From Tremella fuciformis (Eukaryota; Basidiomycota; Tremellomycetes; Tremellales; Tremellaceae): a stretch of 64,000 nt of DNA. Made by a program: the position numbers and the translations under genes. The stretch spans positions 62,001 to 126,000 of the forward strand of contig CP136500.1 in NCBI GenBank assembly GCA_032768795.1, given 5' to 3'. The notes under the pieces are model-generated. The model was not told where the DNA came from and did not search any database. It saw only the letters and a program-made list of their open reading frames with translations. How positions within the stretch are numbered: the stretch's first letter is position 1; the number at the start of each line of letters is the position of its first letter. This document shows positions 1 through 64,000 of this stretch, piece by piece.

Positions 1-3000
1 CGGCGGCGCTCGGCATCATGGCCATCACCACCACTCGCTGCAAAGCGGTAGATCCAGACCATGTTGATTTCCTCGCACACATCGTACACCAACCACTCCG
101 GCGGGGACTCGGTTGAGCTTGAGCTTTCGCGTAGGACCGCCGTTCTCAGCCCCACACAGCCTAACACGCGCCTCGGCTGGCCCGTAGAGGCGTGGCCAGG
201 GATCTTGAAAGGGAAGCCAATCGGTTGTCGAGCGGAAAGTGGCGACGGTCCCGAGACGAGGTGGTCCGCGTCTGTGACCCAAGCGCTCACCCCGAGATGG
301 ACATGAGAGGACAGAAAGACCGGGGCGATCCAGGTCTGATCTCGGCGCGTGAGGCCGCCGCCGCTCCTCCTGCCACTCCAGCTCACGCTCCCGCTCCCGA
401 GGACGTGTTGCATCGTGGGCAGTGTGTACGCGACGTGAGCGAGCGCGCTCAGCAAAGTGGTGTTAGACCTGGCGTCTTGGGCGGGATCCCAGGTGGGCAA
501 CGAAAGCAGAGCCGCCTCGAGCGGTACCATCAAGAACGGCGGCGCCGTGCCAGTGACAATTCCGCTGTGATCTGCCGTGCCGGGATCGGCCGCCACTTGA
601 TCACGGCCCATGCTTTTGTCGGGAACACTTGCCCGCTCGAGAAGCTGCTGGACGAGGGTATCGGACCCCAGGTCGCAGCAGAGCGCTCTCGGCTCGTCGT
701 CTATCTTCACTTGCCAGTGATCGTAAGAGCTGGCTATCCGCGCGGCGATCCAGGGCGCCCATGGTTCGGTTGCGGGCGGCAAGGCGGAGGCGGAGGCGGA
801 GGCGGGTCCGGCGCCGGCTGCGGCTGCGGGGAGACCGACATCGACGTGAGGCCAGGCGAGGGACAAGAGCTGGCCAAGGGTCCCTCGTACCGAGTCTACC
901 AAGGACGGCTCGGTCGAGTCCAGCATCGACGTCGGCTCGGACTCTGTCCCAGATCCAGCGATCATCGTATCGAGGCTATCTTGCCCGGATCGGAGAATCG
1001 CGTGCAGTCCTTCGAGACATTGTCCGACGGCATCAGATCCCCATCGGTAGCTGGCGGGTCGAGTGGGCTCGGGCGCCTGCCGAGCCATCAGCCAAGGCAT
1101 CAATCATCCACACATGTAATGCAACTGACCTGCAGCTGACCGCCCAGCCTGGCCAACCACGTCTGGACGGACGATGATGATGACGACGACGACGACAAGA
1201 GCGCTGCCCTCGCCGTTCCGAGGTCGTTTGGTGACGACCGGTCGACCTCGTTGCCGCGAGTAAGGAGGAGCAGTTGGTGATCGTCGCTGGTGTCGCCGTT
1301 CCCGCCCCCGTATGGAGTACCGGGAGGCGGTTGAGACCTCGCTCGGAGCGGGACCACACATCCCTGGACGGCCGCCGCCCACACAGCCGACATTGTCTCG
1401 TGAACTCGAACGATCCTCGCCATGTCAGCGAGGACCAAGTCCTGGACGCAGTCGACTGAAACCGTTCGAGACCCTGCAGGCGAGATCCTGGCGACGGCGA
1501 GGACAGGCAGCTCGGTCAAGGGGCCCGCCTCGCGAGTCGACGACGCAGAAAGGCAGAGTCGAAGCAGACCCGTGGCGATGGGTCCGGACAAGCTGCAGGT
1601 TGGGTCTGGGTCGAGGTGTGTGGCTTGTCCAGCTCGAGTGTCTTGAGAGGAGCGCCGCAAGGCATCGAGAACCACGCTTTGCTGATGACATCAGTCATGG
1701 ATCTTCGATGGGCGGTAGGGCAGCGCTCACAACGGGTACGGTCACGCAGCGGTATGTCCACAGAAACGCGTCAGTCCCCGCGTCGCCGTACAGCATAGGC
1801 ACAGCGCGCTGTGAGTCAGTGCCGTCCGACTATACACTGGTATGGCTGTACCCACCAGCAAGACCGACGAGATCAGCTCTTGCTCGGCAATACCCGCTCG
1901 GTTCACTGGGCTACGCCAAGACCCGTTCGCTGTTTGGGTTCCTCCCGGTAGAGAGGTGGAGACGGTGGTCGTGACGTATTGGTAGTTGTAGACGAATATC
2001 TTCCTCTGCGGAGCTGGAAAGATCTGGAACGTCATCCAAGCGACCACCGTACGCGAGTCGTCGCGCCCGGCGGCGGTATCACCTGACGAGCGTCCAGTGG
2101 CATGGGGGTCGGTGAGTCGCAAGCCGATGATCCCCGCTGCCGTTCGTGTCCGTCGGCCTGCGACTCGATCCGCGGCGGCTCCCGTTCGAGCCGCGTGGAC
2201 CCAGTGTCGCAGTTGCGCTTCCAGCAAGGGACCATCATACGCCGAGGGTGGGACGAGGAGGAGCGGCAACAGTGTTACCGTCGAGGCGTTCTTGCCGTGG
2301 CCGAGATCGCGCGGGGACGCATCGGGGTCGAGCAGCAGACATCGCCGGTACTCCTGGTCTAGTGCGAAAAGAGACTGGACCACCATGTGTGCTCCGTACG
2401 GTTCGATGGATTGCCCCTCACCGGATAGGTCGATGCGCTCAACACACGGCTCCTTCACCCACGCCTCGAACAATCTTTGCGTAGGCGAGACCTGGCCGCG
2501 GGAAGGAGTGCGGTAGCGTTGGCCCAGAGCTCGGAGATACATGTTCAGTTTGGGGCGAGACAGCTGGCGAGACAGGATCTGGGCGCTGATGCTCTTGGAC
2601 AATGACGACCAAGGCGGCGGGCCATGACCCTCGGGGGACGGGCCGCTCCTCTCGTCGACGAAGCGCCATGCGCCGCCGCCGCGGCCCATGCCTATGCCTA
2701 TGCCTACGCCGGCGTCGCGTGTGTGTTGGGGGGAGAGATCGGCGAGTAAAGCCTCGTCGGGGGCCAGCGGCGGCGGGAGTGGCAAGGGGTGGGCGAGGTC
2801 GTCAGGCGAATGGCGGACGAGGTCGACAGCTTCGAAGAGCCGCGGGGCCGAGAGATGGTCGAGGACGACGTTCCACGCACACTCGGTCGACTCTGTCCCG
2901 GCGGGCGCGGGGTCATCGCGAGCCAGAGTGAGGAGCGCACCGACGAGCCGGCCGGAACCCGGGTCACGACCAATGCCCAAGCCATGGTCGTGGGACGAGT

Positions 3001-3205
3001 CCAAGAGCTTGGCTCGGACCTTGGCGTCAAAGGCGCGACGTGCTTGAAGCTGTCGACGTCGGATCTGATCGTCGATGCGGGCAAGACGGCGGCGGACGAT
3101 GTCGCCGACCTGGGTGATGATAGCGACCGAGCTATCGCCATCGCCATCGCCGTTGTCAATGTCGATGATACTCGTAGATTCGGACTCGGCCGGGAGGGAG
3201 TGCAT
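1..3205 (-). CDS. Unidentified spliced host gene, 3' end beyond window
   Basis: I do not recognise this protein. The model is four exons, 3205-1856, 1808-1731, 1681-1130 and 1076 to the window edge, with introns of 47, 49 and 53 nt. All three introns have GT..AG ends and all fall between codons (exons of 450, 26 and 184 codons). Joined, they read open for about 1,018 residues and continue off the left edge. The ATG at 3205 opens an acidic Asp/Gly-rich stretch; later parts have helical Arg-rich segments (residues 30-60), Gly-rich and Ser-rich low-complexity tracts and Ala/Pro repeats. There is no signal peptide or obvious catalytic motif. The sequence is GC-rich and not duplicated elsewhere in the window, unlike everything to its right, which argues for an ordinary single-copy nuclear gene. 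The first intron's donor is the least certain (GTGGGT; GTGTAT is an alternative). The existence of the gene is well supported; its function is unknown. Confidence 0.7.
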
Positions 3206-3268
3206 GATGGCAAAGTAACGAACGCATGTCGAGACGAGAGACTTACTCTAAGGTCGGGCCTTTACCAA

Positions 3269-3342
3269 GTGATTAGTAAACCGATTAGTGAAGTGATTAG
3301 TAAACCGATTAGTGAAGTGATTAGTAAACCGATTAGTGAAGT
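3269..3342. repeat. 24-bp tandem repeat, three copies
   Basis: Three perfect head-to-tail copies of a 24-bp unit built from two related 12-mers (GTGATTAGTAAA and CCGATTAGTGAA), just upstream of the host gene start at 3205. No gene is visible between here and the Helitron fragment (3343-3566). Confidence 0.9.
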
Positions 3343-3566
3343 GTCAGGTCCAGGGCCCATCTACGCTTCAGTAAAGTAATCGGGTCGTTACATCCATGTG
3401 GGTTCCTGGCCACCGCACCTATCTATCAAGTTCAAGCGCAGTGGGCAGCCAGCGAGGCCGCTGCCAGACACGAAACAGACCTGATGTGGTTGGGGACGTC
3501 ATCCCTGTGGCATCAGCTCGATTGCCATGGGCTCGCCAACCACTCCTTCCGCATGGCAGTCATTGA

Positions 3567-3915
3567 CACTACATTGGCCCAATGACAGTCGTGTGCGCCT
3601 GCTGTCAGGCTTTGCACATTGCTTGCGAGGCATCAGATCAGCAACCAGTGGGGACGTTCACACCTTTCCGAGCATGTTGCAAGTTTGGCCGGGTGGATTT
3701 GCAGCCCTTCCCGCAACCGCCTCCTCTACTGAATGACCTTTTGACTAAGGTTGAAAGATGTAAACTAGGCTTTGTTGATGACTGGAAAGCTTTCTGGAAA
3801 AGAAGGTGATCATTTGCCCCGTCACTTCCGCGCAAACATACGGACCTACAACAATGCCCTGTTGTTTACATCACTTGGCATCACTGTGGATCCAATAACA
3901 TGGACACCTGGTGCT
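3567..3915 (+). pseudogene. Helitron replicase N-terminal fragment (left half)
   Basis: The translation from 3567 reads H-Y-I-G-P-M followed by V-V-C-A-C-C-Q-A-L-H, the Cys/His region found at the start of Helitron helicase-like proteins. It continues with a PPPLLNDLL segment and, after a +1 frame change near 3745-3770, HFRANIRTYNNALLFTSLG, the conserved FRxNIRxYNxAlaFTSxG block. A TGA stop lies immediately upstream (3564), so the true start is lost. The reading frame is cut at 3915 by chromovirus G1 and resumes at 11411. Helitron replicases act in rolling-circle transposition; this piece contains only N-terminal and early Rep-domain sequence and no helicase, so it cannot be active. Confidence 0.8.
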
Positions 3916-4580
3916 TGTTACGAACCTGCAACTCGGCTCGTAACACAAGCCATCCAGCCGCAGACAAAAGGGCACAAGACAACCAGTCCCTTCAGCCGAC
4001 AAGAGAACAATAGCCTCATCCAAGACACGCCAACCTGTACACACCGCTCCAGGGCCTTATACCTTCGGATGAGATCAAATACAATAAGCAGGCCTGGCAT
4101 AATCCGAGTTCCACTCAGGGGACGCCCCGCAAACCTGCTCGGCTGAGGTACAAGCAAACTCTCCTTGCTCATGGCCTATTGTTTGCATACGAGGAGCTTA
4201 TTGTCCCCTCAGGGACTAAGACGGTGCAAGGAGAGAGGACAATAGAAAGGGAGGCAAGGAGCACGGTTACATGATTACTCAGCACGCGTCAAGATGGGTG
4301 GCAAATCCCTTACGGCGTTCATAGCTCAAATACTATATAAAGCGGCCACTCTGGCTGCAGAGATCTCTTCCCCAGAGATCGATTCTTGTAGTTACTTCTC
4401 ATAGCTTTCTTGCACTCGAGTCTGCTTCCTTGCGCACCCAGCCTCGAGCGCCCATCGACTTCGAACTTCAACCTTCTACCTTCAATCGTCCGGTACGTCC
4501 CAGACTGTATTTCCTCCTACCTCCGTGTGCGTATTACTCGTCCGCCTACCTTGGCTAGCTACCAAGGCCAGGTCGTAACA
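3916..4580 (+). repeat. G1 5' LTR with TATA box
   Basis: 665 bp, TGTTAC..GTAACA. A TATATAA box at 4334-4340 is followed about 100 bp later by a CT-rich stretch, consistent with the U3/R promoter that drives the genomic transcript. The sequence appears to match the 3' copy base for base. Confidence 0.93.
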
Positions 4581-4663
4581 GTAGAATCGATCTCTCCTTT
4601 ACAGTTGGGCGTACCAACCGGTACCACTGATTTAGTAGGCCAGCCATCACAACAGCAGTCATC

Positions 4664-5782
4664 ATGTCTGGCGGACCTACCAACACCAGCCGTATTGCCT
4701 CCCTGGAGGAGCGTGTGGAGCAACTCATGACCTCTCTCACTGACGTCACTGCCCATAACACTACCCTCCAGGATACCATTGACGCTTTGCGCTCCCAGGT
4801 TCAGCATCGACAGTCCTCCGTTGACACTACTCCTTCAACCCTCAGCGCAAATGTCATTTCCGACTCTGGCGTCAAACCCGCCACTCCCGACACCTTCAAT
4901 GGCCAGCGAGCTAAGCTTGAGAGCTTTATCACTCAAGTCAAGCTTGCCATTGAACTTCAGCCTCGCAAGTTCCAGAGCGAGCGTACCAAGGTAATGTACA
5001 TGGCCTCTTTCCTTCGGGACACGGCCTTGCAGTGGTTTCAGCCCCTGCTTGGCCAAGACCCAACCCCAGTTGTGCTGACCACCTTCCCTCTCTTTATCGA
5101 AGGCCTTCGTACTAACTTTGGGGACCCAGACCGCAAGGCCACAGCTGAGCGAAAGCTTTACGAGCTGCGCCAGCGTGGCTCAGCGGCAGAGTATCTGACC
5201 CAGTTTCAACAGCACGCCACTTTGCTTGACTGGGATGACTCTGCCAAAGCGTCCAAGTTCTATCATGGCCTGAAAGACTCAATCAAGGATGAGCTTGCCC
5301 GCATTGGGAGACCCAATGACTGGGATCAACTCACCCAGGCAACCATCCGTATTGATAACAGACTCTTTGAGCGAGCCATTGAGCGTGGTAATGGTCACCA
5401 GGGGACCAACTTCCCCAGCAACCGCTCTTCTTCTGTGTCCTCTGTGCGGCCTCTCTATCCGCGTACCACCACCACGCCAAGCAACTTCAATTCTTCCAGA
5501 GCTACCACCCCTTTCCAGCGTACTACACCTCCTCAACAGCGTCGAGAGAATCACCTGCAGCGCAATGGGAAATTGACACCTGAAGAGTATAAGCGACGCC
5601 AAGACGCAGGCCACTGTGTCTATTGTGGTGATACTACTCACAAGGTGGACAAATGCCCACTCTCCAAGCCCAGATCCCAGCCGCAGCCAGCTTCTGTCAA
5701 AGCCATGGTGGCGCCTCTCTCTACTGATGTTGAACAGAAACAGGGAAATGCCTGGAGGCCCAGTGTGCCGGCCAAGCACTGA
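4664..5782 (+). CDS. G1 Gag (capsid/nucleocapsid)
   Basis: Gag of a chromovirus, 372 aa. It forms the cytoplasmic virus-like particle that packages element RNA. Residues 1-45 form a predicted coiled coil with heptad Leu (SLEERVEQLM). Residues about 70-225 resemble the Ty3-type retrotransposon gag domain (PDTFNG, WFQPLL, GSAAEYLTQF, LDWDD). A Ser/Thr/Pro/Arg-rich linker follows, then one CCHC zinc knuckle, CVYCGDTTHKVDKC (C-x2-C-x4-H-x4-C), near residue 320. The ATG at 4664 lies 83 bp after the LTR. The frame overlaps pol by 49 nt and contains a candidate -1 frameshift site. No stops or frame errors are present. Confidence 0.93.
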   Translation: MSGGPTNTSRIASLEERVEQLMTSLTDVTAHNTTLQDTIDALRSQVQHRQSSVDTTPSTLSANVISDSGVKPATPDTFNGQRAKLESFITQVKLAIELQPRKFQSERTKVMYMASFLRDTALQWFQPLLGQDPTPVVLTTFPLFIEGLRTNFGDPDRKATAERKLYELRQRGSAAEYLTQFQQHATLLDWDDSAKASKFYHGLKDSIKDELARIGRPNDWDQLTQATIRIDNRLFERAIERGNGHQGTNFPSNRSSSVSSVRPLYPRTTTTPSNFNSSRATTPFQRTTPPQQRRENHLQRNGKLTPEEYKRRQDAGHCVYCGDTTHKVDKCPLSKPRSQPQPASVKAMVAPLSTDVEQKQGNAWRPSVPAKH

Positions 5783-8700
5783 GCTCAGAGCACCTGGCCC
5801 ATTCTCCCGCGATCATCTCATCAACAACTTATCAAGCTTCTCCAGATCATATTACCCTTGAATTCAGTTTACCCAACACCAATCAAAAATATCATGCTCT
5901 CATAGATACCGGTGCTTCAGATAGCTTCATAGATGCTTCATTTGTTAGGAAATACAACCTAAGAACAGAGGAGAAGGCGCAAGCGGTACCATTAGAATTG
6001 GCAGACGGATCGTTTGTAGGACAGCTCACCAAACAGGTCAACACCACTCTTCAACTCTCAAATCACTTTGATCCACTCCACATCTCTCTCTCAGTCACCA
6101 GGCTGGGTCACTTCCCAGTCATCCTTGGCCTCCCATGGCTTCAACAGCACCAACCTACCTTTGACTGGACGCAACTCACAGTCAAACCTTCCAACAAATC
6201 AACTCCCAGTACAACACCGGTACATCGACTACCACCCAAAAAGGCACCAGTTGCCATACTCTCTGCAATGCGGTTTGCCAAAGAAGTCAGCAAAGGCACG
6301 GTAGGAGTTCTTCGACTTTACTCAACTACCACCAAAAGCGAACCTCAGATTCCTCCGGAATACCAGGAGTACCAGGATGTCTTCAGCAAAGCTAAAGCAG
6401 AGACACTTCCACCACACCGCCCTTATGACCATCGAATTCCTTTGGAGGAAGGTAAGACACCACCATACGGACCCATCTATTCGCTCTCCGCAACCGAGCT
6501 TGAGACTCTGAAAGGCTACCTTGAGGAGAACCTTGCCAACGGTTTCATTAAACCCTCAGAGTCCCCTGCAGCGTCGCCCATCCTCTTTGTCAAGAAGAAG
6601 GACGGATCCCTCCGACTCTGTGTGGACTACCGAGGACTCAACAAAATCACGATCAAGAACCGCTACCCATTACCTCTGATCCCAGAGCTGCTTGATCGAC
6701 TTTCGACTGCCAAATACTACACCAAAATCGACCTACGTGGCGCATACAACCTTCTACGCATTGCCGAGGGCGATGAGTGGAAGACAGCCTTCCGTACGCG
6801 CTATGGACTATTCGAATACCGAGTCATGCCATTTGGTCTGACCAATGCTCCCGCCTCTTTCCAGCATCTCATGAACTACAACTTCCGTGACATGCTTGAC
6901 AACTTTGTCATCATCTACCTTGATGACATACTCATCTACTCGGACAACCTCAATCAACACATTCAACATGTCCGGGCCGTCCTCCAGCGACTGCGTGAGG
7001 TAAAACTCTACGCCAAACTGGAGAAGTGCGAGTTTCATACTACTTCAACTGCCTTCCTAGGGTACATCATCACACCCGACGGAATCTCCATGGACCAGGA
7101 AAAGATAAGTGCAATCTTGGACTGGCCCACGCCTCACACGGTCAAGCAAGTTCAAGCATTCTTGGGCTTAGCCAACTTCTATCGCCGCTTCATCAAGGAC
7201 TTCTCCTACAAGTCCCGCGGACTCACTCGACTTACCCGTAAGGATCAGAAATTCCTATGGGACAACAATGCACAGCTCTCCTTTGAGCAACTCAAGGAGT
7301 CATTCACCAATGAGACTCTCCTTCGACACTTCGACCCTGCCCGACCTATTCAAGTTGAAACTGATGCCTCGGACTTTGCCATAGGAGCAGTCTTATCTCA
7401 ACAGTTTGACAACGGCCTGACTCATCCTGTGGCGTTCTACTCCCGGAAGATGCTGCCAGCGGAAACAAATTACGAGATACACGACAAAGAACTCCTTGCA
7501 ATTGTTGACGCATTCAAAGAGTGGAGACAATACCTGGAAGGAGCAGAACATCAAATCGAAGTTGTCACCGATCATCAAGCACTGCAATACTTCACTACCT
7601 CCAAGAAACTCAATCAACGCCAGACCCGATGGCATGAGTTCTTGGTTGGCTTCAACTACCGCGTCACTTACCGACCCGGCAAAAAGGCTGTTGTGCCAGA
7701 TGCACTCAGTCGTCGATCTGACCATTGGCAAGACCGCGCAAGTCTGCCACCTATCACTATGTTCTCTCCAGATCAACTTCCCGCAACCAACAGCGGGACC
7801 TTTACTATCACCAATCCCCTGCTCAAGCAACTTGCGGCCGCCCAGCAGGAGGACCCTCAAACCGTAGCCCTTGGGAAAGACCTAAGCGCGCCATTCCGTA
7901 TCAACACCACCGGACTCATTTTACACAACAATCAAGTTGTTGTGCCCAATCTGCATGACCTGCGACTCCGCATCATGCAGGACAATCATGACTCTCTTCT
8001 GGCTGGACATCCAGGCAGACGTTCAACTCTTCTGCTTATAAAGCAGCGTTACTGGTGGCCCAACATGCGAAAGGACATCGAGCACTTTGTGGCATCATGT
8101 GAAACATGTCGAAGGAATAAAGCAGTCCGACACAAGAAGTATGGTCAGCTACAACCCTTACCGGCACCTTCACAACCATGGAGCTCGATTTCAATGGACT
8201 TTGTTGGCGAACTACCAGAATCTCAAGGTCACAATGCTATCCTTGTCATTGTTGACCGACTCACTAAGATGGCACTCTTCATCCCATCTAGCACTACCCT
8301 TACCTCGGAACAATTGGCCTCAACTTACCTGGAACATGTCTTCTCAAAACACGGCCTACCTTCCGAGATTGTATCCGACAGAGGATCGACCTTTGTATCA
8401 GGCTTTTGGCGATCACTTGCCAAAGCACTCAACATTGACCTCAAATTCAGCACAGCCTACCACCCAGAGACAAACGGGCAAACCGAGCGAGTCAACCAAT
8501 CCCTTGCGCAGTACCTTCGAATGTTTGTCAACCATCTTCAAACCAACTGGGCAGCTCTTCTGCCCATGGCTGAATTTGCTTACAACAATACCCCTCATTC
8601 AACCACCGGCACCTCTCCCTTCTTCGCAAATAAAGGGTACCACCCACAGTTCACAGCTGACCACTCACGCGACTTGTCTGTGGTAGGACCAGCGGCCCCC

Positions 8701-9282
8701 TTTGTAGCAAAGCTAGAGGACCTTCACAACCACCTTCAACAGGAGATCACCAAGGCAAACAAGCGTGCTCAAGAGCAACACAACCGCAAGACGCTTCCAG
8801 CACCAATCTACAACCCGGGCGAAAAAGTCTGGCTATCTACCGAGAACCTCAAGCTGCAACGCCCATCACGCAAGTTTGACCATAGGTTCATCGGCCCATT
8901 CAAGATTATCAAGTTCATCCCCCCGCACCAATACCAGCTAGATCTTCCATCACACCTACGGATCCACGATACTTTCAATGTCAAACTACTTGAGCGATAC
9001 GTTGAGAATACCATTCCACACCGCATCACACCACCTCCCCCTCCTATTGAAGTAGAGGGAGACATGGAGTATGAAGTGGAAGAAGTACTTGACATACGCA
9101 AAGACAAGCGTCGAAAGAACCCCTGGCAATACCTCATCAAATGGGTTGGCTATGGGCCGGAGCACAACTCATGGGAACCCATTGATGCACTGGACAATGC
9201 CCAGGATGCCATTGCAGCATTCCACCATGCATACCCGACAAAACCAAGGCCACCACTGCAACGAGAATCAAATTCTACCTAG
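5734..9282 (+). CDS. G1 Pol: protease, reverse transcriptase, RNase H, integrase, chromodomain
   Basis: Open -1 frame after a stop at 5731 and continuous to TAG at 9280. Order: aspartic protease with LIDTGAS (5899-5919); reverse transcriptase with FVKKKDGSLRLCVDYRGLNK, FGLTNAP and the catalytic YLDD (6916-6927); RNase H with ETDASDFAIGAVLSQ; an HHCC zinc module (H..AGH..C-x2-C); a D,D-35-E type integrase core (SMDFVGELPE, SDRGSTFVSGF, TNGQTERVN); and a C-terminal chromodomain (LIKWVGYGPEHNSWE). It has no ATG of its own near the start, so expression as a Gag-Pol fusion is expected. Chromodomains steer integration to particular chromatin. All key residues are present, so this copy could be autonomous. 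Confidence 0.93.
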   Translation, partial: TETGKCLEAQCAGQALSSEHLAHSPAIISSTTYQASPDHITLEFSLPNTNQKYHALIDTGASDSFIDASFVRKYNLRTEEKAQAVPLELADGSFVGQLTKQVNTTLQLSNHFDPLHISLSVTRLGHFPVILGLPWLQQHQPTFDWTQLTVKPSNKSTPSTTPVHRLPPKKAPVAILSAMRFAKEVSKGTVGVLRLYSTTTKSEPQIPPEYQEYQDVFSKAKAETLPPHRPYDHRIPLEEGKTPPYGPIYSLSATELETLKGYLEENLANGFIKPSESPAASPILFVKKKDGSLRLCVDYRGLNKITIKNRYPLPLIPELLDRLSTAKYYTKIDLRGAYNLLRIAEGDEWKTAFRTRYGLFEYRVMPFGLTNAPASFQHLMNYNFRDMLDNFVIIYLDDILIYSDNLNQHIQHVRAVLQRLREVKLYAKLEKCEFHTTSTAFLGYIITPDGISMDQEKISAILDWPTPHTVKQVQAFLGLANFYRRFIKDFSYKSRGLTRLTRKDQKFLWDNNAQLSFEQLKESFTNETLLRHFDPARPIQVETDASDFAIGAVLSQQFDNGLTHPVAFYSRKMLPAETNYEIHDKELLAIVDAFKEWRQYLEGAEHQIEVVTDHQALQYFTTSKKLNQRQTRWHEFLVGFNYRVTYRPGKKAVVPDALSRRSDHWQDRASLPPITMFSPDQLPATNSGTFTITNPLLKQLAAAQQEDPQTVALGKDLSAPFRINTTGLILHNNQVVVPNLHDLRLRIMQDNHDSLLAGHPGRRSTLLLIKQRYWWPNMRKDIEHFVASCETCRRNKAVRHKKYGQLQPLPAPSQPWSSISMDFVGELPESQGHNAILVIVDRLTKMALFIPSSTTLTSEQLASTYLEHVFSKHGLPSEIVSDRGSTFVSGFWRSLAKALNIDLKFSTAYHPETNGQTERVNQSLAQYLRMFVNHLQTNWAALLPMAEFAYNNTPHSTTGTSPFFANKGYHPQFTADHSRDLSVVGPAAPFVAKLEDLHNHLQQEITKANKRAQEQHNRKTLPAPIYNPGEKVWLSTENLKLQRPSRKFDHRFIGPFKIIKFIPPHQYQLDLPSHLRIHDTFNVKLLERYVENTIPHRITPPPPPIEVEGDMEYEVEEVLDIRKDKRRKNPWQYLIKWVGYGPEHNSWEPIDALDNAQDAIAAFHHAYPTKPRPPLQRESNST
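5743..5784 (+). promoter_or_regulatory. Candidate -1 ribosomal frameshift signal, gag to pol
   Basis: In the gag reading frame the heptamer G GGA AAT (5743-5749) fits X XXY YYZ. After an 8-nt spacer, GCCCAGTG (5758-5765) can pair with CACTGAGC (5777-5784) with one mismatch, giving a stem-loop with an 11-nt loop. Slipping one base back moves ribosomes from the gag frame into the pol frame, which is open from 5734. This is structural evidence only. Confidence 0.55.
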
Positions 9283-9731
9283 GATACAACTTGAAACCAC
9301 CTCAAAATGTTCAAATTTGATCCCGTACAGGCCAAATCAGTACATCAGCTCATTTCAACTCGTTCAAGTCGGAAAATATTACGTAATAATGGCCCGGCTA
9401 AGCGCCCACATTTACCGGTTGACCTCCGACCTCCACCCCCCTCCGGATTCAACTTTCCTCTATCAATTCAGCCTTTAAACGACTGTTTTGTCAGGAATCT
9501 CAACAACCAGAGCAGCTAGCTCGGAGATCTCAAGTTTGCCAAACAGATGCATGCGTAGACAAGGTCTTCACCGAAAACGAAGCATGCATAAGCAGAACTC
9601 GGGGAGCTATTAGCTGGCGCTTCCGAAATATCGAAATTGCCAACCAGAACATTCATGTTTCTCTATAACCACGACAGCTATCAGTCTACCACTTTGGGAA
9701 TCAAGTCGGAACCCTAGCACGGCGAGCTATC

Positions 9732-10314
9732 CTAAAAATCGTCGCTCACTTTCGCGTTCTTGGCGACTTCTTTGAGCGCAGTCAAAATAACAAAGAGGCG
9801 CCCCTCAAGTTCTTCCCCTGACCCGATCGCCTCGATAATTGGACCAAATGAGAACCTAAACTCGAGGATAAGACCTGAAAGGTTGCAGATCGAATGGTAG
9901 AGTTCCCAGCGCCTGGCGATATCGCACACCTTATTCTCCTTCACACAGGTCAAGCACTTCTGATGAGCACTGACGATCACACACTCGTGATTGGGGCCGC
10001 GCAAAGAGCAGTAGGAGCAAGAGACGAAGCTGGCCGTTCCAGTGGTCTTTAGCTCGTTGATACGCGATGCCTGTAGCATGAGCTAGGGCGTTCCAAAGAT
10101 GAAAGTGGCGATTTTGACCGCCAAAACACATACCTTTCTGAGCGCTTGCCCAGTGAGCACCTTTGGGAGTGCAGGAACGACGTGGGTACCATCCGAAAGC
10201 TCTCGAGCCGCGCTACAATCCACCTTAGACGTTAGCTGGCTCTTCAGACAACCATTGAAGAGAAAACGCGGGTCTTACATGAGCCAAAGGAAGGGTGTCG
10301 ATGTTGGCAGACAT
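9732..10314 (-). CDS. Antisense accessory gene of G1, Cys6 zinc-cluster-like protein
   Basis: A three-exon gene on the strand opposite pol: exons 10314-10279, 10223-10134 and 10070-9732, with introns of 55 and 63 nt (GTAAGA..CTAAG, preceded by the branch-like GCTAAC; GTATGT..CTACAG). Every exon ends on a codon boundary and the joined frame gives 154 aa. Residues near 60-95 contain C-x2-C-x8-C-x8-C-x2-C-x6-C, a spacing close to the fungal binuclear zinc cluster but without its usual basic loop. The rest is helical, with a hydrophobic segment around residues 100-135. A TATAAAAAGG box lies 87 bp upstream. The gene starts 431 bp inside the 3' LTR and converges on pol (stop at 9282). Comparable antisense genes sit at the same place in other elements of this window. 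Inference: an element-encoded nucleic-acid-binding protein. Function unproven. Confidence 0.65.
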
Positions 10315-10400
10315 GGTCCTAAGCAAAGTCGTTGAGTTTTGAGCGTAGAGCAAAACAAAGGATACGAGGCTGTTTGGATTGACGAGACGGTTCTAACAAG

Positions 10401-10410
10401 CCTTTTTATA
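10401..10410 (-). promoter_or_regulatory. TATA box of the G1 antisense gene
   Basis: TATAAAAAGG on the minus strand, 87 bp before the antisense ATG (10314-10312) and inside the element rather than the LTR. It suggests an independent promoter reading back towards pol. Confidence 0.55.
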
Positions 10411-10732
10411 GACGTCTACGTTCATTTTTGGCGACGCTACATCGAATCTCCAAGAAAAAAGAGAACAAAAGGCAGAATTGGATACAAAAGGCCCAAGTCA
10501 ACTCCGAAGCCACTGGCCACCCCCGGACATCTCCGAAGCCCTCGGAAATCGAGTTCTCCATTGTCCTACCTTCAGCCGACCATCACACAAAAGGCATTTG
10601 ATGCAAACCCCCAAAAGAACAATAGATACAAGCAAGAAAAGCGACAGAACACCAAAATCGACACGATTCATGCATATCAACACTATTCATGCATAACGGG
10701 AGACACAGGCTCACGGGACTGAGCCATTCCCA

Positions 10733-10745
10733 ACCGGGGGGGTGC
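10733..10745 (+). other. G1 polypurine tract candidate
   Basis: A G-rich run directly before the 3' LTR (CGGGGGGGTGC), in the position of the plus-strand primer. I see no confident tRNA primer-binding match after the 5' LTR (4581 onward). The 9283-9731 stretch between pol and the antisense gene holds no visible gene. Confidence 0.5.
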
Positions 10746-11410
10746 TGTTACGAACCTGCAACTCGGCTCGTAACACAAGCCATCCAGCCGCAGACAAAAG
10801 GGCACAAGACAACCAGTCCCTTCAGCCGACAAGAGAACAATAGCCTCATCCAAGACACGCCAACCTGTACACACCGCTCCAGGGCCTTATACCTTCGGAT
10901 GAGATCAAATACAATAAGCAGGCCTGGCATAATCCGAGTTCCACTCAGGGGACGCCCCGCAAACCTGCTCGGCTGAGGTACAAGCAAACTCTCCTTGCTC
11001 ATGGCCTATTGTTTGCATACGAGGAGCTTATTGTCCCCTCAGGGACTAAGACGGTGCAAGGAGAGAGGACAATAGAAAGGGAGGCAAGGAGCACGGTTAC
11101 ATGATTACTCAGCACGCGTCAAGATGGGTGGCAAATCCCTTACGGCGTTCATAGCTCAAATACTATATAAAGCGGCCACTCTGGCTGCAGAGATCTCTTC
11201 CCCAGAGATCGATTCTTGTAGTTACTTCTCATAGCTTTCTTGCACTCGAGTCTGCTTCCTTGCGCACCCAGCCTCGAGCGCCCATCGACTTCGAACTTCA
11301 ACCTTCTACCTTCAATCGTCCGGTACGTCCCAGACTGTATTTCCTCCTACCTCCGTGTGCGTATTACTCGTCCGCCTACCTTGGCTAGCTACCAAGGCCA
11401 GGTCGTAACA
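10746..11410 (+). repeat. G1 3' LTR
   Basis: 665 bp, apparently identical to the 5' LTR. It is followed by the target duplication GTGCT (11411-11415), after which the Helitron frame resumes. Confidence 0.93.
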
Positions 11411-11932
11411 GTGCTCCGGTGTTCAAGATTCAAGGACAGCTCTCACACCGCATTGGAAGTTTACTTCCCAGAGAGGGGTTACTCCCAGAGTTCCTGCAGG
11501 TCTACATTACCGACAACTCTGCAGCCGGCCAAGCATTCCGAAGACAGGTTGCTTCACGGGATTATGGGACAAGTGAACACCTGCTGGCCCAGCTCTCGCA
11601 AATCATGGAACAGTACAATCCATTTGCCCATCTTTTTCTGAACGCTGGCAAACGGATTCAAAGCTGTGCTTCAAATCCAAATGCTATCAGCCTTTGCCTC
11701 TCCACTATCGAGCCTCTGGCCAAGGACCCCCGACGCTACAACTTGCCATGGTCTCGCAAGGTGGGGGCAATTGTTTGTGATCATACTGGTCCAATGGTTG
11801 CCTCTCCCCGTGAGATTGTTATTCATGCTCGACGCGGACACAACAGGCTGATCGACATCGATGACGCCAACCCGGACTACTCGCCTCTGCACTTTGTGCT
11901 GCTCCTGCCACATGGCACGTCCGGTTGGAGTT
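11411..11932 (+). pseudogene. Helitron replicase fragment (right half)
   Basis: Once G1 and one GTGCT copy are removed, the frame continues from the left half: APVFKIQGQLSHRIGSLLP, then EFLQVYITD, QYNPFAH and a late SPLHFVLLLPHGTSGW block. These are landmark strings of the Helitron helicase-like N-terminal domain (FRVQGQxxHRIGSLLP, NPFxxxF, yDPLxYvLLFPhGxxGW). The match stops at the GW motif, exactly where an LTR with a TGTCAGACC start begins (11933). No helicase or terminal hairpin follows. Confidence 0.82.
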
Positions 11933-13332
11933 TGTCAGACCAATGCCCGGTGACCTTTCTTGGATCTGACTAAAGCTCACCACAACCTATAGTTTGCACT
12001 GGTTGCTAATTATCAGTCTCTATTCGTAACAGATGTGATCAACGATGGTAGAGTTGAACAAGGTCGGTGTCACAAATGACACCAAAGAACCACGTGATCT
12101 GCCTAGGTTCGTCAGACTTTGCCAAGCATCACCGAGTTCCGACATCACGTGACAACCTCTCACAATAAGCTTCCGTCCAACAAAGAGCCCGTCGGGGACA
12201 ATGAGCTGGTCACCGCAACTAATCTTTGGCGACCTCGCCGCAACAAGTAGAACCGTCTAGCAACCTCGAGCTACCTCGCCGCGACAACCATCCTTCGCCT
12301 ATCTCGCCGGGACAACAACTAGAACCGTCTAGCACAATGAAGCTCGCCGGAGAGACAATAGGACTTGCCAAGCACAATGAGGATCGGAGAGGAGCTCTTG
12401 GACGCGGCTCCGGATACTTAAGGCAGACTGATAGAATCGTAGAACCCCCAGAACTCTTGCGATTGATGTACCGAGACTTCTCTCACACACACTCTGCTAG
12501 CTCCGTCCGCCAACGGCTGCTGAGACCAGCACTTGTTTGGCCACTCTTGCCTTTATCCAGTTATCCCTCGTCTTGTCCTCGTCGACCTTGTCTAGCTTTG
12601 CTGAGGCTAGGCATCTCTCGCGTCCAGGCTATCCTAGCCTATCCTCGTCAAAGTCGGAGAGACTCGGTCACTACGTGACGGGCCCCTGGACAGAGAGAGT
12701 GAGGTGTCGTGACAGTCGGTGAGGAGCAATCAAAAAGACTCACGTCACTTATCTACATCTCGTCACTGGCACGGTCGATTCTCTAAGTAAAACTATCTTC
12801 CACTTTGAGGACTAGTTAACTAGATTGCTGAGGTTCTACCTCTGCAATCTACTGTCTATAAGTATTCCCTCCTACCCGTTTGTTCTGCGTCCCAGAACTT
12901 CTAGCACCAACCGTCAGAGAACATTCCACTTGGTCTCTATTTGGTGCTATTTGTTTTCAATAGCTTCTACCCCTTTTCATCTAATCTAGCTCACACCTTA
13001 TCTTCTGCTTGCCTGTCTGGCATATCCGCTTATCTTCGGCAATATGCCCTATCCATTATCGCTGTGTCTGCGTGTGCCTTGTCTTGATTCACCTCTTTCT
13101 GTGCGTTCAATCGTATCCTAGATGGTGGCGTTTGATAAATAGAAGGTGCTGTGCGGTTCTTTTGATATCCAGGAGGTGCTGCGCGGTTTGTTCACTATCT
13201 GCAGCTATTTGTTCCAAATAAGTCCGAATAGTCTTGGTTTTCAACTCGTTCTTGGCTTTCGACTCAATTTTGATCACGTGCAGATAACGTGCTGAGAACG
13301 TGTCGTCAGGATGTCGTGGCAATATCCTGACA
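11933..13332 (+). repeat. LTR family L6, copy 1, split by a solo LTR
   Basis: Aligns with 56645-57405: both start TG(TC)AGACC, share the AACTAAAGCTCAC-type block, ..ACTAGTTAACTAGATTGCTGAGG.. and end CCTGACA. About 748 bp without the nested LTR at 12068-12714 and its duplication. Flanks (GAGTT / CATTA) do not match, so this copy is not a simple solo insertion. The 5' boundary is judged from where the Helitron match stops. Confidence 0.6.
12068..12714 (+). repeat. Solo LTR, family L5, with target duplication GTCGG
   Basis: 647 bp, TGTCACAAATGACACC..GTCGTGACA, flanked by GTCGG at 12063-12067 and 12715-12719. It sits inside the L6 LTR. A related copy in the other orientation is at 35424-36053. 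Confidence 0.88.
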
Positions 13333-13982
13333 CATTACCCCTACTGCCAGAGGAAGTCTTCAATGGATTCGCAGACCTCGCATCTGCGACACCATACCTC
13401 AAGGTCATAGGTTTGCTTATGTGGATGGCAAGTTTGACTCGACCAGACATATGCTATGCGACACGATATCTCGCGCAATATTCATCAAAACCAACTGTCA
13501 CACACCTCGAAATGGCAAAATGTGTGCTAGCATACCTTGCGCACACAAAGGACCGAGTCATCGTACTTGAGGGAGACACCTCGAAGCAACATCTTGAAGG
13601 ATGGGTTGACGCGGACCACGCGGGATGCACGGTCACGCGCAAGTCTACAACTGTTCACATCTTCAAGCTATGCAACAGCACAATACAATGGCAATCTCGC
13701 AGACAAGCTTCAGTCGCACACTCTACAATGGATGCGGAATATATTGCAGCAGCCGAAGCAGCACGCGAAGCCCTCTGGCTTTGAAGCTTGCTGAGTGAAC
13801 TTGGCTTTCCGCAGACTACAACACGACTCAACTGCAACAATGAGTCAGCCATACGGCTGGCCAACAACCCCGGTAGGCACACACATTCAAAGCATATTGA
13901 TAGCAAGTACCACTTCATACGAGAGAAGATATACAACAGCGTTATTGAACTGTTGTATGTGCGATCAGAACTGCAGGGTTAG
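13333..13982 (+). pseudogene. Copia reverse transcriptase C-end and RNase H relic
   Basis: Translation gives PYLKVIGLLMWMASLTRPDI, GWVDADHAG, STTVHIFKLCN, IQWQSRRQASVAHSTMDAEY and, after one in-frame TGA (13782-13784), CNNESAIRLANNPG, HSKHIDSKYHFIREKI. These are the usual Ty1/Copia RNase H landmarks. The TGA is explained by a C to T change in a CGA codon (TCG context). The reverse transcriptase core upstream is missing, cut by the L6 LTR, and the frame ends in a G-rich tract. Confidence 0.85.
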
Positions 13983-14003
13983 GGGGTTACAGGCAGGTCC
14001 TCT

Positions 14004-14021
14004 GGGGGGGGGGGGGGGGGG
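14004..14021 (+). repeat. Poly-G run of 18
   Basis: An uninterrupted run of 18 G just after the Copia relic. It may be a decayed polypurine tract or a slippage product; assembly error is possible. Confidence 0.9.
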
Positions 14022-14288
14022 AGGACTTTCTCGCGCATCGAGATTTTCAGAATTTTGTTTTTGGATTCAAAAAGTTCGACAAGAAAGCTATTCGTAAATG
14101 TAATGACCTTCCCAGTCGGGTGAAAACTGACGGATTTACGGGCATCCAAAGTTGGCTGGGTATTTGACTTTGGTTGGCTGTGACGCGGTCAGTAATTGGA
14201 ATATTGAGTTGATTGCCGAAGTAAGTAGCCTAATATGGTCCCAAATATAGGTGGGATGACTCTCGCATGCATCCCTGACTTCACGTAA

Positions 14289-14696
14289 AACGGTCCCAGG
14301 GGGGACCCTTGGAGCTCATATGGCCCAAGGGGGGGACCCTTGGAATTTGCTGGTTGTGAGTGAAATTATTTTTGTGATGTGAAGGGTGCTACTATACTAT
14401 TTGACGAGCTGATCCTGAATCTCTAACCCATTCCCAGATCAGAGCGAAACTGGCGGAGTTGATCCCCCCGAAAGTCCCGTACCTCTGCCCAAGGGGGGAC
14501 CCTTGTAGCTTTTTCCAGCGCTGGATGAATTTATTCTGCAAGTCTAATGGTCGGTACTATACACTGTTCAACGAGCTGATTAAGAAACTCCAACCCATTC
14601 CCAGATCAGAGCGAAACTGGCGGAGTTAATCCCCCCGAAAGTCCCGTATGTCTGCCCAAGGGGGGACCCTTGTAGCTTTTTCCAGCGCTTACTATA
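14289..14696. repeat. Palindrome-bearing direct repeats (AAGGGGGGACCCTTG)
   Basis: A dyad-like motif AAGGGGGGACCCTTG or a close variant occurs four times (about 14300, 14330, 14500, 14665). The last two lie within a roughly 135-bp direct repeat (about 14388-14522 and 14556-14690) that also shares ACGAGCTGAT, CCCATTCCCAGATCAGAGCG and CCCCCCGAAAGTCCCGTA. No coding potential. 14022-14288 shows nothing recognisable. Confidence 0.8.
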
Positions 14697-14804
14697 TAGC
14701 AAAAATAGCAGGGGGGGTGCTATGTATCCCGCGGTATTGCCCATTAGCACGTGGGGTCAGCGCGGTTGCTCAGCCTATCCGCGAGTTGCGTTGTGGTATT
14801 GGAC

Positions 14805-15440
14805 AATTTTGAGGGGTGGGAGGTCTCTCCTCACCCGCAAACGGGGCGCGGTAATGCACAATTTCGGCGGGAAAGACCTCTCTCATCCCAAAAACGGGGC
14901 GCGTTAATGGACGATTTTGGTGAGAGAGGCCTCTCCCATCCCGAACACGGGGCGGAACGCGGTTTTGCAGGAACCGTCAGGAACAGGAGGGTCCTTTATC
15001 GACTTCGTCGTTGCGGAGACTGTTCGGTCAGTCCGGTCAGACGTCCCCGCGGGCCACGGACAGTCTTTGGCGGTGGGAGGTCTCTCCTCACACGTATACG
15101 GGGCGCAATAATGGACAATTTCGGCTGGAGAGACCGCTCTCATCCCAAACACGGGGCGCGTTAATGGATGATTTGGGTGGGAGAGGCCTCTCCCATCCCG
15201 AACACGGGGCGGAACGCGGTTTCGCAGGAACCGTCAGGAACAGGAGGGTCCTTTATCGACTTCGTCGTCGCAGAGACTCGTCGGTCAGTCGGGCACAATG
15301 ACCCCGCATGCAATGTCATGGGCGCATCATCGCGTCGCACAAGTGCAGATCGTGATACGGTCTGGGATGATTGTTGGGAGTAGGTGGTCTCTCCTTACCC
15401 GTTCACGGGGCGCGGTAACGAACAAACTCCGGTCAGCAAG
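14805..15440. repeat. Complex tandem array with ACGGGGCG and GAGAGGCCTCTC
   Basis: Sub-repeats of about 50-58 bp, each with a [A/C]ACGGGGCG core followed by a GGGAGGTCTCTC or GAGAGGCCTCTC palindrome, are arranged in a higher-order unit of about 258 bp (about 14816-15073 and 15074-15331), with a partial third unit near 15382-15440. Open frames across it exist only because the repeat length is near a multiple of three. 15441-15862 shows no supported gene. Confidence 0.8.
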
Positions 15441-15862
15441 GCCTCTCCCGAGCTGTGGTCGACACGCTACTCCGTACCACGGAGACCCTCAGGTATGAGA
15501 CGGTCCTTGAATGACTTCGAGGTCACTCAACCTCGTCGGCCAGTTGACCGCGGTGTCTTGGACGAGCCCTGCTTCCCACCGGAATCAATCAACTCTCGGT
15601 TATCGCCTGACGTGAAGCGGCTCAAGAATCCGATGCATACCGACCAGGCGAGCGACAGGTACACGAGGCCCGATTTAAAGAACACTCTCTGCGGATGACC
15701 GTTTTCTTCCTCGCTTCCCGCACAGGCCAACTTAGCATCGGACCGCATGTCCAAATCCATTGTCCCTCGAGTCTCCATGAGTTGAGACGCTCGGCTTCGA
15801 TTTTGATTGCCGGTCATATGGCAGTGCGGTGGTTCTTGCTGCATATCAGCAGGGTATATAGC

Positions 15863-16266
15863 TGTCACGGGGCCAGGCCGGTCGTCAACTGATAGGCCCT
15901 CTCACACGTGCTGTCTGTCGATCTATCTCTGTCCTCCACGAGAAGGTGTGTCCTACAGCCTCTCGTGCGTCGACAACACGGCTGCGCCGTTACTTTCTAT
16001 CCATGGGACTCAATACCACGGTGCTAAGGATGGTCTACGGGTGAGGGCTTGTATATATATCACCCGCGCCCTCCTCTGCACTGCCTCGGGCTCTCTCCTT
16101 GAAACACCATCGACGAGGCTCGAGCTCTAAACTCGTCGAGGCTACTCGAGGCTCGTCGAAGCTACTCGAGGATCGACGATAGGCCCGCGTGTCTGACAGG
16201 CGTGCTGGGCTAAGACGAAGGTCGTAGGCGTGCGCTGGTGCTCATGGAGGCGTGGCCGACGTGACA
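15863..16266 (-). repeat. Solo LTR, family L4, target duplication ATAGC
   Basis: 404 bp, TGTCACGGGGCC..CGACGTGACA, flanked by ATAGC at 15858-15862 and 16267-16271. The orientation is deduced from the copy at 34439-34821, where the internal polypurine side is on the right. It contains several CTCGTCGAG-like dyads. 16272-16489 shows no supported gene. Confidence 0.88.
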
Positions 16267-16489
16267 ATAGCATCGGAAGTAGCTTCACGCGCCTACATCC
16301 ACGGGCACTGAATTGACGAGTCTTGATACCAGGGAAAGCCAAACGGACGGCCTTCCCAAGAGTACCATATCAAGCCCATCGTCGCGGCATTGTTTTGGTT
16401 GAGAGCGTGTACGAGTGGTACAGACCTATCCATGAGAAAGGACTCAGCACGGACCATCTACTCACCCAAGCCGCACGCGCCTTATCCTG

Positions 16490-17120
16490 CTAATTTGTGG
16501 TCTGGATCGAGTTGACCACCTCCGCTGGAGCCGTGGGTTCTTTGTGAACAATTGCTTGTCGCTCAGCCGCGATGCCATGCAGTTTGACCGATCCCGAGGC
16601 AAGCATGTCAAACAAAGCGTACTTTTTAAGGCTCATGGTAGAGCTGCGTCGCGCACGGGACAGCATTGGCCGTGGGGCGGGGCTGGCCTGAAGACGAGAT
16701 GAAGTGGAGGCAATGGAAGAGATGCGGCGGTGGTGCAGGGACATGCGGTTGAAGCCGCCAGTAAGCGCCTGCGAGGTGGACCACGGGGTCGGCTGGGCAC
16801 TGTACAAAGTTGAGGCCAATACCAGATTGGCGAGGTCTTCGTCTTCGGATCTGAGACTTCAGCTTCGAGTCAAGGCAGCGAGAAGAGAAAGCTGACTGGA
16901 GGGACACCAAGACGGATTGCCGACGCAGGTAGGGCATGGCCCTACTGGCGCTGCGTGTCCTGTTTATGGCGCGGCCCAGACCTTGCGTGTGGACCTCGAG
17001 CTGCTGCGTGACATGACGGAAAGGCGTGGTGTTCTTGCCGAAATGCTGGTAGCTTGGCTGGCCAACTGCGAGGGCGGCAGTGGCGGAAGGATCATACCGT
17101 TGGACGGTGTAAGTGGGCAT
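16490..17120 (-). CDS. Possible host gene, unknown function
   Basis: An ATG at 17120, preceded by a CT-rich leader, opens a non-repetitive frame (MPTYTVQRYDPSATAALAVG..). A second coherent frame closer to the 3' end (about 16870-16490, ending at TAG 16490) encodes a Ser/Arg-rich then KKYALFDMLASGSVKLHG segment. Linking them requires one or two introns that I cannot place with certainty. No domain is recognised. The promoter region is replaced by an LTR starting 99 bp upstream (17219), so expression may be altered. It could be a real truncated gene or a chance pairing of frames. Confidence 0.35.
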
Positions 17121-17218
17121 GGCGTTGAAGGTAGATGTGCGGAGATGGTACTTCGTATCAAATTCTTGGAGAGAGAAAGTGGACGAGGTTTGCGAGTGGG
17201 AGCGAGATTGTCACGATA

Positions 17219-17933
17219 CCTCTCTGTCTCTGTCCAAAGGCCCGTCACTGGGTGATCGAGACTCTTCGACTTCGGCGAGGCTGGGCAAGGCTGGGGGAGA
17301 AGGGGCAAGGGCTAGGGCTTGGAGGACTCGTAGAGTCTCAACGAGTCTTGACGAGGATAGCCGAGGTTGGCTAGGGCAAGGCGAGGCAAGACAAGGCGAA
17401 CCGACAAGTGCTAGGCCTTAGCAGCTGTTGGCGGGACGGAGCAAGAGAGAGTAAGTGAGGGAGTAGTCCCATGCAACTCAATTGCGAGAGTACTGGAGTT
17501 CTACGAGGACTTCTGCAAGTCTTAAGTATCCTACAGCCCGTCCCATCGTCTTCGTGACTGTCTTGCGAGCTCGGCAAGCCCTTGGCTCATCCACGTCGAG
17601 CCCATTGCTACTGTCTCGTTTCCCTTGCCGAGTTTGCCGCATCCGGCAAACTCGCTGAGTAAGCATTGAGGAGCCCTATCGTTCTTTGGCGGCGGGCATG
17701 GGTGGCGTGGCAAGCTTTGGAGAGCTCCTTGCTGTCGACAAGAGCTGCGGTGACGGCGGGACTTGGCTGTGCGAGAGATGTATCCTTTTGTCCGACGACG
17801 AATGCGGTAATTTCATGTGGGTCGGCCTCGACGAGTTGCGACAAGCTTCGGCGAGCGCCGACGAGTGCTCGACTCACGTTCCTTTGGCTCGGTCTTGCTC
17901 GGTCTTGGTGCTGCTTCGGTGTCATTTGTGACA
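17219..17933 (-). repeat. G2 3' LTR, family L3
   Basis: 715 bp, TGTCACGATACC..TTTGTGACA. The flanks do not form a duplication (GAGAT / CTCTG). The right side continues as CTCTGCCCGACCTTG, whose complement is the purine-rich AAGGTCGGGCAGAG polypurine tract also seen in elements D, C, E and F, so this is a 3' LTR of a minus-strand element. Other L3 copies: 30950-31586, 49801-50508, 56041-56573. Confidence 0.8.
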
Positions 17934-18159
17934 CTCTGCCCGACCTTGTATCGAGCCCCTGCGAGATTGCCTAGGATGCAGAACTGTCGACATGGCGACT
18001 GAGGAGGACGGCGAGCACGGCGAGCTTGTCGAGGCTTGAAGAGTCTTGGCGAGCCGTGCGGCCTGACGACGGTCGTCAGGGAGACGATGGTCAAATTGTC
18101 GCCGTTGGAAAATTGTCGCCGTTGGAAAATTCCTTGACGACGGGGTGTCAACGATTGTG

Positions 18160-18166
18160 TATAAGG
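18160..18166 (+). promoter_or_regulatory. TATA box of the G2 antisense gene
   Basis: TATAAGG lies 115 bp before the ATG at 18281, followed by a CT-rich initiator-like stretch (about 18210-18260), as expected for a fungal promoter reading away from the 3' LTR. Confidence 0.45.
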
Positions 18167-18280
18167 GAGTGAGTGATTTGGCCGAAGACCCCCATGATTC
18201 CTTGAATCATTCTCTACTTTCCCTTTCTCTTGCCCTTACTTCAACCTCAACTCGCCGACCAACAACCAGCATCGCCGATT

Positions 18281-19258
18281 ATGGTCAGGACTCGGGAAGA
18301 CAGTGAGTGTTATCGACGAAGTTCGGCGAGGCTCGTCCAGCGGTGGCTGACAATGCAGTTGCTCGCGAGACCGCAGCACGGGCCGCGGCGGGCTCGAACA
18401 ACTCGGCAGGGGTCGAGGCGGTCGCGGATGCCGACGCTGGCGGCGGCGAGGCGACTGCGGCGATTGTCGCCGCGTTGGGCGAGACGGCTGGGCTCGGCGA
18501 GGCCGACGACGAGGACAATGAGGAGGGCGGCGAGGCTGCCGAGGAGGACGACGAGGCAGACGAGGAGCTCAACGAGGCAGACGAGGAGCTCGGCGAGGAG
18601 TATGAGGAGCTCGGCGGCGATCTCGAGGGGGACAAGGTTGGGGCCGCGGAGGAGATTATTGCTGAAGTTTGAGAGGAGATGGCGGCGTTGCGAGACGAGA
18701 TCTGAGGAGTGACTCGGCCTCATCGGGAGGAGGATGACGACGGTGAGTCCGTCTCGCTGAGCTTGTCGAGCTTTGCTGATCAGCAGAGTCGGACGAAGTG
18801 GCGTCTCCGCGGCGGAAGCGCAACCAAACTCGGCGAGAGTCGTTTATCCGAGTGAGTGTGTCTCTAGTCTTGGCGAGCTTGACTGATGTCGCTAGTCTCG
18901 GTACCCCGACGTCGAGCAATCAGCAGAGCCGTGCCAGCGGTGTCATAAGGACGGGTTCACATGCTTGGTGTCGCCGGGCCTCGTCAAATGTCGAACCTGT
19001 ACCTCGGGCCCGTGCAGTTTCAGGTCCGAGCGTGAGCGAGGATCGGCAAGGCCTAACGAGGGCGGCGGGCTCGGCGAGCTTGCCCCGAGTGAGCTCCCGG
19101 CGATATTTGCTTTGGTGGGTTACATTCGTGAAGCAACCGAGCCCGGGCTACGCTCGTTCTTGATTGCTGAGCTTCGGCGTAGGACTGGCCTGGGCCCGGA
19201 GGCTTTCGGTCTGCAGCCTGACACCAGTCCGGAGGCAGGTCCTTCTGGTTTGTCGTAG
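18281..19258 (+). pseudogene. Antisense Cys6 gene of G2, two nonsense mutations
   Basis: Four exons fit: 18281-18302, 18359-18742, 18787-18851 and 18896-19258, with introns of 56, 44, 44 nt (all GTGAGT donors; CTGAC or CTGAT branch sites). The joined frame would be 277 aa: an Ala-rich then Asp/Glu-rich acidic region (residues about 30-110), a basic PRRKRNQTRR patch, the six-Cys motif C-x2-C-x6-C-x8-C-x2-C-x4-C, and a helical C-terminus similar to that of the element D gene. Two in-frame TGA codons (18670, 18703) break it; each is one C to T change from CGA. The layout matches the other elements: it starts near the 3' LTR and converges on pol. Confidence 0.7.
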
Positions 19259-19310
19259 ATCTTGTATGTAGCCTAGTTGTAGCTCATGCAGTTTTCTGCC
19301 CTGGCGAGAC

Positions 19311-20758
19311 TCAACGATTCTCAGCGAGCCTCGGCTTCCCGGGGTTTCTTTCGTGAAACTCGTTCATGAGTTCTTGACATCCGTCCAGGTTCTCTGCAGT
19401 CTCCCAAGTTGTTGACCCATCCGTGTGTTCATAGCCTTCCCACGCGACAAGGTACTCGACTCGGCGACCTCGACGGCGCGCGTCGAGAAGCGCCGCGACT
19501 TCGTAAGAGTGGCCGCGGTCTGGGTCAGACTCGACAGGCGGCGGCGGGTCGTAGTTCTGTCCTTCGAACGTCGGCGGGTGGAACGGCTTGATGAGCTTGA
19601 TGTTGAACGTGTCGTGGACGTTCAGCGAGTCTGGCAAGGCGAGCCGAAAGGCTTGGGGACCTGCAGTCCCAACAAACGATCTGATAGGGTCCTCCGTGGC
19701 GTACGTCGAGTTTCTTCGAGGGTCGGCGAGTCTTAATGTTTCTCAGCGAAAGCATAACGAGGTCTCCGATCTTGAATTCCGGCGGTTCTGCTCTTCTCCT
19801 ATTGAATCCCTTGGCGTACTTCTTGTTTGCCTCAGCGATGTTCCGTCTGCATAACTCATGCACTTCCTTCAGCACGGCGACCTTCTTGCCACTGAGTCTT
19901 CCTGGCTCCTCCCCTACTTCGGCGACGTCGGCGACATCGTCGACCCATTGAGGGGAGAAGCCGAAGTTGGCGAAGAACGGCGAGACTTTGGTGGCCGAGT
20001 GGTCCCAGTTGTTATAGGAGAACGAAGCTCGCTGAAGGAGTGACGACCAGTTGTCCTGCTGAACGTTGCAGAACGCCCTTAGGTATTGCTTGAGGACTTG
20101 GTTGACGCGCTCGGTTTGACCATCCGTCTCTGGATGGAAGGCCGCCGAGAGTGAGAGCTTGATACCGAGAGCCTCGGTGAGCTTAGCCCACAGCTTGCTA
20201 GTGAACTTCGAGCCACGGTCGGAGACGATGGACCTCGGCAAGCCATGCTGGCAAACGACGGAGTCGATGACGAGGTCGGCGAGCCCTACCAAGGATAGGC
20301 GAGTGCTCGTCGGAATGAAGATCGACCACTTGGTCAGCCGGTCGACGGCAACTAGGATAGAGTCGTGCCCGTTGGAAAGGGGAAGAGGTTCAATGACATC
20401 CATCGAGATCGAGCTCCAAGGTCGTTCAGCGATCTCGAGCGGGAGCAGGTAGCCTTTGGCTCGCTGATGGTCTGGCTTGATTTGCTGACACACGGCGCAT
20501 CCCTTGACGTACTCGCCGACATCTGGGCGAAGCCCTAGCCAGGTGTAGTCACGCTGAAGGAGCTGCACCGTCTTCGCCGATCCTGGGTGACCGGCTAGGA
20601 GCGACTCATGGCGGGTCCTGAGAGCTTGAAGGCGCTCGGGACCCGGCGAAAGGTAAAGTCGCCCGTTGATACGGAGCGAGCCTTGGCAAGAGTAGTCGAA
20701 TACGGCGGGCTTGGCGAAGCCCAACCGCTTCCGCAGAGCTTCCAGCTCTGGGTGAGTG
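19311..20758 (-). pseudogene. G2 Pol: integrase and chromodomain, frameshifted
   Basis: From 20758 leftwards the frame encodes the linker after RNase H, an HHCC module (RHESLLAGH..CAVCQQ), and an integrase core with SMDVIEPLP, SDRGSKFTSKLW and TDGQTERVN. It then shifts frame near 19640-19680 and continues as LNVHDTFNIKLIKPFHPPTF and a chromodomain (EYLVAWEGYEHTDGSTTWE), stopping at 19311. The fusion with the reverse transcriptase half at 25818 is exact once Copia C1 and one CTAGA copy are removed. Confidence 0.88.
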
Positions 20759-20763
20759 CTAGA

Positions 20764-21081
20764 CGACGGAATCTTAGCTCTGAGGCAATGGGATTCCGGT
20801 CACCTGTTGCCCGCTCAGCACTTGCTATGAGTGATGCATTCGGACTTACCTGTTGCCCGCTCAGCACTTGCTATGAGTGATGAGGAGGGCAACAGGCGGC
20901 GGCATTCTACAAGGTCGTCGAGGGTGTCGGCGTTATAAGCGGAGTTATCGTTGGTGGCAGCTTCTCTGCCTCGTCGAGGGTGAACCTCGTCGAGGCACAA
21001 CCTCGTCGAGGATCGAGTAGCCTCGACGAGGTTACTCGAAGATGAGTCAAGCTCATGTGAGCGTGCCACCTATTTCCGTCG
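20764..21081 (-). repeat. C1 3' LTR
   Basis: 318 bp with perfect 8-bp terminal inverted repeats CGACGGAA/TTCCGTCG. It contains a 49-bp internal duplication (CCTGTTGCCCGCTCAGCACT occurs twice) that is absent from the related LTRs at 46583-46851 and 30700-30920, and a cluster of CCTCGTCGAGG palindromes. Confidence 0.92.
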
Positions 21082-21093
21082 CCTCCCCTCGCG
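21082..21093 (-). other. C1 polypurine tract
   Basis: GCGAGGGGAGG on the minus strand, abutting the 3' LTR between the polyprotein stop (21101) and 21081: the expected plus-strand primer position. Confidence 0.65.
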
Positions 21094-21100
21094 AGCATGT

Positions 21101-24100
21101 CTATTGACTCATCTGCCCTCCTTCTCCTTGTCTTTCCAATCCCAGTAACTGCCGGAGCTGTCTTGTCTTCTCGGCCGAAAGGGTCTTGGTCAGGATGTCG
21201 GCTCGATTGCTGTCCGTTGGTGTGTATTTGAGCTCAAGCAGACCACCAGCTTGATGCTCTCGTATCCACTGGGCTCGCATGTCGAATGCTTTGTTCAACT
21301 TGAACCCGTGTTGATGTTTGGCCAGTTGAATGGCCCCATTGTTGTCGTTGTAGATGGGCACTGCTCCATCTATGCCTAGGTCGAGGTCGTTCAATAGTTG
21401 CCTGAGCCATATTGCCTCTTTGCCCGCTTCTGTCGATGCAAGGAGCTCTGCCTGTGTCGTCGACAGTGCGACTGTCGGTTGTCGCCTGCTTTTCCATGAT
21501 ACGATGCCTCCGTAGGTGTTGAAGATATAGCCAGTTGTTGATCGGCGTGTATCGAGACATCCACCCCAGTCTGCGTCCGCCCATCCTAACAGTGCTCGTC
21601 TCCCTCCATGAGCATCGAAGGTGAGAGCAAGATCCGAGGTTCCTCGAAGATACCTCAGTAGGTGCTTTGCGGCCCTCCAATGCGCGAGTGACCATTTGCT
21701 TATGAAGCGACACAGCAGTGAGGCTGCGTAGGCGATGTCGGGTCGGGTGATAGTGGCGATATAGAGGATTGACCCGGCGAGTGCAGGAAACGGTTTGTCT
21801 CGAGCCTCCTCGACCTCCTTTGGCGTAGCCTCGACGAGCTTTGCGTCTGGCAAGATTGTCTTGCAGGCTTTCCCGGTTTCACCGAAGCGTTGAAGAACTG
21901 CCTCGATGTAGTGCTCTTGTGATAGGTACATCTTCTTGTTTGGCCTGTCTCGGTAGATGTTGATACCGAGGAAGTATGAGACCGGTCCTTGATCCTTGCA
22001 CTCAAGTTCCTTGTCGATCCTCCGCTTGATCTCGTCGATTGTTGATCGATCGTTGCCGGCTATGAGCATGTCGTCAACATGGACTGAGATCATGCACCGC
22101 TTGTGTCCTTGTTGCAGCGAGTAGATGCATGGGTCCGCTAGGGTCGGTTTGAAGCCTAGCTCCCGTAGGAACTCGTCGAGGCGCTTGTTGAACAAGTGCG
22201 GTGATTGTCGGAGACCGTATAATGACTTCCGGAGGTGCAGGACGTGATCGGCAGCGATGTCGCTACCTTCTGGTGGCTCGATGAAGATGTCCTTGTCGAT
22301 ATTGGCCTTGAGGAATGCGCCGATGATGTCGATTTGGTCGCATTCCCAGTCGAGGTAGTTAACGATGGTGAGGAATAGGCGGAATGAAGACTTGTGGGTG
22401 ACCGATGCAAAGAGTTCGTCGAAATCCCGTCCTGAGACTTGTTGGAACCCTCTCACGACGAATCTAGCCTTGTATTGGCTTGCTTTGCCCGTGTCCCCGT
22501 CGATTTTGCGGGTGAAGACCCATTTGCCTGTAAGGGTGCGGTGGTTCTCTCTGGGGACTTTCTCCCACACTCCGTATTTCTCCATCTTTGTCATCTCCTC
22601 GTCCATGGCCCTGTTCCACTCCTCCCAGTCTGCAGCTCGACGAGCTTCGGTGTATGACTGAGGGTTGGTGAGTGACTGGGCTGATAACGCGTGCTCGATG
22701 GCTACTCGGTTATAGTCCATGTCGATGTCGTGCAGAGGGTGATGACTGGGCTCTTGACCTGCTAGTCTCCCGGACCGTCTTGGTTCATCTGCATCGGCCT
22801 CTATGGGCTGGTTTAGCCGACGATCTGGATCCTCTGGTCCGTCGTCGGGGTTCGGTTCTGGGCTCGGTGCATCCTCTCGAATGTATTCGTTGGCCCAGCC
22901 TCTCCCTTGCCTTGGCACGGCTTGGGGAGGTATGTCGTCCATCTCTTCCCTTTGTTCCTCTTCTTCTGGTGCCTCCCCTGCCTCGACTATCTCGTTCAGC
23001 TCGATTGATGTATCGTCATCCTCGTCGAGGCTCGTCGATGCTTGTCGAGGTTCAGGTTGAGGCGGCTCCAGAATCCGTCGCGGTTCATCTGAACGTGGCG
23101 TTGTCTTCTTGCCCGTGATGAATGTAACGTCTCGACTTGCGATGACCCTGTTGGTTTGGGTCAACACCTTGTAGCCCCAGCTCCCTTCTGTGTATCCCAG
23201 CAGTCGACCGCATTGACCCCGCTCGTCGAGCTTTGATGCGGGGCTCACAACTCGATAGATGCAGTGTTGGCCAAATGGCTGCATTCCTTCATATCGTATG
23301 TCAATGTCGTGATGTGGTCGAAAGAGAGCGACAGGGATTTTTCCTTGGGAGTCTGGTAGCCTGTTTCTGGTGAAGACTACATATCGTAATGCGTCGACCC
23401 AGAATTGACTTGACAGGTTCGAGTCCGCGAGACATGTGCGGATGTCATTGAGGATGGTGAGATGGACGCGCTCGACTCGACTGTTTTGATTGTGTGCGTC
23501 GGTCGGCGTGAGGGTATGCTCAATTCCCTTGCTTTTACACCAGTGGCTGAATTCCTTGCTCGTGAACTCGCCTCCTTGGTCTGAGCGGATGGTCTTGACC
23601 GTTCGATCAAGCTGATTCTCTGCCAACTTGATGTAGTCTTGTAGTGCTTCGGCTGCATCCGACTTCTTCTTGATTGGTATAGCTTGCACAAATTTGCTAT
23701 GGTCGTCGTAGCAGGTGAGGAAGTATTGGAAGCCTTCTCTCGACTGGACGGTCGCTGGTCCCCATAGATCGACTGATACCTCGACGAGGGGTTTGCCGGC
23801 TCGACGCGGGTTAGGTAGAGATGCCGAGCGCGTTGCCTTTCCTTTCAGGCAATCCATGCATTCGACTCTCCGAAACAATCCCGTCCACTTTGCGCCTAGC
23901 TTCCCCTCTTTCCCAAGCTCCCAGACCTTCCTCATGTTCGAGTGACCTAGGCGCTTGTGCCAGGTGAGGAGGCGGTTGTCTTCGGCTTCAGTGTTTTCTC
24001 TTGCCTGAAGTGCTCGGTGAATGCGCGAGGTGGTGCGTACCGGTGTGTCGTCTACAACCCATAGGTTGCCGAGCTTCTTGCCCCGGAGGATGACCTTTCC

Positions 24101-25402
24101 TTTCTCGACCAATGTAGCCGAGTCACTCGAGAAGCGCCAATGGGTCCCTGTGTATGGACCGAGGCGCTGTGTGGAGAGGAGGTTGTGCGTGAATGAGGGG
24201 ACATAGAGGGCGTTCTTGTACCATACGTTCTCGAATGTCAGGCGGCCGGAGTGTGTAGCCTCGACAATTGACCCATCTCCGATCTGGATTTTGATGGGCT
24301 TGTCGAGCTTGGTGAGGTGGGAGAGGAGGTGTTTGTCCTTGATAAACGGACTTGTAGCACCGCTGTCGATGATGATGGAAGTGGAGGGAAGGTTATCGTG
24401 GGCGTGCAGTGCGATCTCTGTCGCATAATAGCCTTCCTCCTTTATCTCCCTCGACGAGCCTCTCTTGGCCTCACTTGATGAGTCGTCTCCTGACTCGCTC
24501 TGCTCCCTCGCCTTCATTCCCTTCCCCGCTTGTCCTCCTTGCTTCTTCCTCCTGTCTGCTTCCTTTGCCGACCTCTGCTCCTGGATGTGCTTCGGCACTC
24601 CAATCACTTTCCAGCACTCATCTGTGGAGTGCCTCCCCTGATCCGGATGGTGGATGCATCTCTTGCCTGCCGGTTTTGGTAGAGATTTGCTGAGCATCCC
24701 CATCTCGTTTACGCTCTCGCCCTTTTGTTGACGTCGGCGGTGTTCATCGGCAACCCTATCGATAACCTCGTCGAGATGGATCTTGTTCGACGAGGTCCCT
24801 GAGTAGAAGGTCGATGCGAGGAGGCCGTATGAGGACGGTAGGCGACGGATGGCGGCGTATGCGCCGATCTGGTTGGCGAATTGCTCAAGGGTGAGCTTGG
24901 AAGTGATGGCGGAGGAGGTGATTTCGGCCAACTGTGACCGGATAGCAGTGAGATGAGGTTCGGGGTCCTCATTCTCTGGGATGGTCTCGCCAAATATCGA
25001 TGACCATAATTCGGCTAGGCGAGATCCGTTATCGGCCCCATATGTGGTGACCAGGTGATCGTAAAGCCCCTTCGGTTGAGGATTCTCGAAGTCGATCAGG
25101 CTCGAGGGAAGCTTATTTTGGACAGTCTCTGTCAGACTGCCGTAGAGAGTGGAGAGGGCGGTGGACTGCTCCTTCTCATGCTCGTATAGAGCAACTGCTC
25201 TCTTTGATGTCTCGGCTGCTGTGGCCGGACTTGACACTGGATATCGAGCCTCGACGAGTGCTCGGATCGCTGACGCGTCTTTGGTGATGTGGGGGACAAG
25301 GCCGGCGGATCCGAGGACGACTCGAATCTCGCGCACCCACTGGGCGTAGTTGTCGCGCCCATTGAGCTTGCGCTCTTCTTTCACCGTCTGCACAGATGGC
25401 AT
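21101..25402 (-). CDS. C1 Gag-Pol polyprotein (Ty1/Copia)
   Basis: A single 1,433-aa frame. Order: Copia-type Gag (residues about 1-240, YAQWVREIRVVLGS); a Cys/His segment (CIHHPDQGRHSTDEC); aspartic protease IIDSGATSPFI; GAG-pre-integrase module (WHKRLGHSNM..C-x2-C); integrase core (VDLWGP, IRSDQGGEFTSKEF, NSRVERVH); reverse transcriptase (TYKAR-like QYKARFVVRGFQQ, catalytic SVHVDDMLIAG); and RNase H (GWADADWGG, SRRQPTVALSTTQAELLA, NDNNGAIQLA). No frameshift is needed between gag and pol, as is usual in single-ORF Copia elements. The ATG at 25402 lies 97 bp inside the 5' LTR. All catalytic residues are present, so the copy may be active. Confidence 0.95.
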   Translation of the reverse strand: MPSVQTVKEERKLNGRDNYAQWVREIRVVLGSAGLVPHITKDASAIRALVEARYPVSSPATAAETSKRAVALYEHEKEQSTALSTLYGSLTETVQNKLPSSLIDFENPQPKGLYDHLVTTYGADNGSRLAELWSSIFGETIPENEDPEPHLTAIRSQLAEITSSAITSKLTLEQFANQIGAYAAIRRLPSSYGLLASTFYSGTSSNKIHLDEVIDRVADEHRRRQQKGESVNEMGMLSKSLPKPAGKRCIHHPDQGRHSTDECWKVIGVPKHIQEQRSAKEADRRKKQGGQAGKGMKAREQSESGDDSSSEAKRGSSREIKEEGYYATEIALHAHDNLPSTSIIIDSGATSPFIKDKHLLSHLTKLDKPIKIQIGDGSIVEATHSGRLTFENVWYKNALYVPSFTHNLLSTQRLGPYTGTHWRFSSDSATLVEKGKVILRGKKLGNLWVVDDTPVRTTSRIHRALQARENTEAEDNRLLTWHKRLGHSNMRKVWELGKEGKLGAKWTGLFRRVECMDCLKGKATRSASLPNPRRAGKPLVEVSVDLWGPATVQSREGFQYFLTCYDDHSKFVQAIPIKKKSDAAEALQDYIKLAENQLDRTVKTIRSDQGGEFTSKEFSHWCKSKGIEHTLTPTDAHNQNSRVERVHLTILNDIRTCLADSNLSSQFWVDALRYVVFTRNRLPDSQGKIPVALFRPHHDIDIRYEGMQPFGQHCIYRVVSPASKLDERGQCGRLLGYTEGSWGYKVLTQTNRVIASRDVTFITGKKTTPRSDEPRRILEPPQPEPRQASTSLDEDDDTSIELNEIVEAGEAPEEEEQREEMDDIPPQAVPRQGRGWANEYIREDAPSPEPNPDDGPEDPDRRLNQPIEADADEPRRSGRLAGQEPSHHPLHDIDMDYNRVAIEHALSAQSLTNPQSYTEARRAADWEEWNRAMDEEMTKMEKYGVWEKVPRENHRTLTGKWVFTRKIDGDTGKASQYKARFVVRGFQQVSGRDFDELFASVTHKSSFRLFLTIVNYLDWECDQIDIIGAFLKANIDKDIFIEPPEGSDIAADHVLHLRKSLYGLRQSPHLFNKRLDEFLRELGFKPTLADPCIYSLQQGHKRCMISVHVDDMLIAGNDRSTIDEIKRRIDKELECKDQGPVSYFLGINIYRDRPNKKMYLSQEHYIEAVLQRFGETGKACKTILPDAKLVEATPKEVEEARDKPFPALAGSILYIATITRPDIAYAASLLCRFISKWSLAHWRAAKHLLRYLRGTSDLALTFDAHGGRRALLGWADADWGGCLDTRRSTTGYIFNTYGGIVSWKSRRQPTVALSTTQAELLASTEAGKEAIWLRQLLNDLDLGIDGAVPIYNDNNGAIQLAKHQHGFKLNKAFDMRAQWIREHQAGGLLELKYTPTDSNRADILTKTLSAEKTRQLRQLLGLERQGEGGQMSQ

Positions 25403-25481
25403 GACGGAGGACCACTTCGAGGCTGGCGGTGCGTAGGCAGGGTCGACGAGTTTGTTGACGCGTTCTATCTACCGCGACTTG

Positions 25482-25499
25482 TCGAAGGAGACGTTACCA
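25482..25499 (-). other. C1 primer-binding site candidate
   Basis: On the minus strand TGGTAACGTCTCC follows the 5' LTR directly. The TGG start fits pairing with a tRNA 3' CCA end. The tRNA is not identified. Confidence 0.55.
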
Positions 25500-25817
25500 C
25501 GACGGAATCTTAGCTCTGAGGCAATGGGATTCCGGTCACCTGTTGCCCGCTCAGCACTTGCTATGAGTGATGCATTCGGACTTACCTGTTGCCCGCTCAG
25601 CACTTGCTATGAGTGATGAGGAGGGCAACAGGCGGCGGCATTCTACAAGGTCGTCGAGGGTGTCGGCGTTATAAGCGGAGTTATCGTTGGTGGCAGCTTC
25701 TCTGCCTCGTCGAGGGTGAACCTCGTCGAGGCACAACCTCGTCGAGGATCGAGTAGCCTCGACGAGGTTACTCGAAGATGAGTCAAGCTCATGTGAGCGT
25801 GCCACCTATTTCCGTCG
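25500..25817 (-). repeat. C1 5' LTR
   Basis: 318 bp, matching the 3' LTR including the 49-bp internal duplication. Followed by CTAGA (25818-25822), then G2 pol resumes. Confidence 0.92.
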
Positions 25818-26740
25818 CTAGAAAGGGTCTGGGACCCTTGGTCGAGATGACCTAGGATTGGCCGAATGACGGGGTCCTCGAGGAGACGCTCGGCGAGCGT
25901 CGTTCCCTCGGGCAAGGCGGGCACGTGTACTCTGACGGCGCGGAGGAGGTAGGCGAGATTCGACGAGACCTCGGCGGACTCGTCAAGTGAGGGAAGGGCT
26001 TGGAGGAAGTTCTGGGGTTGCTCGACGAGCGAGCCTGGGGAGTAGGAAGGATTCCGGGAAAGTGCGTCGGGGAGCTCGGCGAGCTTGCCGGGCCTGTAGA
26101 CGATCTTGAAGTCAAACCCGGCGAGGATCTCAACCCATCTAGCTTGCCTTGGGTTGAGTTGCCGAGGTTCCATCCAGTAGGTGAGGTTCAAGTGATCAGT
26201 GATCACTGTCGTATGAACCTGGGCAAGGAGATGTTGTCTTCGGCAAAACGCGTGAACCACAGCGAGGAACTCCTTTTCTGTGGTGGTGTAGTTCAACTCG
26301 GCGTCGGTCAACGCGCCTGACTCGATAGCGACGGGGTGCTCGTTATCCTCGGCGTCTTTCTGCGAGACAACGAAGCCCCATCCATAGGCGGATGCGTCGG
26401 TCTGCAGGATCGCATCCCGAGTTGGGTCGAAGAAGGCGAGGATCGGCGAGCGCTGCAACCTCGACTTGAGCTCGTCGAAGGCAGCGTGTTGCCCTTTGCT
26501 CCACGTGAATTTGACGTCCTTTCTAGTGAGACGGTGCAGCGGCCCAGCTACCTTGGCGAAGTTCGGTACAAATCGCCAATAGTAGCTAGCCATGCCGAGG
26601 AATCGTCAAACTTGGCGAACATCGCGGGGAGGGGGAAAGTTGACAACGCCCTGCACATAGGATCCGTCGGCCTCGACGCCCTTGCCGGAGACGATGAACC
26701 CAAGGAACTTGACTGACCGTTGCTCAAAGTGGCACTTTGA
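25818..26740 (-). pseudogene. G2 Pol: reverse transcriptase C-end and RNase H, one stop
   Basis: Begins inside the reverse transcriptase (KCHFEQRSVKFLGFIVSGKG) and continues through SYYWRFVPNFAKVAGPLHRL, the RNase H landmarks DASAYGWGFVVSQ and TEKEFLAVVHAF, TDHLNLTYWM and the YRPGKLAELPDALSR linker to the Copia insertion point. One TGA at 26606-26608 interrupts it, in a codon explained by CGA to TGA (TCG context). Palm-domain catalytic motifs are lost with the 5' truncation. Confidence 0.88.
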
Positions 26741-26744
26741 GGCC

Positions 26745-26928
26745 TCGAGGGGCTGGAGCGTTGTCGTGGCTGAGTCTCGACCTTGCGGGTTGTTGTGGGG
26801 GATTGTCGGGGTTAGTCGAGCCTTCTCGGGCAAGTGCTTGGAATGACCATGTGGGAGATAGGCCTGAGGTTGTCATAGGCGTGCTGATATGGTCGCGTGG
26901 GAGTCGCGTGGGTGTGGCCGACATGATA
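26745..26928 (-). repeat. L4-like LTR fragment
   Basis: The last 60 bp (ATAGGCGTGCTG..GTGTGGCCGACATGATA) match the end of the L4 LTRs at 15863-16266 and 34439-34821 with scattered changes. It lies between the broken ends of G2 and element C, which suggests a deletion or recombination junction. Confidence 0.45.
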
Positions 26929-27284
26929 GCAGCGCATACAAGCTTGAGCTGCCCAGCACAATGAAGGTTCACCTGGTCTTTGCGGTGGACCGACTCAAGG
27001 CTTTTGAGCCACCTACTCTCCCAGGACAAACATCCAACCCGCCTGGGCCAGTGGAAGCTGACAAGGAGGGAGAATCGTTTGAGGTGAAAAGGATTATCGA
27101 CTGGAGGAAGAGGAGAGGACGGCTGGAATACAAGGTGGAGTGGCTTGGGTATGAGGGAACGCATGAGGCAACAATGTGGGAGGCGGCAGGGAACATTGAT
27201 GGAGCCTGGGCAAGCATTGAGAGCTTTCACAAGGAGAACCTGGAGAAACCAGGAGGCAATCAAGCAGGAACCAGGCCTAAGTGA
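26929..27284 (+). pseudogene. Element C Pol: last integrase segment and chromodomain
   Basis: The translation YKLELPSTMKVHLVFAVDRL, FEPPTLPGQTSNPPGPVE, then the chromodomain EYKVEWLGYEGTHEATMWEA and FHKENLEKPGG is nearly the same as the C-terminus of element D pol (40217 onward), so C and D are one family. All earlier pol sequence is missing. With the antisense pseudogene 27933-29554 and the LTR 29892-30291 this makes the 3' half of a plus-strand element. Confidence 0.88.
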
Positions 27285-27303
27285 AGTAACAACAGAGTAG
27301 AGG

Positions 27304-27847
27304 TGTTATGACCCTACAACCCGGCTCATAACACAAACAACACCTTAACCACCATCGCCACAAGTTGCCTATCAATTCCACTACTTATCCCACCGATCAA
27401 GCGACAGTCACTACTTATTCCACCGAACCGCCGACACAAGTCACCACTTACTCCACCGAACCGCCGACACAATCCACTACTTATTCCGGCGGAACGCCCT
27501 CACCTCGCCTGCATCTCCAATGAGTCGCAAGCCCCACCGCAACCCAGACCAAGCCACTGCAGCGAGGAGAACAGGTGTCTGATGTCTATATAAAGCGGCC
27601 CATTTCCGGGCAAGAGACCTTTTCTTCAGAGATCAATTCTTGTAGTTACTTCTCATAGCTTTCTTGCACTTGAGTCTGCTTCCTTGCGCACCCAGCCTCA
27701 AGCGCCCATTGACTTTGACAATCGACCTCGACCTTCAACCTTCTACCTTCAATCGTCCGGTACGTCCCAGACTGTATTTCCTCTTACCTCCATGTGCGTA
27801 TCACCCGTCCGCCTACCTTGGCTAGCTACCAAGGCCAGGTAGTAACA
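27304..27847 (+). repeat. Solo LTR, G1 family, CpG-poor
   Basis: 544 bp, TGTTATGACCC..CAGGTAGTAACA, a diverged relative of the G1 LTR with the TATATAAAG box and the CCGGTACGTCCCAGACTG block. Flanks AGAGG (27299-27303) and ATAGG (27848-27852) differ at one base, a likely aged duplication. It separates the end of C pol from the antisense pseudogene. Confidence 0.8.
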
Positions 27848-27932
27848 ATAGGCTGAGAAGCAGTGAGCTTAGAGAGACATACATGTGGGCAAGAACAAGA
27901 GTCAAGACGTTAAGAATCAAGACAAGCTACGG

Positions 27933-29554
27933 TCAAGTGGTACCCTCGAGAACCTCCCCAAGTGTAAGCTTGTCAAAGTTGATACTCAAATCACCTGCTA
28001 TATCCCGTGCATGTGAAAATAAGTAGGTGCGCATTGGGGCCTGCGTCTCTGGTTGGGCAAGATGAGTAAGCTGGAACAACTCCATCCACCTACGGTCGGG
28101 CGCCAAGCTCAAGGTGGCTTGAGGGGGTGGAGTTGGTGCCGGGGGTGGCTGCTGCATTTGCGGAGGAGGAGGCCAAGAAGAAGTTCCCGATGGCCTGGCG
28201 TGTGGCATGTGCGATGATGGGGCAGGATCAAATCTGCCATTGCCAAATGAGCCCATGCCATTGTCGTCCGTCGGGTCCCGGACAGAGGATGGGGGCGGGG
28301 AAAGCCTAGGAGGCCTCGAGCGGTGTCGCTTGTGCGCGAGTGACGATGAGATGGGCAAGGGCAAGGAGCGAGCTGGGTGTTTGTCCCTTCCCTTCCCTTT
28401 CCCTTTCCCCTTCTTCCCAGATGCCTTGACGGTGCTTGCAAGGTCAACATTGGCAAGCTCAGCCGCTAAAGTCGTCAAGGTGGAACGACCTGCAGTGATA
28501 CGGCCAGAGCGCCGAGTGCCCAGAGTGACAGGTGAGGGCAACAAGCGGCGGGCGAAGGAGACCTGACAACGCCGTGCCAATGAGGAAGGGGTGGGAGTGG
28601 CGGCAGCAAACAAGCAAGCCAAGGTGCCGCATGTCATACACTTCACCTTCTTCCCTTCCTCGACGACTCGGCACGGGAGGGCGTCCGCCACGCGCGCTTC
28701 ACATCGATCATTGCCCTCCAGCACCCGGATTGGACATGACCCTGCCTGTTGCTGAATGTCAGAGGATACTGAGCAGCTGATAATACTCACCCTTGCCCAT
28801 GTCAAAGACCGGTTGTACCCCCGTTGCCCTCTGTTCGGGTAGTGGTCACCTTCTGATCGGCTTGAAAGGGACTTGCAGAGTGTACTAACCAACAAACACA
28901 TGATCTAGTGGTTCTGACTCTGGGACTGGCAGTCCCCACCCTTGCTCGGTGTAGGATGCCTCTTTGGAGGCGGTGCGTGGGCCAAATTGTCGACTAAGGG
29001 GGAGCTCCTCCTTGGTCAACTTTGACAATGCTGGACTCCCGGGCGCTTCCTTGTCCGCACCGGCCTCCTCATCCAGCTCCTCTTCTCCCTCTTCCCCCGC
29101 GTTGCCTTTCAGAGCATCCATGTCAGCGTGCAAGTGGCACATCCGTGGGTGGCTCCTCAGTTTGTTTGTCGGGGAGTGGTATGCCCTTGACGGCGGGGAG
29201 TAGTGGAGTCTCGTCGACTGGGAGGATGTTGGCAGTTGAGGTGGCTTGCTTGGGAGATGGGAAGGGGGTACCTCCTGGTTGGGCGGTTCCGTTAGGGGAG
29301 GGAGAGCGATTGAACATGCTTTCTGTGCTGATTGTCTCAAACTGTGAATCCTTTTCGGCGAGGAGTGTTACTGATCCACTCGAGTCCGAAGATGTGTCCT
29401 CTATGGGTGTTGTAGGAGTTGTAGAGGTTGGATAAAAGGAGAGGGCAGTGTCTAGAGAAATGGGGTCGCAAACAGCGTAGGGAGACGGGCGGGTTGAGCA
29501 TATGGTGGAGTTGGATGCGTCAAGTGTTGGGCTTGAAAGATGGACCCAGGGCAT
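27933..29554 (-). pseudogene. Antisense Cys6 gene of element C, frameshifted
   Basis: The direct counterpart of the element D gene (38500-40093), with the same exon plan: a first exon from ATG 29554 (MPWVHLSSP..) to a GTTAGT donor near 28900; a 20-codon middle exon (GDHYPNRGQRGYNRSLTWAR); and a last exon with the Cys motif, Pro-rich region and the same C-terminus (APMRTYLFSHARDIAGDL) ending at 27933. Differences from D: a frameshift near 29120-29160 in exon 1, and the second cysteine of the first pair replaced by Arg (CEAR instead of CEAC). A 12-bp C run at 29602-29613 lies just upstream of the start. Many changes are CG to TG or CA. Confidence 0.8.
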
Positions 29555-29891
29555 AAGACGTGAGTTGTGAATGGTGATGGGAAAGAGAGAGCTGATGCCC
29601 TCCCCCCCCCCCCTGTTTATGTTGTTTTTGAGCATCCTGTGACATGGTGCCGCCCTCAAGCAGCAAGACACTACCTCAACATTGGATCGGCAGTCTTTAC
29701 ACCGTTCCCTTGACGACCGCTTGACGACATGTCACCAGAGTTTCACTTCCGTTACAAGCGACTTCATACGACTGCTATCTCGACTTCAGGATTGGCAGTA
29801 CAAGTATGCTCGACAAGGGACGAGGGAGAAGGCTGGAGTGGATGGAGATAGCGCGCATCTTGCAGAAGCTCAAAGTCAAAGGTGTGCAGAG

Positions 29892-30291
29892 TGTGGCCAC
29901 AGCCACGTCCTTGACAACCTGCCCATGTGATTGACACCTCTCACGTGGCCGACATGTGATCTACCTTGGGCTGGAGAACCTTGACAAGGGAGTAGAGGTT
30001 GGATGAACGCGTGACATCGGGAAGCAGGCGCAGAGTTATATAGTTGACCCTGGTGCCCATCATAGTTCTTCAGCAATCTCTGCTTGAGTCCCATGGATCA
30101 CCATTGACAATCTCACTCTCTCCATTAGTACGCAGCGTGGCTGAGTTGCACGCACGCTGCATCCTCGACGACCATGCAACCTTGACAAGGATCCTACCTC
30201 GATATTCTCATTTCTACCCTTTTTCCTATATTCTTGACTCTGATATTGTGCGGGAGGGCCTCTACCAATGGGAGAGCGCAGCATTGTGACA
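29892..30291 (+). repeat. Element C 3' LTR, D family
   Basis: About 400 bp. It aligns along its whole length with the element D LTR in reverse orientation, but most CpG sites are TG or CA (for example CTCGACGACC becomes CTTGACAACC). The adjoining AAAGGTGTGCAGAG is the polypurine tract. Right flank is a transposase fragment. Confidence 0.82.
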
Positions 30292-30696
30292 GCAATCTTG
30301 CGGATCACTGGACATGGGCTGCAAGTAAAACAGGCTGGAGCAGCAATTACATGGGTCTCAAATGGCTTTGTAACGTCTTCATCCCGTCGACAACACCTCC
30401 TCCGATGGCCAGACCGTCCGCACAACGTCCCTGTCAACTGCTCATTGTCTACGGTCATGGAAGCCATGTGCAATCCATGTTTATCGGCCTCTGCATCGAG
30501 AACGACATTGATCTCACAATCTTGACTGCACACACATCTCATAGGACGCAGCTAGCCAACGTCGGCGTCTTTTGAGCGTTGAAGGATGCTATGACGTGCA
30601 AGACAGAGCGCGTCATGACCTATCAGAAGAGGATCATCCACAAGGCGGTCTACACGTCTCTGCTCCCTCACAATCTTTGGCTCTGTGGCTGTGTAG
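30292..30696 (+). pseudogene. pogo-like DDE transposase fragment
   Basis: The frame SKTGWSSNYMGLKWL..., QLLIVYGHGSHVQ, ENDIDLTILTAHTSH, LANVGVF resembles the DDE_1 transposase core of pogo/Tigger elements (NGW.. GLEWL, LLILDGHGSH, LPPHTSH, LDVGVF). The aspartate expected before GHGSH is Tyr and the later LD is AN, and a TGA stop follows VGVF (30573). The frame continues as ALKDAM..TYQKRIIHKA. The upstream part is cut by the element C LTR. A dead remnant that was host DNA for element C. Confidence 0.7.
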
Positions 30697-30699
30697 TTC

Positions 30700-30920
30700 C
30701 GTTCACCTGTTGCCCACTCAGCACTTGCTATGAGTGATGAGGAGGGCAACAGGCAGCAACATTCTACAAGGTTGTTGCGGGTGTTGGCATTATAGGCGGA
30801 GTTATTGTTGGTGGCAGCTTATCAGCCTTGTCAAGGATGAACCTCGATGAGGTTGTGTGCCTTGATGAGGTTACTTGAGGATGAGTCAAGCTCATGTGAG
30901 CATACCACCTATTTCTGTTG
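30700..30920 (+). repeat. Copia C1-type LTR relic, CpG-depleted
   Basis: Matches the C1 LTR from TTCCGTTCACCTGTTGCCC to CACCTATTTCTGTTG, with a single copy of the unit duplicated in C1. Dyads appear as CTTGTCAAGG where C1 has CTCGTCGAGG. Confidence 0.8.
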
Positions 30921-30921
30921 T

Positions 30922-31805
30922 GAATAAGTCATATGAAGAATGAGCAAGTTGTCACAAATGACACCAAAGCAGCAGCAAGGCCAAACCAAAATCATGTGAG
31001 CCGGCCACATTGGAGCTCTCAGCAAAGCTTGTTGCGACTTGCCATAACCGGCCAACATGATATTTCCCCGTCGGGCAGACAGGGCATCACACATCACTAG
31101 GTCTCACTGTCTCTGCAGCTCTTGTCAACTGGCAAGGAGATCTCCGTTGGTTGCCGTGCCCGCCAACAAAGGACGAAAGAACACGGAGAACATGGAGCTT
31201 GCCAAAGAAAACCCAAGAGCTTGCCAAGCTCAAACAGACAAGTCTGCAAGCGATGGGATGCGCCGTAGTAAACATAAGGCTCACAGAGCCCTTGGAGAAC
31301 TCCAGTTCTCTTGCAATCAAGTTGCATGGGACTAGCTCCCCCTCACTTACTCTTTCTCGCTCCGTCCCGACAACAACTGTTAAGGCCTAGCACTTGTCGG
31401 CTTGCTTGTCCTGTCTTGCCTTGCCTAGTCACCCTTGGTTACCCTCGTTCACACTTGTTGAGACTGTACAAGCCCTTCAAGCCCTTGCCCTCCATCTCTC
31501 CCTAGCCTTACCAGCCTTGACAAAGTCGAAGAGTCTCGGTCGCCCAGTGATGGACACTTTGACAGAGACAGAGAGGCATTGTGACACAAGTCATATGAAT
31601 GGAACAAGTCATATGAAGAATGAGCAAGCCATATGAAGTGTGAACAAGTCATATGATGAATGAGCAAGTCATATCCAAAATGAGCAAGTCATATCCAAAA
31701 TGAGCAAGTCATATCCAAAATGAGCAAGTCATATCCAAAATGAGCAAGGCTGATGAAAAATGAGCAAACCTGGTGAAAAATGAGCATGTCAGATGAAAAA
31801 AAAGC
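30922..31805. repeat. 21-bp minisatellite interrupted by a solo LTR
   Basis: Units of 21 bp on the theme ATGAGCAAGTCATAT plus CCAAA or GAAGA occur about ten times in 31587-31805, four of them (31660-31740) nearly identical. One and a half units at 30922-30949 lie on the other side of the LTR at 30950-31586, so the LTR inserted into the array. Confidence 0.85.
30950..31586 (+). repeat. Solo LTR, family L3, target duplication CAAGT
   Basis: 637 bp, TGTCACAAATG..GCATTGTGACA, flanked by CAAGT at 30945-30949 and 31587-31591. A decayed relative of 49801-50508. Confidence 0.88.
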
Positions 31806-32224
31806 GAGTGATGTGAAACATGTGTTGGAAGGTAGAGAGGTAATTGTAGAATGCATGGCATCCAGAGCCCCATGTATGAAACACAGATGGCTATGGAGTG
31901 GTAGTGAGTGCCAAAGACAGGCATGAAGGAGTGTGGCGGCGGTGTGGCAACACCCCCTCTTGCTTGCTTGCATCTCCCCTTGCTCCCTCTGCTATGCATC
32001 TTCAGATGGCAATGGCAATGTCAATATTGCTGTGTGAATAAACCAGATCAAACACAGACAGACATGATTGGAATTACAATGGATACAACATCATTCATTG
32101 GCAATGGTGCTCTGTGGGTCATCTTTCTTTTTGTGCTGCGATTTTTGTAGGTTCGCACAGTTAGTTGTTTTGCCAATGCAGGATACTGTTGCAGAAGTAG
32201 GTATGGGCGAGTTTAGCGATTGCA
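31806..32224. other. Unassigned, no gene seen
   Basis: AT-richer, CpG-poor stretch without a convincing frame, repeat or known element. Short frames here are not supported. Confidence 0.6.
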
Positions 32225-32600
32225 CCTGACAATCCTAAATGGTGTCAGGACCATGCTTGTTCATTCCGGTTTGCCTCAGAATCTATGGGCTGAAGCGGCA
32301 AATTCTTTCTTATATAGCCTACACTAGGAATCGCACGCCCCGTGGCCCAAAACAGGAAATACCTGAAGGCAAAATGGCTAAATCATAGCACATGCAATAT
32401 TAAAATGCTTTGCATCCAAATGGTTTCAAGCCGACAATCTCTATTTTGCCATTTGTCTTCCGGAATTTCCTGCTTTGGACCACAGACAGGGTGTGCGATT
32501 CCGAGTGTATAATCTGTCACTTCAGCCCATAGATTCTGAGGTAATGAGGAATGAACAAGGACAGTTCTGCCCGGATCAAGAGTTGTAACGTGCAATTGCT
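32225..32600. pseudogene. Two Copia integrase relics in inverted orientation
   Basis: Plus strand 32240-32400 translates as VRTMLVHSGLPQNLWAEAAN, the segment just after the Copia integrase core. Minus strand about 32600-32390 translates as RTVLVHSSLPQNLWAEVTDY and continues IAHPVCGPKQEIPE. The two are diverged copies facing each other, forming inverted arms of about 110-130 bp separated by under 100 bp. The related intact-order sequence is at 59034-59488. Confidence 0.8.
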
Positions 32601-32639
32601 CAACTCACCCATTTTGTGCGTGCGCATCTGGTGGGACTT

Positions 32640-34438
32640 GACCTGTCGCTGGGCGCATTCGCTGCCTGCTGGGCTTGGCAGGTGCAGCAAGATCCTAGCC
32701 GCTCTAGGTTTCCTCGAGGGAGTTCGCGCAAATCCGGACTTGGCTCTGCAGAGATTGTTTTTAGGGCCGATCCCCTGGCCAATTGAGCACCCAGGAGGTC
32801 GTACATCGTTCTGGTGGCCGCAGAATCCAGTGAAACCTGGTGGGCAACCTCTCTCTCTGAGCCTCTGGCAGTTCAAGCTGCTCTCGCTTTCAGCTGAGTC
32901 TCTTTGAGAGTCTTATTCAAGCTTTTGCGACTGCAGCTTCCACTCGCATATTTAGAATTTCTCCGTCACACACACTAAACCTCATATCGGCCTCTATTGT
33001 CCCTATCAACCACGTCGTATTTTATCCACCCGTTCCTAAGAAAGAATTATCGGAAAGACGGAAGAGAGCAAAATCAAAATCACACTTGTCATTTTCAAAA
33101 TTATCCACAGTGGGAATCGCACATTGCGACCACTCTCATGGGCAAGGCCTTGCTTGCCTGCATCAGATCCGAACCGATTTCGCCCATTTCAGCTGCAGAG
33201 CAGCTCAAATTGGATAACACGTTTGCGATAATTTTCCAGAGCCTCTCTGAGACCGTCCAGGCCGCCCTACTGACCACAGTCAAAAACTGGACGCTTTGGG
33301 ACAAAATCATGCGGCAGCATTCCGCCTCAAGCGGTGCCAGAGACAGGCCGCTCTAATCCAATCGCTTGCCAGGGCCCAAATTATCGATGGGCAGGACACG
33401 ATGCTGACTTTGGTGGCACAGCAGAGCGCCCATACTCAGCTGAACAGCTCTGGCGAGATTATTTCCAATAAGATCTTTGCTTTCTGCATGACACTTGCCC
33501 TCCCTGATTCATATGCGGCCACAAAGCAAAATCTATGGATGTGACAGCCTCTCAGCTCCTCAGAGGTCAAATCAGCAGTCCAGGCTGAGTTTGAGAGGCG
33601 AAAAAATTTGGATTCAGACTCAACTTTGGCTGCAGCAAAGAAACCCGGCCCATTCAAGCCAAATCATTCAAGGGAGACAGGCAAATATTGCGATTCTCAC
33701 AAATCACACTCTCACAACACGCAGACTACAGAAACCAGCAAAATCGGAATACACCAACCCAAAGAATTCCGCCCAGAGCCGGAATCGCTTCCCTCAGCCT
33801 TGCCGATAACACAGACATCGGCCAAACAGCTGCTTTCCATGCCACAGCAATCGCATCGACTTACCCTGCAAAATGCAACCGCTATGAATTTATTGTTGAC
33901 TCTGGTGCTACACATCACATGTGTAATGAAGCTCAGATCCTCTTGGATCTCAGACCGGCTCAGAAAATGTAAGTCCGGTTTGGGAATTCAGCACACTTGC
34001 CTTGCAACATGAGCGGCACTCCCTACCTTGCCGGAATTGCTTTTCCAGGTTGATTCCAGGTTGTCTATATATTCCTGGGCTAGATCGGAACCTCATCTTG
34101 GTCTCTGCAACTCCACAAAACCAAGGATGAAAATTTGCAGCCGGAAATACAACTTTGTGCCAAACCAGCACCGGAAATCCTCTTCTCACAGCCCCAAAGC
34201 AATTCGGTTCTATATATACCATCAGGAGGCAAGCGCATCCGCCAATATCGCTTCTGCAGCTGACATCCAAGACATACATGAGCGATCGGGCCATTTGAAT
34301 ATATCAGCAGTCATGAGAGCGATCAGGAGTGGAAGAATGGGCGATATTGAAATTTCAGCTTCTGATGCAAAGTCTTTTCAATGCCAGAGCTGCATTCTGG
34401 GCACGACTGGTCGCCTCCCCTCATTGCCTGTCACGGGG
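32640..34438 (+). pseudogene. Copia relic C2: leader, Gag, protease, pre-integrase module
   Basis: 32640-33057 resembles the leader at 63040-63449. The Gag start is ACG at 33058-33060 where the intact copy has ATG (63450). Gag segments PQWESHIATTLMGKALLACI, PISPISAAEQLKLDN and QQSAHTQLNSSGEIIS follow with frameshifts (deletion near 33290, break near 33340) and a TGA at 33542. Protease FIVDSGATHHMCN lies at about 33886-33924, then a pre-integrase block with IHERSGHLNISAVMRAI and CQSC (34270-34400). The L4 LTR cuts it at 34439. Confidence 0.85.
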
Positions 34439-34821
34439 CCAGGCTGGTTGTCAACTGATAGGGCCCTCTCACACGTGCTCTCTGTCAATCTGTCGCTGTT
34501 CTCCACGAGAAGGTGTACCCTACAGCCTCTCGTGCGTCGACAACACGGCTGGGCCGTCAATCTGTATCCATGGGAGTCACTACCACGGTGCTAAGGACCG
34601 TCTATGGGCAATATCACCCCGTATCCTCCTCTGCACCGCCTTGGGCTCTCTCCTTGAAACACCATCGACGAGGCTCAAGCTCTAGAGTTATCGAGGCTAC
34701 TTGAGGCTTGTCAATGGCACCCAAGCATCAACAATGTTCTCACGTGGATGACAGGCGTGCTGGGCACTTGATAGGGCTATAGGCATGCGCTGGTGGTCAT
34801 GGAGGCGTGGCCAACGTGACA
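34439..34821 (-). repeat. L4 LTR, 3' LTR of element F
   Basis: 383 bp, TGTCACGGGGCC..CAACGTGACA. The right side continues CTCTGCCCGCCCCTCTG, complementary to a polypurine tract, so this is the 3' LTR of a minus-strand chromovirus whose remainder lies to the right and is truncated at 35423. Confidence 0.8.
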
Positions 34822-34856
34822 CTCTGCCCGCCCCTCTGAAATTGAGCTCCTACGAG

Positions 34857-35423
34857 ATGGCAAGCGAGGTGGGGCAGTTTGTATGGCCTAAGCCTTTGCT
34901 CCCGCCTTGCGCTAAGCCGTATCTTTTGGTCATTCCTTGCAGGGCTGGACTCGAGGGTCTGTGGGTGTGTGGGCAGCGGGCGTTGTTGAGGATTCATCCT
35001 CCTTCCTAGTTTGCGGTCTTGCACCCGGTGATAGCTCTCAGACGTAGGTAGGGCGTGGGTCAAGTACTTGCGGCGCGTGGGCCAAAGTAGTATGCAGCCG
35101 GCGTAGGTCCAAAAGTTGATTCTGCTCCTGTGGTGTAGGGGTCGATCCTTGTGCAATCTAGCTGGTCCTCTGCAGAGCTGTAGGTGTATCGTTCTCAATT
35201 TTGCGCATATGGAAGTCGGCTTTGGGTCGACCCCGGCCACGAGGCCGGCTTGAAATTGTCCAATGTGTGTGTTGCCTCAAGATAACCGGTGATTGCCGCC
35301 CCGCCTACGCCCTATGTCAATCATGTGGCTCGTTGCTAGGCGAGAAGTTGACAAACAGTTGGTCAAACTCGTGTTGCCTGCTCTTGGCGTCAAGCGCCCT
35401 CTTGTCCCTTGTCACCGCCATGC
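34857..35423 (+). pseudogene. Antisense gene remnant of element F with Cys motif
   Basis: Starts 36 bp inside the 3' LTR with ATG 34857, then a possible 62-nt intron 34881-34942 (GTATGG..TTGCAG). The same leader and a 62-nt intron recur in element E (49585-49500, minus strand). Further on, 35213-35350 encodes C-x2-C-x6-C-x6-C-x2-C (QCVCCLKITGDC, LCQSCG), close to the motif in the other antisense genes but without a sixth cysteine at the usual spacing. I cannot join the two parts into one frame. An L5 LTR truncates the region at 35424. No pol is left. Confidence 0.45.
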
Positions 35424-36053
35424 TGTCACGACACCTCACTGTCTCTGTCCAAAGGCCCGTCACGTAGTGACCGAGTCTCTCCGACTTTGACGAGGATAGG
35501 CTAGGATAGCCTAGACGCAAGAGACGAGAGATGTCTAGTCTCGGCGAAGCTAGACAAGGTCGACGAAGTTCAACAAAGACAAGACGAGAGATAACTGGGT
35601 AAGGCAAGAGTGGCCGAACGAGTGCGGACCTCAGCAGCCGTTGGCGGACAGAGCTAGCGAGTGTGTGTGTGAGAGAAGTCTCGGTACATCAATCACAAGA
35701 GTTCTAGGGGTTCTATGATCCTATCAGTCTGCCTTAAGTATCCGTAGCTGCGTCTCCGATCCTCATTGTGCTCGGCAAGTCCTACTGTCTCTCTGGCATG
35801 CTTCATTGTGCTAGACGGTTCTAGTTGTTGTCGCGGGGGGGTAGCCAAAGGTGGGTTGTCACAGCGAGATAGCTCGAGGTTGCTAGACGCTTTGGTCACG
35901 GCGAGGTCGCCAAGGGTTAGTCACGGTGACTAGCTCTTTGTTGAGGGGAAGCTTATTGTGAGAGGTTGTCACGTGATGTCGGAACTCGGCGATGCTTGGC
36001 GAAGTCCGACAAGTCTAGGCGGATCACGTGGTTCTTTGGTGTCATTTGTGACA
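35424..36053 (-). repeat. LTR family L5, minus orientation
   Basis: 630 bp, TGTCACGACACC..TTTGTGACA, the reverse of 12068-12714. Flanks CATGC and ACTGT do not match, so it is not a clean solo insertion; a deletion or recombination has joined two neighbourhoods here. Confidence 0.8.
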
Positions 36054-36452
36054 ACTGTCTCTGGGCGTTGGGCAGCCGTTTGCAGCAAGCCAGTCGGAGC
36101 AGAGCTGGCATGTAGCGTTCTGCTTGATCCCTCCAAACCCATTCCGCCATCTATTGATGTTGTTGGGGGCTGCTAGCCAGTCTAGCAAGAGATCAAGGCT
36201 AGATGGCGGGCCGCCAACTCCATCTCGAGACCAGTTGACGGTTCTTGGTTTCTTCCGCTTTCCAGAGGTCCCAGAGGGCCCGGCACGATCCTGGGTAGGT
36301 GCTGGTATGGGGGCAATAGGAATCTGAGCCTGTGGAAGCGTGTCCGTTGCAGGAACACTCATAGGCAGGCGGAGCGTGATTCGAGTCCTGGCCGGGTCAA
36401 AGGTCATCAATCGGCAGGTCTGATTTTGGCACTTCAGACGCCATTTCAACAA
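36054..36452 (-). pseudogene. Fragment of an unidentified repeated-type protein gene
   Basis: From ATG 36452: KWRLKCQNQTCRLMTF, a Pro/Thr linker, a basic GKRKKPRTVNW patch and SSLDLLLDWLAAPNNINRWR, then a Trp/Gly-rich GFGGIKQN segment and CQLCSDWLAANGC. The basic patch followed by a [LV]LLDWL..W..WRG-type stretch recalls DNA-binding N-termini of fungal proteins often found near transposons, but I cannot name the family. The reading frame is cut at 36053 by the L5 LTR. 36453-36687 holds nothing recognisable. Confidence 0.45.
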
Positions 36453-36687
36453 CGGCTAGAAGCGCCAGAAGCAGGAGAAGCGGTGAGAAGGGCAATGGGG
36501 CGGATAGAACGCGTCAGATGTGAGAAATTAATAGAGGTATCTCAAGTCCAAAGTCAATGATAGATGTACATGAGGAAAGTATCAAGAATTACCGCTTTGG
36601 GTAATTTGATGGTAAATCAAACTAACGGTCCCTTAAAGGACGTCAAAATTGACAACCCCTAGTCAGTGTACCAACAGCAAGGCAAAA

Positions 36688-37251
36688 TGTTACGACCTGG
36701 CCTTGTTAGCTAGCCAAGGCAGGCTGAGGGATGGTACACACACGGAAGTGAGGGAAGATTACAGTCTTGGATGTACCGGACAATTGAGGGACAAGGATTG
36801 AGTGTTGATGAGCGCTCAAGGCTGGGTGCGCAAGGAGACAGACTCAAGTGCAGGAAAGCTATGAGAAGTAACTACAAGAAACGATCTCTGGGAAAGAGAT
36901 CTCTGCAGCCAGAATGGCCGCTTTATATAATATACGATCCATGAACGGCGCAAGGGATTTGCCACCCATCTTGCCGCGTGCTGAGCAATCACATAGCCGT
37001 GCTCCCTTTCTCCTTTTTATTGTTCTCTCTCCTTGTCCCGTCATAATTCCTGAGGGGACAATAGGGTCTTTGGATACAAACAATAGGTCACATGCAAGGA
37101 GGGTTTGCTTGTACCTCAGCCGATCAGGTTTGCGGTGTATTACCTTGACTAGATGCTATTGTCCTTCTGTTGGCTGAAGGTGGCAGTTAGTCTTGCCTTT
37201 TGTCTGTGGACTAGTGGCTTGTGTTACAAGCCGAGTTGCAGGGTCATAATA
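36688..37251 (-). repeat. Solo LTR, G1 family, target duplication CAAAA
   Basis: 564 bp on the minus strand, flanked by CAAAA at 36683-36687 and 37252-37256. It shares the ATATAAAGCGGCCATTCTGG promoter block with G1. One terminus has mutated (TATTATG for TGTTACG). Confidence 0.9.
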
Positions 37252-37256
37252 CAAAA

Positions 37257-37730
37257 GCTGAACGTACAGATGCAGTTGCCATGGCGCATTGAGAACTTGA
37301 TTCTGAGGACATGTCTTCAAGGCAACTGAAGAGCAAGAATGATTTCTTTTGGTCGCCCCATTATCACAGCGGGGCCAAATGAGTGTTGTTTGAGCGAGAG
37401 TGGCTAATGGGATTCTGAGCGACCGCAAGCGACGCTCTGTTGTCTCCATAGAGGATGCTTGCCTGGTTTTGAGGACGACCAAGCTTGAGCAGAAGTTGTC
37501 TGACCCAGACCAATTCTCAAGCGTCTTTAGCGAGACCAATGTTTTCAGCATCTCCGGTAGCTAAGGCAACCGAGGGCTATCTTTTTGATTGCCAGCTGAC
37601 TGCTTCTCCCCATAGCGTGACAACGTAGCCACTGGTGCACCTTTGCTTTGATGGATCGCTCGTTCCAAACTCTGCGTCACTGTATCCTTCGAGCAACCTT
37701 GTTCCAGGTGAGTAGGTGATGCTGAGGTTG
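37257..37730 (-). pseudogene. Copia RNase H relic
   Basis: From 37730 leftwards: LLEGYSDAEFGTSDPSKQRC, TSGYVVTLWGEAVSWQSKR, then a TAG stop, PSVALATGDAENIGLAKDA, TGA stop, ELVWVRQLLLKLG and LYGDNRASLAVAQNP. Clear Ty1/Copia RNase H order with at least two in-frame stops. The left end is interrupted by the solo LTR, the right end by element D. Confidence 0.82.
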
Positions 37731-38165
37731 TGTCACGATGCTGCGCTCTCCCGTTGGCAGAGGCCCTCTCGCACAATATCAGAGTCAAGGATAAAGGATA
37801 AAGGGGTAGAAACGAGGTTGTCGAGGTAGGATCCTCGTCGAGGTTGGATCCTCGTCGAGGTTACAAGGTCGTCGAGGTAACAAGGTCGTCGAGGATACAG
37901 CGTGAGTGCGACTCAGCCACGCTGCGTGCCACGGAGAGAGTGAGATCGTCAATGATGATCCATGAGACTCAATCAGAGAGTGCTGAAGAACTACGACGGG
38001 CGCCCGGGGCATCCTATATGACTCTGCGCCTGCTTCCCGTCGTCGCGCGTTCATCCAACGTCTACTCCCTCGTCGAGGTTCTCCAGCCCGAGGTAGGTCA
38101 CGTGTCGGGCACGTGAGAGGTGTCGGTCACGTGCGTAGGTCGTCGAGGGCGTGGCCGTCGTGACA
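37731..38165 (-). repeat. D 3' LTR
   Basis: 435 bp, TGTCACGATGCTG..GCCGTCGTGACA, with four to five CTCGTCGAGG-type dyads near 37820-37900. The right side CTCTGCCCACCTTT is the complement of the polypurine tract AAAGGTGGGCAGAG. Confidence 0.9.
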
Positions 38166-38499
38166 CTCTGCCCACCTTTGAAGTCGAGCTCCTGCGAGAC
38201 ACGCGCTATCTCCATCCACTCCAGCCTTCTCCCTCGTCATCGTCAAACACACCCGCATTGCCGATCCAAGAGTCGAGACAGCAGTCGAATGACGTCGCTT
38301 GTAACGGAAGCGAAACTCTGGCGACAAGTCGTCGAGCGGTCGTCAAGGAAACGGAGAAAGGACTGCCAATCCGTCGTCGAGGTAGCCTCGTGTTGCTCGA
38401 GGGCGTCGCCATGTCGCGGGGTGCTCGAAAACGACATAAACAGAGGGGGGAGAGGGCGTCAGCGCTCTCATCCCCACCATCAACCTCAACTCACGCCTC

Positions 38500-40093
38500 A
38501 TGCCCTGGCTACACCTCTCAAGCCCAAGAACACTCGACGCATCCACCTTTACCACAAGCTCGCCCCGTCCATCTCCTTACATCCTCTTCGACAGCAGTTC
38601 TCTAGACAACGCGCTGTCCTATCCGTCTTCTACAACCCCTACGGCAACTATAGACGAGGCATCTTCTGACTCAGACGGGTCAGTAACACTCTGCACAGAA
38701 ACCGATTCTCGATTTGAGACTGTCAGTGTCGACTCGATGTCCAACCCATCCTCATCTCGTGCCGGCACCGCCCAACCCGAAGGCACCCCCTTCCCATCCC
38801 CCACGCAAGCCGCCTCGACTGCCGACATCCCAACAGTCGACGAGGCTGTTCCACTCCCCGCCGTCGGAGCCATCCCACCGCCCGACGAACAAGCTGCGGA
38901 GCTACTCAGCGATGCGCCTGCCGCGGCTGTCCCACAGGAAGAGGGGGAGGAGGAGTTGGATGTAGAGGCTGGTGTGGACGAGCTAGCGCCCGGCACTCCA
39001 GCATCGTCGAGCTTGTCCGAGGAGGAGATTCCTCCTAGCCGGCGATTTGACCCACGTAATGCCTCCGAGGAGGCATACTATGTGAAGAAAGGATGGGGAC
39101 TGCCGGTCCCAGAGTCAGAGCCATTGGACCGTTCGTTCTTTGGTGAGTCAAGTCTGCAAGTTTCGCCCAAACTGATCAGTAGGCTCCCACTACCCCGACC
39201 GAGGACAGCGGGGATACAACAGATCTCTGACATGGGCCCGGGTGAGTATTGTCAGCTGTTTAGTATCCTCTGACATTCAGCAACAAGCGGGTTCACGGCC
39301 AATCCGGGTCCTGGAGGGAGATGAGCGATGCGAGGCATGTGTCGCGGACGACCTCCCGTGTCGCATCGTCGAGGAAGGCAAGAAAGTGAAGTGCTTAACG
39401 TGCGGCACCCTGGCCTGCTCGTTCGGCACGGTAACTCCTGGCCCCTCGTCATCGGCACGGCGCCGTCAGGTGTCCTTCGCCCGCGGCACGTCTCCCTCGC
39501 CCGTCACGCCCGGCGCCCGACGCTCCGGCCAACTCGCTGCAGCCCGGTCCACGTCGACGACCTTGGCTGCTGGCCTCGCCAACATCGACCTAGCGGGCAC
39601 GGTCAAGGCTTCTGGGAAGAAAGGGAAGGGAAAGGGAAGAGAGAAACGTCGGGCTCGCTCTTCGTCCTCGCCCATTTTGTCACCGTTGGCACACAAGAGG
39701 CTCCGCTCGGGGCATCCTACCTCGACGAGTAGGCTGAGCCCGCTCCCTCCCCCTGCTCCGGAACCGATGGATGACGCTGGCACGGGTTGGCTAGGGGATG
39801 GCGGACTCGATCCTGTACCTCAAGCCGGACCATCAAGGACTTCTCACTGGTCTCCACCCCCTCCCATGATGCAGCTACCGCCGCCAACACCACCACCACC
39901 CGCTCCAATGACCTCGACCTCTGCCCCAGACCGCCGGTGGCAAGAGTTATTTCAATTGAGTCACTTCGCTCGCCGAGAGACTCAAGCACCGATGCGTACC
40001 TACTTTATCTCACGGGCGCGAGACATCGCAGGTGACTTGGGTGTTAACTTCGACGAGTTGACACTTGGGGAGTTTCTCGAGGGAACATCTTGA
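38500..40093 (+). CDS. Antisense accessory gene of element D, Cys6 protein, 504 aa
   Basis: Exons 38500-39142, 39183-39241 and 39281-40093; introns 40 and 39 nt, both GTGAGT donors with CTGAT or CTGACATTCAG acceptors. The joined frame is open for 504 codons. Residues 1-210 are Ser/Thr/Pro-rich then acidic (EEGEEELDVEAG). The 20-codon middle exon carries HYPDRGQRGYNRSLTWAR. The last exon has C-x2-C-x6-C-x10-C-x2-C-x4-C, a basic KKGKGKGREKRRARS stretch resembling a nuclear signal, a Pro-rich linker and a helical C-terminus (RRWQELFQLSHF..FISRARDIAGDLG). It starts 334 bp from the 3' LTR, has a CATAAA box at 38435, and its stop is 123 bp from the pol stop, facing it. The element C copy shares its structure and the E copy shares most of it. 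Function unknown; a nuclear DNA-binding role is inference. Confidence 0.75.
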
Positions 40094-40216
40094 CCGTAGC
40101 TTGTCTTGTCTCTTACTTCTTGCTTCTTGCTTTTGCCGTCTTGACTCTTGTATCTTGCCGCATGTATGTCTCTCACCGCTCACTGCTTCTCAGCCTATGC
40201 TCTGTCGCTGCTTCAC

Positions 40217-43200
40217 TTAGGCCCTGGTTGCTGCTTGGCCTCCTGGTTTCTCCGGGTTCTCCTTGTGGAACTTCTCAATGCTCGCCCAGGCTCCATCAAT
40301 GTTCCCTGCCGGTTCCCATGTCGTCGCCTCATCCGTTCCCTCATACCCGAGCCACTCCACCTTGTACTCCAATCGCCCTCTCCTTTTCCTCGAGTCGATG
40401 ATCCTCTTCACCTCGAATGATTCCCCTTCCTCGTCGACTTCCACAGGCCCTGGCGGATCGTATGTTTGTCCTGGGAGCGTCGGTGGCTCGAATACCTTGA
40501 GTCGGTCCACCAAAAAGACTGGATTGACCTTCATTGTGTCGGGCAACTCAAGCTTGTACGCGCTGCCCGCCTTTGCGATGATCCTGTAGGGTCCACACCA
40601 TTTCAAGTCGAGCTTCTTCGAGGGTCGTCGAGTTTGTATGTTTTCCATCGACAGCATCACTTGGTCCCCTACCTTCATCTCGGGGGCCTCCTGATGCTTG
40701 GCATTATACCCTCTAGCATATGCTTCATTGGCGAGCTCGATGTTCTTCTTGCACAACGCGTGCACCTCCTCGAGCGAAGCAAACTTCTCGACGACTGATG
40801 GGATCTCTTGAGCCTCTCCCTCGACGACGATGGATTCTGCCCACCTTGGGGCGTAGCCGAAATTTGCTTCAAACGGCGTCATCATGATTGCCGAATGCAT
40901 TGAGTTGTTGTACGCGAACGCCGCCCGCTGGAGAAGGGTAGCCCAGTTGTCTTGCTTGTAGTCGCAGAAGATCCTCAGGTATTGCTCGAGAGCTTGATTT
41001 GTCCTCTCTGTCTGCCCATCCGTCTGAGGGTGGAAGGCCGTCGAGAGGCTGACCTTGATGCCGAGGGTGTTGCACATTGCCCCCCACAGCTTGCTGGTGA
41101 ACTTGCTTCCTCTATCCGAGATGATGCTCGTGGGTAGCCCATGCTGCGCTACCACATTGTCGAGGACAAGGTCGACCAGGCCTGCCGTGTTGAGCCGAGT
41201 TGTCGTAGGGATGAAGATAGCCCATTTGGTGAGCCGGTCGACGACGACAAGGATCGAGTTGAAGCCCGAGCTGGCGGGAAGCTCCTCGATGAAGTCCATG
41301 GATATCGAGGACCATGGCCTGTCAGCAATCTCCAGGCTGTGTAACAGTCCATGGGGACGCTGACGCACCGGTTTGCACCGCTGACACACTGCACACCCTC
41401 TCACATACTTCTCCACATCCCGTCTTAGTCCCAACCAACAGTACTCCCTCCTAACCAGCTCCAGCATCTTCGCAACTCCAGGATGTCCAGCCAATTGCCC
41501 CTCGTGGTGATCCCGCATGACCTTTACTCTTGCCTGTTTGATGTCCGGGATGTAGAGTCGCCCGTTGATCCTGAGTAGGCCATCCTCGTCGAACTTGAAC
41601 TTGCTTGCCTCGTCGAGGCCCAGTCTTTTTGCCAGTGACCATGCCCTTGGGTTCTCCTCCTTCGTAATCCTCTTCTCCCCTCTTAACTCCCCAAGCTCCT
41701 CCAATGTATCCTTCAAGTCCTCATCTCCGCCCTGCCCTTCCTTCAATTCTCCTCGAGACAATCCCCTCAATTCTCCTTCCTCGTCTTCTTCTCCTTCTTC
41801 GTCTTCTCCTCCTTCTTCGTCTTCCACCAGCGCTCGCAACATGTAGCCCAGACTGGACGTGGCCGTACTCTCCTTGTCGAAGCTTGGCAGGGCTTGGACT
41901 AGCTCTGGTTCTGCGTCCTTGCCCTGTGGAATATAGTCGGCTCTCCTCGATAATGCATCCGGGTAGGCTGCCTTGGTTCCTGGTTGGTAGACGATCTTGT
42001 ATGAGAAGCCAGCTAGGGTATCCACCCATCTCGCAACTCGAGGGCTGAGTTTCTGTGGCTCCATCCAGTATGTGAGGTTGAGATGGTCGGTCAAGATCGT
42101 CGAGGTAACCTGCAGAAGGAGATGCCGACGCCGCTTGAAGGCCATGACGATCGCGAGGAACTCTTTCTCCGTGGTGGTGTAGTTGAGCTCCGCTCCTGAG
42201 AAGGCACCCGACTCGACTGCAACAGGGTGTTCTTGTCCTGTCGAGGAGTTCACCTGCGAGATGATGAACCCCCATCCGTAGACCGAGGCGTCTGTCTGGA
42301 TGATAGTCTCGAACGTCGGGTTGAAGTGAGCGATCACTGGTGCTTCGCTCATTCGCCTCTTGATCTCCTCGAACGCCCACTGCTGTCCATCTCCCCAATG
42401 GAAGTCGATATCCTTCCTTGTGAGGTGCGAGAGAGGCCCAGCGAGCTTGGAGAATTGCGGTACGAAGCGTCGGTAATAGCTCGCAAGACCGAGGAACCGT
42501 CGAGTTTCGTGTAGGTTTCGAGGGGTAGGGAAATTGCGAACACCCTCGACATACCCACTGTCAGCCTCGACCCCCTCGTGCGAGATGATGAAGCCCAAGA
42601 ACTTCACCTTAGTCTGCTCGAACTCCGACTTAGACGCCTTCACAAACAGTCCAGCCTTCCGCAACGCCTCCAGCACCGCCTTAGTCAATCTCCTAAGTTC
42701 CTCGAGGTTCTCCGCATGGATGAGAATGTCGTCGATGTAGATGATGACCCCTTTTCCCAGGAATTCGTGCAGGACTTCGTTCAAGAAGTGTTGGAACACG
42801 CTCGGCGCGTTCCGAAGTCCGTCTCGCACCACCAGTGACTCGAACATTCCTCGAGGGGTACGGAATGCTGTGAACTTCTCATGTCCAGGAGCCATTCGGA
42901 GCAGCTGGTATGCTCCCGGCAAGTCGAGCTTCGTGTAGTATCTCGACTTGGCTAGGTCGTCGGTCACTTGGGATATCAGGGGTAGTGGGTATGCGTCCGG
43001 TACCGTCATCTCATTGAGCTTGCGGTAGTTGACAACCATTCTCAGTTCTCCTTGGGCTTTCTTTGGTACGAAGAAGCTTGGTGAGCCATAGGGCGAGTTC
43101 GATGGTCGAATCCTTCCAGCCTTTCTCTCTCAATCCAGCAGCTTGTCGAGCGCATCCATCTGATCTGGGTTCAGGCTATACAGCGGGGCCACTCGTAGGT

Positions 43201-44296
43201 CGGCTCCAGGTTTAAGCGTGATGCGTAGGTCGTATTCTCTACTTGGAGCAAGCGTCTCTACCCCTCGTCGAGGATGAAAGACCTCGAGGTATTCGTGATA
43301 TCGCTCCGGGACAAGATGTTGCACAGCTGCTTCCTCTTCTGGGCTGAGTTCGTACTTGTCATAGTCGGGTAGAACGTCAATATATGCCTCTTTCTCGCTC
43401 AACTCCTCGGTCACTGTGCCGCATAGCTCGACTGTATTTCCCTGGTTCTGCTCCCATCGGTTGAATGGGAGCTCAATGCTGTTCGCCTTCGATCGCCTGC
43501 TCCTTCGTTTACTTTGTCGCCTTTCCGCCTTGATCTCCAATGTTCCTGATAGTCGCGAAACCTCGTCGAGGTTCTCTGATCCGTTCTCCTGGTCCGTCTC
43601 TTTCCCGCCTGTCCTCTTCCTTGTCGCCTTCTTCCTTCCAGCATCCAATATCACACCGTTCTCCTTCATCCAGTCATACCCCAACACTACGTCCGCTCCT
43701 GCCAATGTTGTCACACCTAACTCCTCCCTTCCTTCCCCGCCTAGGACTTTTACTGTTCCCGTCACTCCCTTTTCTACCTGTCCTGCCGAGCTTGGTTTAC
43801 CGTCAAAGAGGAGGAGTTGGCGGGGTCGAGGAAGTGGGTAGGAGGAGATGTGATGCCGTTCCACAAACAATGAGTCGACGAAGTTACCAGTGGCCCCGGT
43901 GTCGAGCAGCACCTTCACCCCGTCGACTTGATTGACGCTTCCTGACACGACAGCCTGCTCTCTGCCTAAACAGCAAACCTCACCACGAATGCATGCCTCC
44001 TCATCACTAGCTATTCCGTCCGTGGCAACCAGTGCCTTCTCATCTTTCGCTTCTTCGTCGAGGTTTGGGATTAAAGGTGATTGTGATACAGGGGGGTTGG
44101 GAGGTGAATGGGGAGGGGAGGTGGCCGAGAGGATGTCTTGATGGGGCCGCTGGACCTCTCGTATGTTCTCAGCGTCCCTCAAGCTTTTGGGTCCTCCTGC
44201 TTGACGATAGGTCGGCTGGGTGCAGGGCTGCCTCGAGGAACGGGAGGTCGTTGCCCGGGAACACAGGCATTGGCGAAGTGTCCGACCCCGCCGCAA
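40217..44296 (-). pseudogene. D Pol with one nonsense codon
   Basis: One frame from the gag overlap to the stop at 40217: protease VLLDTGATGNF; TGA at 43130-43132; reverse transcriptase (MVVNYRKLNEMTVPDAYPLP, YIDDILIHAE); RNase H (TDASVYGWGFIISQ); an acidic insert (EDEEGGEDEEGEEDEEGEL); HHCC; integrase (SMDFIEELP, SDRGSKFTSKLW, TDGQTERTN); and a chromodomain (EYKVEWLGYEGTDEATTWE). The TGA is one C to T change from CGA in TCG context. Around 42790-42850 the block that reads YRVMPFGL in G1 is FESLVVRDGL, which suggests two compensating frame errors. Not functional as it stands, but only lightly damaged. Confidence 0.88.
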
Positions 44297-45147
44297 CGGT
44301 AGCAGAGACGCTGCTCGTTCCTCCTCTGGCGTTCCGCTGGGTCGAGTCCTCCAGGAGGCGTTGGTCTGTAACCAAGCGGGCCACTAGGGGCTGGTGAAGG
44401 GCGCGCCGACGGGATTGGCGGGAGAGGGCGGTAGGTCGACGAGGCAGGGGGAGGAACTTGTCCCCGGGTAGTCGTAGCTGGCCGTCGTCGAGCTTCTTCG
44501 TACCGCTTGACCTCGGCCTTTTTCTCGGCCTCCCTTGCTCTGAGCCGGTTGTCCAACTTGATGACATAGGACTGAAGCTCTCCGAAGGTCTCCAGCTCCA
44601 CTGTGGTCCGAGCAACCTCGTCTCGAAGATTGTCTGAGAGGCCTTCAAGCGCCCTAGCTCTAGCTTGCTCGTTGGCTTCCCATCCCAAGACCGCCAGGTA
44701 CTCCCTAAGTTTCGCAAAGTACTCTGCCGCTGATCCGGTCTGCTTCAAGTCGAAGTATCGCCTCTGGGCGGTGCCCTTGATGTCGGGATCCCCGAAGTTG
44801 TCCCTCAAGTATCTCGATAGCCTCTGGAAGCTACTGATCTTCTCGTCGAGTTCTTCTCCCGACGCGAGAGGCTGGATAGCGTCTTGAACGAAGCCCCTAA
44901 GGAAGGAGATGGCGTAGATGACTTTGGACTCCTCTGTAAACTTCGAAGGCTGTAGGCAAAAGACGATGTTGCATTGCATGAGGAATCCTTCGAGTTTCTC
45001 CGGCTTAGAGCCATCGAAAGTGTCGGGCGGGTTGGCCTTGGGCTCGCTCGATGATGCGTTGGTTGAGGGAGTGGGTGAATTGGCTCGTCGAGCCTCGATG
45101 GCAACGAGTTGTTGCAGGATCTGAGCGAGGGAAGCCTGATCCGCCAT
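44179..45147 (-). CDS. D Gag
   Basis: 322 aa from ATG 45147 (MADQASLAQILQQLVAIEAR); upstream in-frame ATGs exist but lie close to the LTR. The Ty3-type gag domain (PDTFDGSKPEKLEGFLMQC, FLRGFVQDAIQPL, NFGDPDIKGTAQRR, GSAAEYFAKLREYLAVLGW) is followed by a coiled, charged segment, a Pro-rich linker and one CCHC knuckle, CYRCGGVGHFANAC. Intact. The last codons overlap pol by a -1 shift. Confidence 0.9.
   Translation of the reverse strand: MADQASLAQILQQLVAIEARRANSPTPSTNASSSEPKANPPDTFDGSKPEKLEGFLMQCNIVFCLQPSKFTEESKVIYAISFLRGFVQDAIQPLASGEELDEKISSFQRLSRYLRDNFGDPDIKGTAQRRYFDLKQTGSAAEYFAKLREYLAVLGWEANEQARARALEGLSDNLRDEVARTTVELETFGELQSYVIKLDNRLRAREAEKKAEVKRYEEARRRPATTTRGQVPPPASSTYRPLPPIPSARPSPAPSGPLGYRPTPPGGLDPAERQRRNEQRLCYRCGGVGHFANACVPGQRPPVPRGSPAPSRPIVKQEDPKA
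44185..44191 (-). promoter_or_regulatory. Candidate -1 frameshift heptamer in D
   Basis: On the minus strand the gag codons GAC CCA AAA GCT TGA contain C CCA AAA, fitting X XXY YYZ, one codon before the gag stop. Slipping back one base enters the pol frame (..PKSLRDAENI), which is the frame of the protease. Confidence 0.5.
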
Positions 45148-45309
45148 GTTGTTGGGTGTGCTAGACCGGCTAGCAGGAGGAAGTCGAAGGGACTGTGGTA
45201 AAGCTTGGTGCTCGTGGTTCGGGTTGAGTGATGTCGAACGTCGAGTCTCGGTGGGCATATGCCCCGGGTATGCGTGGTTGTGCGAAGAGGTAGTAGCACT
45301 CTCTGATAC

Positions 45310-45744
45310 TGTCACAATGCTGCGCTCTCCCGTTGGCAGAGGCCCTCTCGCACAATATCAGAGTCAAGGATAAAGGGTAAAGGGGTAGAAACGAGGTTGT
45401 CGAGGTAGGATCCTCGTCGAGGTTGGATCCTCGTCAAGGTTACAAGGTCGTCGAGGTAACAAGGTCGTCGAGGATACAGCGTGACTGCGACTCAGCCACA
45501 CTGCGTGCCACGGAGAGAGTGAGATTGTCAATGATGATCCATGAGACTCAATCAGAGAGTGCTGAAGAACTACGACGGGCGCCCGGGGCATCCTATATGA
45601 CTCTGCGCCTGCTTTCCGTCGTCGCGCGTTCATCCAACGTCTACTCCCTCGTCGAGGTTCTCCAGCCCGAGGTAGGTCACGTGTCGGCCACGTGAGAGGT
45701 GTCGGTCACGTGCGTAGGTCGTCGAGGGCGTGGCCGTCGTGACA
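45310..45744 (-). repeat. D 5' LTR
   Basis: 435 bp, about eight differences by eye from the 3' LTR, mostly transitions at CpG. Confidence 0.9.
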
Positions 45745-46263
45745 TATGCCAAGTATTATGATGCAAAGAGGCGGGAGGCACCGGTCTTGACAGTGGGTGA
45801 TATGGTCATGCTATCAATGGAGAACATCAAGACTTGTCGACCCTTGAAGAAGCTCAACATTAAATGGGGGGGACCATACAAGATCATCGCTAAGCCAGGG
45901 CCATCAACATACAAGCTCGAGTTACCAGCAACGATGAGGGTGCACCCGGTCTTCAATGTCACTCGTCTCAAGCCGTACCACCCAGCCACAATCCCTGGTC
46001 AGACCTACAAGCCGCCACCACCTGTGGAGGTAGATGATGAGGGCCCTAGCTACGAGGTGAAGAATGTTGTCGACTTGAGAAAAAGGGGCAGAAAGGTCAA
46101 GTACCGCGTCGAGTGGGTGGGGTACAAAGGAACGGATGAGGAGACAACTTGGGAGCCAGTGGAGAACATTACTGGTGCTCTCAAAAGCGTCGAGAGCTTC
46201 CACAGGAGGAACCCGGGGAAACCAAGAGCAATACGACGCATGGACTACTGGCGGAGACGATGA
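45745..46263 (+). pseudogene. Element E Pol: integrase C-end and chromodomain
   Basis: Opens abruptly after the D LTR as YAKYYDAKRREAPVLTVGD, then VMLSMENIKTCRPLKKL, KWGGPYKIIAKPG, TFNV-like VFNVTRLKPYHPATIPG and a chromodomain (KYRVEWVGYKGTDEETTWEP), stopping at 46263. The frame is undamaged but the rest of pol is absent. It is the 3' part of a plus-strand chromovirus that continues with antisense gene 46882-48530 and LTR 49620-50725. 46264-46582 shows no gene. Confidence 0.87.
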
Positions 46264-46582
46264 TCTGGATCGAGATTTGTCACCCAAGCTGAGTCCTATT
46301 CCTGCAATTCCATGTACAACAAGAACGACAAGGCATAATGAACGAGAGCTACAAGAACCATGTACAATATTCACATTCGGGAGCCCGCCACTGGCACGTT
46401 GTCGAACATTGGCCCTACCATCGCCCGCAGGTCCAGCCCGAGGAGATTCGCGTGTCGCCTTGCCTCTGCAAAGTGGTAGACTCCGTCACCTGGATTGGAC
46501 TGCGCCAGGGTGACATGGTGTTGAAGGACACCAACATCGAGTCTCGTCAAGGGTGTCCACGGCAGTCCAACCTGCGCGGACG

Positions 46583-46851
46583 CAACGGAAATAGGTGATC
46601 CGCTCACATGAGCTTGACTCATCTTCGAGTAGCCTCGTCAAGGCACACACATCCTCAACGAGGTTGTGCCTCGACGAGGTTCATCCTCGACGAGGCAGAG
46701 AAGCTGCCACCAACGATAACGCCGCTTATAACGCCGACACCCTCGACGACCTTGTAGAATGCCACCTGTTGCCCTCCTCATCACTCATAGCAAGTGCTGA
46801 GCGGGCAACAGGTGACCGGAATCCCATTGCCTCAGAGCTAAGATTCCGTCG
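46583..46851 (+). repeat. Solo Copia LTR (C1 type), target duplication GGACG
   Basis: 269 bp in the opposite orientation to C1, ends CAACGGAA..TTCCGTCG, flanked by GGACG at 46578-46582 and 46852-46856. The perfect duplication confirms that this LTR family ends at CGACGGAA rather than TG..CA. It lacks the 49-bp internal duplication of C1. Confidence 0.92.
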
Positions 46852-46881
46852 GGACGAGCGGACGGGAGTCGCCACGGGTGG

Positions 46882-48530
46882 TCAAACCAAGCTGCGAAGC
46901 CGTTTGACAAAGGCGGGCGGGGCGACAACGGGCGAGTCGATGGAGGTCAACGAGGAGGGACTAGCACCCGCAAACGTCACGGTGCGACAAGCACAGGGAG
47001 TCAAGGACGAGCCGGTAGGCCTGCGAGGACTCGGACTGGGATGGAATGTACAACCCGAGGCAGTGCCACAGGTGTAGCATTTCACCTTTGGTCCGGCCCC
47101 GTCGAGGACTCGACATGGCAGATCGTCCGCTTGACACCTCTGGCAACGGCGGCGACCGGTGAGGGTGCAGATAGGTTGCCCCTTTGCCTGGGCCTGTATA
47201 ATCAGCGAAGGAAACGATAGGGGGGCAATGTACGAGGGCCCAAGGCAGTGTTGGTTTGAGCCCCTACCGGATGACGGGTAGTATGGCCCTGGGGATGAGC
47301 GAGGGCCTTCTTGAGCGACGGACATACCGAAGAATGCCTGATCCTGGGCGTTCTTGCATCGAACTTGAGTGCCAGACTTGAGTAGCCTTGACGAGGCTTC
47401 ACTCCCTCCCTTGCTCGCTTCCAATCCCTCATCCTCCTCGGCATCCCCCTCCAGCTCATCCTCCGCTATGCTCCCCTCTGAGCCTGCGTCGTCCTCGGCG
47501 TCCGGTAGAGCGTCGGCAACTTCCGTTACCCCAAGGTATCGGGTGGATGCCGAGCGCAGGCGGGAGGAGTACATGCCGCTAGGAGGCGATGTACGGCGGC
47601 GCTTAGAGGCGATGTACGGCAGCGCTTAGAGGCGGGAGTGGACAGAAGGGGAGGAAGGGGAGGAGGAAGCGTCGGAAGAGGAGTGTTTCTGGGCAACTCG
47701 GGCGACTTGATTCGTTGACGACAACGAGTGATGCCCACTGGGGTTGGAGCACGAGAGGCGGGCGGAGTGGACGGAAGGGGAAGGGGGTACGGCGGATGGA
47801 TTGATGGGGGAACCGGTCCCACCACCTTGATAGGACCGAACGGACCGTGGTGAGGGCGGGTCGAACGGAAGGGAGAGCGCCTCTCGGTATCGCCCTTTGC
47901 CAGCAAAGGACGATACCGAGTGCTGGGAGGATGTAACAATGCCAATAACCTACCACATAGCTATTGCACTGTCCAGCAAATACCACTGCACCAAAAGGGT
48001 CACGATAACCCGAGTCTGACCGAGACTCGCGGTTTGTGGTACATATAGGCTTGCAAGGTGGCGGTGTCACGTCCGACGTGACAGAGGAGGAGGAGGGCGC
48101 AGGGGTGGAATGCCCACTCGAGGTTGACAAGGTAGCCCAGCTACCTTCTCGAGCAACGACATTGCCCTGGTACTCACGGATCTTGGCGTGGAAATCCGCA
48201 ACGGAGCGGAGGACGGCGGTTCGACCTAGCCATCAGTCCGGACAGCACGCGTAGGGATGCGCCCACCGCTTGGAACGGCACTAGCCGCGCTTGACCACAC
48301 GAGTTTGTCAACGTTGTCATCGACACCCTTGGTGGGTGTAGGCTCTGCAGAGCGAGGTCGGACAGCCCATGTGTGTCCCGGAGGGGAGAGCGGGGGCGGA
48401 CAGCAAGGGGGAGAGAGGCGGCGTTGTGGGGACGGGAGATGGGGATTTGGTCATGGCGACCAGGCGGAGAGGGTTGCCTCTCACAACAAGCTTGAGGGTG
48501 GGGTCGGCAGGGTCGGAGAACATGTAAGAC
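46882..48530 (-). pseudogene. Antisense Cys6 gene of element E, degenerate
   Basis: The best-supported part is the last three exons: one ending at 47338 (..QAFFG); a middle exon 47288-47234 (GPYYPSSGRGSNQHC..), matching the 20-codon exon of the D gene; and the last exon 47193-46882 with C-x2-C-x6-C-x11-C-x2-C-x5-C (CQRCQADDLPC..CYTCGTASGC). Upstream are Ser/Pro-rich and acidic stretches, a possible intron at about 47945-47915, and coherent frames back to about 48530 (VRGNPLRLVAMTKSP). Damage: a TAA at about 47634 in the long exon and a middle-exon donor displaced by one base. It lies antisense beyond the E chromodomain. The N-terminal limit is uncertain. Confidence 0.6.
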
Positions 48531-48589
48531 AAGGGATTGGAGAGTCAGGAGTGGACGAGTCGAGTAGCCTCGACGAGGGCGGTTAATAT

Positions 48590-49619
48590 CATTCTACGGC
48601 GGCATGGCGGTGACGGTGGGCAAAGAGGGCACTGGACGATGAGAGCAGGCAACACAACTTTTCACGACAAGTTTGTCGACTGTTACCCAGCAACAAGCAA
48701 CAGGATTGACAAAGGGCGTAGCGTAAAGCAGCAATCACCGGTTATCTCGCAGCGACTCCCGCATTGGGCAATTATTTCCCGGCCTCGTGGCCGAGATCGA
48801 CTCGAGGTCGACTTGCATACGCGCAAACTTCAGTGCGACACACCTACGGCTCAGCAACGGGCGAGATAGATCGCACACCGCACCACGCGTAGGGAGCCGA
48901 GTTGGGAGATAAGCAAGCTGCACACTACCTTTGCCCATGTGTCATGAACCGCATATTTGCCCTATCCAGCTCTAGTGGATATAGCTATTTCTCATATCTC
49001 CCTGTCTATTCATATATCTTTCTATCTATTTTGTCCTATTCTCTACCTATTGTACATAGAGTATATATATTCCAAGGGCAGGAGCAGAGACATACCTACA
49101 TAGAGATTTCGGGCAAACCTATATCAGTGATATAGGTAATTTTCTCTAGGTAGACTATATAAACCCTGTAGTTCGTTTGACATTGCTTTTCTTCTTCAGC
49201 GATGTATCTTGTACTTCCTTGTACAAAGTCACACAGTTGGTTCAAACCCAACAACCTCAGTACCCTCAGTCACTCTCGTTCAGACAAGTCAGAGACTACC
49301 CCCTCAACCCCCAAGGTCACTCCTCGTACATCCGACCCCAGCGTGACACCATGCGTCGCTCCGCGACGACGTCTAGACGTACGCCCCACCCACGTCTTGT
49401 GGCTAGCACCAGCTGCATGAGGACACAAACAGGCGACAAGGACGGATTGTCGACAAGACCACGCTCTGCCTACACGCCTAAAGACGCTCAAACTCAGCCC
49501 TGCGAGGAATGACCAAAAGATACGGCTTAGTGCGAGATGGGAGCAAAGGCCTAGGCCATACAAGCTGCCCCGTCGCGCCCGCCATCTTGCAGGAGCTCGA
49601 TTCCAGAAGGGGGGCAGAG
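48590..49619. other. Element E 3' interior, no supported gene
   Basis: The part at 48940-49200 is AT-rich with several TATATA motifs and a CTATATAAACCC box near 49156. At the right end, minus-strand 49585-49500 repeats the antisense leader of element F (ATG, then a 62-nt GTATGG..CGCAG possible intron), and AAGGGGGGCAGAG before 49620 is the polypurine tract. Confidence 0.5.
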
Positions 49620-50725
49620 TGTCGCGTCGGCCACGCCTCCATGATCACCAACGCATGCCTACGACCTTTGTCCTACCCAGCACGCCTGCTAGTTACGGGA
49701 GCATATTGTTGATGCTTGAGTACCTTTGACGACCCTCAAGAAGCCTCAGCGACTCTAGAGCTCAAGCCTTGCCAACGGCGTTTCAAGCAGAGAGCCCGAG
49801 TGTCATGAATGACACTGAAGCTGCACCAAGACCGAGCAAGACCGAGCCAAAGGAACGTGAGTCGGGCCCTTGTTGGCGCTCGCCGAAGCTTGCCACGACT
49901 CGTCAAGACCGACCCACACAAAATTACCGCATTCGTCGGACAAAAGGATGCATCTCTCGCATAGCTAAGTCCCGCCGTCACCACAGCTCTCGTTGACAGC
50001 AAGGAGCTCTTTGAGGCTCGCCGTGTTCGCCATGCTCGCCGTTGAAGAACAATAGGCCTCCTTGATGCTTACTCAGCAAGTTCGCCGGATGCGGCGAACT
50101 CGACTAAGGGAAACAAGAGAACAATGAGCTTGACGCACATTGGCCAAGAGCTCGCCAAGCTCGCAGAGACAGAGTTGCAGAGGCAACGGGACGGGCTGTA
50201 GGATACATAAGGCTTGCAGAGCCCTCGTAGAACTCCAGTACTCTCGCAGTTGAGTTGCATGGGACTACTCCCTCACTTACTCTCTCTCTCTTGCTCCGTC
50301 CTGCCGACAGCTGCTAAGGTCTAGCACTTGTCGGTCTGTCTTGCCTTGCCTAGCCAACCTCGGCTACCCTCGTCGACACTCGCTGAGACTCTACAAGTCC
50401 TCCAAGCCCTTGCCCTTCTCTCCTAGTCTCGCCCAGCCTCGCCGAAGTCGAAGAGTCTCGGTCACCCAGTGACGGGCCTTTGGACAGAGACAGAGAGGTA
50501 TCGTGACACCGAGGCGGTGCAGAGGATGGGCGAGCGTGATATATAGAGGCCGTAGGCCCATAGCCCGTCCTCATCACCATGGTATTGAGTCCCATGGATA
50601 GAGATTGACGGCGCAGCCGTGTTGTCGATACACGAGAGGCTGTAGGAGACACCTTCTCGTGGAGATAGAGCATTAGGATTGACAGACAGCGTGTCCTAGT
50701 CCACGACCGGCCTGGCCCCGTGACA
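49620..50725 (+). repeat. Element E 3' LTR (L4), split by a solo LTR
   Basis: TGTCGCGTCGGCC..GGCCCCGTGACA, the reverse of 15863-16266, about 393 bp once 49801-50513 is removed. Preceded by a polypurine tract, so it is the 3' LTR of plus-strand element E. 50726-51174 shows no supported gene. Confidence 0.85.
49801..50508 (+). repeat. Solo LTR, family L3, target duplication CCGAG
   Basis: 708 bp, TGTCATGAATGAC..ATCGTGACA, flanked by CCGAG at 49796-49800 and 50509-50513, inside the L4 LTR. Confidence 0.9.
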
Positions 50726-51182
50726 CCATGGCTGAGCCTCGCGAGATGTCGACCTTGCCTGGTCGACCGACATACTACCTCGTCCGTCCCTCTCTCTCTC
50801 CCTGCCTTTTTCCTCAGAAGGTGACGCTCACAAGGCTGATCAGACAGATCACGGCCATCTCCACCAGACCTGACAACCTAGACATGTCGTAAATCCACGC
50901 GCCGGTGAAGCAACGGACTCTGTGTGGAAGATCGGAACGCGGGGATGGAAGGGTAGGGCCTGCAGGAGATTCTGTGGAGCACGTCCGAATAGTGAGCTCT
51001 AGATGGCTGTACCCATCTTCCACCCGCATGATCATACATCATCTTGCGCTCCTTCAGTGTAGCTCGTCGCCCTTGCTCTCTCATTCTGCGCTATATCTCT
51101 TCGAGTAGGAAGATGAAGCTGATCTTGCAGGTAAATCTCCGGCAGTCACGACACATTTGCGCGCTACCTGAGCTATCCTTGC

Positions 51183-51543
51183 GGCAGTGGCTTGGGGGAG
51201 ACCACCCTTTCAGCTTCGGGGAGGTCACCTCCACACGCGCGCCATCTCAATTCTTGCAAGTTATACAGCATGCATAGAGCTGGAAAGTTGACAGTGCGAT
51301 CTACAAGGGTGCATGCATATACCCTCCAAGTTAGAGCGCGCAGATTCATGCATGGAAGCTTGCAGAGGAAGATGTCGCTCACAGCGCATAGGTTTCCCGC
51401 GGTGGTTTGGACTCCGTTGGTAACTGGGGGTGATCATTAAAGGTCTATCTGCCCGACACGCCCAGCAAAAAGATTGCCCGAAAAGGCAAAATGAGGGGTG
51501 ACCTCCCCGAAGATCAACGAGTGGTCTCCCCCAAGCCACTGCC
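51183..51543. mobile_element. hAT-type MITE, 361 bp
   Basis: Terminal inverted repeats of about 50 bp start GGCAGTGGCTTGGGGGAGAC, with an 8-bp mismatched centre and a second matching block CTTCGGGGAGGTCACC. The flanks are an exact 8-bp duplication ATCCTTGC (51175-51182, 51544-51551). An 8-bp duplication with CAGTG-type ends points to the hAT superfamily. No coding capacity, so it is non-autonomous. Confidence 0.88.
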
Positions 51544-52276
51544 ATCCTTGCTCTTGTCGTTCAGCTCACGACTGCATACCAGCGTGGTCCTTCATCTTTG
51601 GCTACTTCTTGGCAAGTGGCGACCACCGAGCCCACGCGATACTTTGGGAAACGCATCCGACCTCTAAATGGACCATCATCAGATGATGGATATTGGACGA
51701 ATATCGATGCAACCAGACGATCGTCCGAGATCAACAAGGTGAAAGCCGGAAGGAGTGATGAGGCCAATGTGATCTATCCTAATTGCCCCGGAGGCAAATG
51801 AGGGGAATGGAATGGCTAGCTTGGCAGTGGGGCCCGTGGGATTGGAGTAGTGGGGTTCCGATGCGGCGGAATCTGTTTGGGCCGAACGTGTATGGACGAC
51901 CAAGTGAGTCCTTCCTTGGCAACTGGGCACGAGGCAGCAGACAAGGTAGATACAGAGTAGCGCTGACAATCAGTGTTCGTCTATACCATCACGCTCATGT
52001 TCGGCATCATCACCATCATCAACATCATTGTCGGTGTCATATCCATCTTCCTCCTGACCAGTTCCTCTCCTATCCATCTTGCACCACCTACCAGCCCTTC
52101 CAGCCTTTTGCTCACAACCCGATCAATCGATAATTTACCCGACTGCCTCAGCCGACCTGTCTTGCCGCCTGTGAACTCGGACAACGCTATTCCGCAATCA
52201 CAACCTATATTCGACGGGCACATGAGAATCGCTCTCGGCGCCGACATGGCCGATACCTCAAGGGCAAGGGGCATAG

Positions 52277-52587
52277 TCTCATCTCACGGCGCCCCCCGTT
52301 CCCCCATCTGCTCTCGTCGCCATCTACGACGGACGGTACGGAGCGCACCGAGAGCAGGAATCAGTCCTCAAAACCGATTCGGAATCGGAACCAGGATCGA
52401 CCTTAACCGATCTCGCCGAGAGGCATTCAGAAACGACATGGTTCCGCCTTGATGGCCTGTACACGTCTATCGTTCGAGCACAATTCGAGGGGACACTCAG
52501 CCAATCGCGACTCGGCGCAGCACAGATGGACAACTCAAAAGCCAACGTTTTCCCAATGTCGGCCGTGTCCTATGGCACCTTGTCCAG
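52277..52587 (+). CDS. Possible host exon, weak
   Basis: An open stretch of about 103 codons between a CATAG acceptor (52276) and a GTCAGT donor, followed by a plausible 108-nt intron (52588-52695, CTAAC branch). It includes ALVAIYDGRYGAHREQES and WFRLDGLYTSIVRAQFEGTL. The AIYDGRYG string resembles the YDGHxG metal-binding motif of PP2C phosphatases with His replaced, but no other PP2C motif is evident. The continuation after the intron is ambiguous. It may be a decayed host gene. Confidence 0.25.
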
Positions 52588-52695
52588 GTCAGTGTTCGAA
52601 GCCATCTCCCCTGTCCATCATCTCGGTCTTTGGCCTCTCCTCGCCTTATCCTCCTCGTCTATCCACGAAGTGTTTGATACTAACCACTGGTGCAG

Positions 52696-55233
52696 ATATT
52701 GCGACAGTGTTTCAAGAACGTGGTCCGGAACATCCTCTTGTCGTCCTTCAAAGCCTCATGTCTCGTCCGCCTCGACCCAGATGGCGGCATCGTCTCCAGT
52801 CCCGTCCTTTGCTGTGCCCGCCTCCTTGAATGTGGAAGCAATCAGAGTGTCATATCAACCCATCATCCAAAACGAAGCACATCGGTCCGAACATGCGTAC
52901 CGGGCAATGTGACGATCGATTGAGGTTTATATCACCTGCGAGTGGTCGACTTCCCTTCTCGAAGCGTCATGTCGATATCCCTCAAATCGGACAGTGACGG
53001 CAAGCTCGGCAACGATCAGATCAAATGGATTTACCCACCGCCCAACTCCAGAACCGAGAAGCCTGTCGTTACGTCAATGATCTCGCCCTTGTCCAAACTC
53101 GGCTCGACATCGGCATCTGCTCAAGCATCTGCACATCGCCTGACAGAGTACGACCAGCTCCCGGTCGTGGGGCAGAAGAGCTCCGGCGGCGCTGCATATC
53201 ACGATGAAGGCCGGTACCGATGCAGATTTGGCATATCTCAGGCTTGGCTAGAATGGTGGAAACATCCCATCAGTCGATGGTATCGACCGCAAGCACTTGC
53301 TGGACGCGGAGCCTCTAGGATCGACGGTGGCTCATCAGACACCTTCAATTCACGACAAGCATCGCCCAAATCCAACGACGATCCATGCAGCAGGGGCCAA
53401 TCATCTCCAGCACGGTAGGCATGATATTCCAATGGACCTGATCGACCAGCTCAAACGTGCTCGGCAGTACTTTGTCCGTGACAGGTCCTGCTGTTCTGGC
53501 TAGACACAAGTCAGTAGTTGGAGTCTGGGATGATTGTAAATGCGACGTGGTACGGCCATGCTCACAAGAATTCGCTTCTCAGGTCTTTTCATCATTGTCG
53601 GTGTGATTGCAAGGACCAGAGATTGTCCTGGAGAACCATCAGCTTGCTCAACGTGCCCAGCATGTGAACTCAGGATCGCCTTTGCACTAGTCAATGGAGG
53701 CCACCGGCATCTTGGCATGTCATAAGCATCCTCGGGCCTTCGTCAGAAAAGCGAACAGGCTTGAGCTTCCATCATGCTTTCACTCTGTGTGGATCGGTCA
53801 AGGGCAGCACATGGACTCACGACTCGCTGTCATGATCATGAATCCCAAAATTGGGCTTGACCAGATAGATGACCGGCTTTTTCTTCCCGTCGTCCACCCT
53901 ACCCGCCCATATGAATCCCGCTTGAAGCCCCTGTCTAGCACTGTGAACGAACGTTCGGCGACACACGTCAAGAACGACGGCATGAGTGATCTGAGCTCAG
54001 CGCGGAAGACCGTGGGTTCCCCATCAGCGGTTCAGCGGTGGCCCTGTCTTTAAGGCATTCACTGCTGCAAAGGTGATGAGCTGTCAGCTGAATTGAGGGT
54101 CACGATCAAGCAGTAGGTACGTGGGGCAACTTATTGCAGGGGCCCGATAGTTCCTTGCATACATGCAAGGGGTGTTGATACCGTCCATAGGCAGATCTTG
54201 GCCTAACAAACGCCCAATGATGCTATCGACATTCCAAGACGCCAAATCCTTCAGGTGGAGCGGGCTTGCACTGCAGATGTGTGTCGGGTACATCGGGCTA
54301 ATTGTTCGTGTGGACGGTATGATCAGAAACCCTCCATCTGTGGTTGCGCCGATCCTGTAGCACAATGACGTACGGACCAAAGAAGCGACATCTTGTCAGC
54401 GTTTCAGACTACTCACAAAAGCTAGCCCGCTATACCAACTTATGTATGAGGAGTCAACTCGTACAGACGTCTGAACCCCGCGCCTTTCGCCACTCATTGC
54501 CAGGGTGACACGACGTGAGAAGCTCGACTAGTCCGGCCCCGGAACCCCATCGATCCGCGAGTAGCTCCTCAAGTCTGTACAGTCTGAAGAGATTTTACTC
54601 TTGCTCGAGGTCCTAATCTTGAGCCTCATGGTCCCCTCCTCCTGTGCTTGTCGATGGACGCACCTCGGTTCAGATCAACCCACTCTGAACCCTCTGCGTA
54701 TGTCGTGTTCGCAATACAACGTATAAATGGTGAAATGGGGTGAGATCACGTGATCTCGCCCCATTTGAGACCTGTAACAGAGAGACAGAACCCCATCTCT
54801 CGTCAGCGTGCCATTGTTCCCTCCACGGGTGTTCAGAGGCTGACCTGTTGCACAGCGGAGGTTGCCAGACAATTGATACATACACTCATCATCTCAATTC
54901 AACATCTCAATGACAGCGGCTCCCCTGTCCAGCTCTTGCGCAAGATCGTCGGTGTGAGAAGACATCCGCGGCCCACTGGGAACAATGACCCCGCCAGATT
55001 TGCATGGGGGATCATGGACAATCTGTTGAACCCAATGGCCTGCCTTTGACGATTCTCCAATCGACCAGACTATGCCATTTCCTCTCTCAGCCAGCAATCA
55101 GGAGCTTGGGAACCTGGTTAAGCAAGACGGAATAGACGTGTTTGACCCTTGCTTCCCAAGAAGAGCACGTCAGGGTTATCTGCTCTGGTTGTTGCACGGA
55201 GCCCCCTTCTGTCTGTCTGAACATGATTCATGC
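52696..55233. other. Unassigned stretch, no supported gene
   Basis: Several frames of 60-160 codons on both strands, none recognisable and none with consistent splice structure. No repeats shared with the rest of the window except the palindrome at 54733-54766. Confidence 0.5.
54733..54766. repeat. 34-bp near-perfect palindrome centred on CACGTG
   Basis: AAATGGGGTGAGATCAC is followed directly by GTGATCTCGCCCCATTT: 17-bp arms with one mismatch and no spacer, centred on an E-box. It may be a protein-binding dyad or the tip of a fold-back element. Confidence 0.9.
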
Positions 55234-55460
55234 ATTGGAATTAGGAGAATACGCTCACATCTCTGAGTAACCTTGACAAGGCTCGACGAACCTCGACAAC
55301 TTTACCAAGCCTTGACGAGGCAACAGCGTGCCACGAGCTCAACTCGGTAAAACTCCGCTCATAACGCCGTCTCTTGACGACCTTGTAGAATGTCGCCCCC
55401 CGTTGCTCCTCATCACTCATTGCAAGTGCTAAGCGGGCAACAGGTCTTCAACGGAAAGAA
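55234..55460 (+). repeat. Copia LTR relic (C1 type)
   Basis: Shares ACGCTCACAT, the dyad cluster in mutated form, CCGCTCATAACGCCG, GACGACCTTGTAGAATG and GCAAGTGCTAAGCGGGCAAC with 46583-46851. Boundaries are approximate. Confidence 0.75.
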
Positions 55461-55531
55461 TCACCCAGGCTTGCCGAGCTTAGCCTCCTCAACAAACCGG
55501 TTGGCAACTTCTCAGTGTCACTCACCAATCC

Positions 55532-56040
55532 TGTCACGCCTGCGGGTAGTCTGCGGTAGCGAGAGGTCTGCCTTGGGTACTGAAGGGGTTTAGTCTCTGG
55601 CTCGTAGAGCTTGATGACTGCCTTAGGTACTGAGGTGACTGAAGTGTTGGGTTAAGACCAACTGAGTGACTTTGTGTGAAGAGAAGACACAAGATCCATT
55701 GCTGAAGAAGAAGGGGGGAAGGGCCAGATGAGGCCTCCTTTTATACCCTTCACATCTAAAAGGTAGGACTAATTAAAGAGGGGTCGTGAGGGATTTACTG
55801 ACCAATCAGATAAATGCCTCACTTAGACCACCGTGGGAAACTACAAGCTAGCCAATAGGAAAAATGCCTCAAAGGTGGAGGCTGACTAAGCTCTTTGAAC
55901 TAGCCAATAGGAAAAATGCCTCAGAGGTGGAGGCTTACTAAGCAAGGTGGAGGCTGACTAATCAACTGATAAATGTTCTCCAAATAACACATCATTCCAT
56001 GAGTCATGTGTTCTCCTTTTCCTTATCACGAGTCATGACA
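55532..56040 (-). repeat. LTR-like repeat L7 with internal duplication
   Basis: TGTCACGCCTGC..GAGTCATGACA, about 509 bp. A minus-strand GGGTATAAAAGG box at about 55738-55750 and an imperfect 52-bp tandem duplication (CTAGCCAATAGGAAAAATGC twice, 55850-55955). No other copy in the window and no matching flanks, so the call rests on termini and promoter-like structure. Confidence 0.5.
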
Positions 56041-56573
56041 GAAGGGAGTAAGTCCCATGCAACTCAATTGCGAGAGTACTGGAGTTCTACGAGAGTCCAG
56101 CGAGCCTTATGTATCCTACGGCGTCTCTTGTCGTCTCTGCAATTCTGTCTTTGCGAGCTTGGCAAGCCCTTTGTCCATCTACGTCAAGCTCATTGTCCGT
56201 CTGTCTCCTATTGTCGGCTTTGCAGGATGCGGCGAGGCTGCTGAGTAAGCGTCTAGGATCCCTATTGTTGCTCGACGGTGTGGAGAGCGAGCACGGCGAG
56301 CATCAACAAGCTCCTTGTCGCTGGCAAGGGCTATGGTGACTTGTGAGACAAGGCGGCTCCCTTGGTGCGACGGATGCGGTAGGTTGGTCTCGGCAAGTGA
56401 TGGCAAGCCTTGGCGAGCGCTAACAAGTGAGACCAATGTTTGGTCTGACGGATGCGGTAATTCCGCGTAGTCGCTCTTTGACAAGTTGGGGCGAGCTTCG
56501 GCAAGCGCCGACGAGTGATTGACTCACGTGTCTTTGGCTCAATCTTGCTGCTGCTTTGGTGTCATTTGTGACA
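56041..56573 (-). repeat. Truncated L3 LTR
   Basis: Corresponds to the right-hand 530 bp of 17219-17933 (TAAGTCCCATGCAACTCAATTGCGAG..TTTGTGACA). The left part is missing at the junction with L7. Confidence 0.82.
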
Positions 56574-56589
56574 ACGGGTTGGGGTTTCA

Positions 56590-57594
56590 AGGGGCAAGGC
56601 GGTGTAAACAAGTCGAGGCGTGCGGGCAGGGGATATATATATAGTGAGACCTGTACCCAGTGACCTGTTTTAGATCCAACTAAAGCTCACTAAATTCAAT
56701 CTATCGATTTGCATTGCCAACTATCAACGACCAACTATCAACAACTATTTGTAACAGATAGTAACAAAGAAGAATAGAATGGAACCAAGTTGAGCAAGGA
56801 GCGATCAAAACTCACTTCACTTATCTATTTCTTGTCACTGGTACGGTCGATTCTCTAAGTAGACGTTCTATCTAGAGGACTAGTTAACTAGATTGCTGAG
56901 GAACTTTCTCTGCGATGTTTCTCCTTAAGTATCCATCTCCCCTCTTTCGTTCTCTCATCTTCCATGGATCGTTCCATTGTTCTCCTCGTTGCTTCTATTT
57001 GTTCCCAATAGTTGCTCTGATTGTCTCTCTTCTCTTCTATCGTCTTCTCTCTGCGCTGGCTCGCATGTAATCTCTTTGGGTGCCCGTTGTTGCTGTTATC
57101 GTCCTTGGTCTCCGTCACATAGCCCTGACTGTGAAATAACTCCATCCTCCGTTATTGTGAACCTGACTCCTCTCCTCTCCTTGCGTTCCTGTCTTGGCTT
57201 GGCCAATTGAAGACTGAAATGCATCATTCCGTCGTTCTCCTTGGTGAACCGGATGCTTCCAGTGTTTTCAGGAGTTATTTGTCGCTATTTGTGACTATTG
57301 GTGACTGTTGCGTTGTGTTCATGTTTCTTGATTTGTAGGATCCTTTCGGTTGGAAGCTGTCTCGTGGTAGTCTTGTAGTCAGGATGCCGTGTCGGTTTCC
57401 TGACATATATGTAGGATGCACAGCCCTTTGTCGTTCTTGAGCCCTCCTGTATTGAGTCTCATGGATAGAGCTTGACGGCGCGGCCGTATTTATTGGTGAC
57501 CCAAGAGCTGTAGGAGACACCTCTTTGGGATCAGTGATAAGAAGATAGGTTCTGTGAACGGGACTTCAATGGACAAACAACCAGCCCTGTGACA
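56590..57594 (+). repeat. L4 LTR relic split by L6
   Basis: 57420-57594 matches the end of the E 3' LTR (TATTGAGTCTCATGGATAGA, GCTGTAGGAGACACCT, CCAGCCCTGTGACA), and 56590-56644 matches its TATA side. The L6 LTR lies between them. Confidence 0.65.
56645..57405 (+). repeat. LTR family L6, copy 2
   Basis: About 761 bp, TGAGACCTG..TTCCTGACA, aligning with the L6 copy at 11933-13332. Flanks TATAG and TATAT differ at one base, a probable aged duplication. 57595-58214 is AT-rich and shows no gene. Confidence 0.65.
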
Positions 57595-58214
57595 TCTACC
57601 TATATAAATTTGTTCAATTTCATTTGATGTTTGATGATAGGAAATGATGTTTCAGAACATGCACCCTGTACATGTGCTACTGTACAAGTACATGGATGAA
57701 GCACTAGTACAATGGTTTGTGCGACAAGTGGGAACAGTGATAAAAACAAAGTGGGATTCAACCACTGATTCTGTGACATTGTGCCTTTCAGGATGGGCAG
57801 CCTCAGTTAAGCAAGTAACAACAAGAATTGATCTTTGGAGAGGGTTTAGATATATACCTTTTCGCTCCATAGAGCCTTGTCACTTGGCAACAACATGTAA
57901 TTGAACAAGGCCCGCCATGGTCTCATTGTTCTTCCCGTTCTATTGCGCACAATGACAATATGACCTCAAACGTTTGCGCCAATTCTCATTAAAAGATAGT
58001 GTTGCCTTGATTTTATGTTCTCTTGGCATATGTTACAGCTGAGTGTTGTATATGTTGATGAAGAAGGCGATGCCTTTCATCATGTGTGCTTTGAGGTGTA
58101 ATCGGATGCCGGATATGGCTGGTGCCATTTTATGTTGTGATCATTGGCATGCAATAGGCATGTGCTGGTGTTATTGAACAAGCACGTATGGCAAGCATGT
58201 AAAAACAGGCAAAA

Positions 58215-59488
58215 AGACCTAGAAGATGTAGCCTGTGGTCGATCTCCTTGTGTCTAGATCGCCTCCCCAGTCTGCATCTGTGTAGCCAGCCCAGAGCAAT
58301 TCTGTTGGAATTTTCTTTGTTGAAGGTCAAACAAAGGTCTGTGGTGCCTCTGATGTACAGAAGTAAATGTTTGCCGCTTTCCAGTGCTCTGTCTTGTTTT
58401 TGAATATATATCTTGATAGCAGAGAAGCTGGAAAAGCAATATCTGGTCTTGTTACTTTTGAGGCATAAAGAGTGGCTCCCACTGCCTGGTCATATGGGTA
58501 ATGCTTTGCCTCTTCAAATTCGGTGTGTGTGGCCGGAATGGGGCAAAAACTGGTAGGCAGACAAATCCTGGCTGGATTGCAGTCAATCATACCAAACCGG
58601 TCCAAAATCGGCTCCAGGTAATGTTCTTGACTCATGAAGAGCTTGTTTTGAGTCCGATCTCGATATCGTGCCCCCCTTGCTGCGGTATGGCCGGAGCAGC
58701 AGCACGGCGTTCTGCGGCAATTTGGCAATGATGATCTCTTTCAATCAAATTTGAAAATTGTAAATTTTGATTGGCAACTTTTTGAAAGAATCGCTCAACC
58801 TCCTGCATTCCCTGTTTTGGGGCTTGTAGAGGCACATGTCGACTATGATTCTGCAGAAGAACATAATTATCGGACTCGGTTTGGGGCCGTGAACCTTCAA
58901 ATGTTATTTCCGGAATTTCAATTTGCTCTGAATTGAATTCTTTGTTTGCAAGAATATCCACTTGGCTGATTGTGATGCTGCCGGTCTGTTTTGAGTATAT
59001 CCGGTAGTTTTTTGTTGCTTCCTGATACCCCACAAGGATCCCCTCTTGGTATCTTAGTGCAAGCTTATTTTTCTCTGTATGATTTTGGGAAAATGATTTG
59101 CAGCCCAGTGGTTGTAGTTTTGGAAGCTGACAATCTCGATTTTGCCACTTGTTCTGAGGTGATTCCTGCTTTGGGACACAGGGAGTGCGATTTCAAGTGT
59201 AGGCTATATAATTTGCCCCTTCAGCCGAAACATTCTGAGGTAGACCGGAATGAACAAGCACAGTTCCGATTCCATTGAGGATTGTGAAGTGAAGTGCAAT
59301 CGCTCAACTCGGCCATTCCGAGTGTGCGCATCTGGTGGGACTTGAATATACTGAATTACGTGATTCCTCATGAATCCCTTCCACTCATATGAGGAGAATT
59401 CACCACCATTGTCGGATCTGATTGTTTTGACTTTGGTAGCCAATTGCCTTATCTGGTTCTCAAGAATCCAGCAAGGAACAATGATCAC
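58215..59488 (-). pseudogene. Copia relic C3: integrase, linker and RNase H, internal deletion
   Basis: Minus strand. 59488-59204 encodes an integrase core piece (VKTIRSDNGGEFSSYEWKGF, NGRVERLHF). 59033-58660 encodes the post-integrase linker (MGYQEATKNYRIYSKQTGSI .. IPQQGG). The frame then jumps to DRTQNKLFMSQEHYLEPILD and RNase H (VTRPDIAFPASLLSRYI, mutated ADADWGG region at 58260). The reverse transcriptase core between IPQQGG and DRTQNK is deleted relative to 60530-62239. Several frame breaks. Confidence 0.85.
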
Positions 59489-60363
59489 TCACGCGATGAC
59501 AGAACGACCGGACAGAGACTGAGGGGCACTGTTACTTTGGGTAATGCCCCGTTTGAGCATGCAGAACCATGCTTTTGAGCACACTGCAATTCGCAGGTGA
59601 TATCGAGTGTGCGAGGGTATTCCTTCGTTCAAGATACAAGCATACCGTGTGTAGCTAATGAACTGTGAAAGCGCGGTCAGTACCAGGCAGCACCATGCAT
59701 GTCATCACACCAATTGTGCTTATCACATTATACGGTCAAAGCCGAGCGCTTATTACGCGATTTCCAGTAGTTGCATATTTTCTCGATGACCGCAGCCTTT
59801 TTGCATGAGCGAAATCTACGGATGAAGCGGTGCGTCGCTGGCAGTATGCACGTATTTTTGGCTGATTTTTCCTGTCACAATTGAGTGATCTGCGGTGGAA
59901 TTGACGTTGCTCAGCCAGAGACTACGGGTGTTGACGACAAATTTTCCCATTTCCCAAAGAGCCAATCCTTTTTCGGTCCACCTGCCTGTCAAGCGCGTTC
60001 CTTTTTTGGGATACATGGAGCCCGCCGATGCACCTTCATTGAGAATGATACTCATTCCAGGGGGTTGATACCACATGTATGTGGATTCTTAGTCATTCAA
60101 CGAGCATGTTGCGACTGCATCTTCCTCTGTTACCTCGACGCTCTTTCACTACGCACATTCTCTGGCCTGCAAATCGCGATCTAAATCAGTGCAGTGTGCC
60201 CAGACCATGCCGCTGCCATAGTGACTGTCTCGGGATGCCCGTCTTCAGTAGGTAGGTCGAGGTGGGTGAGTCGCTCTGCATTATGTGGCACAAGTCTCGT
60301 CAAGGGAGAGCGCAAGATGGTCCCTGCATCGAGAGGCGAACACAAGAGCGGCGAGGTAGAAGC
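59489..60363. other. Unassigned, no gene seen
   Basis: No convincing frame, repeat or element terminus was recognised between the two Copia remnants. Confidence 0.55.
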
Positions 60364-60529
60364 GACAATTGTCGGATGGATAAGAAATGCATAGAGACAG
60401 TTCCCTGCTCACAGAGCAGGAAAAGCGAAGCTACAAGAGTTTTCTTATGTAATAGGAAAGGTATAAAGCGATGTGGCAGTGTGGCAGTGTGGCACAGATC
60501 AGTATTGCTCACAATTCTGACACTCCCAC
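60364..60529 (-). repeat. Inverted repeat arm, left (Copia LTR-like)
   Basis: About 165 bp, sharing GTCGGATG, GTTCCCTGCTCA, AGAGCAGGAAAAGCGA, CTTATGTAATAGGAAAGG and GTGGCACAGATCAG with the complement of 62226-62398. It lies just beyond the RNase H stop, where a 3' LTR would be. Confidence 0.8.
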
Positions 60530-62239
60530 TCAATCTGATCTTTGCTGAACTCCAAGTAACTCCCTCAGCCTGTTGAATACCTCTGCTGGGAGCGCCTTGG
60601 TGAGGAGATCTGCCATGTTCTCAGCTGATGGGACATGTGATAGGGTCACTGTGTTGTCCTCCACCTTCTCCCTGACAAATTTGTGTCTCATGTCAATGTG
60701 CTTTGACTTGTCATGGTTGACTGGGTTCTTTGACAAGGCAATTGCTCCATTGTTGTCGTTTAGAATTGGCAATGGCTGTTCCAATTCAAGCTGGAGATCA
60801 CTGAGAAGTTGCCTGAGCCAAATGGCTTGCCTGGTTGCTTCAGAAGAGGCCATGAGCTCTGCTTCTGTGGTAGAAAGCGCCACTGTATTTTGTCGCCGAC
60901 TTTTCCAGGCCACAACTCCACCATAGACTTTGAAGATGTAGCCTGTGGTTGATCTCCTGGTGTCTAGATCGCCTCCCCAGTCTGCATCTGCATAGCCCAG
61001 AGCAATTCTGTTTGAGTTCTCTTTGTTGAAGGTCAAACAAAGGTCTGTGGTGCCTCTGATATACCGAAGCAGATGTTTGGCCGCTTTCCAGTGCTCTGTG
61101 TTGTACTTGGAAATATATCTTGACAGCAGAGAGGCTGGAAAGGCAAGATCCGGTCTTGTGATTGTTGAGGCATAGAGAATGGCTCCCACTGCTTGGGCAT
61201 ATGGGTAATGCTTTGCCTCCTCAAACTCGGTATCTGTGGCTGGAATGGGGCGAAAATTGGTAGGCAGAGGAGTTCTGGCTGGGTTGCAGTCACTCATACC
61301 AAACCGGTCCAAAATTGACTCCAAATAATGTTCTTGACTCATGAACAGCTTGTTTTGAGTCCGATCTCGATGAATATTGAAGCCTAGGAAATAGGAAACC
61401 GGCCCTGAGTCCTTACACTCAAATTCTGAGTTGAGAGCGCTTTTGAAAGCGTCCAAATACTTTCTGTTGTTGCAAGCAATCAACTGATCATCCACATGAA
61501 CTGAGAGCATGAGGAAATTGCCATTTTCGAATTTGTAGTAAAGGCAGGGGTCTGCAGAGGTTGGTTTGAGGCCTTGAGACCGGAGCCAATGATCTAGAGC
61601 TTTGTTGAAACATCTAGGAGACTGCTTGAGACCATAGAGCGATTTTCTGAGTCGCAAAACTTTGCCCGCAGGAATGTTGGAGCCTTCTGGTGGTTCCATA
61701 TATATTTCCTCTTCCAAATCGCCATTGAGGAAGGCTGCAATGATGTCTACTTGGTCACACTCCATGTTGAAGTGATTGACCAAGGCCAGGAAGACTCTGA
61801 TGGTGTCCTTGTGCGCAACAGAGGCAAATAACTCGTTGAAATCGAGACCTTCAATTTGTGAATAGCCCTTGGCAACAAATCTGGCCTTGTAGGTTGAAGG
61901 TTTACCGGTTTCACCATCGATCTTTCTGGTGTAGACCCATTTTCCTTTGAGGACTCTTTGATTTGAGCGATCCACAACCGCCCAAACTCGATATTTGTCC
62001 ATTTTGGCAAGCTCAGAATCCATGCTGGATTTCCAGTGCTCCCACTCGCCAGAATTGCGCGCTTGCAAGTATGTTTGCGGTATATTTGTTGCAAGCATAG
62101 CACAGGCAACATTTGCAGCTTGAATTTCGTTCTCAAATTCCTCATCATCTCGCAAATTCAGCTCATCTGATGAGTCTGAGTCGCTTGAATTATCGCCATT
62201 ATGCCCCCCTTGCTGCGGTATCGGTGGTGCAGCAGAAGC
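60530..62239 (-). CDS. Copia C4 reverse transcriptase and RNase H, 5'-truncated
   Basis: About 570 element-derived residues without a stop. A post-integrase linker (PPIPQQGGHNGDNSSDSDSS) leads into the reverse transcriptase (KGKWVYTRKIDGETGKPSTY, KARFVAKGYSQIEGLDFNEL, catalytic LSVHVDDQLIACN) and a complete RNase H (GYADADWGGDLDTRRSTTGY, KSRRQNTVALSTTEAELMAS, NDNNGAIALSKNP, SKHIDMRHKFVREKV). Gag, protease and integrase are missing: the frame enters directly from the inverted arm 62226-62398, which contributes about 16 unrelated N-terminal codons. It is an open but incomplete polyprotein. Confidence 0.9.
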   Translation of the reverse strand, partial: ASAAPPIPQQGGHNGDNSSDSDSSDELNLRDDEEFENEIQAANVACAMLATNIPQTYLQARNSGEWEHWKSSMDSELAKMDKYRVWAVVDRSNQRVLKGKWVYTRKIDGETGKPSTYKARFVAKGYSQIEGLDFNELFASVAHKDTIRVFLALVNHFNMECDQVDIIAAFLNGDLEEEIYMEPPEGSNIPAGKVLRLRKSLYGLKQSPRCFNKALDHWLRSQGLKPTSADPCLYYKFENGNFLMLSVHVDDQLIACNNRKYLDAFKSALNSEFECKDSGPVSYFLGFNIHRDRTQNKLFMSQEHYLESILDRFGMSDCNPARTPLPTNFRPIPATDTEFEEAKHYPYAQAVGAILYASTITRPDLAFPASLLSRYISKYNTEHWKAAKHLLRYIRGTTDLCLTFNKENSNRIALGYADADWGGDLDTRRSTTGYIFKVYGGVVAWKSRRQNTVALSTTEAELMASSEATRQAIWLRQLLSDLQLELEQPLPILNDNNGAIALSKNPVNHDKSKHIDMRHKFVREKVEDNTVTLSHVPSAENMADLLTKALPAEVFNRLRELLGVQQRSD

Positions 62240-62398
62240 GCGGCGTGTCGGAATTGTGAGCAATCCTGATCTGTGCCACACTGCCACACTGCAACATCGC
62301 TTCTAGCCCTTTCCTATTACATAAGGAAACTCTATAGCGTCGCTTTTCCTGCTCTCTGAGCAGGGAACATGTCTTATGCACTTCATATCATCCGACAG
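62226..62398 (+). repeat. Inverted repeat arm, right (Copia LTR-like)
   Basis: The reverse complement of 60364-60529 with about 15% change. It abuts the middle of the polyprotein (post-integrase linker), which is not where an LTR belongs. 62399-62989 shows no supported gene. Confidence 0.8.
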
Positions 62399-62989
62399 GT
62401 TATGAGCCTGAATCGCATCCGATTCGCCTGCCGACAAGTGACCCAATAGAGCTCGACGCGCTCTTTCACGAGGTACCCTCGGATTTTCGGTAGCTTCAGC
62501 GGTTCACCCGCAATCGCCTTTGCCAAATACTCGGTTTCCGGCTACCCTCCTCCCTACCTACCATCTCTGTCGCTTCACCTACAAGCGCCAGAAGAACACA
62601 GCACTTTCTCTACAGTGCGAACACACGTCTTACGGCCCCTGAAGAGTCCAGCACTCACAGAAGGCCGGGATAACGGACGTTCACAACTTCAACAATTTCT
62701 CGCGATCTAGCCACCCGATCGATCTCTCCGTTTTACACAGCACCGTCTGTTGTTGGATCCATCGTCACGGTAAAGCACAGCCCGGCAGCTAGTACCGTTC
62801 CCGAGATATCGATTTATCAATTTCGGCAAACTGCAAATTTGGAGTTGAGTCTTCCAACACCAGGAAATCGATTTCTCGCCCATTACTCCACCGATCCGCC
62901 TGCCGTTCCCACACAACATAGGGGCCACTACAGGCTATATTTCAGCACCGGCAGAGCACAATCGGCCGACTTGTTCTCGAGTAATTCCA

Positions 62990-63449
62990 TCATTCCTGAA
63001 ATCGGATTTCCGATTTCTCAACATCATTGCTTCTGCCCTATCGCTGGGCGAAATCGCGGCCTGCTGGGCTTGGCAGGTGAAGGCAAACGTCCTGGCCGGT
63101 CTAGGTTACACCGAGGGAGTTCAAGCAAATCCGGACCTGGCTCTGCAGAAATCAAACCTTGGGCCGATTCCCAGGCTTGGTGGAGCACCCAGGAGGTCGT
63201 ACACCGTTCCGGTGGCCGCAGAATCCAGTGAAACCTGGTGGGCAGCCTCTGAGCCTTCTGGCAATTCAAGCTGCTCTCGCTTTCAGCTGAGTCTCTCTGA
63301 GAGTCTCATTCAAACTTTTGCGATTGCAGCTGACACCCGGATATTTAAAATCTCTCCTTTGCACACAATATACTTCGCAACGGCCTCTATCATCCCTATC
63401 AACAAAACCGAATTTGATCGAGCCGTTCTTGAGAAATAATTTTTTGGAA
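62990..63449 (+). other. Copia C5 leader, shared with C2
   Basis: About 420 bp aligns with 32640-33057 (GCCTGCTGGGCTTGGCAGGT, GGTGGCCGCAGAATCCAGTG, GCTGCTCTCGCTTTCAGCTG), ending just before the Gag ATG at 63450. It is probably the LTR end plus leader, but its left boundary cannot be set because no second LTR is visible. Confidence 0.6.
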
Positions 63450-64000
63450 ATGGAGGAGAGCGAAATCAAAATCAAAGTTGTTACTTTGAAAGGCAGCGAT
63501 AATTATCCTCAATGGGAATCGCATATCGCCACCACCCTCATGGGCAAGGGACTGCTTGCCTGCATCAGAACCGAACCGATTTCGCCAATTTCAGCTGCAG
63601 AACAGCTCAAATTCGATAAGGCCTTTTCCATCATCTTTCAGTCGCTCTCTGAGACCGTCCAAGCCGCCCTGCCAGCCTCAGTCAAAGACTGGACATCGCC
63701 CTCACCCAAGGCTCTTTGGGACGAAATTAAGCGGCAGCATTCAGCCTCAACCGGTGCCAGGCAGGCCGCTTTATTCCAATCGCTTGCCAGAGCTTCAATT
63801 ATCGATGGAGAAGATCCAATGCCGGTCCTAGCAGCCCAACAGAGCGCCCACACCCAGCTGAACAGCTCAGGCGAAATTATATCCGATAAAATCCTTGCAT
63901 TCTGCATGACTCTTGCTCTCCCTGAGTCATATGCAACTACAAAGCAGAATCTCTGGATGCGACAGCCTCTCAGCTCTTCAGAGGTCAAATCGGCAGTCCA
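63450..64000 (+). CDS. Copia C5 Gag, 3' end beyond window
   Basis: From ATG 63450 the frame is open to the last base (about 183 residues): MEESEIKIKVVTLKGSDNYP, WESHIATTLMGKGLLACIRT, ISAAEQLKFDKAFSIIFQSL, KALWDEIKRQHSASTGARQA, LNSSGEIISDKILAFCMTLA. This is the Copia-type Gag fold (W-x-H near the N-terminus, LW..I, LL..D..I..ML). The element C2 copy of the same gene has a lost ATG and frame errors, so this copy is the better reference and may belong to an intact element continuing to the right. Confidence 0.85.
   Translation, partial: MEESEIKIKVVTLKGSDNYPQWESHIATTLMGKGLLACIRTEPISPISAAEQLKFDKAFSIIFQSLSETVQAALPASVKDWTSPSPKALWDEIKRQHSASTGARQAALFQSLARASIIDGEDPMPVLAAQQSAHTQLNSSGEIISDKILAFCMTLALPESYATTKQNLWMRQPLSSSEVKSAV

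Follow-up and report, generated by a model that had tools for sequence, protein, structure and literature searches.

Convergent six-cysteine genes in chromovirus families of one fungal genome, possibly inherited regulators of their own elements

What could a gene with six regularly spaced cysteines be doing between the chromodomain and the 3' LTR of a chromovirus, on the strand opposite to pol? The question is raised by the window, meaning the whole 64,000-nucleotide stretch of fungal DNA analysed here, in which the initial annotation described convergent genes of this kind (called cargo genes below) behind the chromodomains of elements G1, G2, C, D and E. Those of G1, C, D and E were recovered, while no "G2" was found, tblastn placing chromodomain stretches at five sites of the window, with the G site split across two frames. 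The features are listed below (Cys6, six-cysteine motif), the element at 3916-11412 being our reading of what had been called B.

3916..11412, + strand: element B, bounded by LTRs at 3916-4582 and 10746-11412, with gag at 4631-5782, pol at 5734-9282 and chromodomain at 8779-9249
9732..10314, - strand: cargo gene of B, starting at ATG 10314 and modelled with two introns; Cys6 exon 10070-9732, TATAAA at -96
18281..19258, + strand: G1 cargo gene, ATG 18281, with Cys6 and C-terminal helical segment in exon 18896-19258 (CQRCHKDGFTC...KCRTCTSGPC)
19329..19818, - strand: G chromodomain and integrase C-terminus, split across two frames in this copy
20763..25818, - strand: copia element flanked by LTRs at 20763-21082 and 25499-25818, with a pol frame of 1455 aa
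26931..27257, + strand: C chromodomain (tblastn)
27933..29554, - strand: cargo gene of C, a family D copy, starting at ATG 29554; Cys6 exon 28751-27933, with Arg in place of the second Cys
29887..30291, - strand: D-family LTR, upstream of the C cargo gene
34780..35423, no strand: non-coding DNA from the 5' side of an E-type cargo gene, ending short of the ATG
37731..38165, no strand: 3' LTR of element D, sharing 98.2% identity with its 5' counterpart over 435 nt
38435..38440, + strand: TATA-like CATAAA of the D cargo gene, 65 nt upstream of the ATG and outside the LTR
38500..39142, + strand: D cargo exon 1 (gene model)
39183..39241, + strand: middle exon of the D cargo gene (59 nt, SHYPDRGQRGYNRSLTWAR); an alternative acceptor 3 nt earlier is possible
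39281..40093, + strand: D cargo exon 3, with Cys6 at 39329-39418, C-terminal segment and stop TGA 40091-40093
40217..43129, - strand: pol frame of D, covering RT, RNase H, integrase and chromodomain
43130..45357, - strand: D protease and gag frames
45310..45744, no strand: 5' LTR of element D
45745..46233, + strand: E chromodomain (Pfam, tblastn)
46882..48523, - strand: E cargo gene (family E/K), ATG 48523, Cys6 exon 47229-46882

In element D, where Pfam recognises the chromovirus domains RT, RNase H, integrase and C-terminal chromodomain, the cargo gene (38500-40093) sits between the end of pol at 40217 and the LTR at 37731-38165. The E chromodomain is also recognised by Pfam, and the remaining families were assigned through similarity to D and E. 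Because C and D belong to one family, the window holds G, C/D and E, in agreement with the annotated minimum of three families, and the reported loss of one cysteine in C was traced to the second one (CEAR). By contrast, the supposed partial sixth case at 34857-35423 turned out to be 74-78% identical to the stretch leading from the LTR to the start codon in the E-type loci L010, L036 and L033, and to end about 80 nt short of the position of the L033 ATG; its cysteine pattern is a chance occurrence in non-coding DNA. Two portions of gypsy element G flank the copia element at 20763..25818, in which no cargo gene was seen.

The arrangement was followed through the 28.1-Mb genome from which the window derives, cargo loci being collected by sequence similarity. 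Convergent Cys6 cargo genes between chromodomain and 3' LTR were found in six chromovirus families, and probably in a seventh. Among 105 cargo loci, a chromodomain lies within 3 kb in 91, in convergent orientation every time, and 14 are without a scored chromodomain. The expectation that these genes always lie 3' of the chromodomain on the opposite strand was borne out in a set of 83 loci, 71 being convergent within 3 kb, none arranged otherwise and 12 having no scored chromodomain; given these figures, and 20 of 22 loci in a family outside the window, the convergent arrangement is not due to chance. The gap between cargo and chromodomain matches is nearly constant within a family (148-157 bp in 24/25 D loci, 230 bp in 20/20 N loci). 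Carriage was counted over the D/E/G/H clade (69 of the 72 best chromodomain matches), family N (20/20) and family B (2/3); of the 150 scored chromodomain matches, the 55 of other families, among which one (Q) was looked at, lie outside these counts. A D-type LTR lies beyond the cargo, on the side away from pol, in 19 of the 20 D-family loci read, L032 being the exception. Locus L043 has a B-type pol and LTR and no cargo, having either inserted cargo-free or lost the gene later.

Do these genes have a common origin? When each family in turn was left out of the profile, D/C, E, G, H and N proved related beyond their cysteines, with 0 or 1 of 1000 Cys-fixed shuffles reaching the real score. Profile-profile comparison gave E 4.7e-6, and cargo identity correlated with chromodomain identity (Spearman 0.76 over 8 copies; 13/5000 label permutations). 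Such comparisons support one inherited gene family for D/C, E, G, H and N, as the initial annotation had argued, while the kinship of the B cargo remains equivocal. Homology of B to the other families was not established, and with it neither was the helical C-terminus said to be common to B and D; a match of B exon 2 to other families was dropped, its frame not joining the Cys6 exon. The position of B is also what speaks for unrelated host zinc-cluster genes having been captured separately by different elements. Against such captures stand the constancy of place and strand in every family, the relatedness of five families beyond cysteines and the lack of any cargo locus near the 123 scored host Zn_clus matches (0 of 105), so that this origin is disfavoured as very improbable.

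The cargo genes keep open frames and a similar gene layout, the predicted product running from a long N-terminal part of low complexity through a short exon and the six-cysteine core to a helical segment at the C-terminus. The models predict two to six introns per gene, and in five models 15 introns are GT-AG and one GC-AG, consensus sites from which splicing of the transcript would be expected. As to the middle exon described as common to C, D and E, the peptide of the 59-nt D exon is found again in C, and an exon of 56 nt stands at the same place in the E-type L033, one of 65 nt in the G-type L035 (the copy on which the G model was built, instead of the window copy) and one of 63 nt in the N-type L042. 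Introns could be kept through the RNA intermediate because, in a convergent gene, they would be present in genomic RNA as unspliceable complements. A [TC]ATAA[AG] box lies at -65 to -121 of the cargo ATG in five of six families (about 3% expected by chance in 100 nt), being absent from the 260 nt examined in family H, and suggests that the cargo may use its own promoter.

In eight of eight pairs the cargo dN/dS lies between 0.05 and 0.30: 0.05 in G (G1 against the L035 copy), 0.18 for D/C, 0.30 in H, 0.26 for both K/E and L010/E, 0.29 for K/L010 and, with saturated silent sites, 0.20 in B and 0.27 for D/K. The third codon position is the most changed in 5/5 pairs. As judged from these codon comparisons, the cargo is under purifying selection. 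This bears directly on the idea that antisense RNA is the main product, limiting copy number through dsRNA or promoter interference, with the protein being secondary. The transcript would indeed complement genomic RNA, the host has RNAi genes, encoding Piwi/Argonaute (best E 1.8e-56) and RdRP domains, and such a role is discussed for plant elements in PMC7264820; nevertheless, an RNA-only role would keep neither the codons under selection nor the conserved Cys6, which makes it quite unlikely.

Across families the motif of the cargo core reads C-x2-C-x6/8-C-x8-11-C-x2-C-x3-6-C, to be compared with the CX2CX6CX5-12CX2CX6-8C spacing of Zn2Cys6 domains. The first gaps agree with that spacing in D, E, G, H and N, whose last gap is 3-5; in B the second gap is 8 and the last 6. 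The spacing behind the zinc-cluster-like label is close to that of Zn2Cys6, but family membership was not established through Pfam, PDB sequence profiles or fold search. The cargo has no Pfam match, and none of 11 members matched Zn_clus (PF00172) up to E 10, with HMMER filters on that drop most matches above about 0.1. PDB profile matches to GAL4, Pho7 and LAC9 were partly reproduced by a column-shuffled control and hardly better than a Cys-fixed one, and with sub-family profiles none of the PDB matches up to E 10 was a Zn2Cys6 chain (2 matches for A3, 5 for A4, 4 for A5). The fold model is of low confidence (pLDDT 60.6); fold searches gave nothing at E up to 0.001, PUT3 ranking 10th with E 2.6. 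In one of these searches a Zn2Cys6 chain was absent among the 50 matches listed, which were dominated by long helices. The core would probably bind two zincs.

A cysteine-rich core with basic stretches, such as PPRKKGSKGKGKQR in N, would also suit a structural or transport accessory that binds nucleic acid, in the manner of nucleocapsid or Rev, instead of a transcription factor. This is considered unlikely, given that the antisense position and modelled introns uncouple the cargo from genomic RNA, that D Gag has a CCHC knuckle of its own, just over the Pfam cut-off, and that the Cys6 spacing differs from CCHC. We lean, at slightly better than even, towards the joint reading in which the cargo is an accessory gene inherited by several chromovirus families of one fungal genome and its product a zinc-cluster-like regulator of its own element's transcription. 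A promoter inside the element, beside the 3' LTR, would drive a transcript antisense to the element RNA, which would be spliced and translated into the six-cysteine protein; this protein, perhaps as a dimer, would enter the nucleus, bind DNA of the element family that encodes it and tune gag-pol transcription up or down, much as HBZ does on HTLV-1. As a candidate binding site, CTCGNCGAG was rejected: it occurs 42 times in the window against 1.5 expected, yet is frequent in the cargo-less copia and absent from B-type loci.

Silent divergence of the cargo exceeds that of neighbouring pol in 6/6 pairs and replacement divergence in 5/6, G being the exception. This excess could also be expected of a protein that counters host control, either as a suppressor of RNAi or heterochromatin or as a decoy for host zinc-cluster factors. 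Moreover, because its transcript would be complementary to genomic RNA in a host with Piwi/Argonaute and RdRP, the cargo would be costly unless repaid, which counts in the same direction. A role against the host is nonetheless doubtful, the low dN/dS in 8/8 pairs being unlike the replacement excess of an arms race and no family match hinting at a suppressor.

Two B elements are 98% identical at the pol C-terminus (dS 0.27) and 82-85% identical in the aligned LTR parts, while their cargo proteins are only 46% identical with saturated silent sites, which implies that the cassette need not travel with its pol. This pair, the higher silent divergence of the cargo in 6/6 pairs and the cassette-less B-type copy L043 would fit an exchangeable self-recognition cassette, that is, a family-cognate regulator swapped by recombination between elements with nearly the same pol. 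The notion is speculative and unlikely; if true, a newcomer that swaps its cassette would escape, or obey, control by resident copies, much as the immunity region works in lambdoid phages.

In searches beyond this genome, none of 94 candidates proved a relative of the D core at E 1, and the four-family alignment found one among 8000 scored (P0001, from an ENA contig and near-identical to D exon 1). As a control, D pol residues 520-970 matched 6354 of 8000 scored, with names including Kwoniella, Ustilago and Tilletia. Absence elsewhere is not thereby established, since multi-exon genes may be poorly represented in the database searched. One scan of viral contigs gave nothing, and a literature search, mostly at the level of listings, brought up no fungal chromovirus with an antisense gene of the Cys6 type.

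LTR elements of plants and of one ascomycete were already known to carry antisense accessory genes. A single genome now provides six or seven such families with about 100 copies between them, a common protein core, a putative natural loss and apparent natural cassette exchange, which makes self-control of transcription or copy number by LTR elements testable by comparison and simple biochemistry.

Among known systems, HBZ of HTLV-1 is an antisense-coded bZIP regulator encoded near the 3' LTR, acting on HTLV-1 and expressed from a promoter inside that LTR. The cargo differs in having Cys6 instead of bZIP and a TATA-like box outside the LTR, and in belonging to an element that is not a retrovirus. 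Its Cys spacing is similar to that of the fungal Zn2Cys6 factors GAL4, Pho7, LAC9 and AlcR, from which it differs in having no Pfam Zn_clus match. PMC7264820, which mentions the antisense promoter of HTLV, describes together with PMC11963269 the antisense aORFs of plant Ty3/gypsy elements (Grande gene23, RIRE2, Retand TRP28). Like the cargo, these are extra antisense genes between pol and 3' LTR that most copies carry; that of Grande has its own promoter, as predicted for the cargo, and a DNA-binding or regulatory role has been proposed. TRP28 is another domain and Retand a non-chromovirus lineage, whereas the cargo is fungal, carries Cys6 and several modelled introns, and is common to chromodomain families. 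An additional ORF of unassigned function was likewise noted in fungal Gypsy elements by Novikova 2010 (PMC2864245), the text portion available not stating strand, motif or families. Boty/brtn of Botrytis cinerea, a fungal chromodomain gypsy element, also has an extra antisense gene between pol and 3' LTR, as reported by Zhao 2011 according to PMC7264820, PMC8365987 and PMC4227169; it represents one ascomycete element group, likened to the cargo by position and strand, not by protein sequence. The cargo is a variant of the antisense accessory ORFs already known from plants and Botrytis Boty.

The six-Cys (Cys6) core gene, referred to here as the cargo, sits between the chromodomain and the 3' LTR of the chromovirus elements, on the strand opposite to pol. 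In the window (C11:62001-126000, from a genome of 11 contigs and 28.14 Mb), the elements, whose letters were assigned by matching to the initial annotation, are located as follows:

3916-11412, element B
18281-19818, element G1
26931-30291, element C
37731-45744, element D
45745-48523, element E

The cargo genes of G1, D, E and B were recovered by a Cys6 motif scan and that of C by similarity, bearing out the convergent genes initially annotated at G1, C, D and E, as well as the loss of one Cys (the second) in C. No second G element corresponding to the proposed G2 was found in the window, where chromodomain stretches occur at five places, and the supposed partial sixth case (34857-35423) proved to be untranslated sequence from the flank of an E-type copy. 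Pfam identified pol domains and a chromodomain in D and a chromodomain in E. The best of the named pol relatives is from Kwoniella, so the genome is probably that of a basidiomycete. A copia element (20763-25818), with an open frame of 1455 aa and LTRs that showed no difference over 300 compared nt, has a part of the G gypsy element on either side and looks nested in it. The window also carries a 295-nt direct repeat (58370-58664 and 61077-61371, 88% identical, 2707 apart) and further repeats at 14393-15307, which are 130 nt long at a spacing of 167 and 250 nt long at a spacing of 257.

Three more families, H, N and Q, come from other parts of the genome, and K denotes L033, a copy of family E. 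Genome searches with the D, E, G and B cargo yielded 83 merged loci (28 D/C, 35 E/K, 7 G, 11 H and 2 B), which were compared with 150 scored chromodomain hits out of 216 candidates. The opposite-strand position 3' of chromodomain pol was confirmed: a convergent chromodomain was found within 3 kb at 71 of the 83 loci and one in the other orientation at none, the remaining 12 having none scored; one of these 12 (L038) revealed a convergent chromodomain-like frame on reading. Counted from the pol side, cargo was present at 69 of the 72 best chromodomain hits, which correspond to the D/E/G/H clade. Among the remaining families, which had given no earlier cargo hit, the most abundant (N; copy L042, pol frame of 1508 aa) was found to carry a convergent Cys6 gene on its 3' side. 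Used as a query, this gene retrieved 22 copies, 20 of which lie 230 bp from a convergent chromodomain, and weakly recovered the G cargo (E 0.003 in the genome, 6e-5 in the window); cargo was present at 20/20 chromodomain hits assigned to family N. A site picked for its weak hit (E 0.02; L044, family Q) carries a Cys-rich gene, again convergent, whose first loop is longer; as a query this gene retrieved its own locus plus three weak matches, of which two are B-type cargo genes. No cargo was seen on the 3' side of L043, a B-type copy by pol and LTR picked because it had no adjoining cargo hit. Of the 150 scored chromodomain hits, 54 fall outside the families read. None of the 123 Zn_clus hits scored in the genome lay within 1.5 kb of any of the 83 cargo loci, and the nearest to the N and Q cargo was 9.9 kb off.

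The initial view of a single gene family is supported for D/C, E, G, H and N. When profiles with one family left out were scored against 1000 Cys-fixed shuffles, the D/C, E, G, H and N rows outscored 999 or 1000 of them, whereas one of the two B-type rows was not distinguishable (reached by 147/1000) and the other marginal (6/1000). Profile-profile comparison gave E 4.7e-6 for the N/G/H against the K/E/D/C cargo, and E 0.027 and 7e-4 for the B-type cargo against these. Cargo and chromodomain identities were correlated across eight copies (Spearman 0.76; 13/5000 permutations). Cargo dN/dS ranged from 0.05 to 0.30 in 8/8 pairs, with silent sites saturated in two, and changes were most frequent at the third codon position in the 5/5 pairs counted; chromodomain dN/dS was 0.11 and 0.12 in two pairs.

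Silent divergence was higher in cargo than in pol in 6/6 pairs, and replacement divergence in 5/6, G being the exception.

Silent divergence, cargo vs pol
B pair: 2.7 vs 0.27
G pair: 0.65 vs 0.19
H pair: 0.12 vs 0.05
K/L010: 0.058 vs 0.009
K/E: 0.86 vs 0.60
D/C: 1.02 vs 0.63

The pol C-termini of B and L041 are 98% identical over 329 codons (dS 0.27), while downstream of pol, over the stretch that holds the cargo, the DNA is only 40-67% identical; in the LTR a 303-nt piece aligns at 85% and a 72-nt piece at 82%, the remainder being unaligned. Their cargo proteins share 46% identity, with saturated silent sites. The B-type elements L041, L043 and the one at window 8200-11412 share a near-identical pol C-terminus and differ in having a diverged or missing cargo region. 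Local mutation differences or constraint on pol silent sites are possible sources of the gap; a swap of the 3' cassette between elements would explain it best.

The predicted cargo products have 504 aa in D (2 introns), 556 aa in K (3), 277 aa in the G copy L035 (3) and 367 aa in N (6), all four being from natural copies; the B model has 2 introns. Of the 16 predicted introns all but one, a GC-AG intron, have GT-AG ends, and in D, K, G and N the Cys6 exon comes after a predicted exon of 56-65 nt. A putative promoter box, [TC]ATAA[AG] (chance about 3% per 100 nt), occurs in D, K, N, B and G at 65-121 nt upstream of the start codon, is absent from the 260 nt inspected in H, and in D lies outside the LTR. 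RNAi genes appear to be present in the host, since Piwi/Argonaute and RdRP domains are encoded at C1:6108748, C3:1705567 and C5:889099, meaning that antisense transcription of the cargo may have consequences. These domains keep alive the alternative that antisense RNA is the main product, acting through dsRNA or promoter interference, with the protein secondary. Separately, the palindrome CTCGNCGAG occurs at 42 places in the window (e.g., 37834, 37851 and 20970-21030) vs 1.5 expected from shuffles. It recurs in the LTRs of the D gypsy and copia elements and in G and H loci, and was not found in the B-type loci read; it is possibly a host factor site common to elements, and its excess possibly reflects in part a codon effect (Leu-Asp-Glu).

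As for the "zinc-cluster-like" character initially proposed, the Cys spacing is similar to that of fungal Zn2Cys6 domains, and the likeness went little further. The cargo proteins had no Pfam match. Against PDB sequences, Zn2Cys6 factors made up 7 of the 10 matches of the core profile up to E 10 (best E 0.044), and 5 of 15 with a column-shuffled control, GAL4 appearing again at E 0.044; sub-family profiles matched none. Since the control also finds GAL4 and the sub-family profiles find no such factor, little beyond spacing favours Zn2Cys6. A structure model of the N exon (pLDDT 60.6) placed two long helices behind the core and gave no significant match in fold searches. The protein is not assigned to the Zn2Cys6 family; the chances that it would work like a zinc-cluster regulator are about even. 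No common Cys6 antisense gene appeared among the listed results of the literature search. Antisense accessory ORFs of LTR elements are known from plants (PMC7264820, PMC11963269) and from the Botrytis element Boty (PMC7264820, PMC8365987, PMC4227169), and a figure legend in a fungal Gypsy survey lists an additional ORF without known function (PMC2864245).
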